Below, in pieces: positions 1 to 64,000 of a stretch of 64,000 nt of DNA. Below the pieces are notes generated by a model that was given only the letters and a program-made list of their open reading frames with translations, made no database searches and was not told where the DNA came from. The translations under genes were made by a program, and so were the position numbers. The stretch is from Ulota crispa (taxonomy: Eukaryota > Streptophyta > Bryopsida > Orthotrichales > Orthotrichaceae). The DNA lies in NCBI GenBank assembly GCA_963920765.1, contig OY987251.1, forward strand, positions 13,333,219 through 13,397,218, given 5' to 3'. Each line of letters opens with the position of its first letter. Within the stretch, counting starts at the first letter, position 1.

Positions 1-1125
1 AAAGAGAAAACCAGAATCATAATGTTTAGTTATTATCCATATGGTCAAACACTCAAAAAGAGCTTTGGATTTTTATGTAATGAATTTAGAAGCATTTATC
101 ATTTAATATTCACCAAAATTACAAATTTTACTCATAGATTTCAAATTTTGGTATGATTGGCTAAAAATAGACATTCTATCCTAAATTTCAAAAATGCAAT
201 TTTTTGAAAGGAGAGAACATCATTAATTTCCTAAAATAATAAAATTTACAACACTAACAAATATTAAAGTGTTTGTTTTTGAAAAAATTTCCTTGATAAA
301 ATTTAACTTGAATTGACATAATTCAAGTTAAGTCGAAAAGTAGACTTGATTTTCTATCAAAAAAAAAAGAAAAACTGAAATAAATCAAGCAACCTAAAAA
401 AAACGGGCAGCATCCAGAAAATGGTTGATTGGGTGCCTAGGGGTACATTTCTTTTCTTTAGTCCAGAACGTATCAGAGTTCACATTCCCCGTTATGGTTG
501 GATCACCGGTCAGTCGGCCACTGAGCAAATTTCTCAAAGCCCCACAATTTTGTATTCACAAGGTTTTTTGAGACTGCAGTAAGTTACCATGCCTTTGAGC
601 TTTACTTCCAATATGCCAAAGTTGGAGTTTCTAAGTAGTCACTAAATTTTGGGATAATTTTTTAAAAAGTTCGCAACCAGTTTTTTTGGTTTGATACAAT
701 TGCGTTCATGAGATAGAGAAGTTGGTTTAGGATTTATAAGAAAAAGAACTCATTAAACAAGGTTTGGAGTCTCATTTTTATGTACAAATCAAATATAGGT
801 GGCAACGCCCTTAGAACTTTTTCCATTATGTTAGTAGTATAAATATGTTGGGAACAAAATATTTTCTAGTTCAAAACTTTCCTGGTTTTGGTATATTGAC
901 ACTTTCCTATATTATAGTGTTGATGATGTGGATTGTGGAGGACATTATAAATAATTGAGTTGAAATTTCATATGTGAATTTTTTTGGAGGTGGAGATTTC
1001 ACAATTTCTTTTTGTGCTTCCAAAATGAGATTTAAAAACATGGCTCAATCTTGAAAAATGATATATAAATATGTATTTTAAATTGGTATGAAATTACCAA
1101 AATAGTATCAAAATTTGAAACTTAA
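1..1125. other. AT-rich spacer, no gene seen
   Basis: No conserved reading frame is visible on either strand. A somewhat GC-richer patch at about 420-620 is not assigned to anything. The rest is A/T-rich low-information sequence. Confidence 0.6.
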
Positions 1126-2082
1126 CCCCTCACCGCCCAAGGGCCCAAATTAGGCCCCTCTAAATTTTATTCAAAGATGTGTGACCTTTTTTCAAGATTT
1201 ATTTTAGTCATTAGAAAAAATTTGGGTCCTCAATAAGGCCTTGAGTTCCCAAGCATGGGAAACTTGGGCCCATTACACCAAACTTTGCACATGCACAGTC
1301 TGACGTGGCACCATTAGTGCCACGTCATACTGTATTATTTTATTAATTTAAAAAAATAAAAATAAAGTCAAAAAAGTTTCTATTTTTTTTCTAAGATTTT
1401 TTTTCTATGTATCTATATATGTATTTTTAATTAATTTTTTTTGGCGACCAACAAGGCTGGTTCCCACATTGGGAACACAAAATTTAAGGGCCTTATTGAG
1501 GGCTCCCATTTTTTCTAATGGATTATGATTATTTTTAAAATCTTATTGAACTCTAGTTTCAGCATTAAGAGTCTGATTTTGAAAATGAATTAAAGTGATT
1601 TGTCTATTCAAGATTTTGTGCAAGGGTGTCCATTGTAAACCTTCACTTTCTAGTGTTGAAGGCTCTTGGAAATGAGCCTCAAGTACACTAGAACTTGGAG
1701 AAAAAATCACATTAAAAATCCAATTTAAAAAATTGTAGAATAGATTTTGAGAAGCCGTAATTTGATTGGGGTTATACATGTTATACTTTACATACTTGTG
1801 TTTTCTTCGTACCCTTAGTTTTAGGTTTGAGATGCAAAAAGTGGATTGAAAGACTTCAAATCACTTTTACAATTTTAACACCCTCATGATCAAACATTAT
1901 AATCTTTCAATCCACAAGTGATATTGCTGTGATTTATTTTCCTATGTGATCTATAACATGTCTAGGTTGAATTTGTATGGTTGCGCTTCAAAGAAAACTG
2001 ATCAAAATGATCAAAATGCCGGCATTTTGTTCACTTTCAAGCAAATTTTGAGATACTCAAAAACACTATGGGCGGTGAGGGG
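1126..2082. mobile_element. TTAA-flanked CCCC/GGGG element (piggyBac-like, non-autonomous)
   Basis: The element starts CCCCTCACCGCCCA and ends with the exact inverse TGGGCGGTGAGGGG, a 14-bp perfect terminal inverted repeat. TTAA lies directly outside both ends (1122-1125 and 2083-2086). A TTAA target with C/G-rich ends is the signature of the piggyBac superfamily. No transposase is present, so it would have to be mobilised in trans. It is homologous, in the opposite orientation, to the element at 16803-17452. It is longer than that copy only because another element (1210-1519) has inserted into it. Confidence 0.72.
1210..1519. mobile_element. Nested miniature inverted-repeat element
   Basis: The element has inverted ends: ATTAGAAAAAAT followed by TGGG and then CTCAATAAGGCC on the left, mirrored on the right. 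It interrupts the TTAA element at 1126-2082; the intact relative at 16803-17452 lacks it. A second copy with the same ends and the same internal GGTTCCCACAT-type segment lies at 25305-25626. There is no coding capacity and the superfamily is unassigned. Confidence 0.65.
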
Positions 2083-3297
2083 TTAATTCCATGGTTACAT
2101 GGTTGAGTGTTTGCATTGAATGTCTACACCATGATTGTTTTTTTGGGCAATTTAAGGCCCAATTGCCTCAAAAAAAAAGGCTAGCTTCAAGCCTATAGAA
2201 AAAAAAGGGAAAAGAACTCAAGAAATGCCAAATTGCAATATTGGAAATTGCATTGCAGCCCAAGCTTTCATAAATTCTTATGCAATTGAAAATTGATGCC
2301 ATCATTTTAAAATTGTTGGAGATATTGTCTAATCCAATTCCATGCAATAATTAAGCAATGTCAATGGTTATTTGGATATTTTCAAAAAAAGGCCAATAGA
2401 TGCTTTTTGCCTACAAAAAAATCCCATGATGCTACAAAATTCTATGCATAAGGGCCACCTTCAACTCCAACCAAAATAGGGATGGAGCCTACAATGTACA
2501 AACCAGTTTCAAATAATGCCACATAGCCATTGGTCAGAAAACCAAAAAAAACCCTAGTCTACACTCAATTCCCAAGGCAACCATTTCCATCTCTATCTTT
2601 ATAACTAAGCCTTTGTTGCAACAACAAACTAAAGAAGCAAGAAAATGATATAGACTTATTAGGAGTTTTGAAGCTCTATAAATTTTTCAACAATTTTTTT
2701 CTTTCTCTTCACTCCTCTTTGCAAGAAAAGAATCCTCATTTTTTAGGTGGTTTCAAGATTGGGTTTATGTCTTCCTTGATTTCTCATGCAATAGAGCCCA
2801 TGCTTGCACTTTTCTATATGGTGGATCATGTTTGACTCAAATTTAAAAGATTCAGGTGCACTAAAAATGGTTTCCATTATCAAAATAGAGTTCATTTTGG
2901 GATCTTGTCCTCTATTCTTGATAAGATTCATCAGGTCCTACCTTTAAAACGGGAGCATGGATTCTAAAATATATTTTATAGGAGCACCTTTCACTATGAT
3001 ACAACTTTGAAACATTTCATTGCTTACAAATCCCACGTTTGAAAGATGTTTGCATTGTATACGTACACATAACTATCAAGAAACTTTGAGTATTGACTTT
3101 GAACATTGTAAACACATGACTTATTTCTCAAGTACTGAGTTTGGGCCAAGAGCAGAGAAAAACTTCCTTGTATTTTGTCTCTGTTGAACTTGAGTTTCTA
3201 CAAATCTAGGTGACTTAACTCTGATAGTACGTAAGTCAAATTGCACTTTAAATACTCCATCAATTGCCTATGCCCTGCTCGCAAGTATAAGCGCTTC
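2083..3297. other. AT-rich spacer, no gene seen
   Basis: Nothing beyond short chance reading frames is visible. No start with recognisable coding sequence follows on either strand. Confidence 0.55.
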
Positions 3298-3377
3298 GGA
3301 GTACAACACGAAAAGCCTTGCATGAGGTTAACCCCTAGGAGTACAACACGAAAAGCCTTGCATGAGGTTAACCCCTA
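3298..3377. repeat. Two tandem copies of a 40-bp unit containing GGTTAACCCCTA
   Basis: The units are 3298-3337 and 3338-3377 and are almost identical, so the duplication is recent. Each unit contains GGTTAACCCCTA, that is a TTAA followed by the CCCCTA end typical of the TTAA-type elements elsewhere in the window. The duplication therefore may involve an old element end. Confidence 0.75.
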
Positions 3378-3399
3378 AAGGATGTTGCTGTTTTGTATA

Positions 3400-3560
3400 C
3401 ATACTCCCGTGTTGTATACGGATGGGGTACTTGGATAGCACATGAATCCCATTAAAGTTGTAAAATTTCAAGCCAAGTTATAAACATACTAGTAGTCAAC
3501 TAGGATTTTTTGCAGAATTTTAGCATTTGTCATAAAATCATTTCTTCAAGTACTAAATGG
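3400..3560. repeat. Dispersed repeat, inverted partner at 55060-55205
   Basis: This segment matches the reverse complement of 55060-55205 at roughly 80 percent by eye. Shared pieces include GGCACTTG-type and AGTACTAAATG-type blocks and a CTAGTCAACTAGG core. It is an unclassified dispersed repeat; no ends were defined. Confidence 0.5.
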
Positions 3561-3903
3561 TTCTCAAACAGATTCAAACAACACTTTTGGTAAAACGTCT
3601 TTTAGGGGTTAAAGAAGCTTCAAAGAACATAACCAGGTCATTTGAGGACCTTCAACGTCAGTTAGGAAAAATTTATGACCAGTTTAGGTGAGTCTTGTCA
3701 ATTTGGAGATGATCTTGTGGGCTTAAAGGGCAACACACTCCAAATACTCAAAACTTCATACCATACAAACGTACGCTAGAGAACTAAGACAAGAATCTAT
3801 AAACATTGGACGGATGAAATTGAACATTGTGAAAGGACACAGTGGTACCTGAAAGCGGAGGACGGCCCATTCTGGATTGATTGATCCAGACCTAATACAC
3901 TAT

Positions 3904-6550
3904 TTACAGATCGACGTACAAACGAACGAGCTGGGTAGTCTCAAATGGCAGGTCTATTCTCCAATCCCGTTGTTTCCTGGTCAGTCCTCTGCCCTTCCCG
4001 GCTAAATCTCTGTTTAAACGAACGTCCGCTAGCTTCCATTTTGCAGATGCAACCTCCATGTCTACAGAATCTAGCTCCATTACTCCATCCTTCTCCGGTG
4101 CTCCTGCTACGCTGTCATCGGAACTCTCAATGTACCTCACGTACATGGGCAGATCCTTGAATCGTTCCAAGTCTTGGGGAAGGCGCACTACACGCTCAGC
4201 TCCAGGAGATGACACCTACAAGATTAAACGATCATTAGTCAATTCAAACATCCTGTGGCAACTTTTTCCAATCTGCTAGATAGAACACAAACAAAGGAGC
4301 ACTAGTGAATTTTAAGTTTGAAAAACTGAACAACAACTAGCATGTTTCCTTAAGGAAGAAACATTGAAAATGCAATACCTCCAAAGCCAAATTGTCAGGA
4401 ATAGTCTTTTCTTCTCCTGCTTTGTCCAAGAGCTTTGAGTATGATGAAGAGAACTGCTGAATCTCATCCATTGTTGGAGAGCCATACCTGCAACAAAATT
4501 CAGTTGCTTCAGTATACAAACACAAGTTTGTTCCTACATGCACATGCAAAGAAATTCAAAACCTTCGTTTTCATTGAGACAAAACATTGGATTTCTGCGT
4601 TGGTGGCATTCTGATGTAATTTGTAATCAAGTTTCGGGAAAAAAGCTAAAGAACATACTTATCAGATAATTTGTCCAGTCGGACTCGAATGATGCTAGAG
4701 TCATTGGATACTTTGAAAGCGAAGATTTCAAGAGCACCGTTAAACTCAACCAAAACCTTCTCCGCTAACTCAAGTGCTGACTTTGTCCACGGAGCGCCTC
4801 CAAGAACTACACCCCCTCCATCTCCTCCATCATTCAGCTGCAAAAGTGAGAAACAATCAAAGAAAAAAAAATTACGATCAAGACTTCAAACTTGAGACAT
4901 AATTGATCCAAAAACCAGTGTCCTATAGTGCAGTAGGAATGACAAGTGGAAAGATGGTGGACAGATTTCATGCTGAAACTGAAAGGCTTGTGAGAACAAG
5001 CAACTACTATTTTGTTACTCAAAATTTCGTAAAACACAATCCTCACAAAATACTACTCCCTCTGTCCCAAAATGATCTTCATGTTGACCTTTATTTAATG
5101 TCCCACAATGATCTTCTTGTTGGAGGAGGAAGGGAGCTAGCGACACTTGCACATAGTCCAAAAGCATGGGCATGCTAACCAATCCCATGCCATCAAGTGA
5201 GTGGCCACCGGTGCTCTTCAAAAATGCCTCAAAAGTTTAGTTTTCAAGCAATTTGAAACCACACTTTGAAAACTAATTTGAAACTCAAAATTTCAGAACC
5301 ATAGGAGGACATCAAACTCTATTCATAGGTCAAAAAAAATTGAAAAATGGTTCTTTTCAAGCTTAACCTATAACATTTTGTGTAACAGGAAGATCATTTT
5401 GGGACGGAGGGAGTTTTAGACATACCTCAGCTTCTGGTTCAAAGTCGTCTTCCCAAAAATCTTCATCATCGAGGTGCTCCTCAAATTCTTTTGCCAAATC
5501 ATCCTCTACAACTGCATCAGCATAAGTAAACCGAAATTAGATGCTTGAATACCAACGCAATGTATGCAATGATTGCAAATATAAAATACGGTCCTCTCAT
5601 ACACGTTTGTGTACTTGCTCCATACTAGAAATTCTCTTCAATGGAAGAAGAAACTCACCAACTACAGATTCAGGATCCGACTCAGATAGCACGTTCTCAG
5701 ATTCACTGCGTTTGCTCTTGCTCTTAAGCTTCTTATTTCCTTTCGCTGGAGATTGTAGAGTAGTCGTCCGGACCTCTTCCGCAGTGCTTGCACCATTTTG
5801 CACCATTCCAGAATCAGTCTCAGGCTCTTCCTGCTTCAGATTGTTCTTCGTCTTCTTCTTTTTCTCCTTCTTCAAATTGGCCAGCGACTTGGTGTCTGGA
5901 ACATCCTCACTAAGCGCATTAGCTACATCATCATCATCCACGCTTACGGCATCGCCATTCTCTAGTAGTGCTTTTCCCTTCTTTTTCTTCTTCGTCTTCT
6001 TCCCGTCCAACTTTTCGACTTCTCCTTCTCCCACGCCATCCTCCTCACTAAGCGCACTGGCTACATCATCATCCACGCTTACGGCATCGCCATTCTCTAG
6101 TAGTGCTTTTCCCTTCTTTTTCTTCTTCGTCTTCTTCCCGTCCAGCTTTTCGACTTCACCTTCTCCCACGCCATCCTCTCCTCTCTCCTCCAACAAAACC
6201 TCCGTCTCGGGCTCCCGGTCCTCAACCAACACATCTTTCTCAGATTTTTTGCCTTTCTTGCCAGCAGCAACCTTGCTGCTGTACAGTCGCCTCTGGCAGT
6301 TCACTAAACCGCCGGGCACCGCAAACCCGCCATAGAGAGTGGCCCTGAGAGAGCTCACAAGCAATCTCTCTGCATCAGCAATTCGTGACCGCACCTCCGC
6401 TATGGAGTCCCTGCTTTCTGCTCGCTCTCGAAACCGCAGTCCCGACACAACTGCGTGCGTTGCGAACGCGGACGTGCATGCTCGTTGCGATGAGGGAGCT
6501 GTCCAACATGAACAACTCGGACCGAAGGAGAAAAATCTAAGCGTTCTCAT
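3904..6550 (-). CDS. RimP-domain ribosome maturation protein, organelle-targeted (five exons)
   Basis: Plant homologue of bacterial RimP (UPF0090/DUF150 family), which helps assemble the small ribosomal subunit; here probably in plastid or mitochondrion. Exons on the minus strand: 6550-5659, 5511-5426, 4837-4659, 4487-4379, 4215-3904. All introns have GT-AG borders and compatible phases, giving 525 residues. The ATG at 6550 was chosen because the open frame further upstream has only a TTG. The N-terminus (MRTLRFFSFG, rich in S, R and A, few acids) looks like a transit peptide. Residues about 120-215 are a Lys/Glu/Asp-rich linker with a tandem duplication. The RimP N-domain spans about 330-420, and the signature LEVSSPGAERVVR opens the C-terminal SH3-like domain from 421. 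The C-terminus LPFETTQLVRLYVDL resembles other plant members. It is head to head with the TRF4-like gene. Bacterial RimP is about 150 residues, so the long acidic-basic middle is plant-specific. Confidence 0.88.
5056..5413. mobile_element. Stowaway-like MITE inside RimP intron 2
   Basis: The 25-bp inverted ends begin CTCCCTCTGTCCCAAAATG on the left and CTCCCTCCGTCCCAAAATG (reverse complement) on the right, with one mismatch. TA precedes the left end; the right flank has lost it. CTCCCTCCGTCCC ends are classic for Stowaway (Tc1/mariner-type) MITEs of plants. The whole element lies between exons 2 and 3 of the RimP-domain gene, its edge only 12 bp from the 5' splice site of exon 2. A second inexact copy of the left end occurs near 5100. 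Confidence 0.75.
5905..6178 (-). repeat. In-frame tandem duplication of a 138-bp unit in RimP exon 1
   Basis: Two near-identical units of about 46 codons encode DGVGEGEVEKLDGKKTKKKK-type sequence ending in an Asp run. They differ by one GAT codon and a few substitutions. The duplication keeps the frame and lengthens a charged, probably disordered linker upstream of the RimP domains. Confidence 0.85.
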
Positions 6551-7638
6551 AATCAAAGAGCTCCGCAATGCTGATGAATCCAAAACAAAATTTGAAACCC
6601 TAAGCTAATCGTTTCTGCTGGCTTCCTCTCCAAAGCACTTCCGCTCTCTAACAAAATTCCTCAGAAAACATCCGCACTTATCAGCACATGTCAGACAAAC
6701 AAAAGAGCAAAAAACACGAACAGACAGACAGAAACAAAAAAAAGCTCACCTCTAGCCCGAGAAATCCGGAAGCTAGTGAAAAAGATTCAAAGTACGCTTC
6801 CAGGATCACCGTCCGTCTTCTCGCCGTCCGTTGCCTCCCGTACTCCGTCCCCTCACTGTCCGTCATCTCTCCGTCCATATCCTTGACGTCCGTCGTCTCT
6901 GCATACATATCCTTACCGTACGTCGTCTCTCCGTCTGTCGATCTCTGCCCGTCACCTTTCTAACGACAGTTTTTTACGTCCGTGATTTCGCTTCCCGACA
7001 TATCACCGTTCGTTCTTCCTCCGTCCATATCATTATCGTTCGACTTATCTCCGTCGGCCGTACTGAATCTCCGTCAGAGTTCTGCGCATCCGACTCATCA
7101 CTGTTGAAATCTGGAGAGAATCCTTCAGTCGATGCCCGCCGAGAACCGGAGATTCAGCATACCCGGAGAGGCATCACTAATGAAATTTGGAGAGAATAAT
7201 TCAATGGATGCCCGCCGATAACCGGATACTCGAGATACCCGGCGAGGCACCCAAATTAGGGTTTGTCGATTCTGATTCTTTTCGCTTCTGTTTGGCATCT
7301 TTCATGATTCTTCCGATTTCGTTTCGTTTTGCTTATTCATCATCGATTCGGAAATTCGGTGTCTGCGGGGACGCCGGTCTCGGCGAATCAGGCTCTTGCA
7401 ACGAAGTGCGCTCGTGCGCATTTCGATAAATCATTCCACTTTTTCTTCTGATCATTTTGAGCTGGTTTTTCCGCACTTGATTCAGCTCTGGAAACGGTGA
7501 CTTCTGTGGACTTTCGGATGCATTCGTGTTTGTAAGCTACAGCTGAGCCGACGAGTCGATATCGTGATGAGGTTGCGACTGATGGAGTGCCAAGGCCGTG
7601 GTAGACGACGTTGAACGGATTAGGGTTTCGGCATCGTC
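6551..7638. promoter_or_regulatory. Divergent promoter and 5' leader region shared by RimP-type and TRF4-like genes
   Basis: Start codons of the two genes lie 1,088 bp apart in head-to-head orientation. The region contains about a dozen CCGTC pentamers between 6806 and 7085 and a tandem duplication at 7105-7256. The part just before 7639 (GATTAGGGTTTCGGC) reads like a plant 5' leader with an AGGGTTT motif of the telo-box type. No convincing TATA box was identified for either side, so start sites are unknown. Confidence 0.55.
7105..7256. repeat. 76-bp tandem duplication in the divergent promoter
   Basis: Units 7105-7180 and 7181-7256 share TGGAGAGAAT, GATGCCCGCCGA, AACCGGA and ACCCGG blocks at a constant 76-bp offset, diverged by perhaps 20 percent. 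The unit contains GC-rich words unlike the AT-rich spacer, so it may carry duplicated regulatory sites. Confidence 0.8.
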
Positions 7639-10600
7639 ATGGCAGAGATGGACGAGGACTTCTTTTTGTACGATACAGTAGTGGCTCCGCTCGGGGAGTC
7701 GAAATTCGAGGTCGGAAAGGAGGAGGAGGATGTCGCCTTCAATGCTTTGCTTCGTCCGCTGGAGAGCGCCGGGAGTCCTCGTCCGAGGGGAGACGACTCC
7801 GTAGCAGAGCAGGCGACGTCGACGGTGACGGTGGAGCGGCAGGAGACGGAGTTCTCGAGAACGGTGACGAGCTCGGGCAAAGAGCGGAGCGTGCAATCTT
7901 TGATTGCCGCGGAGAAGGACCTGCTGGCTGGAGCGTCGAGTCCGGAGTTCAGAGCGAGGGCGGATACGTCGGGGTCGGGCGATCTGGGAGTGGTGAGTAG
8001 CAGGAGCGCGTTCTCCGTCTCGCGGAGCAGCATCCAGAGCACGGGCGATGTGGGAGTGGAGGAGAATGTGGAAGAGGCGGAGTTCATGTCGTTGGAGATG
8101 GGAGACGGGGACGTTGAGACGGTGGTGGAGGAGGTGTTGGAAGCGAATGGAAAGCGGGTGGAGGGCCTGGTGGAGGGCAGCACGACCCCGAAAGAAGCTC
8201 CGCCGTGGGCCCGCGGTCGAGAGTCGTGGATTCAGAGCCCTCTGCTGCAGCTTCACCAAGGTCAGTTGGACCAGCCCGAAATCTCCGAGGCTAGAGTCAC
8301 AGGCGTAGAAGATTTGTCACGGAAGCCGTAGTTTTGTGTGAAAAAAGGTTGAAGTGATTGTGGAGTGGATGTAGTTGGACGTGGAATGGCAGGCGATGAG
8401 AGTCTAAAGCTGTGGCGAGTGATATGCAGAGATCGTGGATTTCTGCGAGTTCGTGGCACCGACGGAGGAAGAGCAAGAGGTGCGAGCAGTTGCAGTGCAG
8501 CGCGTGAGCGGCGTGGTGAAGTCGATCTGGCCGTCATGTGAGGTATTGCAGGCATGCTGTAGCAGGGTGAGGTTTGGTTGTGGCGTAGAAGTGGGGGCTG
8601 TTTGGCAGTAAGAGCAGGTGCAGAGGTTGTTATTGGGAACGGCGGATTGAACATGGCGGCGGCTCTTTGATGTCCATTTCGATTTCCAAGTATTTCTACA
8701 ACCTTGCAAACTGAGAGGAGGTGGTTGTGAAATAGGGGTACTGAGGAGTGGGGGCAAATGTGATGGCGCAGGTGAAGGTGTTCGGGTCATTTGCGACCGG
8801 TCTGTATCTGCCGACGAGCGACGTTGACGTACGTCCCTCCACCCGGTTCGGTTTTTGAGTGGAAGCATGTGAATGTGAGAGTGGTGAACCATGGAGGTAC
8901 ACCTGTGTGTGAAGACATTGCCACATGTTTTTGGTGGCATGTTGTCTTTAGATTTTGAGGTGCTGGAAGTAGTGGTTGGAGGAGGGTCGTAGCGTCGTAC
9001 TTGGATGTTCTGAGTGGTCTGAAGTGGTGAATTGTGTTGGGCAATGGGCGGTGACAGGTGGTGGTTTTGGAGTCAGGGTGTCAAGCGATACAGGACGGGT
9101 TGAAAGCTCTGGCAAAAGCGTTGACAAGGGGGCATGTTGCAAGAAGCATCCAGGTTGGTGGAGGCATTGAGTTTTATGGTGATACTGCTGAAGCCAACGT
9201 GTATGAAGCATGTGATGTGATGCATTTAGCAACAGTTGTTTAGGTCTTTGAAGGTGTTGCTGCCGAGATAGGATGCACGAAATCACAATGACCAAGTATA
9301 GTGGATATGGAGCATGTGTTGTGCTAATGATTTGGGGATGGTTGGGTCAGGTGATCGGAAAAGCGAGAGTGCCCATAATCAAGTTCGTGGAGACGTCGAG
9401 TAACATCCCGTTTGATATCAGGTATGTGCGGATTGCATTCGTGGCCAGCGATGAAAAAGATGTAGGGTAGTGGAGAGGTTCTTTTGGTTCGTAAAACCAT
9501 TCAGTTTCGGCTTGAGCCTGTTGGTTGTTGTCCCATTGTGTTATTCTTGGGTGATGTTCACTTTTGCTTCTACCATTTTTCTGGCAGAGTCACCCGGCTC
9601 TTACTGTCGTTTATAGTTGGAAATCACTGGGATGTGCTTGCTTGTCCATTTGTGGAAGATATGAGAGAGTTAGTAGTGATGAAGCGAGGTATGGTGCCGT
9701 AGTTTGCTCTTGCTGGATTCATGAGGAGGTTGTGAATTGAACATCGATGTGAGGCGGTTCTTGGCGCTTGCAAGTCTCCGAAGGTAGTGCTATGCTGGCA
9801 TGTTATGAGACCTTGTTTACAACAGAGCAACAAATGTTGACGTGTATCATGTAACGTGGAGTTGGGGGTGCGGTGTAGTTTTGATGTGGCGAATGGACCC
9901 GAGGCTGCAGACTTCATCAAGGTACTTGCTGCATTGAGCGGTCTTTTGGGAAAGCCGAGGTGGTTGGGGACATGGTTAGGGAACCAGACTCAGACCTGGT
10001 GGAGTTGAATGAGGTGTCCTGCAATGACATTCTTTGTGGTTGGTATCTAACACCGGGGACGGGCACCATGTTGTACAGAGTGCAATGGGGGTAATACCAC
10101 CGCTGAGGCCTCTGTGTTTGGTGCTGAAGATATTTCTGCAGCAACGGGAGCTGAATGAGGTAATGTGGGCGTCGGTTGTGTTCGAAAGGGTGGGCTTTCG
10201 AGAGAGTGGGCTACCAGTTGCTTGTTTATGTAGAGCAAGTAGTATCCGGAAGAGAAGGATGGATGTGACATGTGTGGATTTCTCATGTTTCGTACTTGGC
10301 TGTTGTCGAAGAATGTCGCAAAGCTGCGGATTTGGTGAGAATGGTGAAGAGGTGGTATGAGTAGGTTTGAAAGAGTGTATGAGTTGGTTTGAATTTCAAT
10401 AGCGCGTCAGACGTTACGAGGTGTTGGGAAGTAAGTCTTAGAAGCTGAACGATGGTGTGCAGGTTTATCAGGGTGGAGTCGGATCGTATGCTCTACTCGT
10501 GATGATCCTCACTCATCTGCAGGTTTGCTTTCGTCGGCCCTCGCTCAGGGTTAGAACTGCATCTGTAGAGTGGGCTTTGAGGGGAGATTTGTTCGTTTCT

Positions 10601-13003
10601 TATGCGCCCTCCTTGGTTGATGTGAAATTCGTGACACGAGGAAAATTGGGAGGTGTGTGAGATCCTGTTTGGGAGAGACTTAGTGGATGCACCCGAGTCG
10701 TCATTACTTACGTGGGCTGAGTGGTTGTGGTGTTTCAGTTGCACTCAAGCAAGCGGCGTGCGGGCAGCCGTGGCGAAGTTCCTCCGCTGGAAACAAACCT
10801 GGGCATTTTGCTGGTAAGAGCTGGTGAATGTGGATGATGGGAATGAAGCACGAAACTTGGTTTCTTTGGACTTTGTTGGACCGGCAAAGCTGATGTGGTC
10901 TTGTGAAGCACACTTGTCATGGCTTAGTTGAGTTAAGGCGTGATTGCTGGTGATTCGGGATGTGGTCGTAGCCCTTGAGAGGCCAAGAAAAGTACACTGC
11001 TACCTGTGTTCATACACCTCGATCAGTGCAACATCGGGCTGGAGGTGGCTGGATGGGACGGTAGAATGGATGTGCGGGCTGATGTGGTGGCGTTTTGGCA
11101 GGTTGATTTCTTGGACCTGTACGGGCGGACGCTGAACATGAAGGACGTGGGGGTTTCATGTCGAGGTGGAGGAAGGTTCTTCCCGAAGAGAGATCGAAGG
11201 TAAGAGTGGGCTGAGGCTTAGATGGCGAGGGGCATTGACGTCGGTGAAATAGTTAAGTGCTGAGTTCGTTGGAGAGGATATTTGCTGTAGCTCTATTGTT
11301 CAGTCGCTATTGTGAGGCACGGTGACGATCAAGAGTATCGGTTCATCGTGAACATACTTGTGCCGTAGTGAACTGGTGTGGCGAGAATCGTTGCACCGGC
11401 ATGTGCGCGTGGTGACATGTGCGTGAGTTGTTGTGGTTCCCGACAGGTTCAACGACTCAAAGCGACCGTTTCTGCTGTGCGTGGAGGATCCACAGGTGAG
11501 TGGTAGGCTGTAGGAAGAGGTCCGCCATTGTGAGTTGACGTTTCTTGTGAGCATCCAGCATTTTGTGAACGTTCCCGACTTGCAACCCTAATGTGGTGTT
11601 GTGGCAACGTTTTTGTAGTCGCCAGACAATGACATTGGGAAGAACTCGTACGCGATCCAAAAGGTTCGTTACCTGACCCTGGATCCGAGCGACCACGAAA
11701 TCATTGTCTGAGCTGAGAAACATGCTCGTCGACGCTCAGCTCAACGTGCAAGACAACCAAGTGCTGCACAATCATGTTGCCTATGCTGTTAGGAGTCTAG
11801 AGTACGGTCCTGTAGTTGAGCTAGTGTGACGTGGTCGGTCCTGCTGTTGTAGGTTTCAAGAGGTCGTGTGTTAACGACGCAAACGTCGGTGTCTGAGTGG
11901 TGAAATGGGGAAACACTACCAAGAATAATCATACCGTCATCAGTGAAGGACCTCCGGCGAGGAGCCGTGTTGCGTGACGTCCATGGTGCACTTTATACTG
12001 AGAGGCTGCTGGTGCTTGGACACAGGTGCGGTCAGCGTTCATGATGGCGCATCGGCTGCTGACGAACCTGGACGGGGACAACGAGGCGGGGCTACTGAGC
12101 CGCATCGTGCGGATGGATGCGAAGCTGGTGGGGCGCAAGGCGCCGCTATCGATGACGCCGACGCCGCCGAGGCTGGCTGGGAAGAGAGCACGTCCGGCGA
12201 CGTTCGCCGGGTACTACCACGAGGGCAAGCCGGCGGCGACGGCGGCGGCGGTGGCGGCGGATGAAGAAGAAGAAGAGCTGTACGTGGTGGGGGATGGGAC
12301 GTTCTCGAACTCCGACTCGGACGGCGCAGCGGAGTTGAAGACTCCGGTGAGGGGGCGGCGAGGGCGGTGGCAGGAGTACGAGGAGGAGGGGTTTCCAAGG
12401 GGGGAGTCGGCGGACGGGTATCTGTCGAAGAAGGCGAAGAGGGCGAAGAAGTACAAGGAGAGGGCGGAGGACGGGGATGCTTTGTTCGGTGAATATGTGC
12501 ATGGCAGGTACAGGGAGAGTCCGTGGACACCACAGGAGAGCGGAGGCGAGTACTCGAGGAAGCGCCAGCGTGACGGGGTGCACCGCAATGCCGGTGACAG
12601 GAAGTCACAGAAGTCGTCCAACGGGAACGCGGCGGAGAGCTCGGGTCTGGAGGAGGGCGAGGTGAGGGTGAGTCGGAGAGCGAGGAAGCGGGAAGAGTTG
12701 GAGAAGTGGAAAGCCGAGAAGGTGGAACGGGAGCCGAGGAAGAGCTGGAGCAACGGCGAGGGAAGTGGAGAGGGTGAGAAGTCCGGGGTGAGAGGGAATG
12801 GGCACAACGAGCACACTCATTGGGACGACAACGAGGACGGAGGTGTGGGTAGTAGGAGTAGCAGGAAGTACTCGAGATTCAAGGAGGAGAAAGTGAAGAG
12901 GAACAGGAACAGCAGCAGGGAGGGGTCGAGAGGAGAAGCAGAGGAGTCGGTACGGCGAATTGTGGTGACGAAACCTGCACACAAGAAGATAAAGTATATG
13001 TAG
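7639..13003 (+). CDS. TRF4/5-like non-canonical poly(A) polymerase (nucleotidyltransferase), multi-exon
   Basis: Homologue of yeast Trf4/5, animal PAPD5/7 and Arabidopsis TRL, nuclear enzymes that add short tails to aberrant RNAs for exosome decay. Exons read directly: 7639-8260, 8430-8542, 8772-8828, 9058-9153, 9351-9421, 9879-9921, 10079-10159, 10463-10522, 11102-11199, 11447-11495, 11619-11663, 12026-13003. All are in phase with GT-AG borders. One or two short exons between 10523 and 11101 remain uncertain: candidates are 10684-10711 (WMHPSRH) and 11027-11044 (CNIGLE). The protein is about 780 residues. Residues 1-200 are acidic; then SPLLQLHQ and EIVDFCEF precede the Pol-beta-type core. 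The core has VFGSFATGLYLPTSDVD (catalytic Asp 262 and 264), VPIIKFVE, and FDISFD (third Asp about 318). The PAP-associated domain includes PPLRPLCLVLKIFLQQRELN, GGVGSYALL and DLYGRTLNMKDVG. The last exon adds a long basic/acidic disordered tail ending KPAHKKIKYM, plausible for nuclear location. Confidence 0.9.
8772..8828 (+). other. Catalytic exon of the TRF4-like gene (57 bp)
   Basis: This exon encodes VKVFGSFATGLYLPTSDVD. It holds the GS motif and two catalytic aspartates of the nucleotidyltransferase family. Borders are CAG before the first codon and GTACGT after the last. The next exon (9058) continues VVVLESG, matching the usual DVDVV(I/V)L run, which fixes both splice sites. Confidence 0.9.
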
Positions 13004-14096
13004 GTGGATTCTACTCACTGTTGATTCCTGATCATAGCAACACATTTCTTCGTTTTAGCACATGTTCTGTGTTGGTTCTGTTGTATTGGTTCTGTGCAAT
13101 TTTTTTTCGTGAGTTGGTACTGTTGTTGTATGGAACGGTTCATTGCTTCTCTGAGTTGTGGGTGAGGCTGTTTTCTCTGCTCTGTGGTCGGTTGCGTTAG
13201 TTTCAGGAAGAGTTCTTTCAGTCTTGATTATGTGTTATGCTATAGTAGCAAGAGTACTAAGTATTACACCCTTTTCTGGCACTACCTTAAGCAATTTTTT
13301 TGTTTTCTTGTAGCTTTTCACGGGATATGTGTTTGTTGGCATGTACTTATAACACTAGTGTAATATCGTGGGGGTTTCACTAACTTAGCCAGTGAAGACT
13401 ATGTTTGGATTGATTAGGGGTAGTCACACCTCCTTCACCCCATTATGAATCCTCAGAGAATGGGGACATGGCACTCTCAGGCCCCCATTCTTTGAAGACT
13501 GAGAAGTGTTTTTCTTCACCTCCAAAGGAGAAGAATGGGTGTGAAGTAGTTTTGGGACGTGAAGTAATTACCCATGTGTGTCTCTTTTTCATCTCTCTTC
13601 TTGCTTTCACCTTCCTTGTAATTAGAGATCTTGTTTGTGTATGTGAAGGCAACTTGCTTTCTTACTGCATCACCATTTTTGCATCACCATTTTCTAGGTG
13701 AACTCATCCTCCATTCTCCACCACCTACAATAGGGGAGTCGCACCTTCTTCCTGGAAAAGTGCTCCCTTTTACTCCTATTTCGACTTCGGAACTTCTCAT
13801 TTTCCATAAAAAATCTTGGAGAAAGTGTGACTACTATTATTTCACCCGTTTGGTTGTTGGATTTTCTCTTTGGTTTCTTCATTGGTTGAGCTACACGCGC
13901 CTTAGAGTGCTTGCTGGTGAGGAATAAGTGGATATAATAAGTGGATGTTATTATTTATGTGTGGACGTATATCCATAGAACTAGCTCTTACTGCTAACCT
14001 TCATCCAAATATTGGCGAAACTGAAATTTACTATAAATGGAATTTAGCGATTTCATGAAGTTTGTCACCCAATATTTTCATGTTAAGGTAGTACGC
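13004..14096. other. TRF4-like 3' UTR and spacer
   Basis: The first 300-400 bp are T/G-rich and probably untranslated 3' sequence of the TRF4-like gene. TGTAA occurs at about 13351, but no clear AATAAA was found. From about 13430 to 13930 there is moderately GC-rich unassigned sequence with no recognisable protein. Confidence 0.45.
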
Positions 14097-14285
14097 TCAA
14101 AAACCGCCCATGTAAGGGCTCATCCCTCTTTTTGATGGTCTTCCGTGGATGGAAGGATTTTTAGTTCATTTTTCAGACAAAGAGAAATAGATGCTGAATG
14201 CAACACAAGTTGTTTCATATTTTTTGAAGCATTTTTGAGTTACTTATGAATTTTCAAAGTGCATGTGTCATAGGTACCTATTATT
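14097..14285. mobile_element. Diverged relative of the GGTAGGAGGCTC element family
   Basis: It starts GGTAGTACGCTC after a TTAA and contains the CAAGTTGTTTCATATTTTT segment shared with 26580-26903 and 35862-36186. Its right end is not clear, so it is likely truncated or rearranged. Confidence 0.4.
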
Positions 14286-14837
14286 AATCTTAGACCTTCC
14301 AAGAACTGTTCACTTGCAAGTTGTGAAGAAACTTGAGGAAGCAAGGAGAATGATTGGCTCTTGCAATTAAAAACAAATTTTTTTCCATACATTCAATAAA
14401 TTGTAAGAGGCTAATGTAAGAACCACCAGTGCACCATTTCACAACAAGCTACTAGATGATTCATCTGGTGAAATTTGTCAAAAGAATTAACTGTATGGTG
14501 GGCCTTATCATGATGTGGCTTTAGTGTGACTTTGTCAAATTTGTTAGCTGTTGATATTTAAATAGATATGGAGTTATGTGATGTTCTGATGGTGGCCCAC
14601 TTAAAATTAAGTATGAAAAATTCGTACATTGTGACAAAACTTTGACCTCAACAGATGTGGCTCGTCGTACCCATTGATTTTTACACAATTCCGTTCATTG
14701 CAATAATCAGTTGTACGTTTGGTTCAAATGCATAATCTGATAAGAGTCATTGGAGTTTTTCTATTCGCTCAAAGGTAGGGATCTAAAAGCCGGGCCTATG
14801 ACTACCTGGTTGCGTATCAAATTTCCTCAATATGTGC

Positions 14838-15440
14838 ATGACACTTATAATCAATAACTGTCTCATGTTACGAAGATGAAGCGTGAGTTTTGTCTTTTTA
14901 AGTGGAATTGTTTTTAAGGTAATGGGTATGTGCGTTGTGTCTTGAGGTCGCATCACACTGTGGTAAAAGGTGAAGAGGTTGTCAATTTCCACCAATCACA
15001 TTGCAAGAAATCAAGAGTTTGGCCTCTTGACGTTTTCACAATAGAGACCAAAGTCCAAAGTTCCTCATCTTTCAGATATCACTCTTTCATCTAAAACGAC
15101 TGCCTCTCAAAAGAAATTTGCGACAATCAATAATGGAGATCCAAACTATGATTGAGAGGTTGTTGATTTCTTTTCATAATATGAAAAAACAAGATCTTGA
15201 GAATTGGAAGGTCTAATATATGATATGACTTTGGACTTTGGACTTGGCCTTTGGAGGCTTTACACTAAGGGTGGCCAAAGGTGTCAAAAACAATATATGA
15301 TGTCCTATTTTCAACCCATTTCTTCAGCCTCAACAAAGTTTGGCCACTCAATTTGACATCCTCTTGACTTGATCATTGAGAGTGTATGCAGCCCTTAATA
15401 TCTCTTGTTGCAATAATAGTTGTTGGTTATAGGTATCATG
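14838..15440. mobile_element. Small inverted-repeat element with GTGCATGACACTTATAA ends
   Basis: Left end GTGCATGACACTTATAATCA; the right end is the inverse of GTGCATGATACCTATAACCA. The same end sequence bounds the 3.8-kb element at 58887-62717, so this may be its short derivative. It encloses a copy of the repeat also found at 40913-41376. Confidence 0.55.
14943..15395. mobile_element. Diverged copy of the 40913-41376 MITE
   Basis: It shares, in the same order, TTGCAAGAAAT.AAGAGTTTGG, GAGA.CAAAGTC.AAAGTT, ATGATTGAGAGG and CTCAACAAAGTTT.G.CCACTCAAT with 40913-41376. Its ends are worn. It sits inside the GTGCATGACAC element. Confidence 0.5.
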
Positions 15441-16798
15441 CACTATATGCTTCCATTTAACAACTACACACTAATTCTTTCTTATTATTTGTTTCTCAAT
15501 AAATAAAAAAACAATCAATTTTCTTCTATGAGCTAGAAAAAAATTAGATATTTTTTGTGAAAACTTGAAATTATCATGAATTTATGAAAAAGTGAGTAAA
15601 CTTCATATCATTCACAAAATAAGTTAGCTAGTTTTTTTTGGAAAGTTCATTATAGGTTCATATTATGGTGACTGTATGATACCATGTTGTAAACCAATTC
15701 TCCACACTACTCTAAAATTTCTCTAAATATCCATTCCATTTTTTGAAGGTAGTGTTTGTAATTCCAAAATTCTATTGGCAATAAAATGTTAATTTGGAAA
15801 TTTCTCCGAACTTTTGATTAGGAGAAGAAACCAAAATTGATGACCTTCATTAGATGGTGTTGAATTCAAAAAGGATAAATTTTATTTGTTAAATTCAAAC
15901 CAAAAGCAAGGTACCAGAAGGTGCAAAAATACAAAAGAACGACAATTTCTTGAGATTTGTTTATAAAGACTTTTCTTGTGTAGAGAGTTTATAAATACCT
16001 CAACTAGGCAATTTCAACACCACCCAAGCAAGTTCCAAAGCGAGGATTGGATGAAAAATGTTGTGTTATTATATGTGACCACTATTCAAAATTTCTCTAA
16101 ATGCCTCAGAATGGCATTTCAATTGTTTAGTGGTTGAAGCAACTCTTCATCAGCTAATTTTTACTTCTCAAATGTTTTATAGTGAATTTCTTTAAAGGGT
16201 AAATGGACTCACCATCCAATCCAAGTTTTATCATGTTTTTTGGACATTTACAAGGTTATTTATGCTTATTCAAAGTTTGTAAGCATGAATCACGTTTTAG
16301 TTCATAGGTAGAGGCAAGAATCACTGACCTTTAAACCTTTGATGAGCCTTGATACACTTAAAAGTGCTATTGAGGCATCAAAAAGTAAACTTATATGATT
16401 TTTTAATGCCTTTTTCTCTTCAGACTTTTCTTATATATGATTAAATTAAATGTATGAGTTTTGGTTGACCTCTTAAGGATCAAGTGTCCTTTCAACAGAC
16501 ACTTCAGAATTTGTATAGGGTCATATGAAGTCAATTTGTTGAATGTTTTTAAAATTGTTACACAAGGTGTAAATATGTATCCCCCAAGTGGAGATGTAAT
16601 TTTTTCCCCAATTGGTTGCTTGATTCAAAAGTTATGCTGCTTGAAAGAATTTGGGCAACTCTGGCTAGAGAATCTTATGCTAAAACTCTCATCAACTTTT
16701 GAAATTTGGCATGTATGTAACTAATAAAATACTTTATACAATTCTCAAGAAAAAAAAATTGAGCTCTCAAATCACATTCTAAGAGGAGTCAAACTTTG
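15441..16798. other. AT-rich spacer, no gene seen
   Basis: Nothing recognisable was seen. An ORF at 16461-16724 has no similarity that I can name and lies in AT-rich sequence; it is most likely chance. Confidence 0.55.
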
Positions 16799-16802
16799 TT
16801 AA

Positions 16803-17452
16803 TCCCTCACCGCCCATGGTAGTTTTTAGTATCTCAAAACTTGCCTAAAAGTGAACAAAGTGCCAGCATTTTGATCAATCTTATCAAAAAAAAATTGCAG
16901 TGTAAGCATACACATTCAAAATAGACATGTTATAGATCACATAGAAAAAGAAATCACAACAATATCATTTATGGATTGAAAGATTATAATGTTTGATCAT
17001 GAAGGTGTTAAAACTGCAAAAGTGATTTGAAGTCTTTCAATCTTCTTTTTGCATCTCAAACCTAAAATTGAGGGTACCAAATAAATATGAGTAAAAAAAG
17101 TATAAAATGCTTATCCCCAATCAATTTACAGCTTCTCAAAATCTATTCTACAATTTTTTATATTGAATTTTTAATGTGATTTTTTCTCCAAGTTCTAGTG
17201 TACTTAATGAGGCTCATTTCCAAGAGCCTGCAACACTAAAAAGTGAAGATTTGTAGTGGACACCCTTGCACAAAATCTTGAATAGACAACTCACTTTAAT
17301 TCATTTTCAAAATCAAACTCCTAATGCTGAAACTAGACTTCAATAAGAATTTAAAAATAACAATAAACACTAAAAAAAATCTTGAAGAAAGGTCGCGCAA
17401 CTCTATATAAAATTCAGAGGGGCCCGATTTGGGCCCCTTGGGCGGTGAGGGG
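16803..17452. mobile_element. TTAA-flanked element, uninterrupted copy of the 1126-2082 family
   Basis: TTAA at 16799-16802 and 17453-17456. Ends are TCCCTCACCGCCCATGG and CCTTGGGCGGTGAGGGG. The body is the reverse complement of 1126-2082 minus the nested insert, judged about 85 percent identical. At 650 bp it probably shows the family's normal length. Confidence 0.75.
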
Positions 17453-17456
17453 TTAA

Positions 17457-18957
17457 CCATGTCTAGGTAGTTTCACGGAAAAAACATTTTCTTCTAACTT
17501 CAGGCTCTATTATCTTGCAATCTATAAATTCAAATCTCTTGAAAAAAAATCAGATATTCTCAATGTTTGTCTCTAACTTTTCATCATTCAGATTTTATGT
17601 AAGACTTCCTCATTGCACAATAAATCATGAAAAAATAACAAGTGTATTACTAGCTTACTTAACCTCCTTGCATTACAAGATGATTTAGAATAAGCTAAAT
17701 TCTATATTTGCTTTTGAAAATTTTCATGAGTGAACCTAACATCATATACTTATGAATAGTCAAAAACTTCATTTTTGTGTAAAGCAAAAAATGTACCCCA
17801 AGAGGACTCAAAGTTTGCTAACCTTATTTTGCAAGAATGAAAAAAAGTTGTTTTTCTCACTTTGAACATTATAATCTTACAATCCTCATTGTCAAATGGG
17901 CTGAAATTTTTTGCACACGTTAATTTATTTGGTTGACGCAATTCTACACGATTGAAACTCAGAAGAAAAAAAGTTTCATTTTCAATTTTGGACAACGCAC
18001 TAAAAGTTGGTAGTTTCTAAGATTTTTTTCTCAAAAAATACCCTCGGTCCTTTAGGAGTTAAACAACCAATTGATTAAATTGATTAAAATACAATGAATT
18101 TGATTAGATGAGGGATTTTGAAACAAATTCTACCCATCCTAATTCCACCCAATGCTCATTCAAAAATTGCCCACGAAGTTACTCCTTTATATCTTCACTT
18201 AATGGGTGGGCCATCTAAACATCACATTATAACATTTTTTTAACACTCTGAAAAAACGAGACTTTTTTTACTAGGTTTTATGACTACAAATGGTCATAAA
18301 ATGAACTTATACCTAGTCATAAGGTTAGTCATCTTGACATAGTCGTATTGTCATTTGTGACTACAGTCAACTTGGTTCCCAATGGGGAGTTCCCAAAGGG
18401 TTTTGAGACCTCAAAGGAAACTTGAGTTGGGATTGTCAATTTTATGACTACTCAAAGTTTTTGTTCTTGAGGAGGGGGGCTTTCCAACCATTGTCGGAAA
18501 CAAAGCAAACATTCGAGGGTGCAATCATGCAAAAGAGTTAGTTGAACTGCAATTTAAATGCACTGGATAAAGGAGTTTTTTTCTTACTTTTTTGCTTTGT
18601 TTTCGCTGTTTTATTTTACTCTTCCTTTTACTTTTTATCCTCCCTTTTATGTTTTATTTTTCTCTGTTTTTGTTTGTTTGTGTTTGTGTTTTTTCACTTG
18701 AAGAGGCAGAGGGTGCCATGCCGGGGTTCAGAGGAAATGATACAATGGAAGCAGGTGTGCACACTTGCAAGGCAGCAATCAGCTGGGCTGCTGCACTTGA
18801 TCATCACCATCATGGCCTCATGGGGGGGGAGTCAGAGCTGAGCTGAAATTCCGGCTGCAGGGCACTGATTTTAGTCTAGGGGTTGCAGATAAGTAGCACC
18901 TTTTATAATTATTGTTTCTAAATCATTGTTTATAAAGATGATGAAATGGTGAAAATA
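17457..18957. other. Spacer with an orphan TTAA-element end and a GC-richer island
   Basis: At 18043-18062 there is a GGTCCTTTAGGAG-TTAA right end without a matching left end. It may share the TTAA at 17453, but that edge lacks the repeat. A long T-rich tract (about 18575-18695) precedes a GC-richer stretch at 18700-18890 encoding no identifiable protein. Confidence 0.45.
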
Positions 18958-19547
18958 AGGAATATTTTCATGGATATCCTTGAAGGGGGAATGCTAAATC
19001 ATGAGCAAGGATTCATGAGCTGTGATCGGTGAGAGTATTTTTTTTTGTTAAAATATCAAATTTCACCTATAAATGTGTATATAGAAACTTATAATTGCAT
19101 ATTACAAACATTTTTCTTTTGAAAAATTATTGTTTTTTAAGTTTTTTAATTAATTTTGAGCTCAAAATTGATTCCCGCTCACAAAATCTTGGCCTACTGC
19201 TCATAGGCTCACCATTCTATGCTCACAAAATAGCTTACCTCATCCTTGAAGTTTGCAATTTTTGCATAGATACCTTGCTTTATCAGAAATTGCACAAATA
19301 TTCTTGTCCCAAAATTTTTGGGCATTTGTTTTGTTCTGCATGTCACTTCTCTTCTTCCTTTGTGCACACATTGTTTCTTTTTTTGTATCATTGCATTCCC
19401 TTCTTAAACATTGGTCATGAAGGAAGTATGAGCACAACAAATAAATGCCTGCAATTTATGGTCCAAGGGTACTTGTGCAATTTTTGAAAAAGCAAGGGTA
19501 TCTATGCAAGTATTGCAAACTTCAAGGGTATCCATGAAATTTTCCCT
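18958..19547. mobile_element. Inverted-repeat element with internal foldback
   Basis: Outer ends match as inverses (TTTTCATGGATATCCTTGAAG and CTTCAAGGGTATCCATGAAA-type). Inside, 19235-19300 is complementary to about 19455-19535 (CTTGAAGTTTGCAAT, TGCATAGATACC, AAATTGCACAA blocks). There is no coding sequence. Confidence 0.55.
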
Positions 19548-19587
19548 AAAAATAAATGGGGAATCTACAAACTATAGCACAATATCA

Positions 19588-20006
19588 CAAAGGGAAATGA
19601 TATATGTACCATCCCTTTTCAACTATTCTACCACACCTACCATACATGACCAATATTTATGATAGTAAAGTAGGTATTCACCATGGGAAAAACATCACTA
19701 ATTTGAAAATACAACTTGGCATAGAAGTAGCAACTTTAATTTATTTTTTTAGCTTTGGATCTGGCTTATAGTGTCAATTTAAAAAATCTATTTTAAACTA
19801 AGCAAAATTTGGGTTTTTTAATTGATATTATGAGTGGGATCTAGAGCTCAAAGTAATAATTAAAGTTGCTACTTCTATGTCAAATTGTATTTTCAAACTA
19901 GTGATGTTTTTTCCATGGTGCATACCTACTTTACTATCATAAATATTGACCATATAGAGTAGGTGTGGTAGAATAGTTGAATAGAAGTGGTACATGTATC
20001 AATTCC
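19588..20006. mobile_element. Foldback MITE with arms of about 180 bp
   Basis: The left arm begins GAAATGATATATGTACC and the right arm is its inverse. The arms share CAACTATTCTACCACACC, ATATTTATGATAGTAAAGTA and AAAACATCACTA blocks, with an A/T-rich centre of about 60 bp. It is non-coding and unassigned to a superfamily. Confidence 0.65.
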
Positions 20007-21514
20007 TTAATGGCAAAACACTTACAAATAAGGGTAAAAAACTGAAAATATTTGAAACCAATTACAAACAATGGCACGGTTTGGACATGTTTGAAAATAA
20101 CTAAATATGAGGACACACTTTGAAAACATTTGAAACCAATCACATATAATCACATGGTTTTGAAATTATTTGAATGTACATACAAATAAAGGCACAATTT
20201 GAAAATGTTTACAAACCATTTTAAACGTAATAAACGTAATAACAAATAGAGGCAAGCTCATAATATCACCATTGCCTCTTATTTGGAAAAGTGGTTGGAC
20301 ATAGATGATTTTTTTTTTTGAGCCACAAGGAAAGAGTAACGGAGGGTTAACTTAACTCCTAAACGCCAGCAACGCCATTCAAGCCATTCATTTGGATAAC
20401 TTCTAAATAGTGCTTATTAATGAAAATACTTGTGCTTTTTTTTGCACAAGAAAATATGTTATAAATGGGTCACAAGATTTGCCTTTTCTTACACCTTTTT
20501 GCTACTTGAAGCTCCTTGCTCTTAATCTGGATACATACAATATGAATTGTGTTTTGAATTGACAACCAACTAATAAATGAAGGTAATGAACTCTAGTTTA
20601 TATTCCAATTTGGAAACTTGGAAATCTTTCAAAATTGAAAACATTATTGCCAATTTAAGATTGGTTCTACAACCATAGTATTCAATTTCTTTAATTATAA
20701 ATTGGTACAAAATTTTGACTTACACGATGATGCTCTACACCATAATATAAACCTACAACAAACTTTCCAAAGAATTTTAGTCTATTTTGTGCATGATGTG
20801 AGTTTTTTTTACTTTTCCTTCAAAAATTTATGATGGTTTCTTGGTTTCACCAAAAGAATATGAGGATCTTATTATGGCTTATGGAAAGAAGGTTATTGCA
20901 TCTCTAAAAATTAAAAATTAAAAATACTTTTGTATGTAATTACCAAAAGGAAGCATATAAAGTGAAAAAGATTTATCTATAACTAAGTGGGCATAGGCCT
21001 GGTGTTCAAGGATTAAATGGGTCACAAATGTGTGGCAAGAAGGGACACAACACTTGCACATGTGAGAGGGGTTGTAGGTGAGGGATTCTTGGGTTGGACA
21101 ATGAGTAGTTCCTTGCAAGTGACAATGAATGATGAACAAGGTGCAAACAACAATATTATGAGTGTGTCCTTATCCACAATCCCTTTTTAATTGTGCTCAT
21201 TTTTATAATTATTTTGCGATTACATGCCCTTATTTACATATTTCCCAAACTATTTTTTGGGTAAAAACAAGTCTCTTTCCCATATTTTAGGGTTTATTAG
21301 AATCGCAAAAAACAAAATTTATGATGAAGTCACCCAACAAACTATGCATTTTAAACTGCCAATTTTTCAAGTTGACAATGTCGCAAAAAAATCTATTATT
21401 GTTCACATAAATAACATAAATTGATCTTAGTCACATAATAGCATCATATCCGTTGGACTTTCGTCAAAAGTAAATGTGGCATTGACTGTAATAGTATGCA
21501 CTTTTAACCCTTAA
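20007..21514. other. AT-rich spacer with degenerate TTTGAAA-type tandem repeat
   Basis: From about 20030 to 20260 an imperfect unit of roughly 55-65 bp repeats (ATTTGAAACCAAT.ACA, GGCAC..TTTG). The remainder shows no gene. Confidence 0.5.
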
Positions 21515-22437
21515 CCCGTAAAGGACCAAAGTCCCCTTGAAGGACAAATGGGATTTTGGGCATGTATCTGTGGCTACTCTATTTTTTGTGCTTTTCTAAA
21601 ACTTTTATTGAAGGTGGGGAAATCAAAAATCTACATGGGCATCTATTTTTTCTTCATTCTGACATTTGATGAAGAAGTTATGCATGAATTTATGAAAAAT
21701 GGTGTTTGAGGGACAGCCAAAAAATTCTTTAAAAATTTCATTTTTTTCAAATAAAAATCTGAAATAGGTTCTTTAGACTTATATAGATGTGGGGAGTTTT
21801 GAATCATTCAATTCTAATAAATGAGATGAAAGTTATGAGGAGTTTTTGTTTGCGGGCAGTTCTAGATTCTCTACTCTAAAATAAACTTTGAAGTCCTTTA
21901 TTTTACTCAACTTTCAATATTTGGAAAACAAAATCAAAACCAAAGGATGTAGATTGTTTATCACAACATTATAATAGTTAAGATTTTCATTTTTTCATTT
22001 TAATAATTAAATTCTTAACAATTTAGTGTTTTGACTCATTCTCTACTTCTTTTTACTTACTATTTTTTCCCATGTGTTGTATAGTTCCAACTGATTTGAA
22101 AATTCTCCTACACATACCTAACTTGGTCTCCTACATGGGAAAAATAAACCTCAACTTTGTGTAGAGTAATTTTTTTGATTTAAGAGTGGTCAAAGCCTTC
22201 TGAAATTTCTGGGCAGCAGCAAAAAAGAACTCATTTCCGCAATTCAGATGTAAATATCTCACTCATTTTTGGGTAGATTAAGCTGAAATTTTTACCACAT
22301 GTACCTCTTGTAGTCTACTGCAAGATCATACAGTTGAATTTTTGTAAAAAACTTTTTTTCTTACCATTGTACTTGCTTCTCCAAAAGTGGCAGTTTTCTA
22401 TGTTTTTCACAGAAAAAATGGCTTGGTCCTTTAGGGG
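21515..22437. mobile_element. TTAA-type element, CCCCTAAAGGACC family
   Basis: Starts CCCGTAAAGGACCAA after TTAA (21511-21514) and ends TTGGTCCTTTAGGGG before TTGA (22438-22441), a worn TTAA. It shares internal GATTTTGGGCATGTA, TGAAGTCCTTTATTTTACTCAA and CAAAACCAAAGGA blocks with 33558-34468, 48535-49471 and 55344-56272. It is about 920 bp, like its relatives. No transposase. Confidence 0.75.
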
Positions 22438-22441
22438 TTGA

Positions 22442-23004
22442 CCCCTAAAAGCCCACTTGTCCCTTTGCGGGACAAAGTGGATTTTGGGCAGCTCACTACA
22501 AGTGGATGTTTCATCTTTTTTCTTTAAAAATTTCACACATGATGTATCCAAGGAGTAGCTTTAGGGTCCAACACTTTTCATTACTTTTGACTACATGTCA
22601 AAAGTAATGCATGAAATGCTGTTTTTTTGGAACTTTGGACTCCATACCTACCCAAAAACTAAAATGTCTCATAACTTTCATATCATCAGTAAAAAATGAA
22701 TGGTTCAAAGCTTCCCAAGTACAAATAAGTCTAAAGAACCAATTTTTTTTTAAAGGTAAAAAAAATTAATTTTTAAAGAAGTTTTTTGAGCTGCCCAGGT
22801 TGCACGGAGTTTTTTAAAAAACAACATTTCATGCAATAACTTTTGAACCATGTAGTCAAAAGTAATGAAAATTGTTGAACCCTAAAGCTACTCCTTGGAT
22901 ACGTCATGTGTGAAATTTTCAAAGAAAAAAAATGAAACGTCCACTTGTAGTGGGCTGCCCAATATCACTATTTTGCCAAAAAACAGTGCTTGGGCCTTTA
23001 GGGG
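22442..23004. mobile_element. TTAA-type element with long internal foldback, abutting its neighbour
   Basis: Ends are CCCCTAAAAGCCCA and TGGGCCTTTAGGGG. TTAA follows at 23005; the left target (TTGA, 22438-22441) is shared with the element at 21515-22437. About 22490-22640 is complementary to 22790-22970 (TCAAAAGTAATG, CTAAAGCTACTCCTTGGAT blocks), so transcripts would form a hairpin. Confidence 0.7.
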
Positions 23005-23057
23005 TTAAAAGACGACATGGCAGTGCTTGGGCCTTTAGGAGTTAAAGGACGACATGG
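22984..23057. repeat. 37-bp tandem duplication of an element end plus flank
   Basis: Units 22984-23020 and 23021-23057. Each holds the GGGCCTTTAGG(G/A)G end, the following TTAA and GACGACATGG flank. This duplicates a transposon terminus together with its target site. Confidence 0.85.
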
Positions 23058-23268
23058 CATAGTAAAAAGGCTGTTGTATAATTGATGTTTGCTATCAATA
23101 AGAAGTTTTAATTTGGGATCTCAAGTAGCTCACTAGAACCGCTTTGATCTATTCTCCAACTTCTTTGTTGATCTCAAATGCAATAAAGGTGTGAATCAAT
23201 TCCAAATACTAAAAAAATACCTTGTATTCTACTAGTAGCAGCGGCACGCTATGTCCTTTAAGGGTTAG
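23042..23268. mobile_element. About 219-bp element related to 26912-27130
   Basis: The body is the reverse complement of 26912-27130 (TTGATAGCAAA, GATCTCAAGTAGCTCACTAG, CCAACTTCTTTGTTG blocks). The right end CCTTTAAGGG is followed by TTAG. The left edge is merged with the 37-bp duplication. Confidence 0.55.
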
Positions 23269-25304
23269 TTTCCACTTGCACATGAATTTTTAATTTAAAA
23301 AAGGTGGGAATTTAATAGGTATTTCAATTGAACGCTTGAAACCAAAATTTGACATTTTTTCTTCAAATAAAAGTCGCTTTGGATTATCAAATATGTCTTA
23401 GCTATGACAAAAGAGGAAAGAAGGGGATTTTATTTTTATTTTTATTTTTACTATTCCTTCACCCGTATTATAGAGACCAATATTCAGGATACTTCAATCC
23501 AAGCTATGAGCTTCATTGGTTCCTTTTCAGCTATTAGAAGATACACTTGTAGCCTTTAGTTCAAAACCTCATAAATTCAAGAATCGTATAATCCTTGAAA
23601 AAAACATGACATTAATGTCCACAAAACAATTACACACAAAGGAATTAAACCAGTATCTACAAATCAATTACAAGTGAAGAACAAGTAATAAATTTTAAAC
23701 TACAACTCATCAAAAAGAAATTTGCATTAAAATTAAATATAACTTATATTATTTGAAATGCCTCCACTCTTTTTGCCCTAATATCACAAAAACGTTGTGT
23801 ATTATGAGTAGCAACAACCAAAAGATTATTAACGAACAATCATCCATTGATTTGATTTACGTTCAACTTTAAATGAAACTATCTACCTAGGTTGTTTTCT
23901 CGCTCTAACCAGTTTTGTCCCAACAATTTGCCCATGTCCCTCTTAACCTTGATCATCATCTTTGATAATCTACCTAGGCAACTCAAGTAAAGGCAATTGT
24001 AAGGGTAACTAGAGCAAACTTCCATGTTGACCCTGAATCAAAAAATCCCCAAGAATCACAAACAATTTTCTAGTATAAACTTGTTTGTTGTTTTTAAATT
24101 TTGAGTTTTTGGGCAACATGGAAGTTCAAACTCTTAGTGCCTTTTTTGGGGGGAATTGCTAAAACCATGCCTCCATATTGTTAACGTCACACCTCAAAGT
24201 CTGTCGCCATATGCTATCCAAGAGCTCCATCATTTCTTTAATCATGGAATTACCACCTCCTTGAAAGAAAAAAATAATAATAATAGAAGTAAATGTTTAC
24301 TAAACCCCTACTATATCATTGCTCTTTTTTCATTGATAAATTCCTACTTTGTATAATTTCAAAGCACTAATTTTGCAATTGCACAGTAAAACATCTTTAA
24401 ATTTCTAGAATATAGCCCTATAATAACAAAGATGAAACAAATCTTTAAATCCACAGAAAGAATTTTAGCATCAAATTTTCAAATTGCATGCTCAAGGGCA
24501 ACCTTGGGGTGTGGCATCAGCTTTAGTAATTCTTTCTTTTTCATTTTCATTTTTTTCATTTTTCATTTTCTTTAATCTTCTTAATTTTGGACCCATAATG
24601 TCACTTCAAATGCATGGTACCGTGTTGAAAACTTCGCCTTTGATGATGCATTTATGGTGTCAAAGAAAGAGCTTGACATTTTGCATGTTTTTCCTATCGT
24701 ACCCATGTATTTTAACTCTATTTGTTTGGTTTGAAAATGGTGGTATTTGTACACAAAACAGAGGGTGGGATTTGTTATTGGTGGCTTACTGTACTGCAAA
24801 TCTGCTTAGGGGATAGGATTTGGCTGGTCCATTAGTCATTGTCATGCTCTTTCAGGACAAAGCAGCTCAGCTGTAAGTTCACATGTGTCCGGTGGGTTCT
24901 TAGATCTTCCCTTGTCCTCCCCCTCCCCCTACCCCCTAATGGACCTTCACATCAAGTCAAAATTTACCCTTATGATCCCAAATATTTGCCTTAGAGGTGA
25001 AAATATAAAAATAAAAATAGAGCAACATCCCATGTTGTTAATACTACACCTCAAGGTGGGCACTTGGATCAACTCTCGTTCTTTCCTATCGCTCTTCACT
25101 TTTGTCTTATTATCAAGGAGGGTGTCCCAAACCACAAGGGAACTGCACCACTCCTGCTTTTGAATGTTGATGCCGAATAAGTCACATTGTATCCCATGTT
25201 TGGTTTTTGTCAAATTTTGATTTTGCCTCAATTTGTTCAAATGACATGTTTTCAATCTTCTAATATTTGTTCAACTTTTGTGTTTTTTAACTAAAAGGGT
25301 AAAT
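23269..25304. other. AT-rich spacer, no gene seen
   Basis: No recognisable protein. A partly similar pair of segments occurs near 24160-24200 and 25025-25060 (CATATTGTTAA.GTCACACCTCAA-like), suggesting an old repeat. T-rich runs lie at 24530-24580. Confidence 0.5.
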
Positions 25305-25626
25305 ATTAGGAAAAATATGGGATCCCAATAAGGCCCTGAGTTTGGGGGGTTCTTAGCCATGGGAACGCAGTTCCTAATAAAATCATGCGCAAGCTGATGT
25401 GGCATCATTGATGCCACATTAGCTTTTTCGATTTTTAAATTTTCTGGAAAAAAAAATCAAAAAAGTCTCTTATTTTTTTCTAAGACTTTATTTTTGAGTT
25501 TTTGGATTTTTTGAATTAATTTTTTCTGGCCATCCGCAAGGCTGGTTCCCCACATCAGGAACCACAGAAAATGAGGGCTGGAATAGTTTTATTAGGGCCT
25601 TCTTGAGGCCCAATATTTTTCCTAAT
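25305..25626. mobile_element. Second copy of the ATTAGGAAAAATATGGG MITE
   Basis: Ends are ATTAGGAAAAATATGGG and its inverse, followed internally by CCAATAAGGCCCTGAG and its inverse. It contains the GATGTGGCATCATTGATGCC segment paralleled in 1210-1519. Length is similar to that copy (322 and 310 bp). Confidence 0.65.
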
Positions 25627-26579
25627 GCTTCAATGTGCACGTCATGGTGTTTACTTTCACAAAAGTCATGTGCCCACCTTAAGGTGTCAATATGGGGGTG
25701 TGTCCTAACCCTTAATGTTCCAAAGGACCAAAAGTGTCTTCACATGATTTCAAAGGCCTATTTGAGGCAGTGGATCTTGTTTTTATTTATCTTGCTATAA
25801 ACTACAATTATGGATCCATTCAAGTTGTCCATGCTAATGGAGTAATGGCACGGAAAGTCAAATGTTGCACAAGTGCTGCGAGAGATTTGATTGGGTGAAA
25901 CACCACATAGGGCGTGGTGGCAAGCAGTGTTTTACAAGCTACAACCAGCCAATACTCATTGCAAGCTTTCCTTGCATTTTCTTTGTGGTAGTGGGAAAGT
26001 TGTTTGTAAGGATTCAAGCATGTTCTAAACCCTTGTTATGGCAACCCTCATTGAGTGTACTGATTATTGTTTTTTGTGCAACAAACAATTTGAAGCCCTA
26101 AAATTTGACATAAAAAGAAGTACATTTTCCATAATTTACAAGTGTGTGCATCCACATCTAATCTTGCTACTCACAAAAATTGAGATGAATCAAGGGCTTA
26201 TAGAATTTTGTAAAAATCATCAAACAACAACTATCTACCAAAAAACAAGATTTTGTCATCACATGTTGTGTGATCAAATGTTATAATCTCCCACCTCCCA
26301 CGGTCAATTGTACCCAAAATTTGCAAGCCATTTTCTAAGTAGATGTTCCACTATTTTTCAATAGTCAATTTTGGTGAATCATCAAATTGACTGAGATTCA
26401 ATGCATCAAAGTTGTAGATCTCCCAAAACCCTAATTTTGGTGAAAATGACCTCAACGTTTAGAACCATTTCCTAAAAAATTCACCCTCACCTTTGAAAGT
26501 CATTAAATGCAAGCTAATGAGAAGTCAGACCCCTCTAGGAACTTTGATTAAATAGGAGATTGAGTTTATGTCCTTCTAA
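25627..26579. other. AT-rich spacer, no gene seen
   Basis: TAACCCTTAATGTTCC followed by AAAGGACC near 25708 may be a decayed TTAA-type end. No gene was recognised; short frames around 25820-26290 show nothing I can name. Confidence 0.45.
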
Positions 26580-26903
26580 GTAGGAGTCTCATAAACAGAC
26601 CTTCTAAGGGCTGAAACTGAGTTTTGGGGAGGTGGAACTTTTTGATATATTTTTCAGTAAATTTTCCTTGAAGGGCAAGAAGAATTAGCATCTAACCCAA
26701 GTTGTTTCATATTTTTCAAAGCTTTGTGGAATTAGTCATGAAATTTTGAAGCTGAAGTGGTATAGAGCTCTAAAATCGCCCACCTCCTCAAATGTACACC
26801 ACTTGTACATTTTGAAAACCTATAAAAATAAAGCATGTGCAAAGGAAGTACATTTTAGAGGGTGGGCGGTTTTAGAGCCTAGACGGTTTGTGAGCCTCTT
26901 ACC
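26580..26903. mobile_element. GGTAGGAGGCTC-type MITE (PIF/Harbinger-like)
   Basis: Left GTAGGAGTCTCAT after TAA, right GAGCCTCTTACC before TTA. It shares TTAGCATCTAACCCAAGTTG and ATCGCCCACCTCCTCAAATG with 35862-36186. Its length (324 bp) is nearly identical to that copy. A 3-bp TAA/TTA flank is typical of PIF/Harbinger. Confidence 0.65.
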
Positions 26904-26911
26904 TTAGTTAA

Positions 26912-27130
26912 CCCTTAAACAACTGAAAGGCCCTTTGCGACCAGTACAATACGATGTATTTTTCTTATATTTGGAATGGATCCACACCTCTACTACATTG
27001 GAGACCAACAAAGAAGTTGGAGAATAGATCAATGCAATCCTAGTGAGCTACTTGAGATCCCAAATTAAAATTTCTTATTGATAGCAAATGATAATTTCAC
27101 GCAAGCATATACCCTATGGTCGTTTAAGGA
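26912..27130. mobile_element. Short TTAA-flanked element, 219 bp
   Basis: TTAA at 26908-26911 and 27131-27134. Ends are CCCTTAAACAACTG and the inverse of TCCTTAAACGACCATAG. A relative lies at about 23042-23268. It is the smallest TTAA-type family in the window. Confidence 0.6.
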
Positions 27131-27134
27131 TTAA

Positions 27135-28396
27135 GGGACAATGAAAAACTATAAAATCCACATTTTTATCTTCTAAGAAATACAATCTTTATATTTGTCA
27201 AAATGTATATTATGCTTACAATACCCATATTCTAATTTTGGTTGCTAAATGTTTTCAAATGCTTAGAGTAAGAGTTGCTTGAAACAAACTAAGCTCATCC
27301 AAATACGCTTAGAAAGATTTCTTAGTTTTGTTTTTCAATGATGTAACAAAGTTTATCATTGAGTGCTTTGTGAATTTTGTACAAAAATTCGAACTAGCTC
27401 ATGCAAAGATTGTAACAAAAGAAAAAAAGAAAAAAAATTGCAAAAACTCAAGAATGTTGTTTTGGAATCAGGTTAGGCCAAACCTTACTTTATCATGAGA
27501 GCTCTAGATTTACATGCTACTCACTCCTTGCATTTTTATAGGTTAAAATATTCATAATGTTTCAAAATTAATTGCAACTTCAAGTATCACAAATTGTAAT
27601 ATTATGTATCCCATGGGCTTATTTATGGAATCAATTCAAATCAATGATGCATAAATTTTGAGTGACATGTGACATGCTCCTAATAGTTGAGAGTACTATT
27701 AAATACTAAGTGGCATCTTGAAGAGTGATTAGGTTGTTACTAAAAAATTTAAACTAAGAGTAACCCAATGTGAGTTGTGCGTTTTTTTGACCTTAGAGAT
27801 TGCCCTTGTTGATTTTGAGAATAGCCAGTAAAATGATGCTTGTCTAATCTAATTTATCATTCACGTTGAAATTATTTTTGAATTCTAAATTTGAACAACA
27901 AATTGGATTGGTTGAGCATCATTACAATTAAAACATATTAGCATTCTTCTCTAGTAAATTGTATACTACAAGCATAATTTCTTATAACGATTAATGTAAT
28001 GGTATTTTTCATGGCATGTTTTAAAAAAATCTTAAAGGCTTTCGAAATAAATGTGTAATCACAATGGAAATTTTGATCTATCCATGAAGATCTTAAATAT
28101 CTTTCAATCTTTCCTCACAACTTTGTTGAAAAATGCATCAAAATTGGTTTCAATGTTCATTTTTGGTGGCCAAAATGAATGAATGTAAATAAAAGTTTGA
28201 CTACTCTATAGGCTCTTGCCTTCTACATAGTTGAAAGTCCAAGATTAAAAAGCAAGTACATAACCATTAGACTAATATTTATTTGTTAATGATAACTGTC
28301 AAAGCTAAAAAGAAGAAACTCAATGTTCTTTCAACTTGCAATAAGTAAACCAACGTGTTTTGGATTGTAGCCACATATTGAGTAACTTTTTGGGCC
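27135..28396. other. AT-rich spacer, no gene seen
   Basis: No coding signal or clear repeat ends on either strand. Confidence 0.5.
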
Positions 28397-28400
28397 TTAA

Positions 28401-29280
28401 CCCCTCACTGCCTAAGGGGACAAGTTCTATCCTTCAGCAATCTATCTTTGCAACTTGAAGTGCTATAACTTTTGCGTTCATTGTCCAAATTTAGTAAAAT
28501 TTGTTGGAAAAGTTGTGCATATTAATCTAGTTTCTATGATAGAATTTTCAAATCATTCTAAGGCATATTGAGTTTGTGAAAGCCACTCAAAGTTTACAGT
28601 GTCAATTTGAGTTCACCACATTAAATTGTGATGGCTACAACTTTGGGGGCATGTATCTTTTTCACCGATTTTTTTTTTCAATAAAATTTGCTGAGGGTTT
28701 GTTCCCCTTATAGTCTAGTAATTTTAGTAAGAATTTCACATCAATCCAAATTTTCTTGAATTTTTGAGAGCAACTCAAAGTTCAAAATCCCCACATTTTT
28801 GCATTATGGTGAACTTTGGTGGCTTATAACTTCTTCATAGAAACTTTGTTTTCAATGTTTGTTGTTCAAAAAGTTGCACGTACTAGTCTAGTTGCAGTGG
28901 TTAAAATTTCATATCAATCCAAGAAGTTTTGAGTGAATGAGAAGCATTTTAGTAGAGGCAAGTTTAGCCATAGATGTGATTTTTTGCCACTTTTTCATTA
29001 TCTTTTTGACATTTCAAAATAGTTTTAGTTTTTTTCATTTGAATAGGTTTAAAAATCAAATTCACCTCCAAATGTATTTTTAGGAAAATTTCAGCATATT
29101 TTATTAGCACTAAAACATTACAATCTTCCAATCTATGTGGTCAAATGACCCCAAATTTGATCCACATCATCTGCAACATGCACACTATAGGATTGTACAG
29201 TTGAGATTTTCATACTCATGCTTACAACATTTGAAAGCAAGGATGCCCTAAACCTTCTTTGGGCTTTAGGCAATGAGGGG
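28401..29280. mobile_element. TTAA-flanked element, CCCCTCACTGCC family
   Basis: TTAA at 28397-28400 and 29281-29284. Ends are CCCCTCACTGCCTAAG and CTTTAGGCAATGAGGGG. The ends resemble those of 1126-2082 but the body differs. It contains repeated TTTTGAG...CAACTCAAAGTT-like internal motifs. 880 bp, non-coding. Confidence 0.75.
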
Positions 29281-29284
29281 TTAA

Positions 29285-32200
29285 TCCTGAAAATTCCTTT
29301 GTGTTTACATGCTCTCTTCCAATAAAGTGATTAGTGGATCAAAATTTTGAATTTATTTTAGTTATGCACCAATAAGATCTATTTTTTTGCCTACTTATGT
29401 GTACCCTCTCATAATCTCAAACTTTGCAAGGGCATACCACATTAGATAATAACACTCAACCTAGGATCAAACTTTTTTTGAAGCTTCTTGAAAGTGTCAA
29501 TTATTGTTTTGGTCATCCAAAATGATATCTTCCACTTTATGAATTTCTTGTGCAATTTAAGTTTCTTGTAGAGCATGAAGTTGGTTATATGCCTCACAAA
29601 TTTCATGATCATCCAATGCTCAAAACATAGTGGATTTGTCCCGAGATTTGTTTGGAAGCAAGAACTACTTTGTTGAAATTGTCATTACAATAAGAAAACT
29701 TCACTGAAGAGATCCTTAAAGTAATAAATCTCAACTACAAAATCCGTATGGTGTAAACCTAGAACACCATATAGAGTACTTGCCAAAGATTTTTTTTCTA
29801 GAAATAAAAAGTGAAACAAAAATTATTATGCAGTTAAGGAGAGTTAATAGCAAATTTTGCCCTTTGACCAAGCCATTATAAAGTGCTTTTGAACACTTTG
29901 TGGGCAACACCCTTCCCAATCTCTTTGTTTTTGATATTTTTTAGGAATGCCCATTTTGACACCTAAATCACATATGGTACCATACCTCACTCAAAAATTA
30001 TTTAGCTCCAATTTGTTTTTGGGAGGAATGCAAGCTTTTCAATATAAGCACATACACCCTTATTTTCATAGTCTTATCTCAAGCATTGAAACGGAAAATG
30101 CTTGCCCAGATATCCAAAAAACTCAAAGTGAGCTCCTTGGTCTTTTAGGGGTTAAATTATAAATAAATAATAATTGATGATTTTCATCAAATTTTGTTGA
30201 AAATTAAATCACTTCAAAATAAAATAAACTGTAGTCACTTAAAGAATCACAATTACCAATAAGCATACGTTTATCTTACATGCTTTTGAATGTTTTTGTT
30301 TGAACAAACTGATAAAATATTCATATTTATAACTAGTATGCTATTTTGTAAATACAATTCCAGATTTTCAACAAATGAATCTTAATTTCTTTTTTAATAT
30401 TATGTGTGAATTGTTTCAATAAGCGTTTTTGTTTATTTGTTCAATTTCAATGTTGTAACTAACTTTTGATCACCATAATACACATCTAATGTTTTGGAAC
30501 GCTTCACTGAAATTGTAAATACTTCAAAAGTTTATCAAGTGCGTCATGTCTTTAATGCTTTGACGTTTCAAAACTCCACGAATAAACCAAAAAGGATAAA
30601 AATTTGAGTTGTATTTGTCGAAGTATAAAGAAGTGGTATTTAAACTGTAGGCATATTCTCAAGGAATTGAGCAAATGAAAATTATTTAATATGCATATAT
30701 TGATGCAAATATTTAAAACTTTCACCAATTTGGCTTAAAGGCAATCCTCTATGTTATAAAATAAAACTAAATTTAAAAGTACATAAGGTTACTCTTTATC
30801 AAAGTGATGTTCATGATTGAAAAAAATACTATAACTCTTTCATGCTATGCAGCTATGATATGATATACTAAAAAGTGTTTATTGAAAATTTATATTGCAA
30901 TACATCAAGGCTTTGACCCATTGTTGCAAATCATAAATTATGCATGTATGATACCATGTTTGTGAAATAAATGAATTTATTGCTCATTTGCATATACGTT
31001 AGATGTTGAAGCTTTTATATCACCTTTTTAGGACTAAAAATAATTGTCTAACAATTGCTTGCAAAACCCCATCTTGACAAAAACATATAATTAACAAAGT
31101 AAGCAAAATATATTTCTTCAATAAAATTTTTATTTATAAATATTGTTTAGCTTTAGACATCTTATTGGATTGATTATGGTAGTTGTCACTATATTCATTT
31201 ATGGTTATAATAGCCATTGTTAGTTTTATGAACATTTAGTGAATATGATCCACCAGCAACAAATTCTTTTCAAGAGTTTCTGCTTGTTATCTGTACCTCC
31301 AATCGTAGTGTTGTGTCAATCATTGCATCAAAACTCAATGTCAATGCTTACACTGCTAATTCCTTTAGCTCTTACAATTAGGCTTGCAAAATTTGAACAA
31401 CTAATAATTGTAAACATGTATCATGTATACAAAATCTTTATTTTTCATTCATCCATGTGTTGCAAGATTTGTGTGCTTTTTGAAGCATTCAAGGTGTAGA
31501 TCAACATTATCTTTTGCAAGTATTTGACATCTCAAAGAACATGATTTTGTTTTGTTTTTGTTTTTGTTTTATTTTCATATAAACATCATTAAAATATGAT
31601 TTTAGTTTTCTTTACAAAAATACGTCTCTAAAAATCACCACAATCATAATTTAACATTATATGGGCAAAGGATAAGATATATGATAAAAAGTCATTAAGT
31701 ATCATTTCAAAATCAACTTTAAGAAGAACTTCAAATTATTTGAGTCTACTGGTACTAAAAACATTTGGTGAGTATAATGGTAAATCCAACCATGTATATA
31801 TGATTTATGGATAAAAATCTATAACTTGCTGTAGGATATCCTTTGATCTTAAAGGAGTTTAAGAACAAAAGATACAAATCTGAGTTATAAACGAATTCAA
31901 ATGTGCACAAATAACTTGTTTTTTTTTCATCCATACAAACATTTCTAACTTCTTAAAATACTCCTCTAACACATGTATAGATCTTAGTTACAATTTAGTG
32001 CAAATATTTTATAACTCTAACAATGCAAGAATGCTTAACCCTAAAATGTTAATTTTGCCTTCAAATTATAAATTTGATAACTTAATAAGCACAACATAAA
32101 TCTTAGAAAATGACCCATGTGGAGTTTTATTTCAAGAATTTGAATTTTTGTTTATCAAAACCATCATGATCCATGGCATAATAAATCTTCAAAATAATTT

Positions 32201-33553
32201 TAAATACTAGTTTTTTGAGTATTTTTTATAAACATGAAAAAGTTAAGTGGTAGAGTTAATTGTAATGCAATCTATAAACACACATAAACACATATGCCTT
32301 TTGGAAGATACTAATAAAAAAGGTGAGTAGGAATTAGTGGTGGATGAGCAAATTTTGTAAATTTTAACCTTTCCCTATCTTAAAAATATCAAAATCAATA
32401 TGATAATTGCATTCTTTTTATACACCTTCAGTTTATAAATATTGGAACTAAAAAAATGCTAAACAACAAACTTTTGGTGCTAAACCTATCAAGTATTAAT
32501 CGTTACAATTTCAAAAAGTTCAATTTCTAGACTTTTTGCAGTTTGTCTTGACTGTAGTGAATTGGTGTTTTGGATTTCTTTAAGGAGTTTTGGTACAATT
32601 TTTTAGTCACCAATTCTAAAATGAATTTCCTATCTTCATAATTATTTGGTAAACTACACAAATACCACATGGCTCTTCTCCATTACCATTTGAAAGCAAG
32701 CACCTAAATTTGTTTTAATAATTCATCAAACTAATTTGATTTATTAAAATGAACTCTTCAAATAGCTTTGAATGGATTTGAATTTATGTAGAGTTGCATT
32801 ATTTTTGGTGGTGGTCTAGTACTTATTAGTCAAAACCAAGAAAAGCCAAAACCAAGAAAACCTTATGTTATTAGTAGCAGGAACCACAATGTTTGACAAG
32901 GTTTAGACAATGCATTTCTTACTAAAATAAATACACGAGATTTGGATCCAAAATAGTGGTCCGACTATAAGCCTATATTAAAAATTATAAGAATAAAATT
33001 TACTTTTTTTTTTGCCAATTGCCAACAAATCTTAATGAAGATTGCCAAACTTAAGCAAAGCAACGATAATATGCAAAATTGCCAAGATTTAAAGCTTCAG
33101 TCCATTTTTAAAGCCATCCTAGCCAAAACAAAACTTAAACTAAAAGAAAGATTACATATTCAAAACCAAAATACAAAAGGAGTCAATTCCATAAAATCTA
33201 GAGGCTATTTGAACCACAACTCTAGCACACACAACAATCTCAAGCATTCACTATAACAAGAGTATAATTAGGAGAGGTCATTTCTCTCATGTCTAAAATC
33301 TAATAGACCAAATTGTTGAGGCCATGACTACAATCTTTGAGAATTCAAAAAGAATAGGAATATAGAAGGAGATTAAGCATAGTCAACAGAGTTACACTCC
33401 CATTTCATGATGTTGATCATCTCCAAAAATGATATAATGTTTGTACACAATCAATTCTTATCTAAATCTTCCCCACTTGACAACAAACAAGCCTTTCATT
33501 CTAGTTGGATCTAATGCTTGGATTTGAAGCTTTATCAAGTTCTTATTTGAGCA
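29285..33553. other. Long AT-rich spacer with one orphan TTAA-element end
   Basis: CTTGGTCTTTTAGGGG-TTAA at 30136-30155 is a right end of the CCCCTAAAGGACC family. Its left end may be the TTAA at 29281, but the sequence there does not match well. The remaining 3.4 kb is very AT-rich with short T-rich runs (for example 31546-31572) and no gene. Confidence 0.5.
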
Positions 33554-33557
33554 TTAA

Positions 33558-34468
33558 CCCCTAAAGGACTAGGCCCCCTTTTTTAGAAACATAGTGATTT
33601 TGGGCAGGTACCTGTGATTGGAGCTTTTCATGTTTTAGGCTGAAATTTTAACAGAATGTGGGGACAAGGTTTATCTTTCATATGCACTAAATTTCATGAC
33701 ATTTGGAATTATGAGTAAAAAGTTATGGCCTAATATGTTGTTTTTTACGTTCATAGGGCAGCATGGGCAGATTTTAAAAATCACTTTTTTCAAAAAAAGA
33801 AGAAAATTGGTTTAGGAGATTTATGTGAATGTAGGAAGCTTTGAATCATTATGTTTGGATCAACAAGATGAAACTTATGAGGATTATTAGTTTGCTGGCA
33901 ATTATGGATTCTCTACTCCAAAATAAACTTTGAAGTCCTTTATTTTACTCAATTTTCAACATTTTGGAAAAACAAACAAAACCAAAGGATGTAGATTGTT
34001 TATTGTAGCATTATGACCATTGGGATTGGCATTTTTCATTTCCATAATTAAATTCTTAACATTTTAGTGTTTTGAATCATTCTCAACTTCTTTTTACTTA
34101 CTATTTTTTTTCCATATGTTATACAACTCCAAATGATTTGAAACTTTTTTGACATGTACTTTACTTAAGTGGAATAAGGATTTTAGAGAAGCACCACCCG
34201 CATGGCCTTTTTTCCTTAGGAATTTCACCTTCTGAAGGGTAGTTGCTTGGTTTTTCACAAGACATTTTTGAATATTCAAACCATTCTAACTTCCAATCCA
34301 TGTTGTGAAAAACTCTGAATTTTTTTCCACATCTTCTAAAACCATAATTTTACAAGATCCTACTGTCACATATGCATAAAATTGTTTTTGTTTTCAAATT
34401 TGGTTGATGCTCTAAAAATGGCAGTTTTGAAGAGTTTTTGGTGAAAACATTGCTTGATCCTTCAGGGG
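33558..34468. mobile_element. TTAA-flanked element, CCCCTAAAGGACC family
   Basis: TTAA at 33554-33557 and 34469-34472. Starts CCCCTAAAGGACTAGG, ends TGATCCTTCAGGGG. It shares GATTTTGGGCAGGTACC and ACTTTGAAGTCCTTTATTTT blocks with other members. 911 bp. Confidence 0.75.
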
Positions 34469-34539
34469 TTAAGATAGCATTCAAATTTTTGACCTTGACT
34501 TTTGGGATAAGAATCATGGAACTAATTTCAAAAATCTAA

Positions 34540-34735
34540 GAGCGTCTCTAGTGTAACCCTGACAAGGTTTAGCACACTTCAAACATGGATGGTAAGTGCT
34601 CTAGGCCCCCAAAAATACTCTCATAACATTCCATCCTAATGTGTCAAACTTTAGCCCTTCAAAACACTATTCACCCCAAGTTTAGTGAGCTTTATCATCT
34701 ATTTTCTGTTTGTTTTGTTTGTTTTTTCACTTCAA
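34540..34735. mobile_element. Truncated GAGCATC-type MITE
   Basis: After TAA it begins GAGCGTCTCTAGTGTAACCC. The body (GACA..CTTCAA.CATGGAT, TAAGTGCTC.A.GCCCC, AGTGAGCTTTATC) matches 50761-51056. No right end was recognised. Confidence 0.5.
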
Positions 34736-35861
34736 TGACGGTAAAAGCGGCCATGCAATTATGTAAATAGATATTTAAATCTCCCACCACCCTAGTCCCA
34801 TCAAAACACAGTATGTTTCCCACTGAGATACTCTCTGAACCAGATTCCCATGGTGCAAACAAGGGCAGGCTGATTGAATAAATGTGTCCAGTTGTACTCC
34901 AAACTCCACTACCCCCCGTGTCAATTGCCAGTGTGGCTACAAAATTAGCTGAGGTTCCATTCTAGTTGGCCTGCTTGGGAATTATTATCATTGCCCCTTG
35001 GGGTTCCCCTATCAATAATAGCCTTGCTCAAACCCCCATGTAGTAGTATTTCAAAAAAACAATTTCAAAAACACCAGCGCCCCATTTAGCTAAAATTTCA
35101 CAATATCCTCATATCTCGAGCAGCAATTTAGAAAAAGCAAAATATAGCAGCTGCATATACCGCAATTTCCCTTCATTAAAATACTTAAATCACAAAGTTT
35201 AGCCACCCATGATCATGAGTAGCAGCAACACATAATCTTACTAAATTTCTTGCTGGAGATCTCGGTCTCTCTTGTGAGTTCAGGGTAGAAAACGTCAGCT
35301 TTTCCACCAACTAGAAAATGCAAGAGTTTAGATATTTACCATCAGAAGATTGAGTTTTGGGATTTTGAATTCATATATGAAATTAGGGACAGTGTGAAAT
35401 ACAGGAGGAGGATACCATTGAACAATGCTATAGTAGGGGTAAATTATTACTTTTTCTTTGATGGGATTTTTTCAAGTTTTTCCCACCTTGACCTTACAAA
35501 ACATCATGTCATCCAAGGCCCAGCTCAAATTAGCGATTGGACAAAATAAGAAAAGTGGCATCTTATTTGGTCTTTTGTTCTCCAAAGCACTTCCACGTCA
35601 TCCAAGAGTGTTGAAGAAGAAAGTTGCTACAAAGCAGGAGTGTTCACCTATTGTACAAGCTTGGAGTCACCCTCATAGCAAGCTCCAAAATTAACTTCAC
35701 TACCTTATCAGCTGACGTAACTATATTGGTTGGTGACATGGCACTTTGAAACACTGGACAAACATTAATTGTAAACACTTCAATGGACAAAACTTAGATT
35801 TCAACCTACTAGGTTTGAGATAAATTTGCCATGTCCCTAACTTAATCTAAATTGGGCCTAA
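34736..35861. other. Spacer with moderately GC-rich unassigned sequence
   Basis: 34740-35060 is GC-richer than its surroundings but has no recognisable reading frame. 35310-35440 resembles part of the foldback element at 53629-53951 (TTTAGATATTTACCATCA, GATTTTGAATTCA). Confidence 0.4.
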
Positions 35862-36186
35862 GGTAGGAGGCTCATGAATGGAGCATCCAAGGGCTGAAAC
35901 TAAATTTTGGGTAGGTGAAACTTCTTGAATTATTTTTTGGTAAGTTTTCCTTGCAAAACAAGAAGAATTAGCATCTAACCCAAGTTGTTTCATATTTTTT
36001 GAAACTTTGTGGAATTAGATGAGAAAAATTGAAGTGGAAAAGCCATAGGACTCTAAAAATCGCCCACCTCCTCAAATGTACACCTCATATACATTATCAA
36101 AAAGTTATGTAAAACAACATGTACAAACAAAGTACTTTTGAAGAGGTGCTCCATTTTAGAGCCTGCTCAAGTTAAAGCCTCCTACC
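35862..36186. mobile_element. GGTAGGAGGCTC-type MITE (PIF/Harbinger-like)
   Basis: Ends are GGTAGGAGGCTC and its near inverse (GCCTCCTACC). Flanks are TAA (35859-35861) and TGA (36187-36189), a worn 3-bp duplication. 325 bp. It lies about 0.9 kb upstream of the SMR start codon. Confidence 0.68.
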
Positions 36187-37131
36187 TGAATCCGTCTCAT
36201 ATAAGAAAAGCAAAAAATTAAAAATGCAAAGTCCTAAATAGCAGCTATTTATTTAGAGTCCAAGGTTTTAAATATGGGTTTAAATGTTAATTAACCCCCC
36301 CTCCCCCCTTCTCTGTCTGCCGAGTGGGCAGAGCGAAGCAACGGCGGCGGCGCTGTTTTTTGGTTTTTTTCTCTCACTACCCGCGGGCAGCGCTGTTAGT
36401 TTCATCCCCTTGACGACTTGTGAAGTACGCCACCCTGTTAAGACCGCTTGCGCGGGCAGGGCGGCCGGCAGAGCCAAACCCCAACCCACGCCCGGCCCGT
36501 CCTCCCCCGTGGATCCAGGGGAGAGGAGAGAGAGGGAGCGTTGCGAGCGTCACGACGCCAGCTCCGAAGGGGATGAACATCACGCACCCTTCAGTTCTAA
36601 ACCCCACTCACCTCATAGCGCTCATTCCCCTCCACATCCTTCATCTCTCTCCTTTCATTCCAGTTTCTCGCAGTTTTCATTGCCGGTGCGTCGTTGGTTT
36701 TCCAGTTACGGAGTTGACATAGTCTGCGCAGTTGGGTACACAGTATTTTTTTTGCATTTGTATTTCCGCAACCGTGTGCATATCCACCTCCCCCCTCGTC
36801 GTCGTCGTCCCAGGTTGTAGGGGTGTCGCACTCGCCGACACACCAATTTTTATATTTATTAGCCCTTCCATTTGTGTCACAAGCCGCCCATTAGGGTCAG
36901 GTCGGGTCAGGAACTCGGAACCATTTTTTTTGTACTCTCTCTCTTCGTCACTGCAGCTTAGTCTAGTGTAACGCTACCAAGTCTCTTCTGGATGCGCGAT
37001 CTGCATAAGAATTTCTGGACGGTGAAGAATTGGTGGGTATTTTATTTTGTTGTGATTTTTTGGGTTGTAAGGGAAGGGAAAGAAACGGAGTGAGTGAGGG
37101 TTTGAGAAGTAGGTGTTGTCGCATTCTAGCT
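36187..37131 (+). promoter_or_regulatory. SMR upstream region and probable 5' UTR
   Basis: Composition changes sharply at about 36290 from AT-rich to GC-rich, with CCCCCC, GGCGGCGGCG and CT-rich runs typical of plant promoters and leaders. A 178-residue frame at 36284-36820 is low-complexity and not considered coding. No certain TATA box or start site was found. Confidence 0.45.
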
Positions 37132-37674
37132 ATGGCGCCCACAACAGTAGTCGTAGCAGTAGCAGCAGCGCCAGGGTGCTTGTCGATGTTGCAATCGTCG
37201 GAGCCGCCGGAAGTGGTGGGATCTGGGAGACGACGGCTCTCGCTCGACAGTTGGGTGTGCTTGCCCATCCTTCGTCCCGTGCGGACGTCTAGCACGTCGT
37301 CGCAAGTGTCGTCATCCGGCAGTTCTTGCACAACGCACAAGGACTCCGTTACCAAGGAGCACCAGCAACAGCCGCAACAGCCGCAGCCGCTGCCGCAGTC
37401 GCAACACCAGCAGTCGCAGCCGCAGCCGCAGTCGCAACCGCAGCAGTTGAAGACATTGACGCTGGAGGTGCCGTCGGACGAGTTGGAAACGGGGTGCGAG
37501 ACGCCCAAGTCGAAGGAGCACCGAATTCCGGACGTGGACGTGACGTTTTGCCCGCCGGCGCCGAGAAAACCTCGCGCTATGGCGCGCCGGCGACGCGTGC
37601 AGCCCACGAGTTTTTTCAACACCCCGGACTTCGAGAATTTTCTCTCGCAACACAAAGTGCAAGTGCTCAGCTAA
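37132..37674 (+). CDS. SIAMESE-related (SMR) cyclin-dependent kinase inhibitor, 180 residues
   Basis: Plant-specific inhibitor of CDK-cyclin complexes; members of this family restrain mitosis and favour endoreduplication, often in response to stress. Diagnostic motifs are GCETPKSKEHRIP at residues 121-133 (the SIM-family core, usually TPxSxEHKIP), CPPAPRKPR at 140-148, a basic patch RRRR at 152-155 likely to aid nuclear entry, and FFNTPDFENFL at 161-171. The ATG at 37132 was chosen because upstream frame extension has no ATG with similar content. The gene has a single exon, as is common for SMRs. Residues 78-105 are a Gln/Pro tract encoded by CAG/CCG-type codons, longer than the usual linker. 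GC-rich codons contrast with the flanking AT-rich DNA. The long upstream leader and 3' UTR suggest post-transcriptional control, which is inference. Most angiosperm SMRs are about 70-130 residues, so this is a long member. Confidence 0.92.
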   Translation: MAPTTVVVAVAAAPGCLSMLQSSEPPEVVGSGRRRLSLDSWVCLPILRPVRTSSTSSQVSSSGSSCTTHKDSVTKEHQQQPQQPQPLPQSQHQQSQPQPQSQPQQLKTLTLEVPSDELETGCETPKSKEHRIPDVDVTFCPPAPRKPRAMARRRRVQPTSFFNTPDFENFLSQHKVQVLS

Positions 37675-39272
37675 GCTAACCTCATCACCACCATAACCAT
37701 TACCACTATACAGTGCTTTGTACAGGCCCTGCTATTGAAACTCCAGAGGCGAACCTGTTTTCTGCATCACCATAGCCATCACCATCATCAAGCTTTTTAT
37801 TCTTGGTTCAAGCCACATAGTAAGGTTGGTCAGTAACAGGGTGTTACCATACGTAGAACCTTTTCCGCTTCTTCTCTCATATTTTTTTTTGCCCTTTTTT
37901 TTTTTTTTTTTCTATTTTTGTGCTTATTTTGTACATGGAAGGGGTAGTGCACATAACTCATGGCACTGAATGTAGAAAAATTGGTCTTGGGGAGTAGTCT
38001 AGTCTAGGTTGAACTTTTCTTGGCTGGGGTCAGTTGTACACCTACCTACCTACCCTACCCCAGTTGGAAAGGGAAAATTTTGGTAGCTCTGAAGAGAGAG
38101 ATTGCATGATGGTTGAGTTTTAGGAGCAGCAGCAGCAGCTCGTTCGCAAGCACAGACTGCCGAAAAGTGGGAAAGATAAGTGAAAAAGTATGATAAAGCA
38201 TCCTTCGTGGTTGTGCTGCAGCTGCTGGGGTCTAGCCTAAAGTAGCCTGGCATACAGCAACCCAGGATTTTTCCATGTAATTTAACATCATTTCTGAAGT
38301 TGATCATCATGTTGTCTCTCCTTATTCCTTCGAAATACAAGCGTTTTGTTTGTTTTTGTATCTATCTTATCATGTTGGTCTCTGTTTTTACCCCTGTTTG
38401 TTCTTGTTGGCATTTGCTTCATTGTATGCTTGATGTGTTCACTTCTTAAGCACTTTGTGAGGAGTCTTTTGTAATATGTTGTATTTGGCGCCCTTGTTTT
38501 GTTGGGAGATTACCAGGAGGGTCAAGGTAACGAATAGCGTCTGGGTCAGTCACAACTGTAGTAAGTGCATGACAAATACCCATTTTTGGTCTTTATGTAT
38601 GAAACGCTGATATGCAGAGTGTGAGGGAAAAGTAAGTGGTGAGTACCGGCGGCTCCTGTGTTTCACTAATATTTCCTGTGTGTTGGAGCAACCTTGCTGA
38701 CATTTGATCTCTTCTAAGGCAAATTAATGGTGAAGGTTCTTCTAACCATAAAACTTGCAGGTCATGTTCACCAGTAGGGTGGATTTTCGTACCCCTCAAA
38801 GTTCGTGTAAGAGCATTTGTAGCATTGCAAGAAACTCCTAGATCTTAAAGAAAATACTATCGTGCACCACTTCTTGGAGTGTGCAATCTCCAGATTAGAT
38901 TAGCTTATGATGATCATGACCAAAAATTATCTAAACGCAAAAAGTTTTGCTAACCCAAAACTCGAAAGCCCCGATACCCAAAGCCCCTTTTAAGCCAGGT
39001 TTGTAGGAGGAACTGTTTGTTGCCCATGGTACATGACAATGTTTGGTTGCATTTTCAAACACATGTAAAACACGAAGTTCTCAGTCCACCTTTTCATTTA
39101 AAAGTTCTCCAACAATAAAAATAAAAGTCTTATATTACAAAGCAAACTCAACCTTACCATGATTGCAAAGCCTTCCAAGATGAAAAAAAACATTAAAACA
39201 AATGCATGCTTAAAATTCATTTTCAAATTCCTCTTTCACAAACTCAAAAGCTTTTTAATTGGTTGCAACTAA
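37675..39272. other. SMR 3' UTR and following spacer
   Basis: About 37675-38480 carries T-rich tracts (37885-37915), CAG-type short repeats (38128-38142) and TGTAA near 38470, consistent with a 3' untranslated region. Beyond about 38900 the sequence turns AT-rich, with an AAGAGCATTTGTAGC element-like end at 38812 whose partner was not found. Confidence 0.45.
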
Positions 39273-40014
39273 GAGCATCCACACCCCCACACACTCAATA
39301 ACTGTGCAAGAGCACTTGGCGCACCTGCTTCGTTTGATGTGCCTCATTGTAAAACATGTCAATATCCTAAAAGAGACAAGGCTTGCTCAGTTGTAGGTCA
39401 AACATTGGAATGTTCAAGGTTTGATGTATCTTTGTTAGCACGCCAAAATCTAAGATAATTAAAACTTGTTGATTGGTCAACACAAGAGGCCCGTAATTGA
39501 AGCTTGATGCTTGTCATCCCCGTGATATGCGCTCAATGCTTGCTTGCACTTGCTTGAGGGCAAGGATAGAGCATCAAAGATTTGAACAAGCATGTGGTCA
39601 AAGATACACCTTGGACACCTATTTTTGAAAGCTCCAAGTTGCGTGCATCATCACTCATCCTCTAAAACGGATGGCTTGTTGCCTCTAGCTTGCAAAATTG
39701 CCCACCCCTCTTGCATAATAGATAAACTTGTTATGAGGCCAAGCCAAAAGCCTCCGATGGCTTGCAAAACTGAACTCTTTTGCAAAGCAAAGGGAGGCTT
39801 GTAAATCACATGAGACAAGCACCTTTTGCACTTTTCCAACAAATAAGGACTTGATCCGTGAATGTGGACGTAGCTGATTGAGTGGAGATGACCTCTTAAG
39901 AGGCTGTGGGTAGGGTGACCCTTCTTCCCTCGCTTGCAAACTAGATTGACAGGCTTGCAAATTGGCTTACATTTTGTAAGACGGGTGGTGATGTTTCAAG
40001 GGGTGGTGATGCTC
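39273..40014. mobile_element. GAGCATC-type MITE, TAA-flanked (PIF/Harbinger-like)
   Basis: TAA at 39270-39272 and 40015-40017. Ends are GAGCATCCACACCCC and GGGGTGGTGATGCTC. 742 bp with no recognised protein. Internal CTTGCTTGCA-type repeats are present. It abuts the next element and shares its TAA. Confidence 0.65.
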
Positions 40015-40017
40015 TAA

Positions 40018-40352
40018 CGGGCGGTTCAAACTATGTCCCACGTCCCATTGAAATCTGATGAAATTTGAGAATTTGATTGACGGAGAGGCAAAAGATGGGA
40101 CTTTATGTTTCAGACTATGCCTCAAGTCCCACATCCCACTTGCTTACATAGCGCCTACATGAAAGCACTTTTCCAAATTTTGATGCCAAAAAAAAGTGGG
40201 ACTTCACTCCAAGATTGAGTCGAGCATTTTGGCAAGCCCATCTTTTAGCCCAAGTCCCATCTTTTCCCACCGTCTCTGACCCACAAAGATGGGATTTTGC
40301 ACTCCCCTGGACCTGGCCACATGGAACGTGGGACATAATCTGAACCGCCCCC
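40018..40352. mobile_element. GGGCGGTTCA-type MITE, TAA-flanked
   Basis: Inverted ends GGGCGGTTCAAACTATGTCC and GGGCGGTTCAGATTATGTCC (reverse complement of the right), followed by CACGT. TAA lies at 40015-40017 and 40353-40355. The left target is shared with 39273-40014. About 335 bp, immediately upstream of the small ORF at 40475. Confidence 0.7.
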
Positions 40353-40474
40353 TAAGCATACAAATCACTTCGCACGAGCGTGACAACCAAGAAACCCGGG
40401 CCAACTCCTACAAAAACTGTAGACGAAGCTTGTCTTCTCTTCCCCCCTCCCCACCCACCCACCCAGCGGCGGAA

Positions 40475-40612
40475 ATGGCGCAGCAGGCATACGTGGAGTC
40501 CGACGATCTGAGCTACAGTAACTTAAGTAACTTATCAGTAACGTCGCCGATTCGCTTCTCATTGCCGCAACGTCGTCGTGACTTGCAGAAGCGCAGTCGA
40601 GCTTTTCATTAA
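40475..40612 (+). CDS. Possible 45-residue ORF, function unknown
   Basis: The frame begins at ATG in a good context (G at -3, G at +4) and encodes MAQQAYVESDDLSYSNLSNL, then a Ser/Arg-rich end. Codon choice is GC-rich like the real genes here and unlike the neighbouring spacer. GTAACT words inside could be splice donors, so this might be the first exon of a longer gene that I could not follow. I do not recognise the sequence. It may equally be a gene fragment left between two MITEs. Confidence 0.3.
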   Translation: MAQQAYVESDDLSYSNLSNLSVTSPIRFSLPQRRRDLQKRSRAFH

Positions 40613-40694
40613 AGACCCCAGGAAGATGATGACAAGTGCATGCATGCGCTGCACTAAGTTTAAGTTACTGCTGGTGCTGCTGGAGTGCTGGTGC

Positions 40695-40738
40695 GAGGGG
40701 GAGAGAGAGAGGGAGAGGGAGAAAGGGAGGGGGAGGGG
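40695..40738. repeat. GA-rich low-complexity tract
   Basis: A run of GAGAGAGAGGGAGAGGG type, purine-only over more than 40 bases on the plus strand. Such tracts are common in plant promoters and leaders. No specific function is claimed. Confidence 0.8.
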
Positions 40739-40912
40739 TTTGACAAAACACTCGCTTGTGCGAGCACTGCCGCCTTTGCCATGCTTCCACCATTGATGAC
40801 TCCCCTCCTCGTCTGCGCCCCCCCTTCATTGATTATACAATTATCTCGCATACGAAGGGTACATTTGCAGCACCACAGTGGTGATGGATTGGTACTCTGG
40901 TAGTAAGCTTAG

Positions 40913-41376
40913 GGCCACTTCACACTATGGCCAATGGTTGAGAGAGGTCGTCAGTTTCCACTAATTAGATTGCAAGAAATTAAGAGTTTGGACTTTCAAA
41001 TCTCGACCTTTTACACAAGAGATCAAAGTCTAAAGTTTGTCATCCACTAAACTGTCTGCATGGCAACAGTTTATCATTCAAAACAGCGGTGCTCTCAAAG
41101 GAGAGTTTGGGTTTAGCAAAAATGGAAACCCAAACCATGATTGAGAGGCCATTTGTTTTAGCATTTAACCCTATATTTGATCAGTATGGAGTTGTATGTT
41201 GTAAATGGAGTGGTTTTGGACAAGAGCAATGTCCAAATACACTCCATATATAACATGCTTGATCAAATATGGGGTTTTATTGCATATTTTCAAAATATTT
41301 TCTTGATCTCTCAACAAAGTTTTGCTCACTCAATATGACGACCTCTCACCTTGGTTGGCCATAGTGTGAAGCTGCC
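40913..41376. mobile_element. MITE with CTTCACACTATGGCCAA ends
   Basis: Inverted ends GGCCACTTCACACTATGGCC and GGCAGCTTCACACTATGGCC (reverse complement of the right). TAG lies directly outside both ends (40910-40912 and 41377-41379), a 3-bp target of the PIF/Harbinger size. An older copy is at 14943-15395. 464 bp, non-coding; 41165-41275 is itself a small foldback. Confidence 0.72.
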
Positions 41377-41983
41377 TAGTGAGTGAATGTTTGTGAGTGT
41401 GTGACTGTGTGTGTATTGCGGGGAAGGATGGTTGGACTGTTGTACTACAACTGTGGCAGTGGCAGGTGTGATTTCAGGCTTTCAGGTTCTCAGACATGCA
41501 GTACAGTACAGTATTGATTTTGTCAATGGGGGGCGAAGGTGCTAAAGCATCCTGGGAGAGTAATTGAGAACGTCCCCCCCGCACTTGGCTCCGGCTCAGA
41601 AGAAAAAAAAGGGGTGTTGTTGTTGCCTTCTGCCTTGTCGTCTAGTGTGTGTTAGTGTGTGTGGAGAGGTTGGTCAGTTGGTGGTGCGGAAAAGCTCTGG
41701 AGTTCTGGAGAGTGTTGGAGTGTTTTCGGCTTTTGCGGAGTTGGAGGGGACGTCTCTAGATTTACGCTGGTAAAAGATCGTGGGGACCACGAAGGATACG
41801 GATGGGTAGGTAAGTTGCTTGGAAGAGGGAGATGGTGGAAGATGCTTGGAAATTAGGTGAGGGTGAAATTTATGTGGAAAAGAGGTAGGGTGGAAGTTGT
41901 GTAGAAAAAGAGGGTGGTGGAGGTTAGTTGGAACTTAGAAATGGATGGGAATGGGAGTGACGTGAAAAAGGAGGGGTGGGAAG
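41377..41983 (+). other. G/T-rich, A-poor stretch of unknown nature
   Basis: GTGTGTG runs and long GGTGG/GGAAG words give the same G/T excess on the plus strand as the TRF4-like introns. It may be intron or untranslated sequence of a plus-strand transcript starting near 40.44 kb. No conserved peptide was found. Confidence 0.3.
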
Positions 41984-42103
41984 CAGGGTTTAATTTACTG
42001 GCACATGTGAGCCTCTCTATCCCCTCCACATTGGATAATATCTGGAGGGAAGCAATTTGACTAGCAGAAATCTGTTAAAATTTGCCAGTAAATTAAATCC
42101 TGG
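41984..42103. mobile_element. 120-bp MITE-like inverted repeat
   Basis: Ends CAGGGTTTAATTTACTGGC and GCCAGTAAATTAAATCCTG are inverses with one mismatch. The short A/T-rich centre has no coding. Confidence 0.55.
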
Positions 42104-42201
42104 TGAGAAGTTTTGTGAAATTTTATGGAGGCGGAAATTACAAGGAAGAAACAGATGGGATGGAGAAATTGAAAGGGAGTTGGGGTTTGGGCAGTGCTTA
42201 A

Positions 42202-43101
42202 CCCCTAAAGGACCAAGGAGCCCACTTTGGGCTTTATGAGAATTTGGGCATGCTCTATTGACTTCATAATTTGGAAAATTTTCATGAAATTTTTAGGATG
42301 AATGCTACTCATCATAATCTACATGTGAAGCTTTATTTCATGTCATTCCAATAAGTAATGCAAAAGTTAGAAGGTTTTTTCAATTTCAATGTCAAATCGG
42401 GTAGCAAAAAATATATTCTAATTTTTTTAAATTTTAAATTTATAGAATTTTATAGATTGATACCTACTCAAAAAAAGTTGAATCATTCAATTCCAAATAA
42501 TGAGGTAAGAGTAAAAAAGAGTTTTATTTTGTAGGCAATGAAGGTAGGAAGAGGGTAGTTATCTTATACTCGCAATTTTCAAAATTTTCAAATGAAAATG
42601 AAAATTAAAGTTACCAATTGTTTGTTAGAGCATTCTCACAATTGGGATTAACAATTTTCAAATTCTTCCAAAACTTATTAGCATATTAGCTATGTCTTTC
42701 ATTCATCAATACCTTTCACTTTACAATTTTTGTAAAAATGAATCCAAGATTTTTTTTGGTTGATTTTTTTTTATATATGCTTTCAACCCATTTTCCAACA
42801 TATTGCCAAAATTGCACAAGAAATACAACATATTTGTTTTTCTCTAAAAAGTTTGAAAAACAAAACTTCACCTTTTGGAAGGATTAGAAATTCTACATTT
42901 TGAAGTTTAGGCACATTGATCTTGCAATTAGGGGGGGATGTTCATTTTGAAATTTTGGGACAATGTACTTGTGCAAGTCAACCAAAGGATCCTACGGTTG
43001 GATTTGTTAAAAAGTAAGTTTCAATGAAGATTTTGACCTTGCTTTGGGGACTAGTATTTTGAAGCAATTTTGGGCCTCTAAACACAAAAGAATTTTAGGA
43101 G
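42202..43101. mobile_element. TTAA-flanked element, CCCCTAAAGGACC family (worn right end)
   Basis: TTAA at 42198-42201. Starts CCCCTAAAGGACCAAGGAGCCC with the usual TTTGGGCATG inside. A decayed end TTTTAGGAG-TTAA lies at 43093-43105. About 900 bp, consistent with the family, but more diverged internally. Confidence 0.6.
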
Positions 43102-43437
43102 TTAAATTGGAATTTTTTGTTTAGTGCTAATTTGGCAATTGCCTTTTCTACTTTTTGGGGTGCAAATCTGGCTCCTTTCATTTATTTTTTGGTGAAGTCC
43201 TCACGTAATCCTCAAATTTTTAGTGCAAAAGACATCTAAAGCAAATGATTGTGGCCTGACATGTGGGAAAAGGTGGCAAAAGCAAGTTCTTGCATTGATG
43301 AATTTTGGCAAATTCTGGCAAATCACACTCAATGTTTTCACTAGCTTTGGTGCAAATTTCAAGCTTTTCAAATTTTTTGTAGCTTTCTGGCGATTTAGCG
43401 TCCCAAACAAAAACACTAGGCTTGGGGCAGCCTCTAG

Positions 43438-44326
43438 CCCCTAAAGGACCACTTGTCCCTATGGGGGATAAATGAGGTTTTGGGTAAGGTCATGCTACTA
43501 CAATTTATGATCAAATTTTATAATTTTTTCTTCAAAGTTAGAGTTTTGTAAGAGTTATGCAGGAGAATAAATTTTATTGAATTTTGATTTACGGTTCAAA
43601 AGTTATAAGGGTAATCATGTGAATTTTAGTTGGAGGGGCAACTTGGGCATGCCATTTTTTGTTGACTTCTCCCAAGGGGAACCAATGAAGGGATGACCCT
43701 TCATTGGAAACTATCCAGAGCAATAGTGTACTAAATAAATACATTATTGTATTTGATAAGTACATTAACCTTTGAATTACAATAGCTACTAGAGATTTAG
43801 TTCTTTTTCCAATTTTCTTTCTTGAGATTGTCAATGAAGCTAAACTCTTCCAATCCATTGCTTGGATTTTTGTACTCTTCAATATATCTTTAGAGAACTT
43901 GTTTGGCAAAAAACCTTAGTATAGTGTGAATTTCAAGCACATGTTTGCAATGCAAGGCCATGGAGGGTGTGTTCCATGTCTTGGTTGATCACTAAAACTT
44001 GGAGAGATATGCCTAACATGATTTAGAGCATGTTAGAAAAATCTCTTCAAATCCTATAGTGCAAAAAAATTTCATCACATGTGATCAAAGGCACTTGAAA
44101 ATTTTGGGCAGGGTAATAAAACTTTAGGTACTACCTGCAGATGATCATATCTCTCAATCTATACGGACAAACTTCACAAAAAATTTATGGTATGTCCTTG
44201 AATGAGTCTACTACAAGATCCTAAGGTTAGATTTGATTTTTTTTTAAATTGTTTTTGAAATTAAATCCCTAGAAATGACAGTTTTGAGTCTTTTTTGAGA
44301 AAAAAATGTGCATGGTCCTTTAGGAG
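43438..44326. mobile_element. TTAA-type element, CCCCTAAAGGACC family
   Basis: Starts CCCCTAAAGGACCACTTGTCCC (left flank CTAG, probably a mutated TTAA) and ends TGGTCCTTTAGGAG before TTAA (44327-44330). 889 bp. Confidence 0.65.
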
Positions 44327-44546
44327 TTAAAGTTGGTTTTCTTTTGTTGGTCGCGCACCCACCAATGCAAGCACGAAAGGAAAAAAATTGGATAGAATTC
44401 GATAGATTCATCAAAGTGTGCACGTTCATCCATCAATTCTACTATTAGTAATATCATTTTATCTAAATTTAGGCAAATCTGGTGTAAGCATGGGGAGGGA
44501 TTTAGCAAGCGGGAAGATTTTGGCAAAAAAATTGCCAGCCTTTTAA

Positions 44547-44900
44547 CCCCTAAAAGCGGGCGAGGATAAAAAATGTCCCCTCGCCACCAAAAAACACTTT
44601 GTTCTGTGGAATAAATTTGTTTTTCACCTGCAGTTTTATAGAAGTGATTTTTGATACATGGTACATCATGGAAGGCAAAAAACAACCTCAACAAACATAC
44701 TCATATTTTTTGGTAATCTAAGTTGTGAGAAGATTCAAGGACACGGTGTTAAGTCCCATGTCACCCTTCTTGCAATTTTCATGAGGACACCATGCATTGT
44801 GGATTTTTGCAGCTTTATGAAATAATATTTTAATAAGTGGATACTTGCCACACCACTATAGAGGAGCAAGCACAGTCACCCATCTAACGTTCAAGGATTA
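44547..44900. mobile_element. Possible fragment of a TTAA-type element
   Basis: TTAA (44543-44546) is followed by CCCCTAAAAGCGGG. No matching right end was found; a weak candidate is TTCAAGGA-TTAA near 44890. The preceding 44330-44540 resembles the left part of 51806-52442 (TTGGATAGAATT, CATCCAT.AA). Confidence 0.35.
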
Positions 44901-45069
44901 AACTCTGCTTGGGATCTCAAGTAGGCCTCATGCTTTTGTCTTGTTTAAAAATAGGGTTTCAAAGTTCTTGGAATGCAAAACTGATAGTTTGTAAGGAGAA
45001 AACAAGACAAAAATCCTATTTATTCATGCAAAATCCCAAAGAGTTTTTTGTACATTGTGAAGTGTACAA

Positions 45070-46045
45070 TACCCAAAAGAAAGAGTATATAACTTATGGT
45101 TTTGTGCCTAAAGGCCTAACTTTGAAATCACATTTAGAGGATGATCCATTGCAATTTTGAAAAAAAAGTTGAACAAATATAGCTCAAAATTTATAGGAGA
45201 ACAACTTTTGTTCTTGGCCAAATAGCTTAGTATGAATTTGTAGTGAATGATTGATCAACAAATCGGAAAATTATACGTTCAAAGGTAATTTTTTCAAATA
45301 ACAATTACTACATCAGTTACTAAGATTTTGAAATTACTTTCTAAAAGGAAACCACTCAAAACCTGCATGAGAATAACTTTTGTACTAGGCTCAAGAGCTT
45401 ATCATGCATGCGTGCTTCACAAATGAAGCCCAAACGAGTGAACCAAGCAAGAAGTATGAATTTTTTTGTGGTTGTGCAAATCTCACTCTACAAAGGCAAA
45501 TGTTCCAAAAAAATCATGTCTACCCAACATGAGGAAATTTGGACCTAGCCTCCTCGGCTGAATTTGATTGACCTTTACTTGCACCTAATTGAGTTGGTCT
45601 AGCTTCATCAATTGAGCTCACAAAGGAGTGAGAGTTGCATGGCCACAAAAAAAAATCATACTTCTTGCTTAGTCCACTTGTTTGGGCTTCATTTGTGAAG
45701 CACGCATGCATGATAAGCTCTTGAGCCTAGTACAAAAGTTATTCTCATGCAAGTTTTGAGTGGTTTCCTTTTAGAAAGTAATTTCAAAATCTTGGTAACT
45801 GATGTAGTAATTGTGATTTGAAAAAATTACCTTTGAACGTATAATTTTCCGATTTGTTAATCAATCATTCACTACAAATGCATACTAAGCTATTTGGCCA
45901 AGAACAAAAGTTGTTCTCCTATAAATTTTGAGCTATATTTGTTCAATTTTTTTTCAAAATTGCAATGGATCATCCTCTAAATGTGATTTCAAAATTAAGC
46001 CTTTAGGCACAAAGCCATAAGTTATACACTCTTTCTTTTGGGTAC
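45070..46045. repeat. Long foldback: two 420-bp inverted arms, 130-bp spacer
   Basis: Left arm 45070-45490, right arm 45622-46045, complementary at about 95 percent or better by eye. Matching blocks include CCCAAAAGAAAGAGT, GATGATCCATTGCAATTTTG, CAACTTTTGTTCTTGGCC and GCATGCGTGCTTCACAAATG. The spacer (45491-45621) is unrelated. No coding potential. Read-through RNA would form a long, nearly perfect double strand. Confidence 0.85.
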
Positions 46046-48530
46046 TATATAATGGCCTACCAAAAAGATCGTTGTATTAATTTTTTTCATCATCTTCTTC
46101 ATGCAGAGTATAGTAGCTTTTATGATAGAAAACACATACATCAACCACAATTATGGTCATGATACTTCTTGATAAGTAGCTTGATGAAGTAAAGAAGCAA
46201 CGTGCTGATTGTTTTTGTCACCAAAGTTGACTTTGAAAAAGGTGTGAGACTGAAAATGGGACAGTCTTTTTGGGAGGCCACTAGACATAAGGTACAAGCA
46301 TCCGCTTGCTACCTTGTGAAATCAAGGAGAAATACAAGAAACCCTTATGGAAAGCATCTTGAGAAATCAAGACTCTTCCTTTTTGCAAAAAGAGTTCAAA
46401 ATTTGTTGCACTTAAGAAAAAAAGATATTGCAACAAAAGAGGTAGTGGTTTGAAAATCTTCTTAAGAAAATTTCTATGATTTGTGGCTTTTATTAAAATC
46501 AATGTAACATTGTATGGCAATGGTAGCTTTTTTATCTTCCTTGATATTTTGGAACCTCTTACCACTTTATCTTTGGATTAGGGCAAAACTGAAGTTACAA
46601 AATGGCCCTTTGATCTCCTTTTGTGGTTCCTTCAACAAAATCATTTTTTTCTTCTCAACAGAGTTACTAAAGTTTTGTATTTCTTCATTTAACCATGATG
46701 ACTTTGACAACTTAGACATAAAATAACAAAATACTAATGACTTGGTAGTTTTTTCACTTGCTTTGACGATACTTTGAAGGGATTAATTGAAGAAAAGCTT
46801 GAATCCATTTTAGGACCCATGCCATTATCGTCTCAATGATTCTAGAACATGTTTTATTGTGTGTGATAACGCTTTATCAACGTATTAGATTGATATCATT
46901 TGAGTCCTCTTATGAATGATTCTTCATGTCCACAAATCCTTGAAGCTTTGATTTTAATTGATGGGCACCAAAAAAATGTGTTTTGTTTATGCATAAATGA
47001 TCCAAATAAATGCAAAGTCATAAATGGGGTTTTTCATAAAATATTATTAGATCATTTTGAACCAATGGAACTAAACAATTTAACAAAATTAAATACTCTT
47101 TAGCCCAAAAATCTCATGTGCCACAATTCAATAATACAACAAGTTTGGTTAGAGATATCCTTACAATCGCCTTATGTTAAGATGAAGAACCACCTCCTCT
47201 AGAATTTCATGCTGCCCCACGTGCAACCAAACAAAACAATGCACAAGCCTTGTAGGATGGCCAATAATTTATTTCATAAGTTCAGGAAATGTCAACATCA
47301 ATTCACCTTTATAGCATCTTTATCAAATTTGTTATCATAAGCCACAAACTTTAGAAGAAGGCTTGAGTTGCTATTTTAACTGCTACCCCAATCTATAAAA
47401 CATCAATGTTTTCAGTCTAAAATTGTGCATTAAAATATTAGAATCTTGCAAACATTGTAGTATGCATTATTTATGCACAAAATTTTGAATTAACGGGCAT
47501 TTACAAATTGAAAGTAATTTTTTTAATGGGAAACAATACTTTCACAAAAGATTTGGACCTTCTTGGACTTCAAAGTAACTTTGACATGTAGTGTAAGGTT
47601 TTCTTTGTATTAGGAGTTGGGTTTTGGAGCTCCAACATGTCTTAATTTTGCCTCTTTTTGATACAATACGTGAAAGCAATCCTAGAATATTTACACTACA
47701 AGTTAAGTTTAACATTTGAGAATTTTGTTTTCAAACTCAAAAGACAAGATCTAGCATGGTCTCCAACTCCAAGAATATGATCTATTCAAAATGGATGGCT
47801 AATTTTTGGCCTTTGGACCATAATCAAATCTCATTAAAACACAATTTCAGTTGAACTTGTGTGTATTTTGGAATCGTCAACACCAACAAATTGGAACCAA
47901 ATCTCAATGGTTCTACTTCATCTAATTCATTTCTTCTCTTTCAAGTTTTCAAGGCTTGTAGTCATGGCCCTCTACTATTTGGCCGCAATGCTTTTATTTA
48001 ATCTGAGGATTTTCTTCGAACTATACTTGTTGAAATGTTGGAACAAATTGCCCCAAAACTTGATGTCCAATTAGGTGAAAGCAGCCATAGCCAGCAATGT
48101 TTCATACCCAACAAATAGGATGTGCTATTTCCAATCTCAATATGGATAGGTGCTCTAGAATGCGTTCTTCTACCTCTTTCAAAGTTTGGGACCACTTAAC
48201 TCATGCCACATGTCCCAAAATGAAGTAGAAAATAATGAGCAGAAAGTAATTTGGCTATTATTGGAATTACATGAGTTTAGAGGTTGGCAATGGATTCACA
48301 ACACTTTTTCACTCCCAAAGTTCACAACAAATTTAGTTTTGCAAATAAAATTATGAAGAATTAGCAATTCCAATATTTCTCATCTCCCTACATGGGAAAA
48401 ATACTTGTTGCTTCAACCCTTTGTAGTTGTTGGAGAATTGCTTAAGTTATTTGGTATGGGTGCTTCCACCTTACTCCTAATTTAAAGCATTAATCAACAA
48501 CCATTTGGCGCTACTAAAAAAGGTGTCACA
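46046..48530. other. AT-rich spacer, unassigned short frames
   Basis: Frames such as 46202-46453 (plus), 46900-47103 (plus) and parts of 47850-48110 look slightly protein-like, but no family was recognised. They may be decayed transposon coding sequence. Confidence 0.4.
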
Positions 48531-48534
48531 TTAA

Positions 48535-49471
48535 CCCCTAAAGGACCATTGTCCCTTTGGGGGACAGGTTGGATTTTGGGCATGTACCTATGGCTAAAGT
48601 ACTTTGTGTGACTTTCTGAAACTTTTATTGAAGGTGTGGAATTCAAAAATCTAAGTGGGTATCTAACTTTTTCTTCATTCCAACATTTGATGAAGAAGTT
48701 ATGCATGAATTTCAAAAAAATTGGGGAGGATTGCCTGTCCAGGCAACCCAAAAACTTTTTTAAAAATTACTTACTTTTAAAACTCAAATTTGAAATTGGT
48801 TCTTTAGATTTTTTTATTCATGAGAAGCTTTGAATCATTCAATTTCAATTTATGACATGAAAGTTATGAGGAGTTTTGTTTGTGGGCAGTTATGGAATCT
48901 TTACTCTTAAATAAACTTTGAAGTCCTTTATTTTACTCAATTTTCAGTATTTTGGAAAAAAAAAACAAAACCAAAGGAAGTAGATTGTTTATCACAACAT
49001 TATAACCGTTGTGATTTGCATTTTTCATTTCCACAATTAAATTCTTAACAATTTAGTCTTTTGACTCATTCCCTACTTCTTTTTACTTACTATTTTTTCC
49101 CATGTGTTGTATAGTTCCAATTGATTTGAAAATTCTCCCACACATACCTAACTTAATTTCCTACATGGAAAAAATAAAGCGCAACTTTGGGTAGAGAAAT
49201 TTTTTGTTATAAGACTGGTCAAAGGCTTCTGAAATTTGTGGGCAGCATGGAAAAAAACTTTTTTTTCACTTTAGATGTAAATATCTCACTCCTCTCCATC
49301 TGGAATGAGCTGATTTTTTTCCCACAAGTACTTCTTCTGACCTAGGGCAAGATCCTATGGTTGGATTTCCCAAAAACAAAACATAAAATCCCTTTTTTGA
49401 AAACCTCCTAGAAGTGGCAGTTTTTAGTTTTTAGTGATTTTGGCAGATAAAAGGGCTTGGTCCTTTAGGGG
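48535..49471. mobile_element. TTAA-flanked element, CCCCTAAAGGACC family
   Basis: TTAA at 48531-48534 and 49472-49475. Starts CCCCTAAAGGACCATTGTCCC, ends TTGGTCCTTTAGGGG. One of the best preserved members: 937 bp, 14-bp or longer inverted ends. Confidence 0.8.
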
Positions 49472-49475
49472 TTAA

Positions 49476-49850
49476 ATACTTATACAGATTATAACAATAA
49501 CAATACATACGGTTGTACGACACTTAGTGTAAATAAGGTAGGAGCTCCATAAATGTCAAACTAAGGGTTTTGAACATGACAACTATTAATAAACAACTAG
49601 CAAATTATAGGATCCTATTAGGAACAGAAATAAAATGAGTTTGTATTTTTGAATGTATTATTTGGATACTGTGAGAATAAGTTCTGAATTTATAAAGAGC
49701 AAACTACCATTGCACCCATAACCAACACTAAGGTTTCATGTTCATATGTTGTATATCTTTATAATTACATCTATTCATTTCCACAAATTTTCCAAAATTT
49801 CAAAGGTGACGCTTATGGGAACACTGACGCTTATGGGTGGTGTTCCTATC
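49476..49850. other. AT-rich spacer
   Basis: Only a small local duplication (TGACGCTTATGGG twice, 49806-49840) is visible. Confidence 0.5.
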
Positions 49851-49853
49851 TTA

Positions 49854-49991
49854 GAGCATCTCCAATCCAATAGTAAACAGGCCCCCAAAACTGAGTTTGA
49901 CATATTAGTAATGGTCAGATCATGATCTGACCATTACTAATATGTCAAACCCAGTTTTGGGAGCCTGTTTACTGCTGGATTGGGGATGCTC
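49854..49991. mobile_element. Near-perfect 138-bp hairpin MITE, TTA-flanked (Tourist-like)
   Basis: The two halves are inverse complements with about six differences and no loop; the centre is the palindrome GATCATGATC. It begins GAGCATCTCCAATCC and ends with the inverse. TTA at 49851-49853 and 49992-49994 is a 3-bp target duplication typical of PIF/Harbinger (Tourist) MITEs. Most mismatches become G-U pairs in RNA. Confidence 0.85.
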
Positions 49992-49994
49992 TTA

Positions 49995-50757
49995 CGCCTT
50001 TTGGCCAAACAATCCTAATTGCCAACCGAGTGGGAATTTGTGTAAGAGAAATCAATGCGATGCTGCCTAAAACTTTGCCCTGTCTCCTTGCACGAGCTCC
50101 CATTTGCTCTAGCCTACTTTCTTATTGTTCCTTCACCTTCTTCAATAATTTTTTTACCTCATCAAATTATCCAACACTTATTGAAGCTGTTAGAGATCCA
50201 TAAGTTAGGCATTGTTGATTGAAGCTAGGAAGAGCGAAGGTTGAATTGCGAGGTTTTTAGTGGAGGTTTTGAAAATGCAATTTAGTGTTCTCCATGTGTG
50301 AGGGGAGTGCTAGAGTCAAAGCATAAATAGAGAGGAAAGAGCAATGAGTTTTAAGATTTGATCTGAAAATGACAAAGCTGCAACAGATGTCAAGTTCTTT
50401 TTGGTTGTAGTATTGGTGAATGTCTTGACAAGAACTCAAAAAAATTGCAGTGGGTTTTGACAAGAAGCCCTTGTATTTCGCTTTTGCTAGCAATAACGAC
50501 ACTTGAAAAATTAGCCAAGCCTTGAAGGTGAAGCTTCTAGCACATGCAGAAACAGATTTTTTAGCATTCACTAGAAGGAAAATGTGTCTTAAACAAATAA
50601 TTTACAACAATTACAAACATTTTAAAAGATTGTAATTGAGACATTATATAATTGTTTAGGATATTTGTAGTTGTTGTTAATGGGTTGATTAAGACGCATT
50701 TTTCATCTAGTGATTGTACTGAGACCTCTCTTGGTAAAATAAAATATGAACTTTGCT
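49995..50757. other. Spacer, no gene recognised
   Basis: Minus-strand frame 50257-50571 has some protein-like composition but no recognisable domain. Confidence 0.45.
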
Positions 50758-50760
50758 TGA

Positions 50761-51056
50761 GATCATCTCCAACATTACCCTTGTAAAGCTTGACATACTT
50801 CAAGAATGGATAATAAGTGCTCCAAGCCCCTCAAAACTCTCTCATGGGACTCCATCTTATTGTATCAAGCAGTGGCTTTTTAAACACTATTTATCCTAAG
50901 TCTAGTGAGCTTTATCCTATATTCCTCTTGGTGAATGGTCAAATTACTATTTATAAGAAGTGCAAGGGTGGAGAACAATAATTTTGAGGGCTTTTCAAAA
51001 ATAGATGGTGTAATCTCTTGAAGTGTCAAGTTTGAAGTGTGATGCAAAAGATGCTC
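50761..51056. mobile_element. GAGCATC-type MITE (Tourist-like)
   Basis: Left GATCATCTCCAACATTACCC, right AAAAGATGCTC before TTA (51057-51059). The left flank TGA is a worn match. The body is related to 34540-34735 and 54101-54425. 296 bp. Confidence 0.6.
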
Positions 51057-51398
51057 TTAGGAGGTGTACTAAAAGGAATCCACAAACTATAAGCCAATGT
51101 GGCTGTTTTAGCTCCTCATGGCATTATCTAAATGGACTAACCTTGCATCCATTGTAAATCCAATCACATCCTATTATTTTCAATTTTGTATGAACAGTTC
51201 TATACAAAAACCAAATGTGAAAATATGAAAATAATCAAAAATTGTATAAGTTAACAACCAATGTTCATGTTGACATTTAGTATTGTAACACTATTGAAAT
51301 TGTTGTCATTTAATGTTAGAATTTGTAATTAGTGATGCAAACACTAAATTGCGTTGTTAGTATAGCACTTGATGGTTGGAACTGTTGAGGCCTTATAA

Positions 51399-51802
51399 GA
51401 TCATCATCAACCCTTACACCAAGTTTGGAATTGGAAACTAGGCACTCTTTAGCAGCTCTCCATCCCCTAATTTGCAATCTCATTCATTGGACAAATCCTC
51501 CCACTCTTGTCACATATCCATGCACAAGAGAGAGTCACTTGCGAGCATTTGCAAGTTGTTGCAAAAAGTTGCAAGCTATTGCAAGCAACATGTCATTCCA
51601 GCAACAAAAGCAATGGAAGTCCCAAAGCACTAGATAACGAGCAAATTTGTTGTGAGGAAGTTGTTTAGATGGGGTCATCTCTTGATTATGCGTTGCCGTG
51701 GTTGCATTGGAACCCTAAAGGTACTTCAATCTCCTACACAATTGGCCCCACCAACAAAAATGAAGTTACAATCCCATTCCTTGTCTTAGGTTGATGATGC
51801 TC
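51399..51802. mobile_element. GATGATGCTC-type MITE, TAA-flanked
   Basis: TAA at 51396-51398 and 51803-51805. Ends are GATCATCATCAACC and GGTTGATGATGCTC. 404 bp. It shares its right TAA with the next element. TTGCAAG repeats fill 51540-51590. Confidence 0.65.
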
Positions 51803-51805
51803 TAA

Positions 51806-52442
51806 GAGCATCTCCACCAGCGTATTTTTTTTTTGGGTTTTTGTTAGTAGAGCAACACGCACCCCACCATGCGAGCAGGTAAGGAAAATTTGGATAGAAT
51901 TGGATAGAATCATTGGCATCTACTTGTTCATCCATAAAATCTACTCATTTTAGTAACATTCATCCAAAAACTTGGCACATGTGCTGCAAACTTGGGGAGG
52001 AGTTTGACAAATTCATTTGTTTATTCACAAATTTTTTCCATGTTATGATTGCCAAGCCGGTTTCAAGGTAAGGTTTAGGCAAATTTTTGCCAATAAAATT
52101 TACGCTGATCTCCACATGTTTGGCAAAATGCAATGTCAAAAACACTTTTGGATGAAAAAATGACAACCATTGCTTGAACCTGCCAAAATATTGTTTCTTG
52201 TACTATAAAAATTACATTTTTTGTGCACATTAACTCCTCTAAACTTTGTTTTTCTTCAATATATTAATAAGTTGAGTAAGCAATGATAAAAATTCTATCT
52301 ACTTTTTCAAACAAGGAGACTTGTTATTAGTTGAACATTATTTTACGTAGTTGCACGGGTGGGGAAAATTGCAGTTCAACACAAGAAAAAGAAGTCACAA
52401 TGTTTCCTAGGATGAATTCCTGCCGGTGCAATGGAGATGCTC
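51806..52442. mobile_element. GAGCATCTCCA-type MITE abutting its neighbour
   Basis: Starts GAGCATCTCCACCAGCG after the shared TAA and ends CAATGGAGATGCTC before TAC. 637 bp. Part resembles 44330-44540. Confidence 0.6.
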
Positions 52443-53214
52443 TACATTATCTTACAATACCCAGATTGGTGTAGAGCAACTGTTTGCCTTATTTTCTCCA
52501 GTACGTCTACAGTCAGGAACTCAGGATTTGTATAGGGAAGATGCCACATCTTATCTGCTGATAAATGCCATCATGAAGCCCCCTCCCCCCAATCCCCCAC
52601 AGTCTATTTCTTGCCTGAGATGTGCTAAAAAAGAGGGACTTGCATGTGAATGGGATCCATCAGGTGGAAAATTAGTTAGTCAGGGGCGCTTTTCCAGTAC
52701 TTTTCCAGTGCTTTTTCAACACTTTGTCAGTGCTTTTTCCTGTTCCATTACGTAGCTGATTCCCTTTAGGCTTTTCAAGTTTAATATTTGCAGTGCAAAA
52801 TCCATGGAGGATCTTGGATACATATTGAAGCGCCGGGGTAGGCACATCCCGCTGAATAGTGTGAACTTTAAACTTTTGTTTTGGGGACATTTTCATGTTT
52901 GAGATGCCATGCTATATCCGCCATGGAGGGGTGTTGTAGCTTAAATGTAGGAGGCATGGTGGGGACGTCCATGGCCAAGTATTTGATTACTTTTAGCCTT
53001 TTGTGTTTGTGTTGCCATGCAAAATTGGTGATTGATCTCAGATCACAATGGATTTTGCAATGGATATCTGGCATGGCAAGGAACACATTCAACAAATCAA
53101 GGGCCAGGTCTTGAGGCCTTTTTTGTTTCGACTTGCTAAAGCAATTCTTGCCACCTCGTACATTTCTACCACCTTGGCCCAACAAAAGGGAATTGCCATA
53201 TGCACACCAGGGGT
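52443..53214. other. GC-richer segment with unassigned frames
   Basis: Less AT-rich than its surroundings. Minus-strand frames at 52672-52896 and 52868-53185 overlap and look protein-like in composition, but no domain was recognised. It could be decayed mobile-element coding sequence. Confidence 0.35.
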
Positions 53215-53222
53215 TTGTTATA

Positions 53223-53611
53223 GGGAGCGACTAGGTGGACACCCCCAACTGCTACACGGACACCCCATAGTCAAATCTATTAAATTTGAGAACAAAATTA
53301 CGCTGAAATATGAAATTAAACCAAAGTAGATCTGCGTCTACAAGCGTTGCAAACACACAATAAATTTGTCTCATTTGTGCCACGGTTAGGAGTTAAACGA
53401 GTTGCTCCCTTCATTTATTGGTTTGACTCTTGACCGTGTCACAAATGAGACATATTTGTTATATGTCCACAATGCTTGTAGATGCAAAAGTATGCAAAAG
53501 TATTGCTTTGATTTTATTTCATGTTTTAGCGGAATAATAATCTCAAAATTAATAAGTTTGGCTATGGGGGTGTCCACGTAGCAACTAGGGGGTGTCCGCC
53601 TAGTTGCTCCC
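53223..53611. mobile_element. hAT-like MITE with 8-bp target duplication
   Basis: The direct repeat TTGTTATA lies at 53215-53222 and 53612-53619. Ends are GGGAGCGACTAGGTGGACAC and the inverse of GGGAGCAACTAGGCGGACAC. Inner arms are also complementary (AAATTTGAG..AAAATTA, TTTGTCTCATTTGTG). An 8-bp duplication fits the hAT superfamily. 389 bp, no transposase. Confidence 0.82.
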
Positions 53612-53628
53612 TTGTTATATAGAAACCC

Positions 53629-53951
53629 GGGGGGTAAATTTTAGATATTCACCATCAACAAGTTTGAATTTTGAGATTTTGAATTCACGTTTGGATTTAG
53701 TGATCTTGATTTAGTTTGGAATCACAAAAGAGGATACAACTGAACAAAGCTTAGCACAAAAGTTTGGCATTTTTTTACAAACAATGATAATAGTGATAAT
53801 TTGCCCTTAGGCTAAGCTTTTCCACTTGACATTGTACAACTATATCCAGTCCTCTATGGTTCTAAACTAAATCAAGGTCTCTAAATCCAAATGTGAATGC
53901 AAACTTTCCAATTTCCACTTGTTGATGGTAAATATCTAAAATTTACCCCCC
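53629..53951. mobile_element. Foldback MITE with GGGGGGTAAATTTTAGATATT ends
   Basis: The left end and its inverse at the right match over 30 bases or more (continuing CACCATCAACAAG), with further complementary segments inside. 323 bp. No clear target duplication. A partial relative lies near 35310-35440. Confidence 0.68.
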
Positions 53952-54100
53952 ATGTATACATATAACAAATCCCTAGTGTATATCTATCAATTCCCCAACA
54001 CAATAAGGGAGAAAAACATTTGTTTGTTCTTTTTTTTAATGTTTTACAATATCATTGTGGCCTACACAAACACTATTGTTTTGTCATCATCATTACATAA

Positions 54101-54425
54101 GAACATCTCCATTGGTGCCATCTGCAATCTAACACTTGCCAAAATTGGATGAGAAGTTCTCCATGCCCTTTTAAAACCCTCTCAAGGCACTTTGTCCTAG
54201 CGTGCCTAGCGATGGCCCTTCAAACCATTATCCATTTTAAGTTTGGTGAATTTTATCTTAAATTCCCTTCAATGAGTGATCAAATGACCATTTATAAGAC
54301 ACATCAAAAGGCAAGAATCACCTTTTTGAAGAACATAGGTGGAGATCAAAAAGTTTGAGGACCCTTCTAAAATAGATGGAAACCATTGACCAACCCAGGT
54401 GTGGTAAGCAACCGTGGAGATGTTG
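54101..54425. mobile_element. GAACATCTCCA-type MITE, TAA-flanked (Tourist-like)
   Basis: TAA at 54098-54100 and 54426-54428. Ends are GAACATCTCCATTGG and GTGGAGATGTTG. The body is homologous to 50761-51056. 325 bp. Confidence 0.68.
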
Positions 54426-54540
54426 TAATCTAGCACTGTCAGGCTCCGTTTGCAAGCTCTGCAAAACTTGGCCGATGCCAATCGAGGAAAGAAACGTAAC
54501 AAGATTATGATCTTCCCAATGATTGTAGATGTTGCATTAA

Positions 54541-54777
54541 CCCCTTAATTGCTGAGTGCCCAGAGTTATTTTAGGATTTAGGAGAAAATGGGGGGTTTAA
54601 TGGCCACAACAGCTTGGAAAATTACATCCAAAAAAAGTGATTGCAGGATTTGAAAAAGGACTACCTTCTTTGCTAATGGGGACCAACCATGAATGTTTCA
54701 CCGTATGGATTGAGAGAAAAAGTGAGATAAAGTTTGTGGGCCCATTGACAATATAATGTCGATCAGATGCTCAGGCG
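54541..54777. mobile_element. TTAA-type element, left partner of an inverted pair
   Basis: TTAA at 54537-54540 and 54778-54781. Starts CCCCTTAATTGCTGAG, ends CAGATGCTCAGGCG. It is about 80 percent complementary to 54782-55010 across AATGGCCAC.ACAGCTTGG and GACCAACCA blocks. Confidence 0.62.
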
Positions 54778-54781
54778 TTAA

Positions 54782-55010
54782 CCCGTAAGTGCCCTAGCAA
54801 CGGGATCTTGTTGTTGGGGATCCCAAGTTTATCACATTTTTTCTCTCAATCAATACTATGAAAAAAGTTGTGGTTGGTCTCCATCAGCAAAGAAAGTGGT
54901 CCTTTTTTAGATCCTACTTTCATTTTTTTGGATGTAATTTTCCAAGCTGTGGTGGCCATTAAACCCCCCATTTCCTTCTAAACCCTAAAACAACTCCAAG
55001 CGCTTAGGGA
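54782..55010. mobile_element. TTAA-type element, right partner of an inverted pair
   Basis: Shares the central TTAA (54778-54781) with its partner and ends before TTAA (55011-55014). Starts CCCGTAAGTGCCCTAG; the end is the inverse of TCCCTAAGCGCTTGG. Together the two make a 470-bp imperfect palindrome. Confidence 0.62.
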
Positions 55011-55059
55011 TTAAGGATGATGCCTACCAAAAGTGTTGGCTACATTTATACAAGGAACA

Positions 55060-55205
55060 TTTAGTACTTGAAGAAATGGCTTTATAATAAATGCCAATAT
55101 TTCCCTAAAATTTCCTAGTTGACTAGTGATATGTTAGTGACTTGGTTTGAAATTTACAAATCCAATGGGATTCATGTGCTACTCAAGTGCCCCATCTGTG
55201 TACAA
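55060..55205. repeat. Dispersed repeat, inverted partner of 3400-3560
   Basis: About 80 percent complementary to 3400-3560 by eye. The flanking context differs, so this is a dispersed repeat rather than a local duplication. Confidence 0.5.
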
Positions 55206-55343
55206 CACAAGAGAGCCTATACAAAACAACAACATTTTCAAGGGATTAAGTCAACGTTTAATTCACAATTAGAAGTAGTATCTTAGCAATACCAATGTCA
55301 TGGGTGTGTAGTAGATTTTCCATATTTGCAAGTCCCACCTTAA

Positions 55344-56272
55344 CCCCTAAAGGACAAACTGTCCCCTCGAGGGACAATTGGGATTTTGGGCATGTACTTA
55401 CAACTAAACTACTTTGTATGATTTTTTGAAACTTTTATGGAAGATGAAGAACTCAAAGACCTACGTGGGCATCTAATTTTTTCTTCATTCCAACATTTAT
55501 TGAAGAAGTTATGCATGAATTTCTGAAAAAAGGTGGAGATCGGGCAGCCAATTTTTTTTCTAAAAATAACATTTTTTCAAAATAAAAATCTGAAATTGGT
55601 TCTTTAGATTTATACATATGTGGGGAGCTTTGAATCATTCAATTCCAATTTATGATTGAAAAGTTTTAGTTTGCAATCAGGTACGGAACTCCCATACTTC
55701 CATTCCTTTTGCCTTTGGTGCTATACTTTTTGTGCTCTTTGTGAATTTTTTTTTGGATTTTTTTTTCCTTGCTGTAGTAGACTAAGATTCCTTGGTTTTT
55801 GTCATTTGGATCAAAGTAATTCACATTTCACAATTTTACATAGATCCTCCAATTTTGCCTAGTGTATATGCAAATTTGATGGCCTTATGGCATTGCAAGA
55901 TTATACAAAATATGATTCACACCTCCAATTCATTTGAAAATTCTCCCACACTTACCTAACTTGGTCTTCTACATGGGAAAATAAACCTCACATTTGCATA
56001 GAGCATTTTTTTTATTTAGAGGCAATCAAAAGCTTCTGAAGTTTTTGGGCAGCAGAGGAAAAAACTTCTTTTTTCACTTCAAAAGTCAATATCTCACTCC
56101 TCTACATCTAGAATGAGCTAATTTTTTTTCCACAATTACCTCCCATAGTTTAGGGCAAGATCTTACGGTTGGATTTCCAAAAATAATTGTTTTTCCTACC
56201 TTTGTACTCATTCCCTCAAAAGTGGCAATTTTTAGTAACTTTCACTGAAAAAAGGGCTTGGTCCTTTAGGGG
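55344..56272. mobile_element. TTAA-flanked element, CCCCTAAAGGACC family
   Basis: TTAA at 55340-55343 and 56273-56276. Starts CCCCTAAAGGACAAACTGTCCC, ends TTGGTCCTTTAGGGG. 929 bp. It is close to 48535-49471 at both ends, but the middle (about 55675-55900) is unlike it, suggesting an internal replacement. Confidence 0.78.
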
Positions 56273-56276
56273 TTAA

Positions 56277-57987
56277 CGTTACATACCAATTCAATTGGGT
56301 AAACAAGAGCAAAAAGGGAATACTAAAGAAAGTCATGAATATTTTATGCAAAAATATTGGTGAGACTTGAGGTTGGATTTTGCAAAATGATCGACCCAAA
56401 CCTTGAGAGAAACCCAACCTTCTTTAATGCCAAAACTTCTAGATTTATTTGCTACATAAATAAAATGTAATGAATTGTGATGTGAAACATAGTGTGAAAC
56501 ACCAAATCCCAACTTATGGCTCTACACCAATCAAATTCTGTTCTGACTTCAATGGTATGTGAGACATATTGCAAACCGTCCCGAGGTGAAGAGCAAGGTG
56601 GACTTTTCGCTATCAAAAATTTGATTCTTTTGAAGGCATTGGTATTTGAAACAATGTGCAAAAATGTAGGTTGGTCTCATGCATTATGTGAAGGGGCAAG
56701 GTGGGCTCATCCTTGCCTAATATTTGATTATTTTGGGCATTTTCTATGCACTATTGTAAGTGAAGGGTATATCAAGTTTATTGCAGAAATAGGCTTGGCA
56801 AACGCCGAAAATGATTCATTTTATATATGGTAGCAGCACGTTCCTATTTAAGAGACCTACATAAGATGTTCTTCAAAATTTTATTGGGAGATCTAGATTA
56901 TCCAAACAAATATTTAAAATGATTTAAGAGAAGAATGACCATTGTTGTCATGAGAATTTTGAATAATTTTATTGTGGATTAATTGACTTTGAAGAAGCAT
57001 AAACAAAACAAATTGTTACATTTCTAGTGGAAATCTCAACAGGAATTTATGTTCGAATGCAAAAGTTCAATGAAAAGGGATTTTTTTTTTTTTTCTTACT
57101 AAATTTCCACATAGAAATGGTACCAAGTGTTTAACAAAGTGTTGAGGTGTGTTGATCTACTATAGGTTGTGTTGGACGTTTTAGAGTTATCAAACTTTGG
57201 AAGGACACAAGAAGGTGGAATAAACCTGAGAATTGATTGACAAGTTTGCAAGAATATGATTACCAAATCTCCATGAAATCATTTTCATTCACTGTAATCA
57301 AAACAGTGTTTTTTACTAATATACACTAGAAGGCAAATTGCTAATCTTGCTTGTAGAACCCCACAAACGTTGCTCGCATGGTGTGGGATGCATTTGTGGT
57401 TACATCAAATCCACCGATCACAAATTTTGATGGCACAGTTTTCATGCTAGATAGAGGGAGATTGAATGGAAAAAAAAACTCGATTTATTTCATTGAGTTA
57501 AACAAGTAACTAATGAACATATTGATACATGATGGCACATTTTGCTAATAAAATTGAAAGTAACTTAAGCCTTAAATTAGTGCTTATAATGAATAGATCA
57601 ATCTTTTCATATACAAAGTTCAAAATCTCCTCTATGGCATGGCACAATAAAACCACTCAAATATTAGTGATGGCTAAACCTCATCTATTAACCCACGCTT
57701 GAGTGAAGAGTTTTCATTACTTTTAGAATCTTGTGTTGGAATATTTATGTTTATATTCTTTTTAATATCTTCTTTTCATACTTCTCGAAATTATCTAAAC
57801 CATGTTTTAAATTTGTATTTGTTTCTTATAAGCTTGCGAAACAATCATTTTGAAAAATCTTAAATAAAGACATTATTAGTGGTAGCTAAAAGTTATTGTC
57901 ATTACCAAAAAAATTATTAGATATTTTTGAAAACATTTGGCTAAGTTCCCTTTGTATCAGAATTGTTTATGCAATCTAATGTGCTCT
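56277..57987. other. AT-rich spacer, no gene recognised
   Basis: A 105-residue plus-strand frame at 56516-56833 shows no family that I can name. Confidence 0.5.
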
Positions 57988-57991
57988 TTAA

Positions 57992-58646
57992 CCCCTGAGC
58001 GCCCTAGCTCCTCAAAATCGGGCGCCCAAGATTCTTATTTTCTAAAGTTGAAGAGCCTATGTACTTTGTAATGACATGGCTGCAAGGGGGGGGGGGTTAT
58101 GGGGTCATGGGGGTAGTGGGCGATCATTTGCTGACATGATTGAATTAGCTGGGACTAAACGGGTAGGGTGGAGTGAATGCAATTTTTTGTTGTTTTTGCA
58201 AGTTGCTGCGTCGGTAGGCCTTCTAGGCAACACAACACTTCTCCATGTGTGCACAAAAACTATCAACTTTGAGAGGCCAATAGAAGGACTTGTACTTTTG
58301 CAAAATTTCTGCAAATTCATATGTACATAGGTACATACTCTATCCAGAATACCTCAAAAATTCAGCAATAGAAGATCCTTTTTTTGAAACAATTCAAGTC
58401 CTTGAAGCCCATAAAGGCTTCTAATTTCACCAAAACTAGACAAGTCAAACAAGGTTTGACCCCTATAAACTCACAAACTACACAGTCAAACCCTCTCAAA
58501 TTTGAGCACATGAGCCAAATTCCAATCATGTCCCATATTCAACGGTCAAATATACCCAATCTTATTTCCAAAACTGCAATGATCATTTTCCTGCTCTAAG
58601 GTTGAAAAAAACGGAATTCTAAAAAATTCCCTCAGGTGCTCAAGGG
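57992..58646. mobile_element. TTAA-flanked element, CCCCTGAGCGCCC family
   Basis: TTAA at 57988-57991 and 58647-58650. Starts CCCCTGAGCGCCCTAG and ends CTCAGGTGCTCAAGGG. 655 bp. Another member begins at 63687. Confidence 0.7.
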
Positions 58647-58886
58647 TTAATATATCCAAAAAACTTAGTAATTTATTTTGTATCTACATATAATTTTGTT
58701 TTCTTCCCTTTGAGACCCATAATTTTTCATTTTTATATCTTTGGTATCATCAATTTTCTTATCTCTTCAATCCTATGGGCATGATTATGAAGTACAAGTG
58801 CAAGAAGGCTGCACTTTAGCTTTCTCGGCAATTATGATGTTTTAGACACAAGATGTTAATCTCATTTTCCATAATTGTTAATGTTG

Positions 58887-61800
58887 TAGAGTGCATGACA
58901 CTTATTACCAACAATGGCCAATCTAAGTGGTTAGCCTGAGGCTTTGTCAAAAAAAAGTTATCAAAATATCAAATCCACCAAGATGAAACTTAAACTCTAA
59001 GCTTCATCTTGGTGGACTAGATTTTTTGGTTTTTTTTTTGAAAAAGCTTTAGGCTAATGTTGTAGCACAAGAAAGTACTTATCCTCTTATTAGCATTCAA
59101 AAGTGTTAAAATGCCAATAAGGTGACTCGTTTATTGTTCCCACATAGATTTAGTTTGTAGACCCTTAAGATGACCGGAACAGGATAGGAAAATCCTAATA
59201 GACTTTGCAACAACACACAAAGACAAACACACACACACACACAATAATTGGAATATCCGGATGATTATCCGGATCTATGCTATTAGATCTGGTTCCGGTA
59301 GGACACTTAACTATGATGAGAGAAGTTTAGCCTCTCTAGCAGAGGGTTTTGCTATTTGATTAAGAAAGGCAACGTGAGTTCCTACCCTTTGATAGTTTAT
59401 AGTGAATGAAGTATCACTAAACAAAACAATAACAAAGAACACGAGGACAACAAGATGCAATTACTTCCTCACAACCAATCCGGAAGTGATTCCAGACGGA
59501 CGGGTCACTCAGGAAACCCTTACAACCCCAAATTACTACAACAATGGACCCTTTTTGACCTAATTCCTGTGCTAAGATGATAACCGGATAACTAAAGGAT
59601 CCATGTTTTTATGCTCACATTCACTCTTAATAGTAGTGGAACCTCTCTACCGTCAGCTAGCATACATTGGGATCACTATCCAGACGCACCCAACCTAAGA
59701 CTGGCTATCCCTCACAAGAGTATCCGGATCATGAACCCAAACAAGAACTGCCCCTTAGAACACGCAGTTTTCCAACCACGTCAATAATACTACAGAAACC
59801 TGATCAAACAGGATCCGGGGCCTATCTTTGTTTCCTTCAAACTCAACGTCTGGCTACCCGTACAAAACAATGGTTCTAGCATTGCCGGCATACCAACATC
59901 ACACCAAATCATCAACTCAGAACTCTGAAGTGGAAATCTAGAACTTATTGTGCACAAAGAAAATCAGAAGTATAAAATTACCCAAGGCAACAATGGTATA
60001 GTCGCCTCTAATAATTAATCCCTAGGAATCATTGAAAAGCTTCATGAATGTAAAGATACCGATCAAAGAATGACACATTTTATTTTCTAATCCACAAAAA
60101 GAGGCCTCAACTCCCACCGCAAGCTACCTCTAAAGATGGATCTCAAATCCTCAAATCCAAAATCCGCAATCTTGGAAAGTAGCAAGACATGAGACTATAC
60201 CTAACTTCCTATAAGAGCATCCTCTTTAATTCAAATTACAAGCTACCACTTTATACTAGGAGATAGCTAATTCCTCTTCTTCTTCGCTGCAGGTGTTGTC
60301 GGTTTGGCGATGCTCTTACGTGGCCGTAGTTGTCAAACCAGAGCTTGAGAACTTCCTGCCACTTTTCCTTTCTTCTTTGCATGCTTCCCTTTAGTTAATC
60401 TTATAGCTTCCATGTCCATGTCCCCGGAAGATTCTGTTGAAGTATCAGTCTCCTCCTCACAATTTGTGCTGGAGGCAGAGGGTTTGTCATCCAAGTCGAT
60501 CGTTGGAACTGGGATGTTGGCTCTCTAGAGCGTTGAAGAGTACGTTTCCTCTTGACATGACTCGGTATCTGAACAACACCTCCACTGTCTAGAGTTACCT
60601 GGGTCTGACTCCAAGTACGTGATCCAAGCGTAGACCCTTCTCCAGGTCTAAAGTCAACCTTGCTAGGTAACTGCACAGAACAAGGTGTCATCACTTCCTC
60701 TGGTCCCTCTTTAACAGTAGGACAAGGAGATGGCAAAGGTGGAGTTTTTCAGGCAGGTGTGGCTTCCTTCCTCCCGGATCCTTCTCCTTCTTCCGGCATC
60801 TTGCTCTAACCATGCAAGATTGTCCGCATCTCCAGCAACGTTCCTTCCATCTTGCCTGCATATTCCACTAATACCCCCATAAGCTTGGCACTCATTGCTG
60901 ATCCCATCTTCAACACTTCCTCATTGAACAACTTGGCCTTCGTCACCATGTCCCTCGAAATGGCGACCATACTCCGAAGCCAAGCCATATCCTGGTAAGC
61001 GCATTGGGCTAACTTGTCCTCCTTTGATTACTATCATAGTTGTGAGGTGAGGGCTGTCACCTGTCCGGATAGGTTCTGTACCTCCATCCGGCTCTGCTTC
61101 CTGATCCAATAGAGATCATTCATCGTATCATAGAGCTCGTTTTGATGGACAGCATCTGTCAATACAAGTAGTTGGTAGAGAACATCCCTATCAGACATGA
61201 CTACCTCATGGATCCCCTGAATCTGAGTAATAATGTCAAAATTTTTTTTATTATTCTAGTAGTCCTTGGGGTTTTTCTTGACTGGCTTTGCCAGAGATCC
61301 GGAAGCCTCAACAGGTCCCTTGCCCTCCTGTTTGGCTTGCTCCTATCTCTTTGGTTCAAGGGGCTCTTCTACCTCTGTTTTTGGTTCTTCTTCTTGCTCC
61401 AATTCCTGGTCCAATTCAAGTTTTGGAGTGATGTCAAATCTCATCATCACCTCAATAGCTTTGTAGGCTCTACTCTCCTTGTCCTTCAATAGTTCTAGAT
61501 ATTTATACAAATGGAACAAGGAGGAACTGAGTCCTGACAATTTAGTGTTCCCTATCAAGTTCACTAATTTCAACACTAAATCCCTAACAACTATCCTCCA
61601 ATTCACCGCTCTCTCCAAGGATAGTGCATCAAAAATGGTGTTAGCATAGGTACTTGTGAGGGTAGTAGGTCTATCTGGAAGCAGAAAAGGAATCAGGAAT
61701 TCCAGGACTCGCTTCTCCCGGTTTTTCTTACAATCAGCGATTGAGTACCCGTTCTTAGAGTCTGCTACTGCTGCAAATTTCCCCTCAATGTACTTTTCTC

Positions 61801-62717
61801 CCCAAGGGCAAAGCCCCTCTCCGGCACTCGCGGGGGAGTATACTCCAGTCTAGACCTCTATTGACCAAGTATCCGGATGAGCTCGTTTAGAGTTGTGCCA
61901 CTACCTTGCTAGATTCCCTAACAATTCCCGGACCATCTCCTTGTCTTTTAAACCCAGGGCACCTTAAGAAATCCCTTGCAACGAATCCGGCTCAGATCCT
62001 CCCCTAACATCTTTCTCGCGTCAGGATCTACAAGAACTCTTGGAACTACCAACATAAGCACAATTGGTACTTCCTCTCCCTTATCCATCCTACCCATGGT
62101 TCCGGAAGTGGGTGAAGAAAACTTGCAACCAACAACTCACTCCACAAGATAGCCTACCTCTCACAGAGCCTCCACACTCTTCTCACAAAACTAATGCGCT
62201 AAAAACAAGGATCAAGAAACAAGATGAATGAGACTTTGAAAATGAACTTGCTTTCTCCTTTGCAAGCTCCTGATCAGGGTTTCCCAAATGAACCATTGCA
62301 ACTGTTCCTATAATGATGATTACGGGATAAACCATTGCTATGATTCATGATTCTTTTGTTATTGACCGTTGGTTACAGGGCGGCGCGTTTACTGTTTCTA
62401 GAATTTGTCCCACCGGCGCACTATATAACCTTGTTTATAATTTTGGGCAAGAGGTTTTGTTTGAACAGGAAATTATTTCCAGTTTGGCAGGAAATCGTTA
62501 ATCTCCTGTTAATTGTTTTAACTACTTAAGGAATTGCAAAATTCCTTAATTGATAATTTTGATAAACTTCTCCTTTTTACTATGTAAAAACAAAAAAATA
62601 TTTGAATAGGAAGATTTTACATATTTTTATTGTCTAAACTCCTGAAGTTGACTTTTCAAGTTGCGACAACTAACCACTTAAATTGACCATTGTTGGTTAT
62701 AAGTGTCATACACTATA
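58887..62717. mobile_element. 3.8-kb element with 48-bp inverted ends, broken coding sequence
   Basis: Inverted ends 58887-58934 and 62670-62717 read TAGAGTGCATGACACTTAT and TATAGTGTATGACACTTAT, both continuing ACCAACAATGG and AAGTGGTTAG, about 42 of 48 matching. TA at both edges would suit a Tc1/mariner-size target, but this is not certain. The interior (59165-62570) is GC-richer, with many CCGGAT words and a CA repeat near 59225. The minus strand carries protein-like frames. Class is undecided: an unfamiliar DNA transposon, or another element nested inside one. It looks broken. Confidence 0.55.
60401..62097 (-). pseudogene. Mobile-element coding remnant, unknown family
   Basis: Within the 3.8-kb element the minus strand shows protein-like pieces in more than one frame. 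They include MGRMDKGEEVPIVLMLVVPR near 62097, an ERAVNWRIVVRDLVLKLVN-type piece at 61343-61618, an acidic Glu-rich stretch, and a Met/Lys-rich helical piece at 60806-60988. A TATATAA-like sequence at 62421-62430 could have been a promoter. I recognise no transposase or reverse transcriptase signature. It appears broken. Confidence 0.4.
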
Positions 62718-63321
62718 CCCAAATAAAATAAGAATTTACATGTAAACTAAGTACCTCTTTAATCAAATCGTTTTAAAACCAGAGGACTTTCAATTGTGGC
62801 CAAACATAAAGGTAAGTAAAAAATTCGCCATTTTAGTTTCATTATTTGATAACAAGTAATGCTTACATGATACGATATTCAAATTGTTGTGTTCTACCTT
62901 CAAAGAGGGGCCTGTTACAAGATCAGAAAAATCTCTTTGTATGTTGAGATAGGATTGGCAAAAGACTACTTCAATTCCAAGCAATAATAATTGATATTCA
63001 AAATTTGTATCTTTGAGCAAAGTTAACCAACTTTAACTTTTAAATTTATTGCAATGAAAAAAGAGATTTTGAAAAATGTAATCATTCTGGCATCCACTTA
63101 GTCTTATTTTCATTAAAAATTTAGAAATTAAAAGATGTGATGACCTTGTTGTGTCCTTAAAATATTTTGTAGCAACTGTATAGTGTATCTTTCTTCCTTA
63201 CTTTATTGTTAGGCACCTTTCTTGTCATATTTTGTCATTTTCCCTATAATACTCACCTCAATAAAAGTTAGGGCAAGTTAGGGCAAATTACAGATAAGGG
63301 CATGAAAACATAAAATATTAC
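62718..63321. other. AT-rich spacer, no gene seen
   Basis: No coding or repeat ends were recognised. Confidence 0.5.
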
Positions 63322-63683
63322 AAATAGGGGCACAATTTCTAAATAATTACAAACATGGGCATGATTTCAAAAAAAACGTAATTTTTTGTAAGCTTTTGTT
63401 TGTTTTTTGGTTTGGACATTAGTTGGTTTAGATACATCACATTAAATGTTACTTAACTTCCAAAAAAAATTAAAGCCTTCAAAAATTATCATTTCCTTTA
63501 CTAAAATTTCTTTATTTAGGCTTGATTTAGCCCGAGACCTTTCAAATTTTTGGAAATTAGCCAAATTTTGATGTGATGTGTCTAAATCAACCAATGCCCA
63601 AACCAAGCAAATGTTATAATAATTTACAATTTTTTTAAAATCATGCCCATGATTATAATTATTTTGAAACTACGCCCCTATTT
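63322..63683. mobile_element. Foldback MITE with AAATAGGGGC ends
   Basis: The left arm 63322-63380 and the right arm 63625-63683 are complementary (ATAGGGGC, CATGGGCATGATTT), and inner segments GGTTTGGACATTAGTTGGTTTAG and its inverse also pair. About 360 bp; it directly abuts the TTAA element that starts at 63687. Confidence 0.65.
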
Positions 63684-63686
63684 TAA

Positions 63687-64000
63687 CCCTTGAGCACCCC
63701 ACATGCCAATTTTTGGCCTCCTAAGATCAGGCTTTGCAAGAAATAAAGTCCAAATCATGGGTGCACTCTCCCAAAATTGTACTTGGGTTAAGGGTATGGT
63801 ACTACTTTCATGCCACATAGTGGCCAATAGGGGTTTCACCACTTGTACAAGCATGGATTGTGCAAGTCAAGTATGACAATAGTATGCTAGAACTTTATTT
63901 CATGCGGTTTAGGGTATAGGTGCAAGGACAGAGACCACCAGCTATGGCCGGTTCCATACTGTTAGGGGTGTTTTGGCACGCATGGCTTAGACTGGAGAAG
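63687..64000. mobile_element. TTAA-type element, CCCTTGAGCACCCC, cut by window end
   Basis: TTAA at 63683-63686 is followed by CCCTTGAGCACCCCACATG, matching the ends of 57992-58646. The right end lies beyond the window. Confidence 0.5.

Follow-up and report, generated by a model that had tools for sequence, protein, structure and literature searches.

In the moss Ulota crispa, a 64,000-base stretch of chromosome 10 (C10:13333219-13397218, hereafter the window) contains a dense group of short elements that are almost certainly MITE-like, non-autonomous piggyBac transposons, presumably mobilised in trans and excised seamlessly by the PF13843 transposase of longer relatives. We assign them to piggyBac because of their TTAA target sites, the empty copies of insertion sites, the transposase genes found between matching ends, and a right end that the main family of the window shares with transposase-bearing copies.

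The sequence-only reading had described C-rich inverted ends with TTAA, or a one-base variant of it, on both sides. Reading the border bases of its 13 intervals in the 64-kb window, we find TTAA on both flanks in 10 of them. Two more have TTGA on one side: 21515-22437 (TTAA/TTGA) and 22442-23004 (TTGA/TTAA) abut and have a single TTGA in common. The description fails at 43438-44326 (CTAG/TTAA), whose left flank is a two-base variant. A C-rich left end and a G-rich right end are present in 13 of 13 intervals; those that fit the others poorly are both ends of 26912-27130 and, at 42202-43101, the right one. The matched ends read CCCCT...AGGGG and so begin with CCY, a start typical of piggyBac terminal inverted repeats. 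Together, the 13 intervals occupy 9,883 of 64,000 bases (15.4% of the window).

Paired TTAACCC...GGGTTAA ends occur nine times in the window, against 0.02 expected (mean of 100 first-order Markov simulations of the window; maximum 1). Counted without pairing, there are 20 left and 12 right ends of this type. A scan with a looser pattern, over 311,604 collected bases partly picked by these very ends, gave 25 end pairs without any TTAA requirement and 6 in the identically scanned reversed-sequence control; 16 of the 25 have TTAA on both sides, and four look like chance or misplaced pairs. Single loose ends, at 513 versus 414 in the reversed control, are hardly above it: pairing and TTAA, not the loose end pattern, are what stands out. 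The four TTAA positions are about equally conserved (21/25 each on the left, 23-25/25 on the right) next to variable outer neighbours, in counts that include seven pairs from L001-L008 chosen for their left TTAA.

Table 1. Elements of the window with their borders, strand where assigned, and supporting observations.
Interval	Strand	Element	Observations
1126-2082		Non-autonomous TTAA element, CCCCTCACCGCCC end type	TTAA on both flanks, paired ends
3372-3608		Small 237 bp TTAA element, CCCCTAAAGGA end, overlooked in the sequence-only reading	Paired ends 13/16, TTAA on both flanks
16803-17452		Non-autonomous TTAA element with TCCCTCACCGCCC ends, nested within another element (CCCCTAAAGGACC, L001-type copy)	TTAA on both flanks, empty copies
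21515-22437	+	Main 930-bp CCCCTAAAGGACC subfamily, right flank TTGA	81% versus 48535-49471; right end common with four transposase copies
22442-23004		563-bp element adjoining 21515-22437, common TTGA	Borders; internal 118-nt arms 93% complementary
26912-27130		Short TTAA element, weaker ends	Borders; repeats: inverted relative 23058-23267, relative L040:7817-7977
28401-29280		Non-autonomous TTAA element, CCCCTCACTGCC end type	TTAA on both flanks
33558-34468	+	CCCCTAAAGGACT-end element, second subfamily	91% versus L005
42202-43101		Left end of CCCCTAAAGGACC type; right end degenerate	TTAA on both flanks
43438-44326	+	CCCCTAAAGGACC-end element, left flank CTAG	Right 589 bases 73% identical to the tail (6846-7437) of transposase-bearing L054
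48535-49471	+	Main 930-bp subfamily copy, taken as reference	89% over 949 bp versus L003
54541-55010		470-bp TTAA element	Borders; ~94-nt inverted arms 87% complementary
55344-56272	+	Main 930-bp subfamily copy	Final ~355-506 bp common with four transposase-bearing copies
57992-58646		TTAA element, CCCCTGAGCGCCC end type	TTAA on both flanks

The window holds other features besides. A 40-bp unit containing TTAACCCCT is tandemly duplicated (3298-3377) where the small element 3372-3608 has its left border. An inverted repeat at 45065-46049, with 312-nt arms 96% complementary and 103-nt arms 94% complementary, has no TTAA in its border bases and is probably another foldback DNA element. The palindrome 49853-49992, made of 70-nt arms (93%) without spacer, represents a different MITE type, with TTAGAGCATCTCCAATC...GATTGGGGATGCTCTTA on the outside. 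A Pfam search of five open reading frames of the window gave no match; one of them, 37009-37674, whose C-terminus reads ...PTSFFNTPDFENFLSQHKVQVLS, resembles the SMR-type CDK inhibitors of plants.

These ends are abundant far beyond the window. The genome searched comprises 274,817,297 bases in 157 contigs; it may lack some small contigs of the published assembly cbUloCris4.1, given as 275.00 Mb in 408 scaffolds in the available part of its description (PMC11803377). For the plastid psaA, the best solved relatives are 8htu and 6l35/7ksq, structures from Physcomitrium patens, in keeping with a moss host. The assembly-wide search proposed by the sequence-only reading returned 38,725 matches to TTAACCCCTAAAGGACC with at most 2 mismatches (19,294 + 19,431), against 40 (23 + 17) for the reversed control. 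Exact TTAACCCCTNANNGNCC occurs 11,779 + 11,708 times genome-wide, its reversed control 1 + 1 times. Exact CCCCTAAAGGACC has 9,597 sites (4,753 + 4,844), with TTAA at 8,154 of them (4,072 + 4,082; 85%). If every element has two ends and a length of ~0.9 kb, the 38,725 ends suggest ~19,000 elements, 17 Mb and near 6% of the genome, a crude estimate in which single ends and other end types within 2 mismatches are counted too.

Filled and empty sites were compared by joining the flanks of an element and searching the collected sequence; three insertions had uninterrupted copies. Empty copies for the insertion 16803-17452 are found in L053, L001 (the same locus as L055) and L002, with a single TTAA, and in L054, with TTAC; no alignment spanned this site in L051 or L003. 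For the insertion L039:8906-9550, an uninterrupted copy in L045 again has a single TTAA. Insertion at TTAA is demonstrated at these two insertions by their single-TTAA empty copies. At the third, L001:1505-2451, the empty copies L056, L057, L058 and L005 are equal in length and carry the 4-bp site CCAA, not TTAA, in 4 of 4 alignments. A genome search with this insertion point gave 261 candidates, of which 40 were scored; apart from the locus itself, all of these (39) are uninterrupted across the join. A CC-to-TT change in the host copy that was hit is a plausible explanation of the CCAA sites, since insertion would have required a copy with TTAA. The candidate empty site for 43438-44326 yielded no single spanning alignment. 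The TTAA duplication that the sequence-only reading expected from such comparisons is thus borne out at two insertions, but takes an extra assumption at the third.

A profile search of the genome with PF13843 (DDE_Tnp_1_7) gave at least 120 matches, spread over C1-C11 (best E 1.3e-73); the number is a lower bound, and 4 of the 120 are second pieces of neighbouring matches. By a hand count of the table, 110 of the 120 listed rows have at least one stop and 10 have none. None of the 120 matches listed lies inside the window, in agreement with the earlier statement that it holds no transposase.

The loci examined are the best scorers, not random picks. L039 and L040 share 90% identity across an alignment of 5,029 columns, and their similarity is bounded within one base by TTAA-CCCC ends (TTAACCCCTCATCGCC in L039 and TTCACCCC in L040 on one side, GGCAATGAAGGGTTAA on the other). 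L041 (1967-7712) and L042 (2471-7926), with AAATGCC ends, align in blocks of 68-81% that are bounded by the ends within two bases, L042 terminating in TTGA. Both pairs are elements of 5.0-5.7 kb with a PF13843 transposase between both TTAA-CCCC ends. In the frame of L041, two open pieces match PF13843 (2.6e-59 and 3.7e-07); the first also matches, in the PDB, piggyBat 9c0f (1.7e-16) and the transposase of 6x67/6x68 (3e-13), which we take to be the Trichoplusia ni piggyBac protein. Simple patterns for the catalytic Asp motifs, applied to 30 loci that include decayed copies, detect the first motif in 23 (the match in L031 being off position), the second in 18, the third in 16 and all three in 8. 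Cys/His-rich C-terminal tails are visible in L041 and L054; the PF13842 zinc-finger search gave 0 matches in U. crispa and likewise 0 in 14 control genomes.

Few of the 30 loci show ends at 1.5 kb or less from the transposase domain, because the elements are longer. In 10-kb stretches around six transposase copies (L049-L053, picked for open frames, and L054, the L011 copy), bracketing ends reached at best 12/16 and outward controls up to 11, with no convincing pair. One of these copies, L049:4228-5655, has a piggyBac-like frame that is open over 476 aa and reads GGVNVGDQ instead of GGVD..DQ at the third catalytic motif; it is either decayed or host-retained.

Two further observations concern the genome at large. 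Pairs of PF13843 matches in opposite orientation stand 14-109 kb apart at C7:18203169/18223004, C2:36765124/36779670 and C10:676128/785346, with identical scores in two pairs and close ones in the C10 pair; they are either inverted duplications or assembly artefacts. For psaA/psaB, 46 of 48 matches (weak ones counted) fall outside the plastid contig C157, on chromosomes C1-C10, so U. crispa appears to carry many nuclear plastid DNA fragments.

The window family is tied directly to four transposase copies. When 22 element copies were compared with the transposase loci, the right half of the main family recurred at the downstream edge of L025, L026, L034 and L038, whose right ends we reached by taking 600 bases more downstream. 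Read inward, the four end in TTAACCCCTAAAGGACC, exactly so in L038 and L034, as AAAAGACC in L025 and as AAAGGATT in L026. Similarity between them extends up to the TTAA after CCTTTAGGGG in five of the six pairs, once one base beyond; the exception, L025-L026, stops ~155-160 bases before the right end. The last 140 bases of the four loci align with the copies 48535, 21515 and 55344 up to the TTAA (TTGA in 21515) and are divergent beyond it. Overall, the window family and the four transposase copies share roughly the last 350-500 bp (~290-375 bp for 48535-49471). A search of the 4 kb upstream of the domain did not reveal the left ends of the four transposase copies, and in three MITE copies the left ~490 bp have no match above 49 bp in the four loci. 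That 49-bp match, between 55344 and L038, marks where the shared right part begins; the remaining short ones correspond to the end itself (15-19 bp) or to small pieces that look A/T-rich. The left part of the MITEs therefore comes either from the unseen upstream stretch or from elsewhere. The earlier identification of TTAA plus C/G ends as piggyBac, along with its proposed search for DDE_Tnp_1_7 between the same ends, is supported: L039/L040 and L041/L042 have both ends around the gene, and four copies have the right end of the window family.

Behind the common end, the elements are diverse. Alignment to 48535-49471 gives identities of 81% (21515), 70% (55344), 64% (33558), 52% (42202) and 48% (43438); as these range only from 48 to 81%, several subfamilies with different interiors exist under one common ~18-bp end. 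Thirteen same-end copies likewise show several interiors: 48535, L003 and L007 agree at ~90%, 33558 and L005 at 91%, L001 and L002 at 89%, and the rest go down to 40-50%. The conserved interiors that had been attributed to the 890-940 bp set are real within subfamilies but not across them.

The transposases are diverse as well. A tree of 30 domains, those with loci among the 120 matches, midpoint-rooted for drawing only, contains several deep lineages. The four copies with AAAGGACC ends (L025, L026, L034, L038) form one clade with support 98/96, adjoining L011, whose locus L054 ends in AAAGGCCC. A larger clade (100/99) unites the AAAGGACC-end copies, L011 with AAAGGCCC, the AAATGCC pair and three unlabelled rows; the CATCGCC and likely the CACCGCC copies are in the other half of the tree. 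End types label 10 of the 30 rows (L011 and L014 from one end each), and in these the transposase clade tracks the end type: of 200 shuffles, 3 clustered the five labels jointly to the same degree. We give an even chance to a broader picture, that of an old, diversified moss piggyBac lineage that grew into one of the main groups of DNA transposons in the genome (a single end family making up ~6%, crudely), in which at least two large transposase clades each drive their own end types and MITE families and a few transposase genes are possibly retained by the host.

Plant MITEs mostly belong to Tc1/mariner or PIF/Harbinger, and the window elements could be MITEs of such a superfamily with short A/T targets (TA, or TTA/TAA) and a coincidental TTAA. 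Both superfamilies are named in the available text of PMC10004981. A TA duplication with A as the first element base would leave an identical empty-site string, so that the empty sites alone are compatible with TA inside TTAA. The reading is nonetheless scarcely credible: all four TTAA positions are about equally conserved while the outer bases vary (with L001-L008 chosen for the left TTAA), which differs from a 2-bp TA or 3-bp TTA/TAA duplication, TTAA stands at 85% of exact CCCCTAAAGGACC ends, and the transposase between the ends is PF13843. Kolobok likewise duplicates TTAA, and piggyBac transposases might lie by chance near elements of that or another TTAA-targeting superfamily. We find this barely conceivable, given that the similarity of transposase loci spans the TTAA-CCCC ends in two pairs and reaches the shared right end in five of the six pairs of four loci, and that transposase clade and end type coincide in the 10 labelled rows. 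The reading as a different superfamily was dropped, since the PF13843 pairs L039/L040 and L041/L042 are bounded by TTAA-CCCC ends.

That piggyBac is best known from animals would suit a recent horizontal transfer from an animal, or animal contamination. On the evidence of this one genome such an origin is highly unlikely: matches extend over C1-C11, elements are nested in one another and in other repeats, the 30 transposases fall into several deep lineages, and most matches contain stops. An ancient transfer is possible.

For the window elements as non-autonomous piggyBac derivatives, the following course is proposed. Relatives of 5-6 kb or more would encode the piggyBac transposase (PF13843, DDD catalytic core), which would recognise the ~13-18 bp C-rich ends in trans and excise the element, binding and excision being expected from the superfamily. 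Reinsertion would occur at TTAA with its duplication; cut-and-paste movement in trans and seamless excision are the presumed parts of this course. From its autonomous parent, the main 930-bp family would have retained only about the final 350-500 bp, without the transposase gene.

The piggyBac superfamily is known mainly from animals and is among the most used transposon tools; a 2017 survey is reportedly the source cited for piggyBac-like elements (PBLEs) in plants. The view that it is scarcely reported in land plants holds in part, but PiggyBac in plants is mentioned in print. In the available portions of the sources, PBLEs are placed in fungi, plants and animals (PMC8086355), PiggyBac stands among seven angiosperm MITE superfamilies (PMC10004981) and among plant DNA superfamilies (PMC10794571), and the C-fern repeat table lists 1,230 PiggyBac copies, 122,417 bp and 0.00 in the percentage column (PMC6890710). 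In the literature searched, as far as these partial texts go, native land-plant piggyBac appears only as class labels or passing mentions; among the matches listed, from partial coverage of the literature, no account of native piggyBac in mosses was found. Because piggyBac-like elements in plants are already in print, this is a known kind of element, in an unexpected host and at unusual abundance.

With some ten thousand copies or more, the moss provides native plant piggyBac ends and transposase lineages. The U. crispa family amounts to a natural experiment on how MITEs amplify, and it allows a test between an ancestral presence of the superfamily in plants and its acquisition from another kingdom. 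Plant repeat annotation may class such elements as unknown.

With the piggyBac superfamily (piggyBat, T. ni piggyBac), the moss elements have in common the TTAA target and its duplication, C-rich inverted ends and a PF13843 transposase with conserved D motifs; they differ in their moss host, in CCCCTAAAGGACC and related ends, in a very high copy number and in mostly gene-less copies. The piggyBac MITEs of insects and corals are likewise short non-autonomous copies using TTAA, whereas the moss copies are ~930 bp long, have several unrelated interiors under the same end and reside in a plant. In the C-fern, PiggyBac is a class label in a land plant, as far as the available text shows; in U. crispa, transposase, ends and empty sites are tied together.
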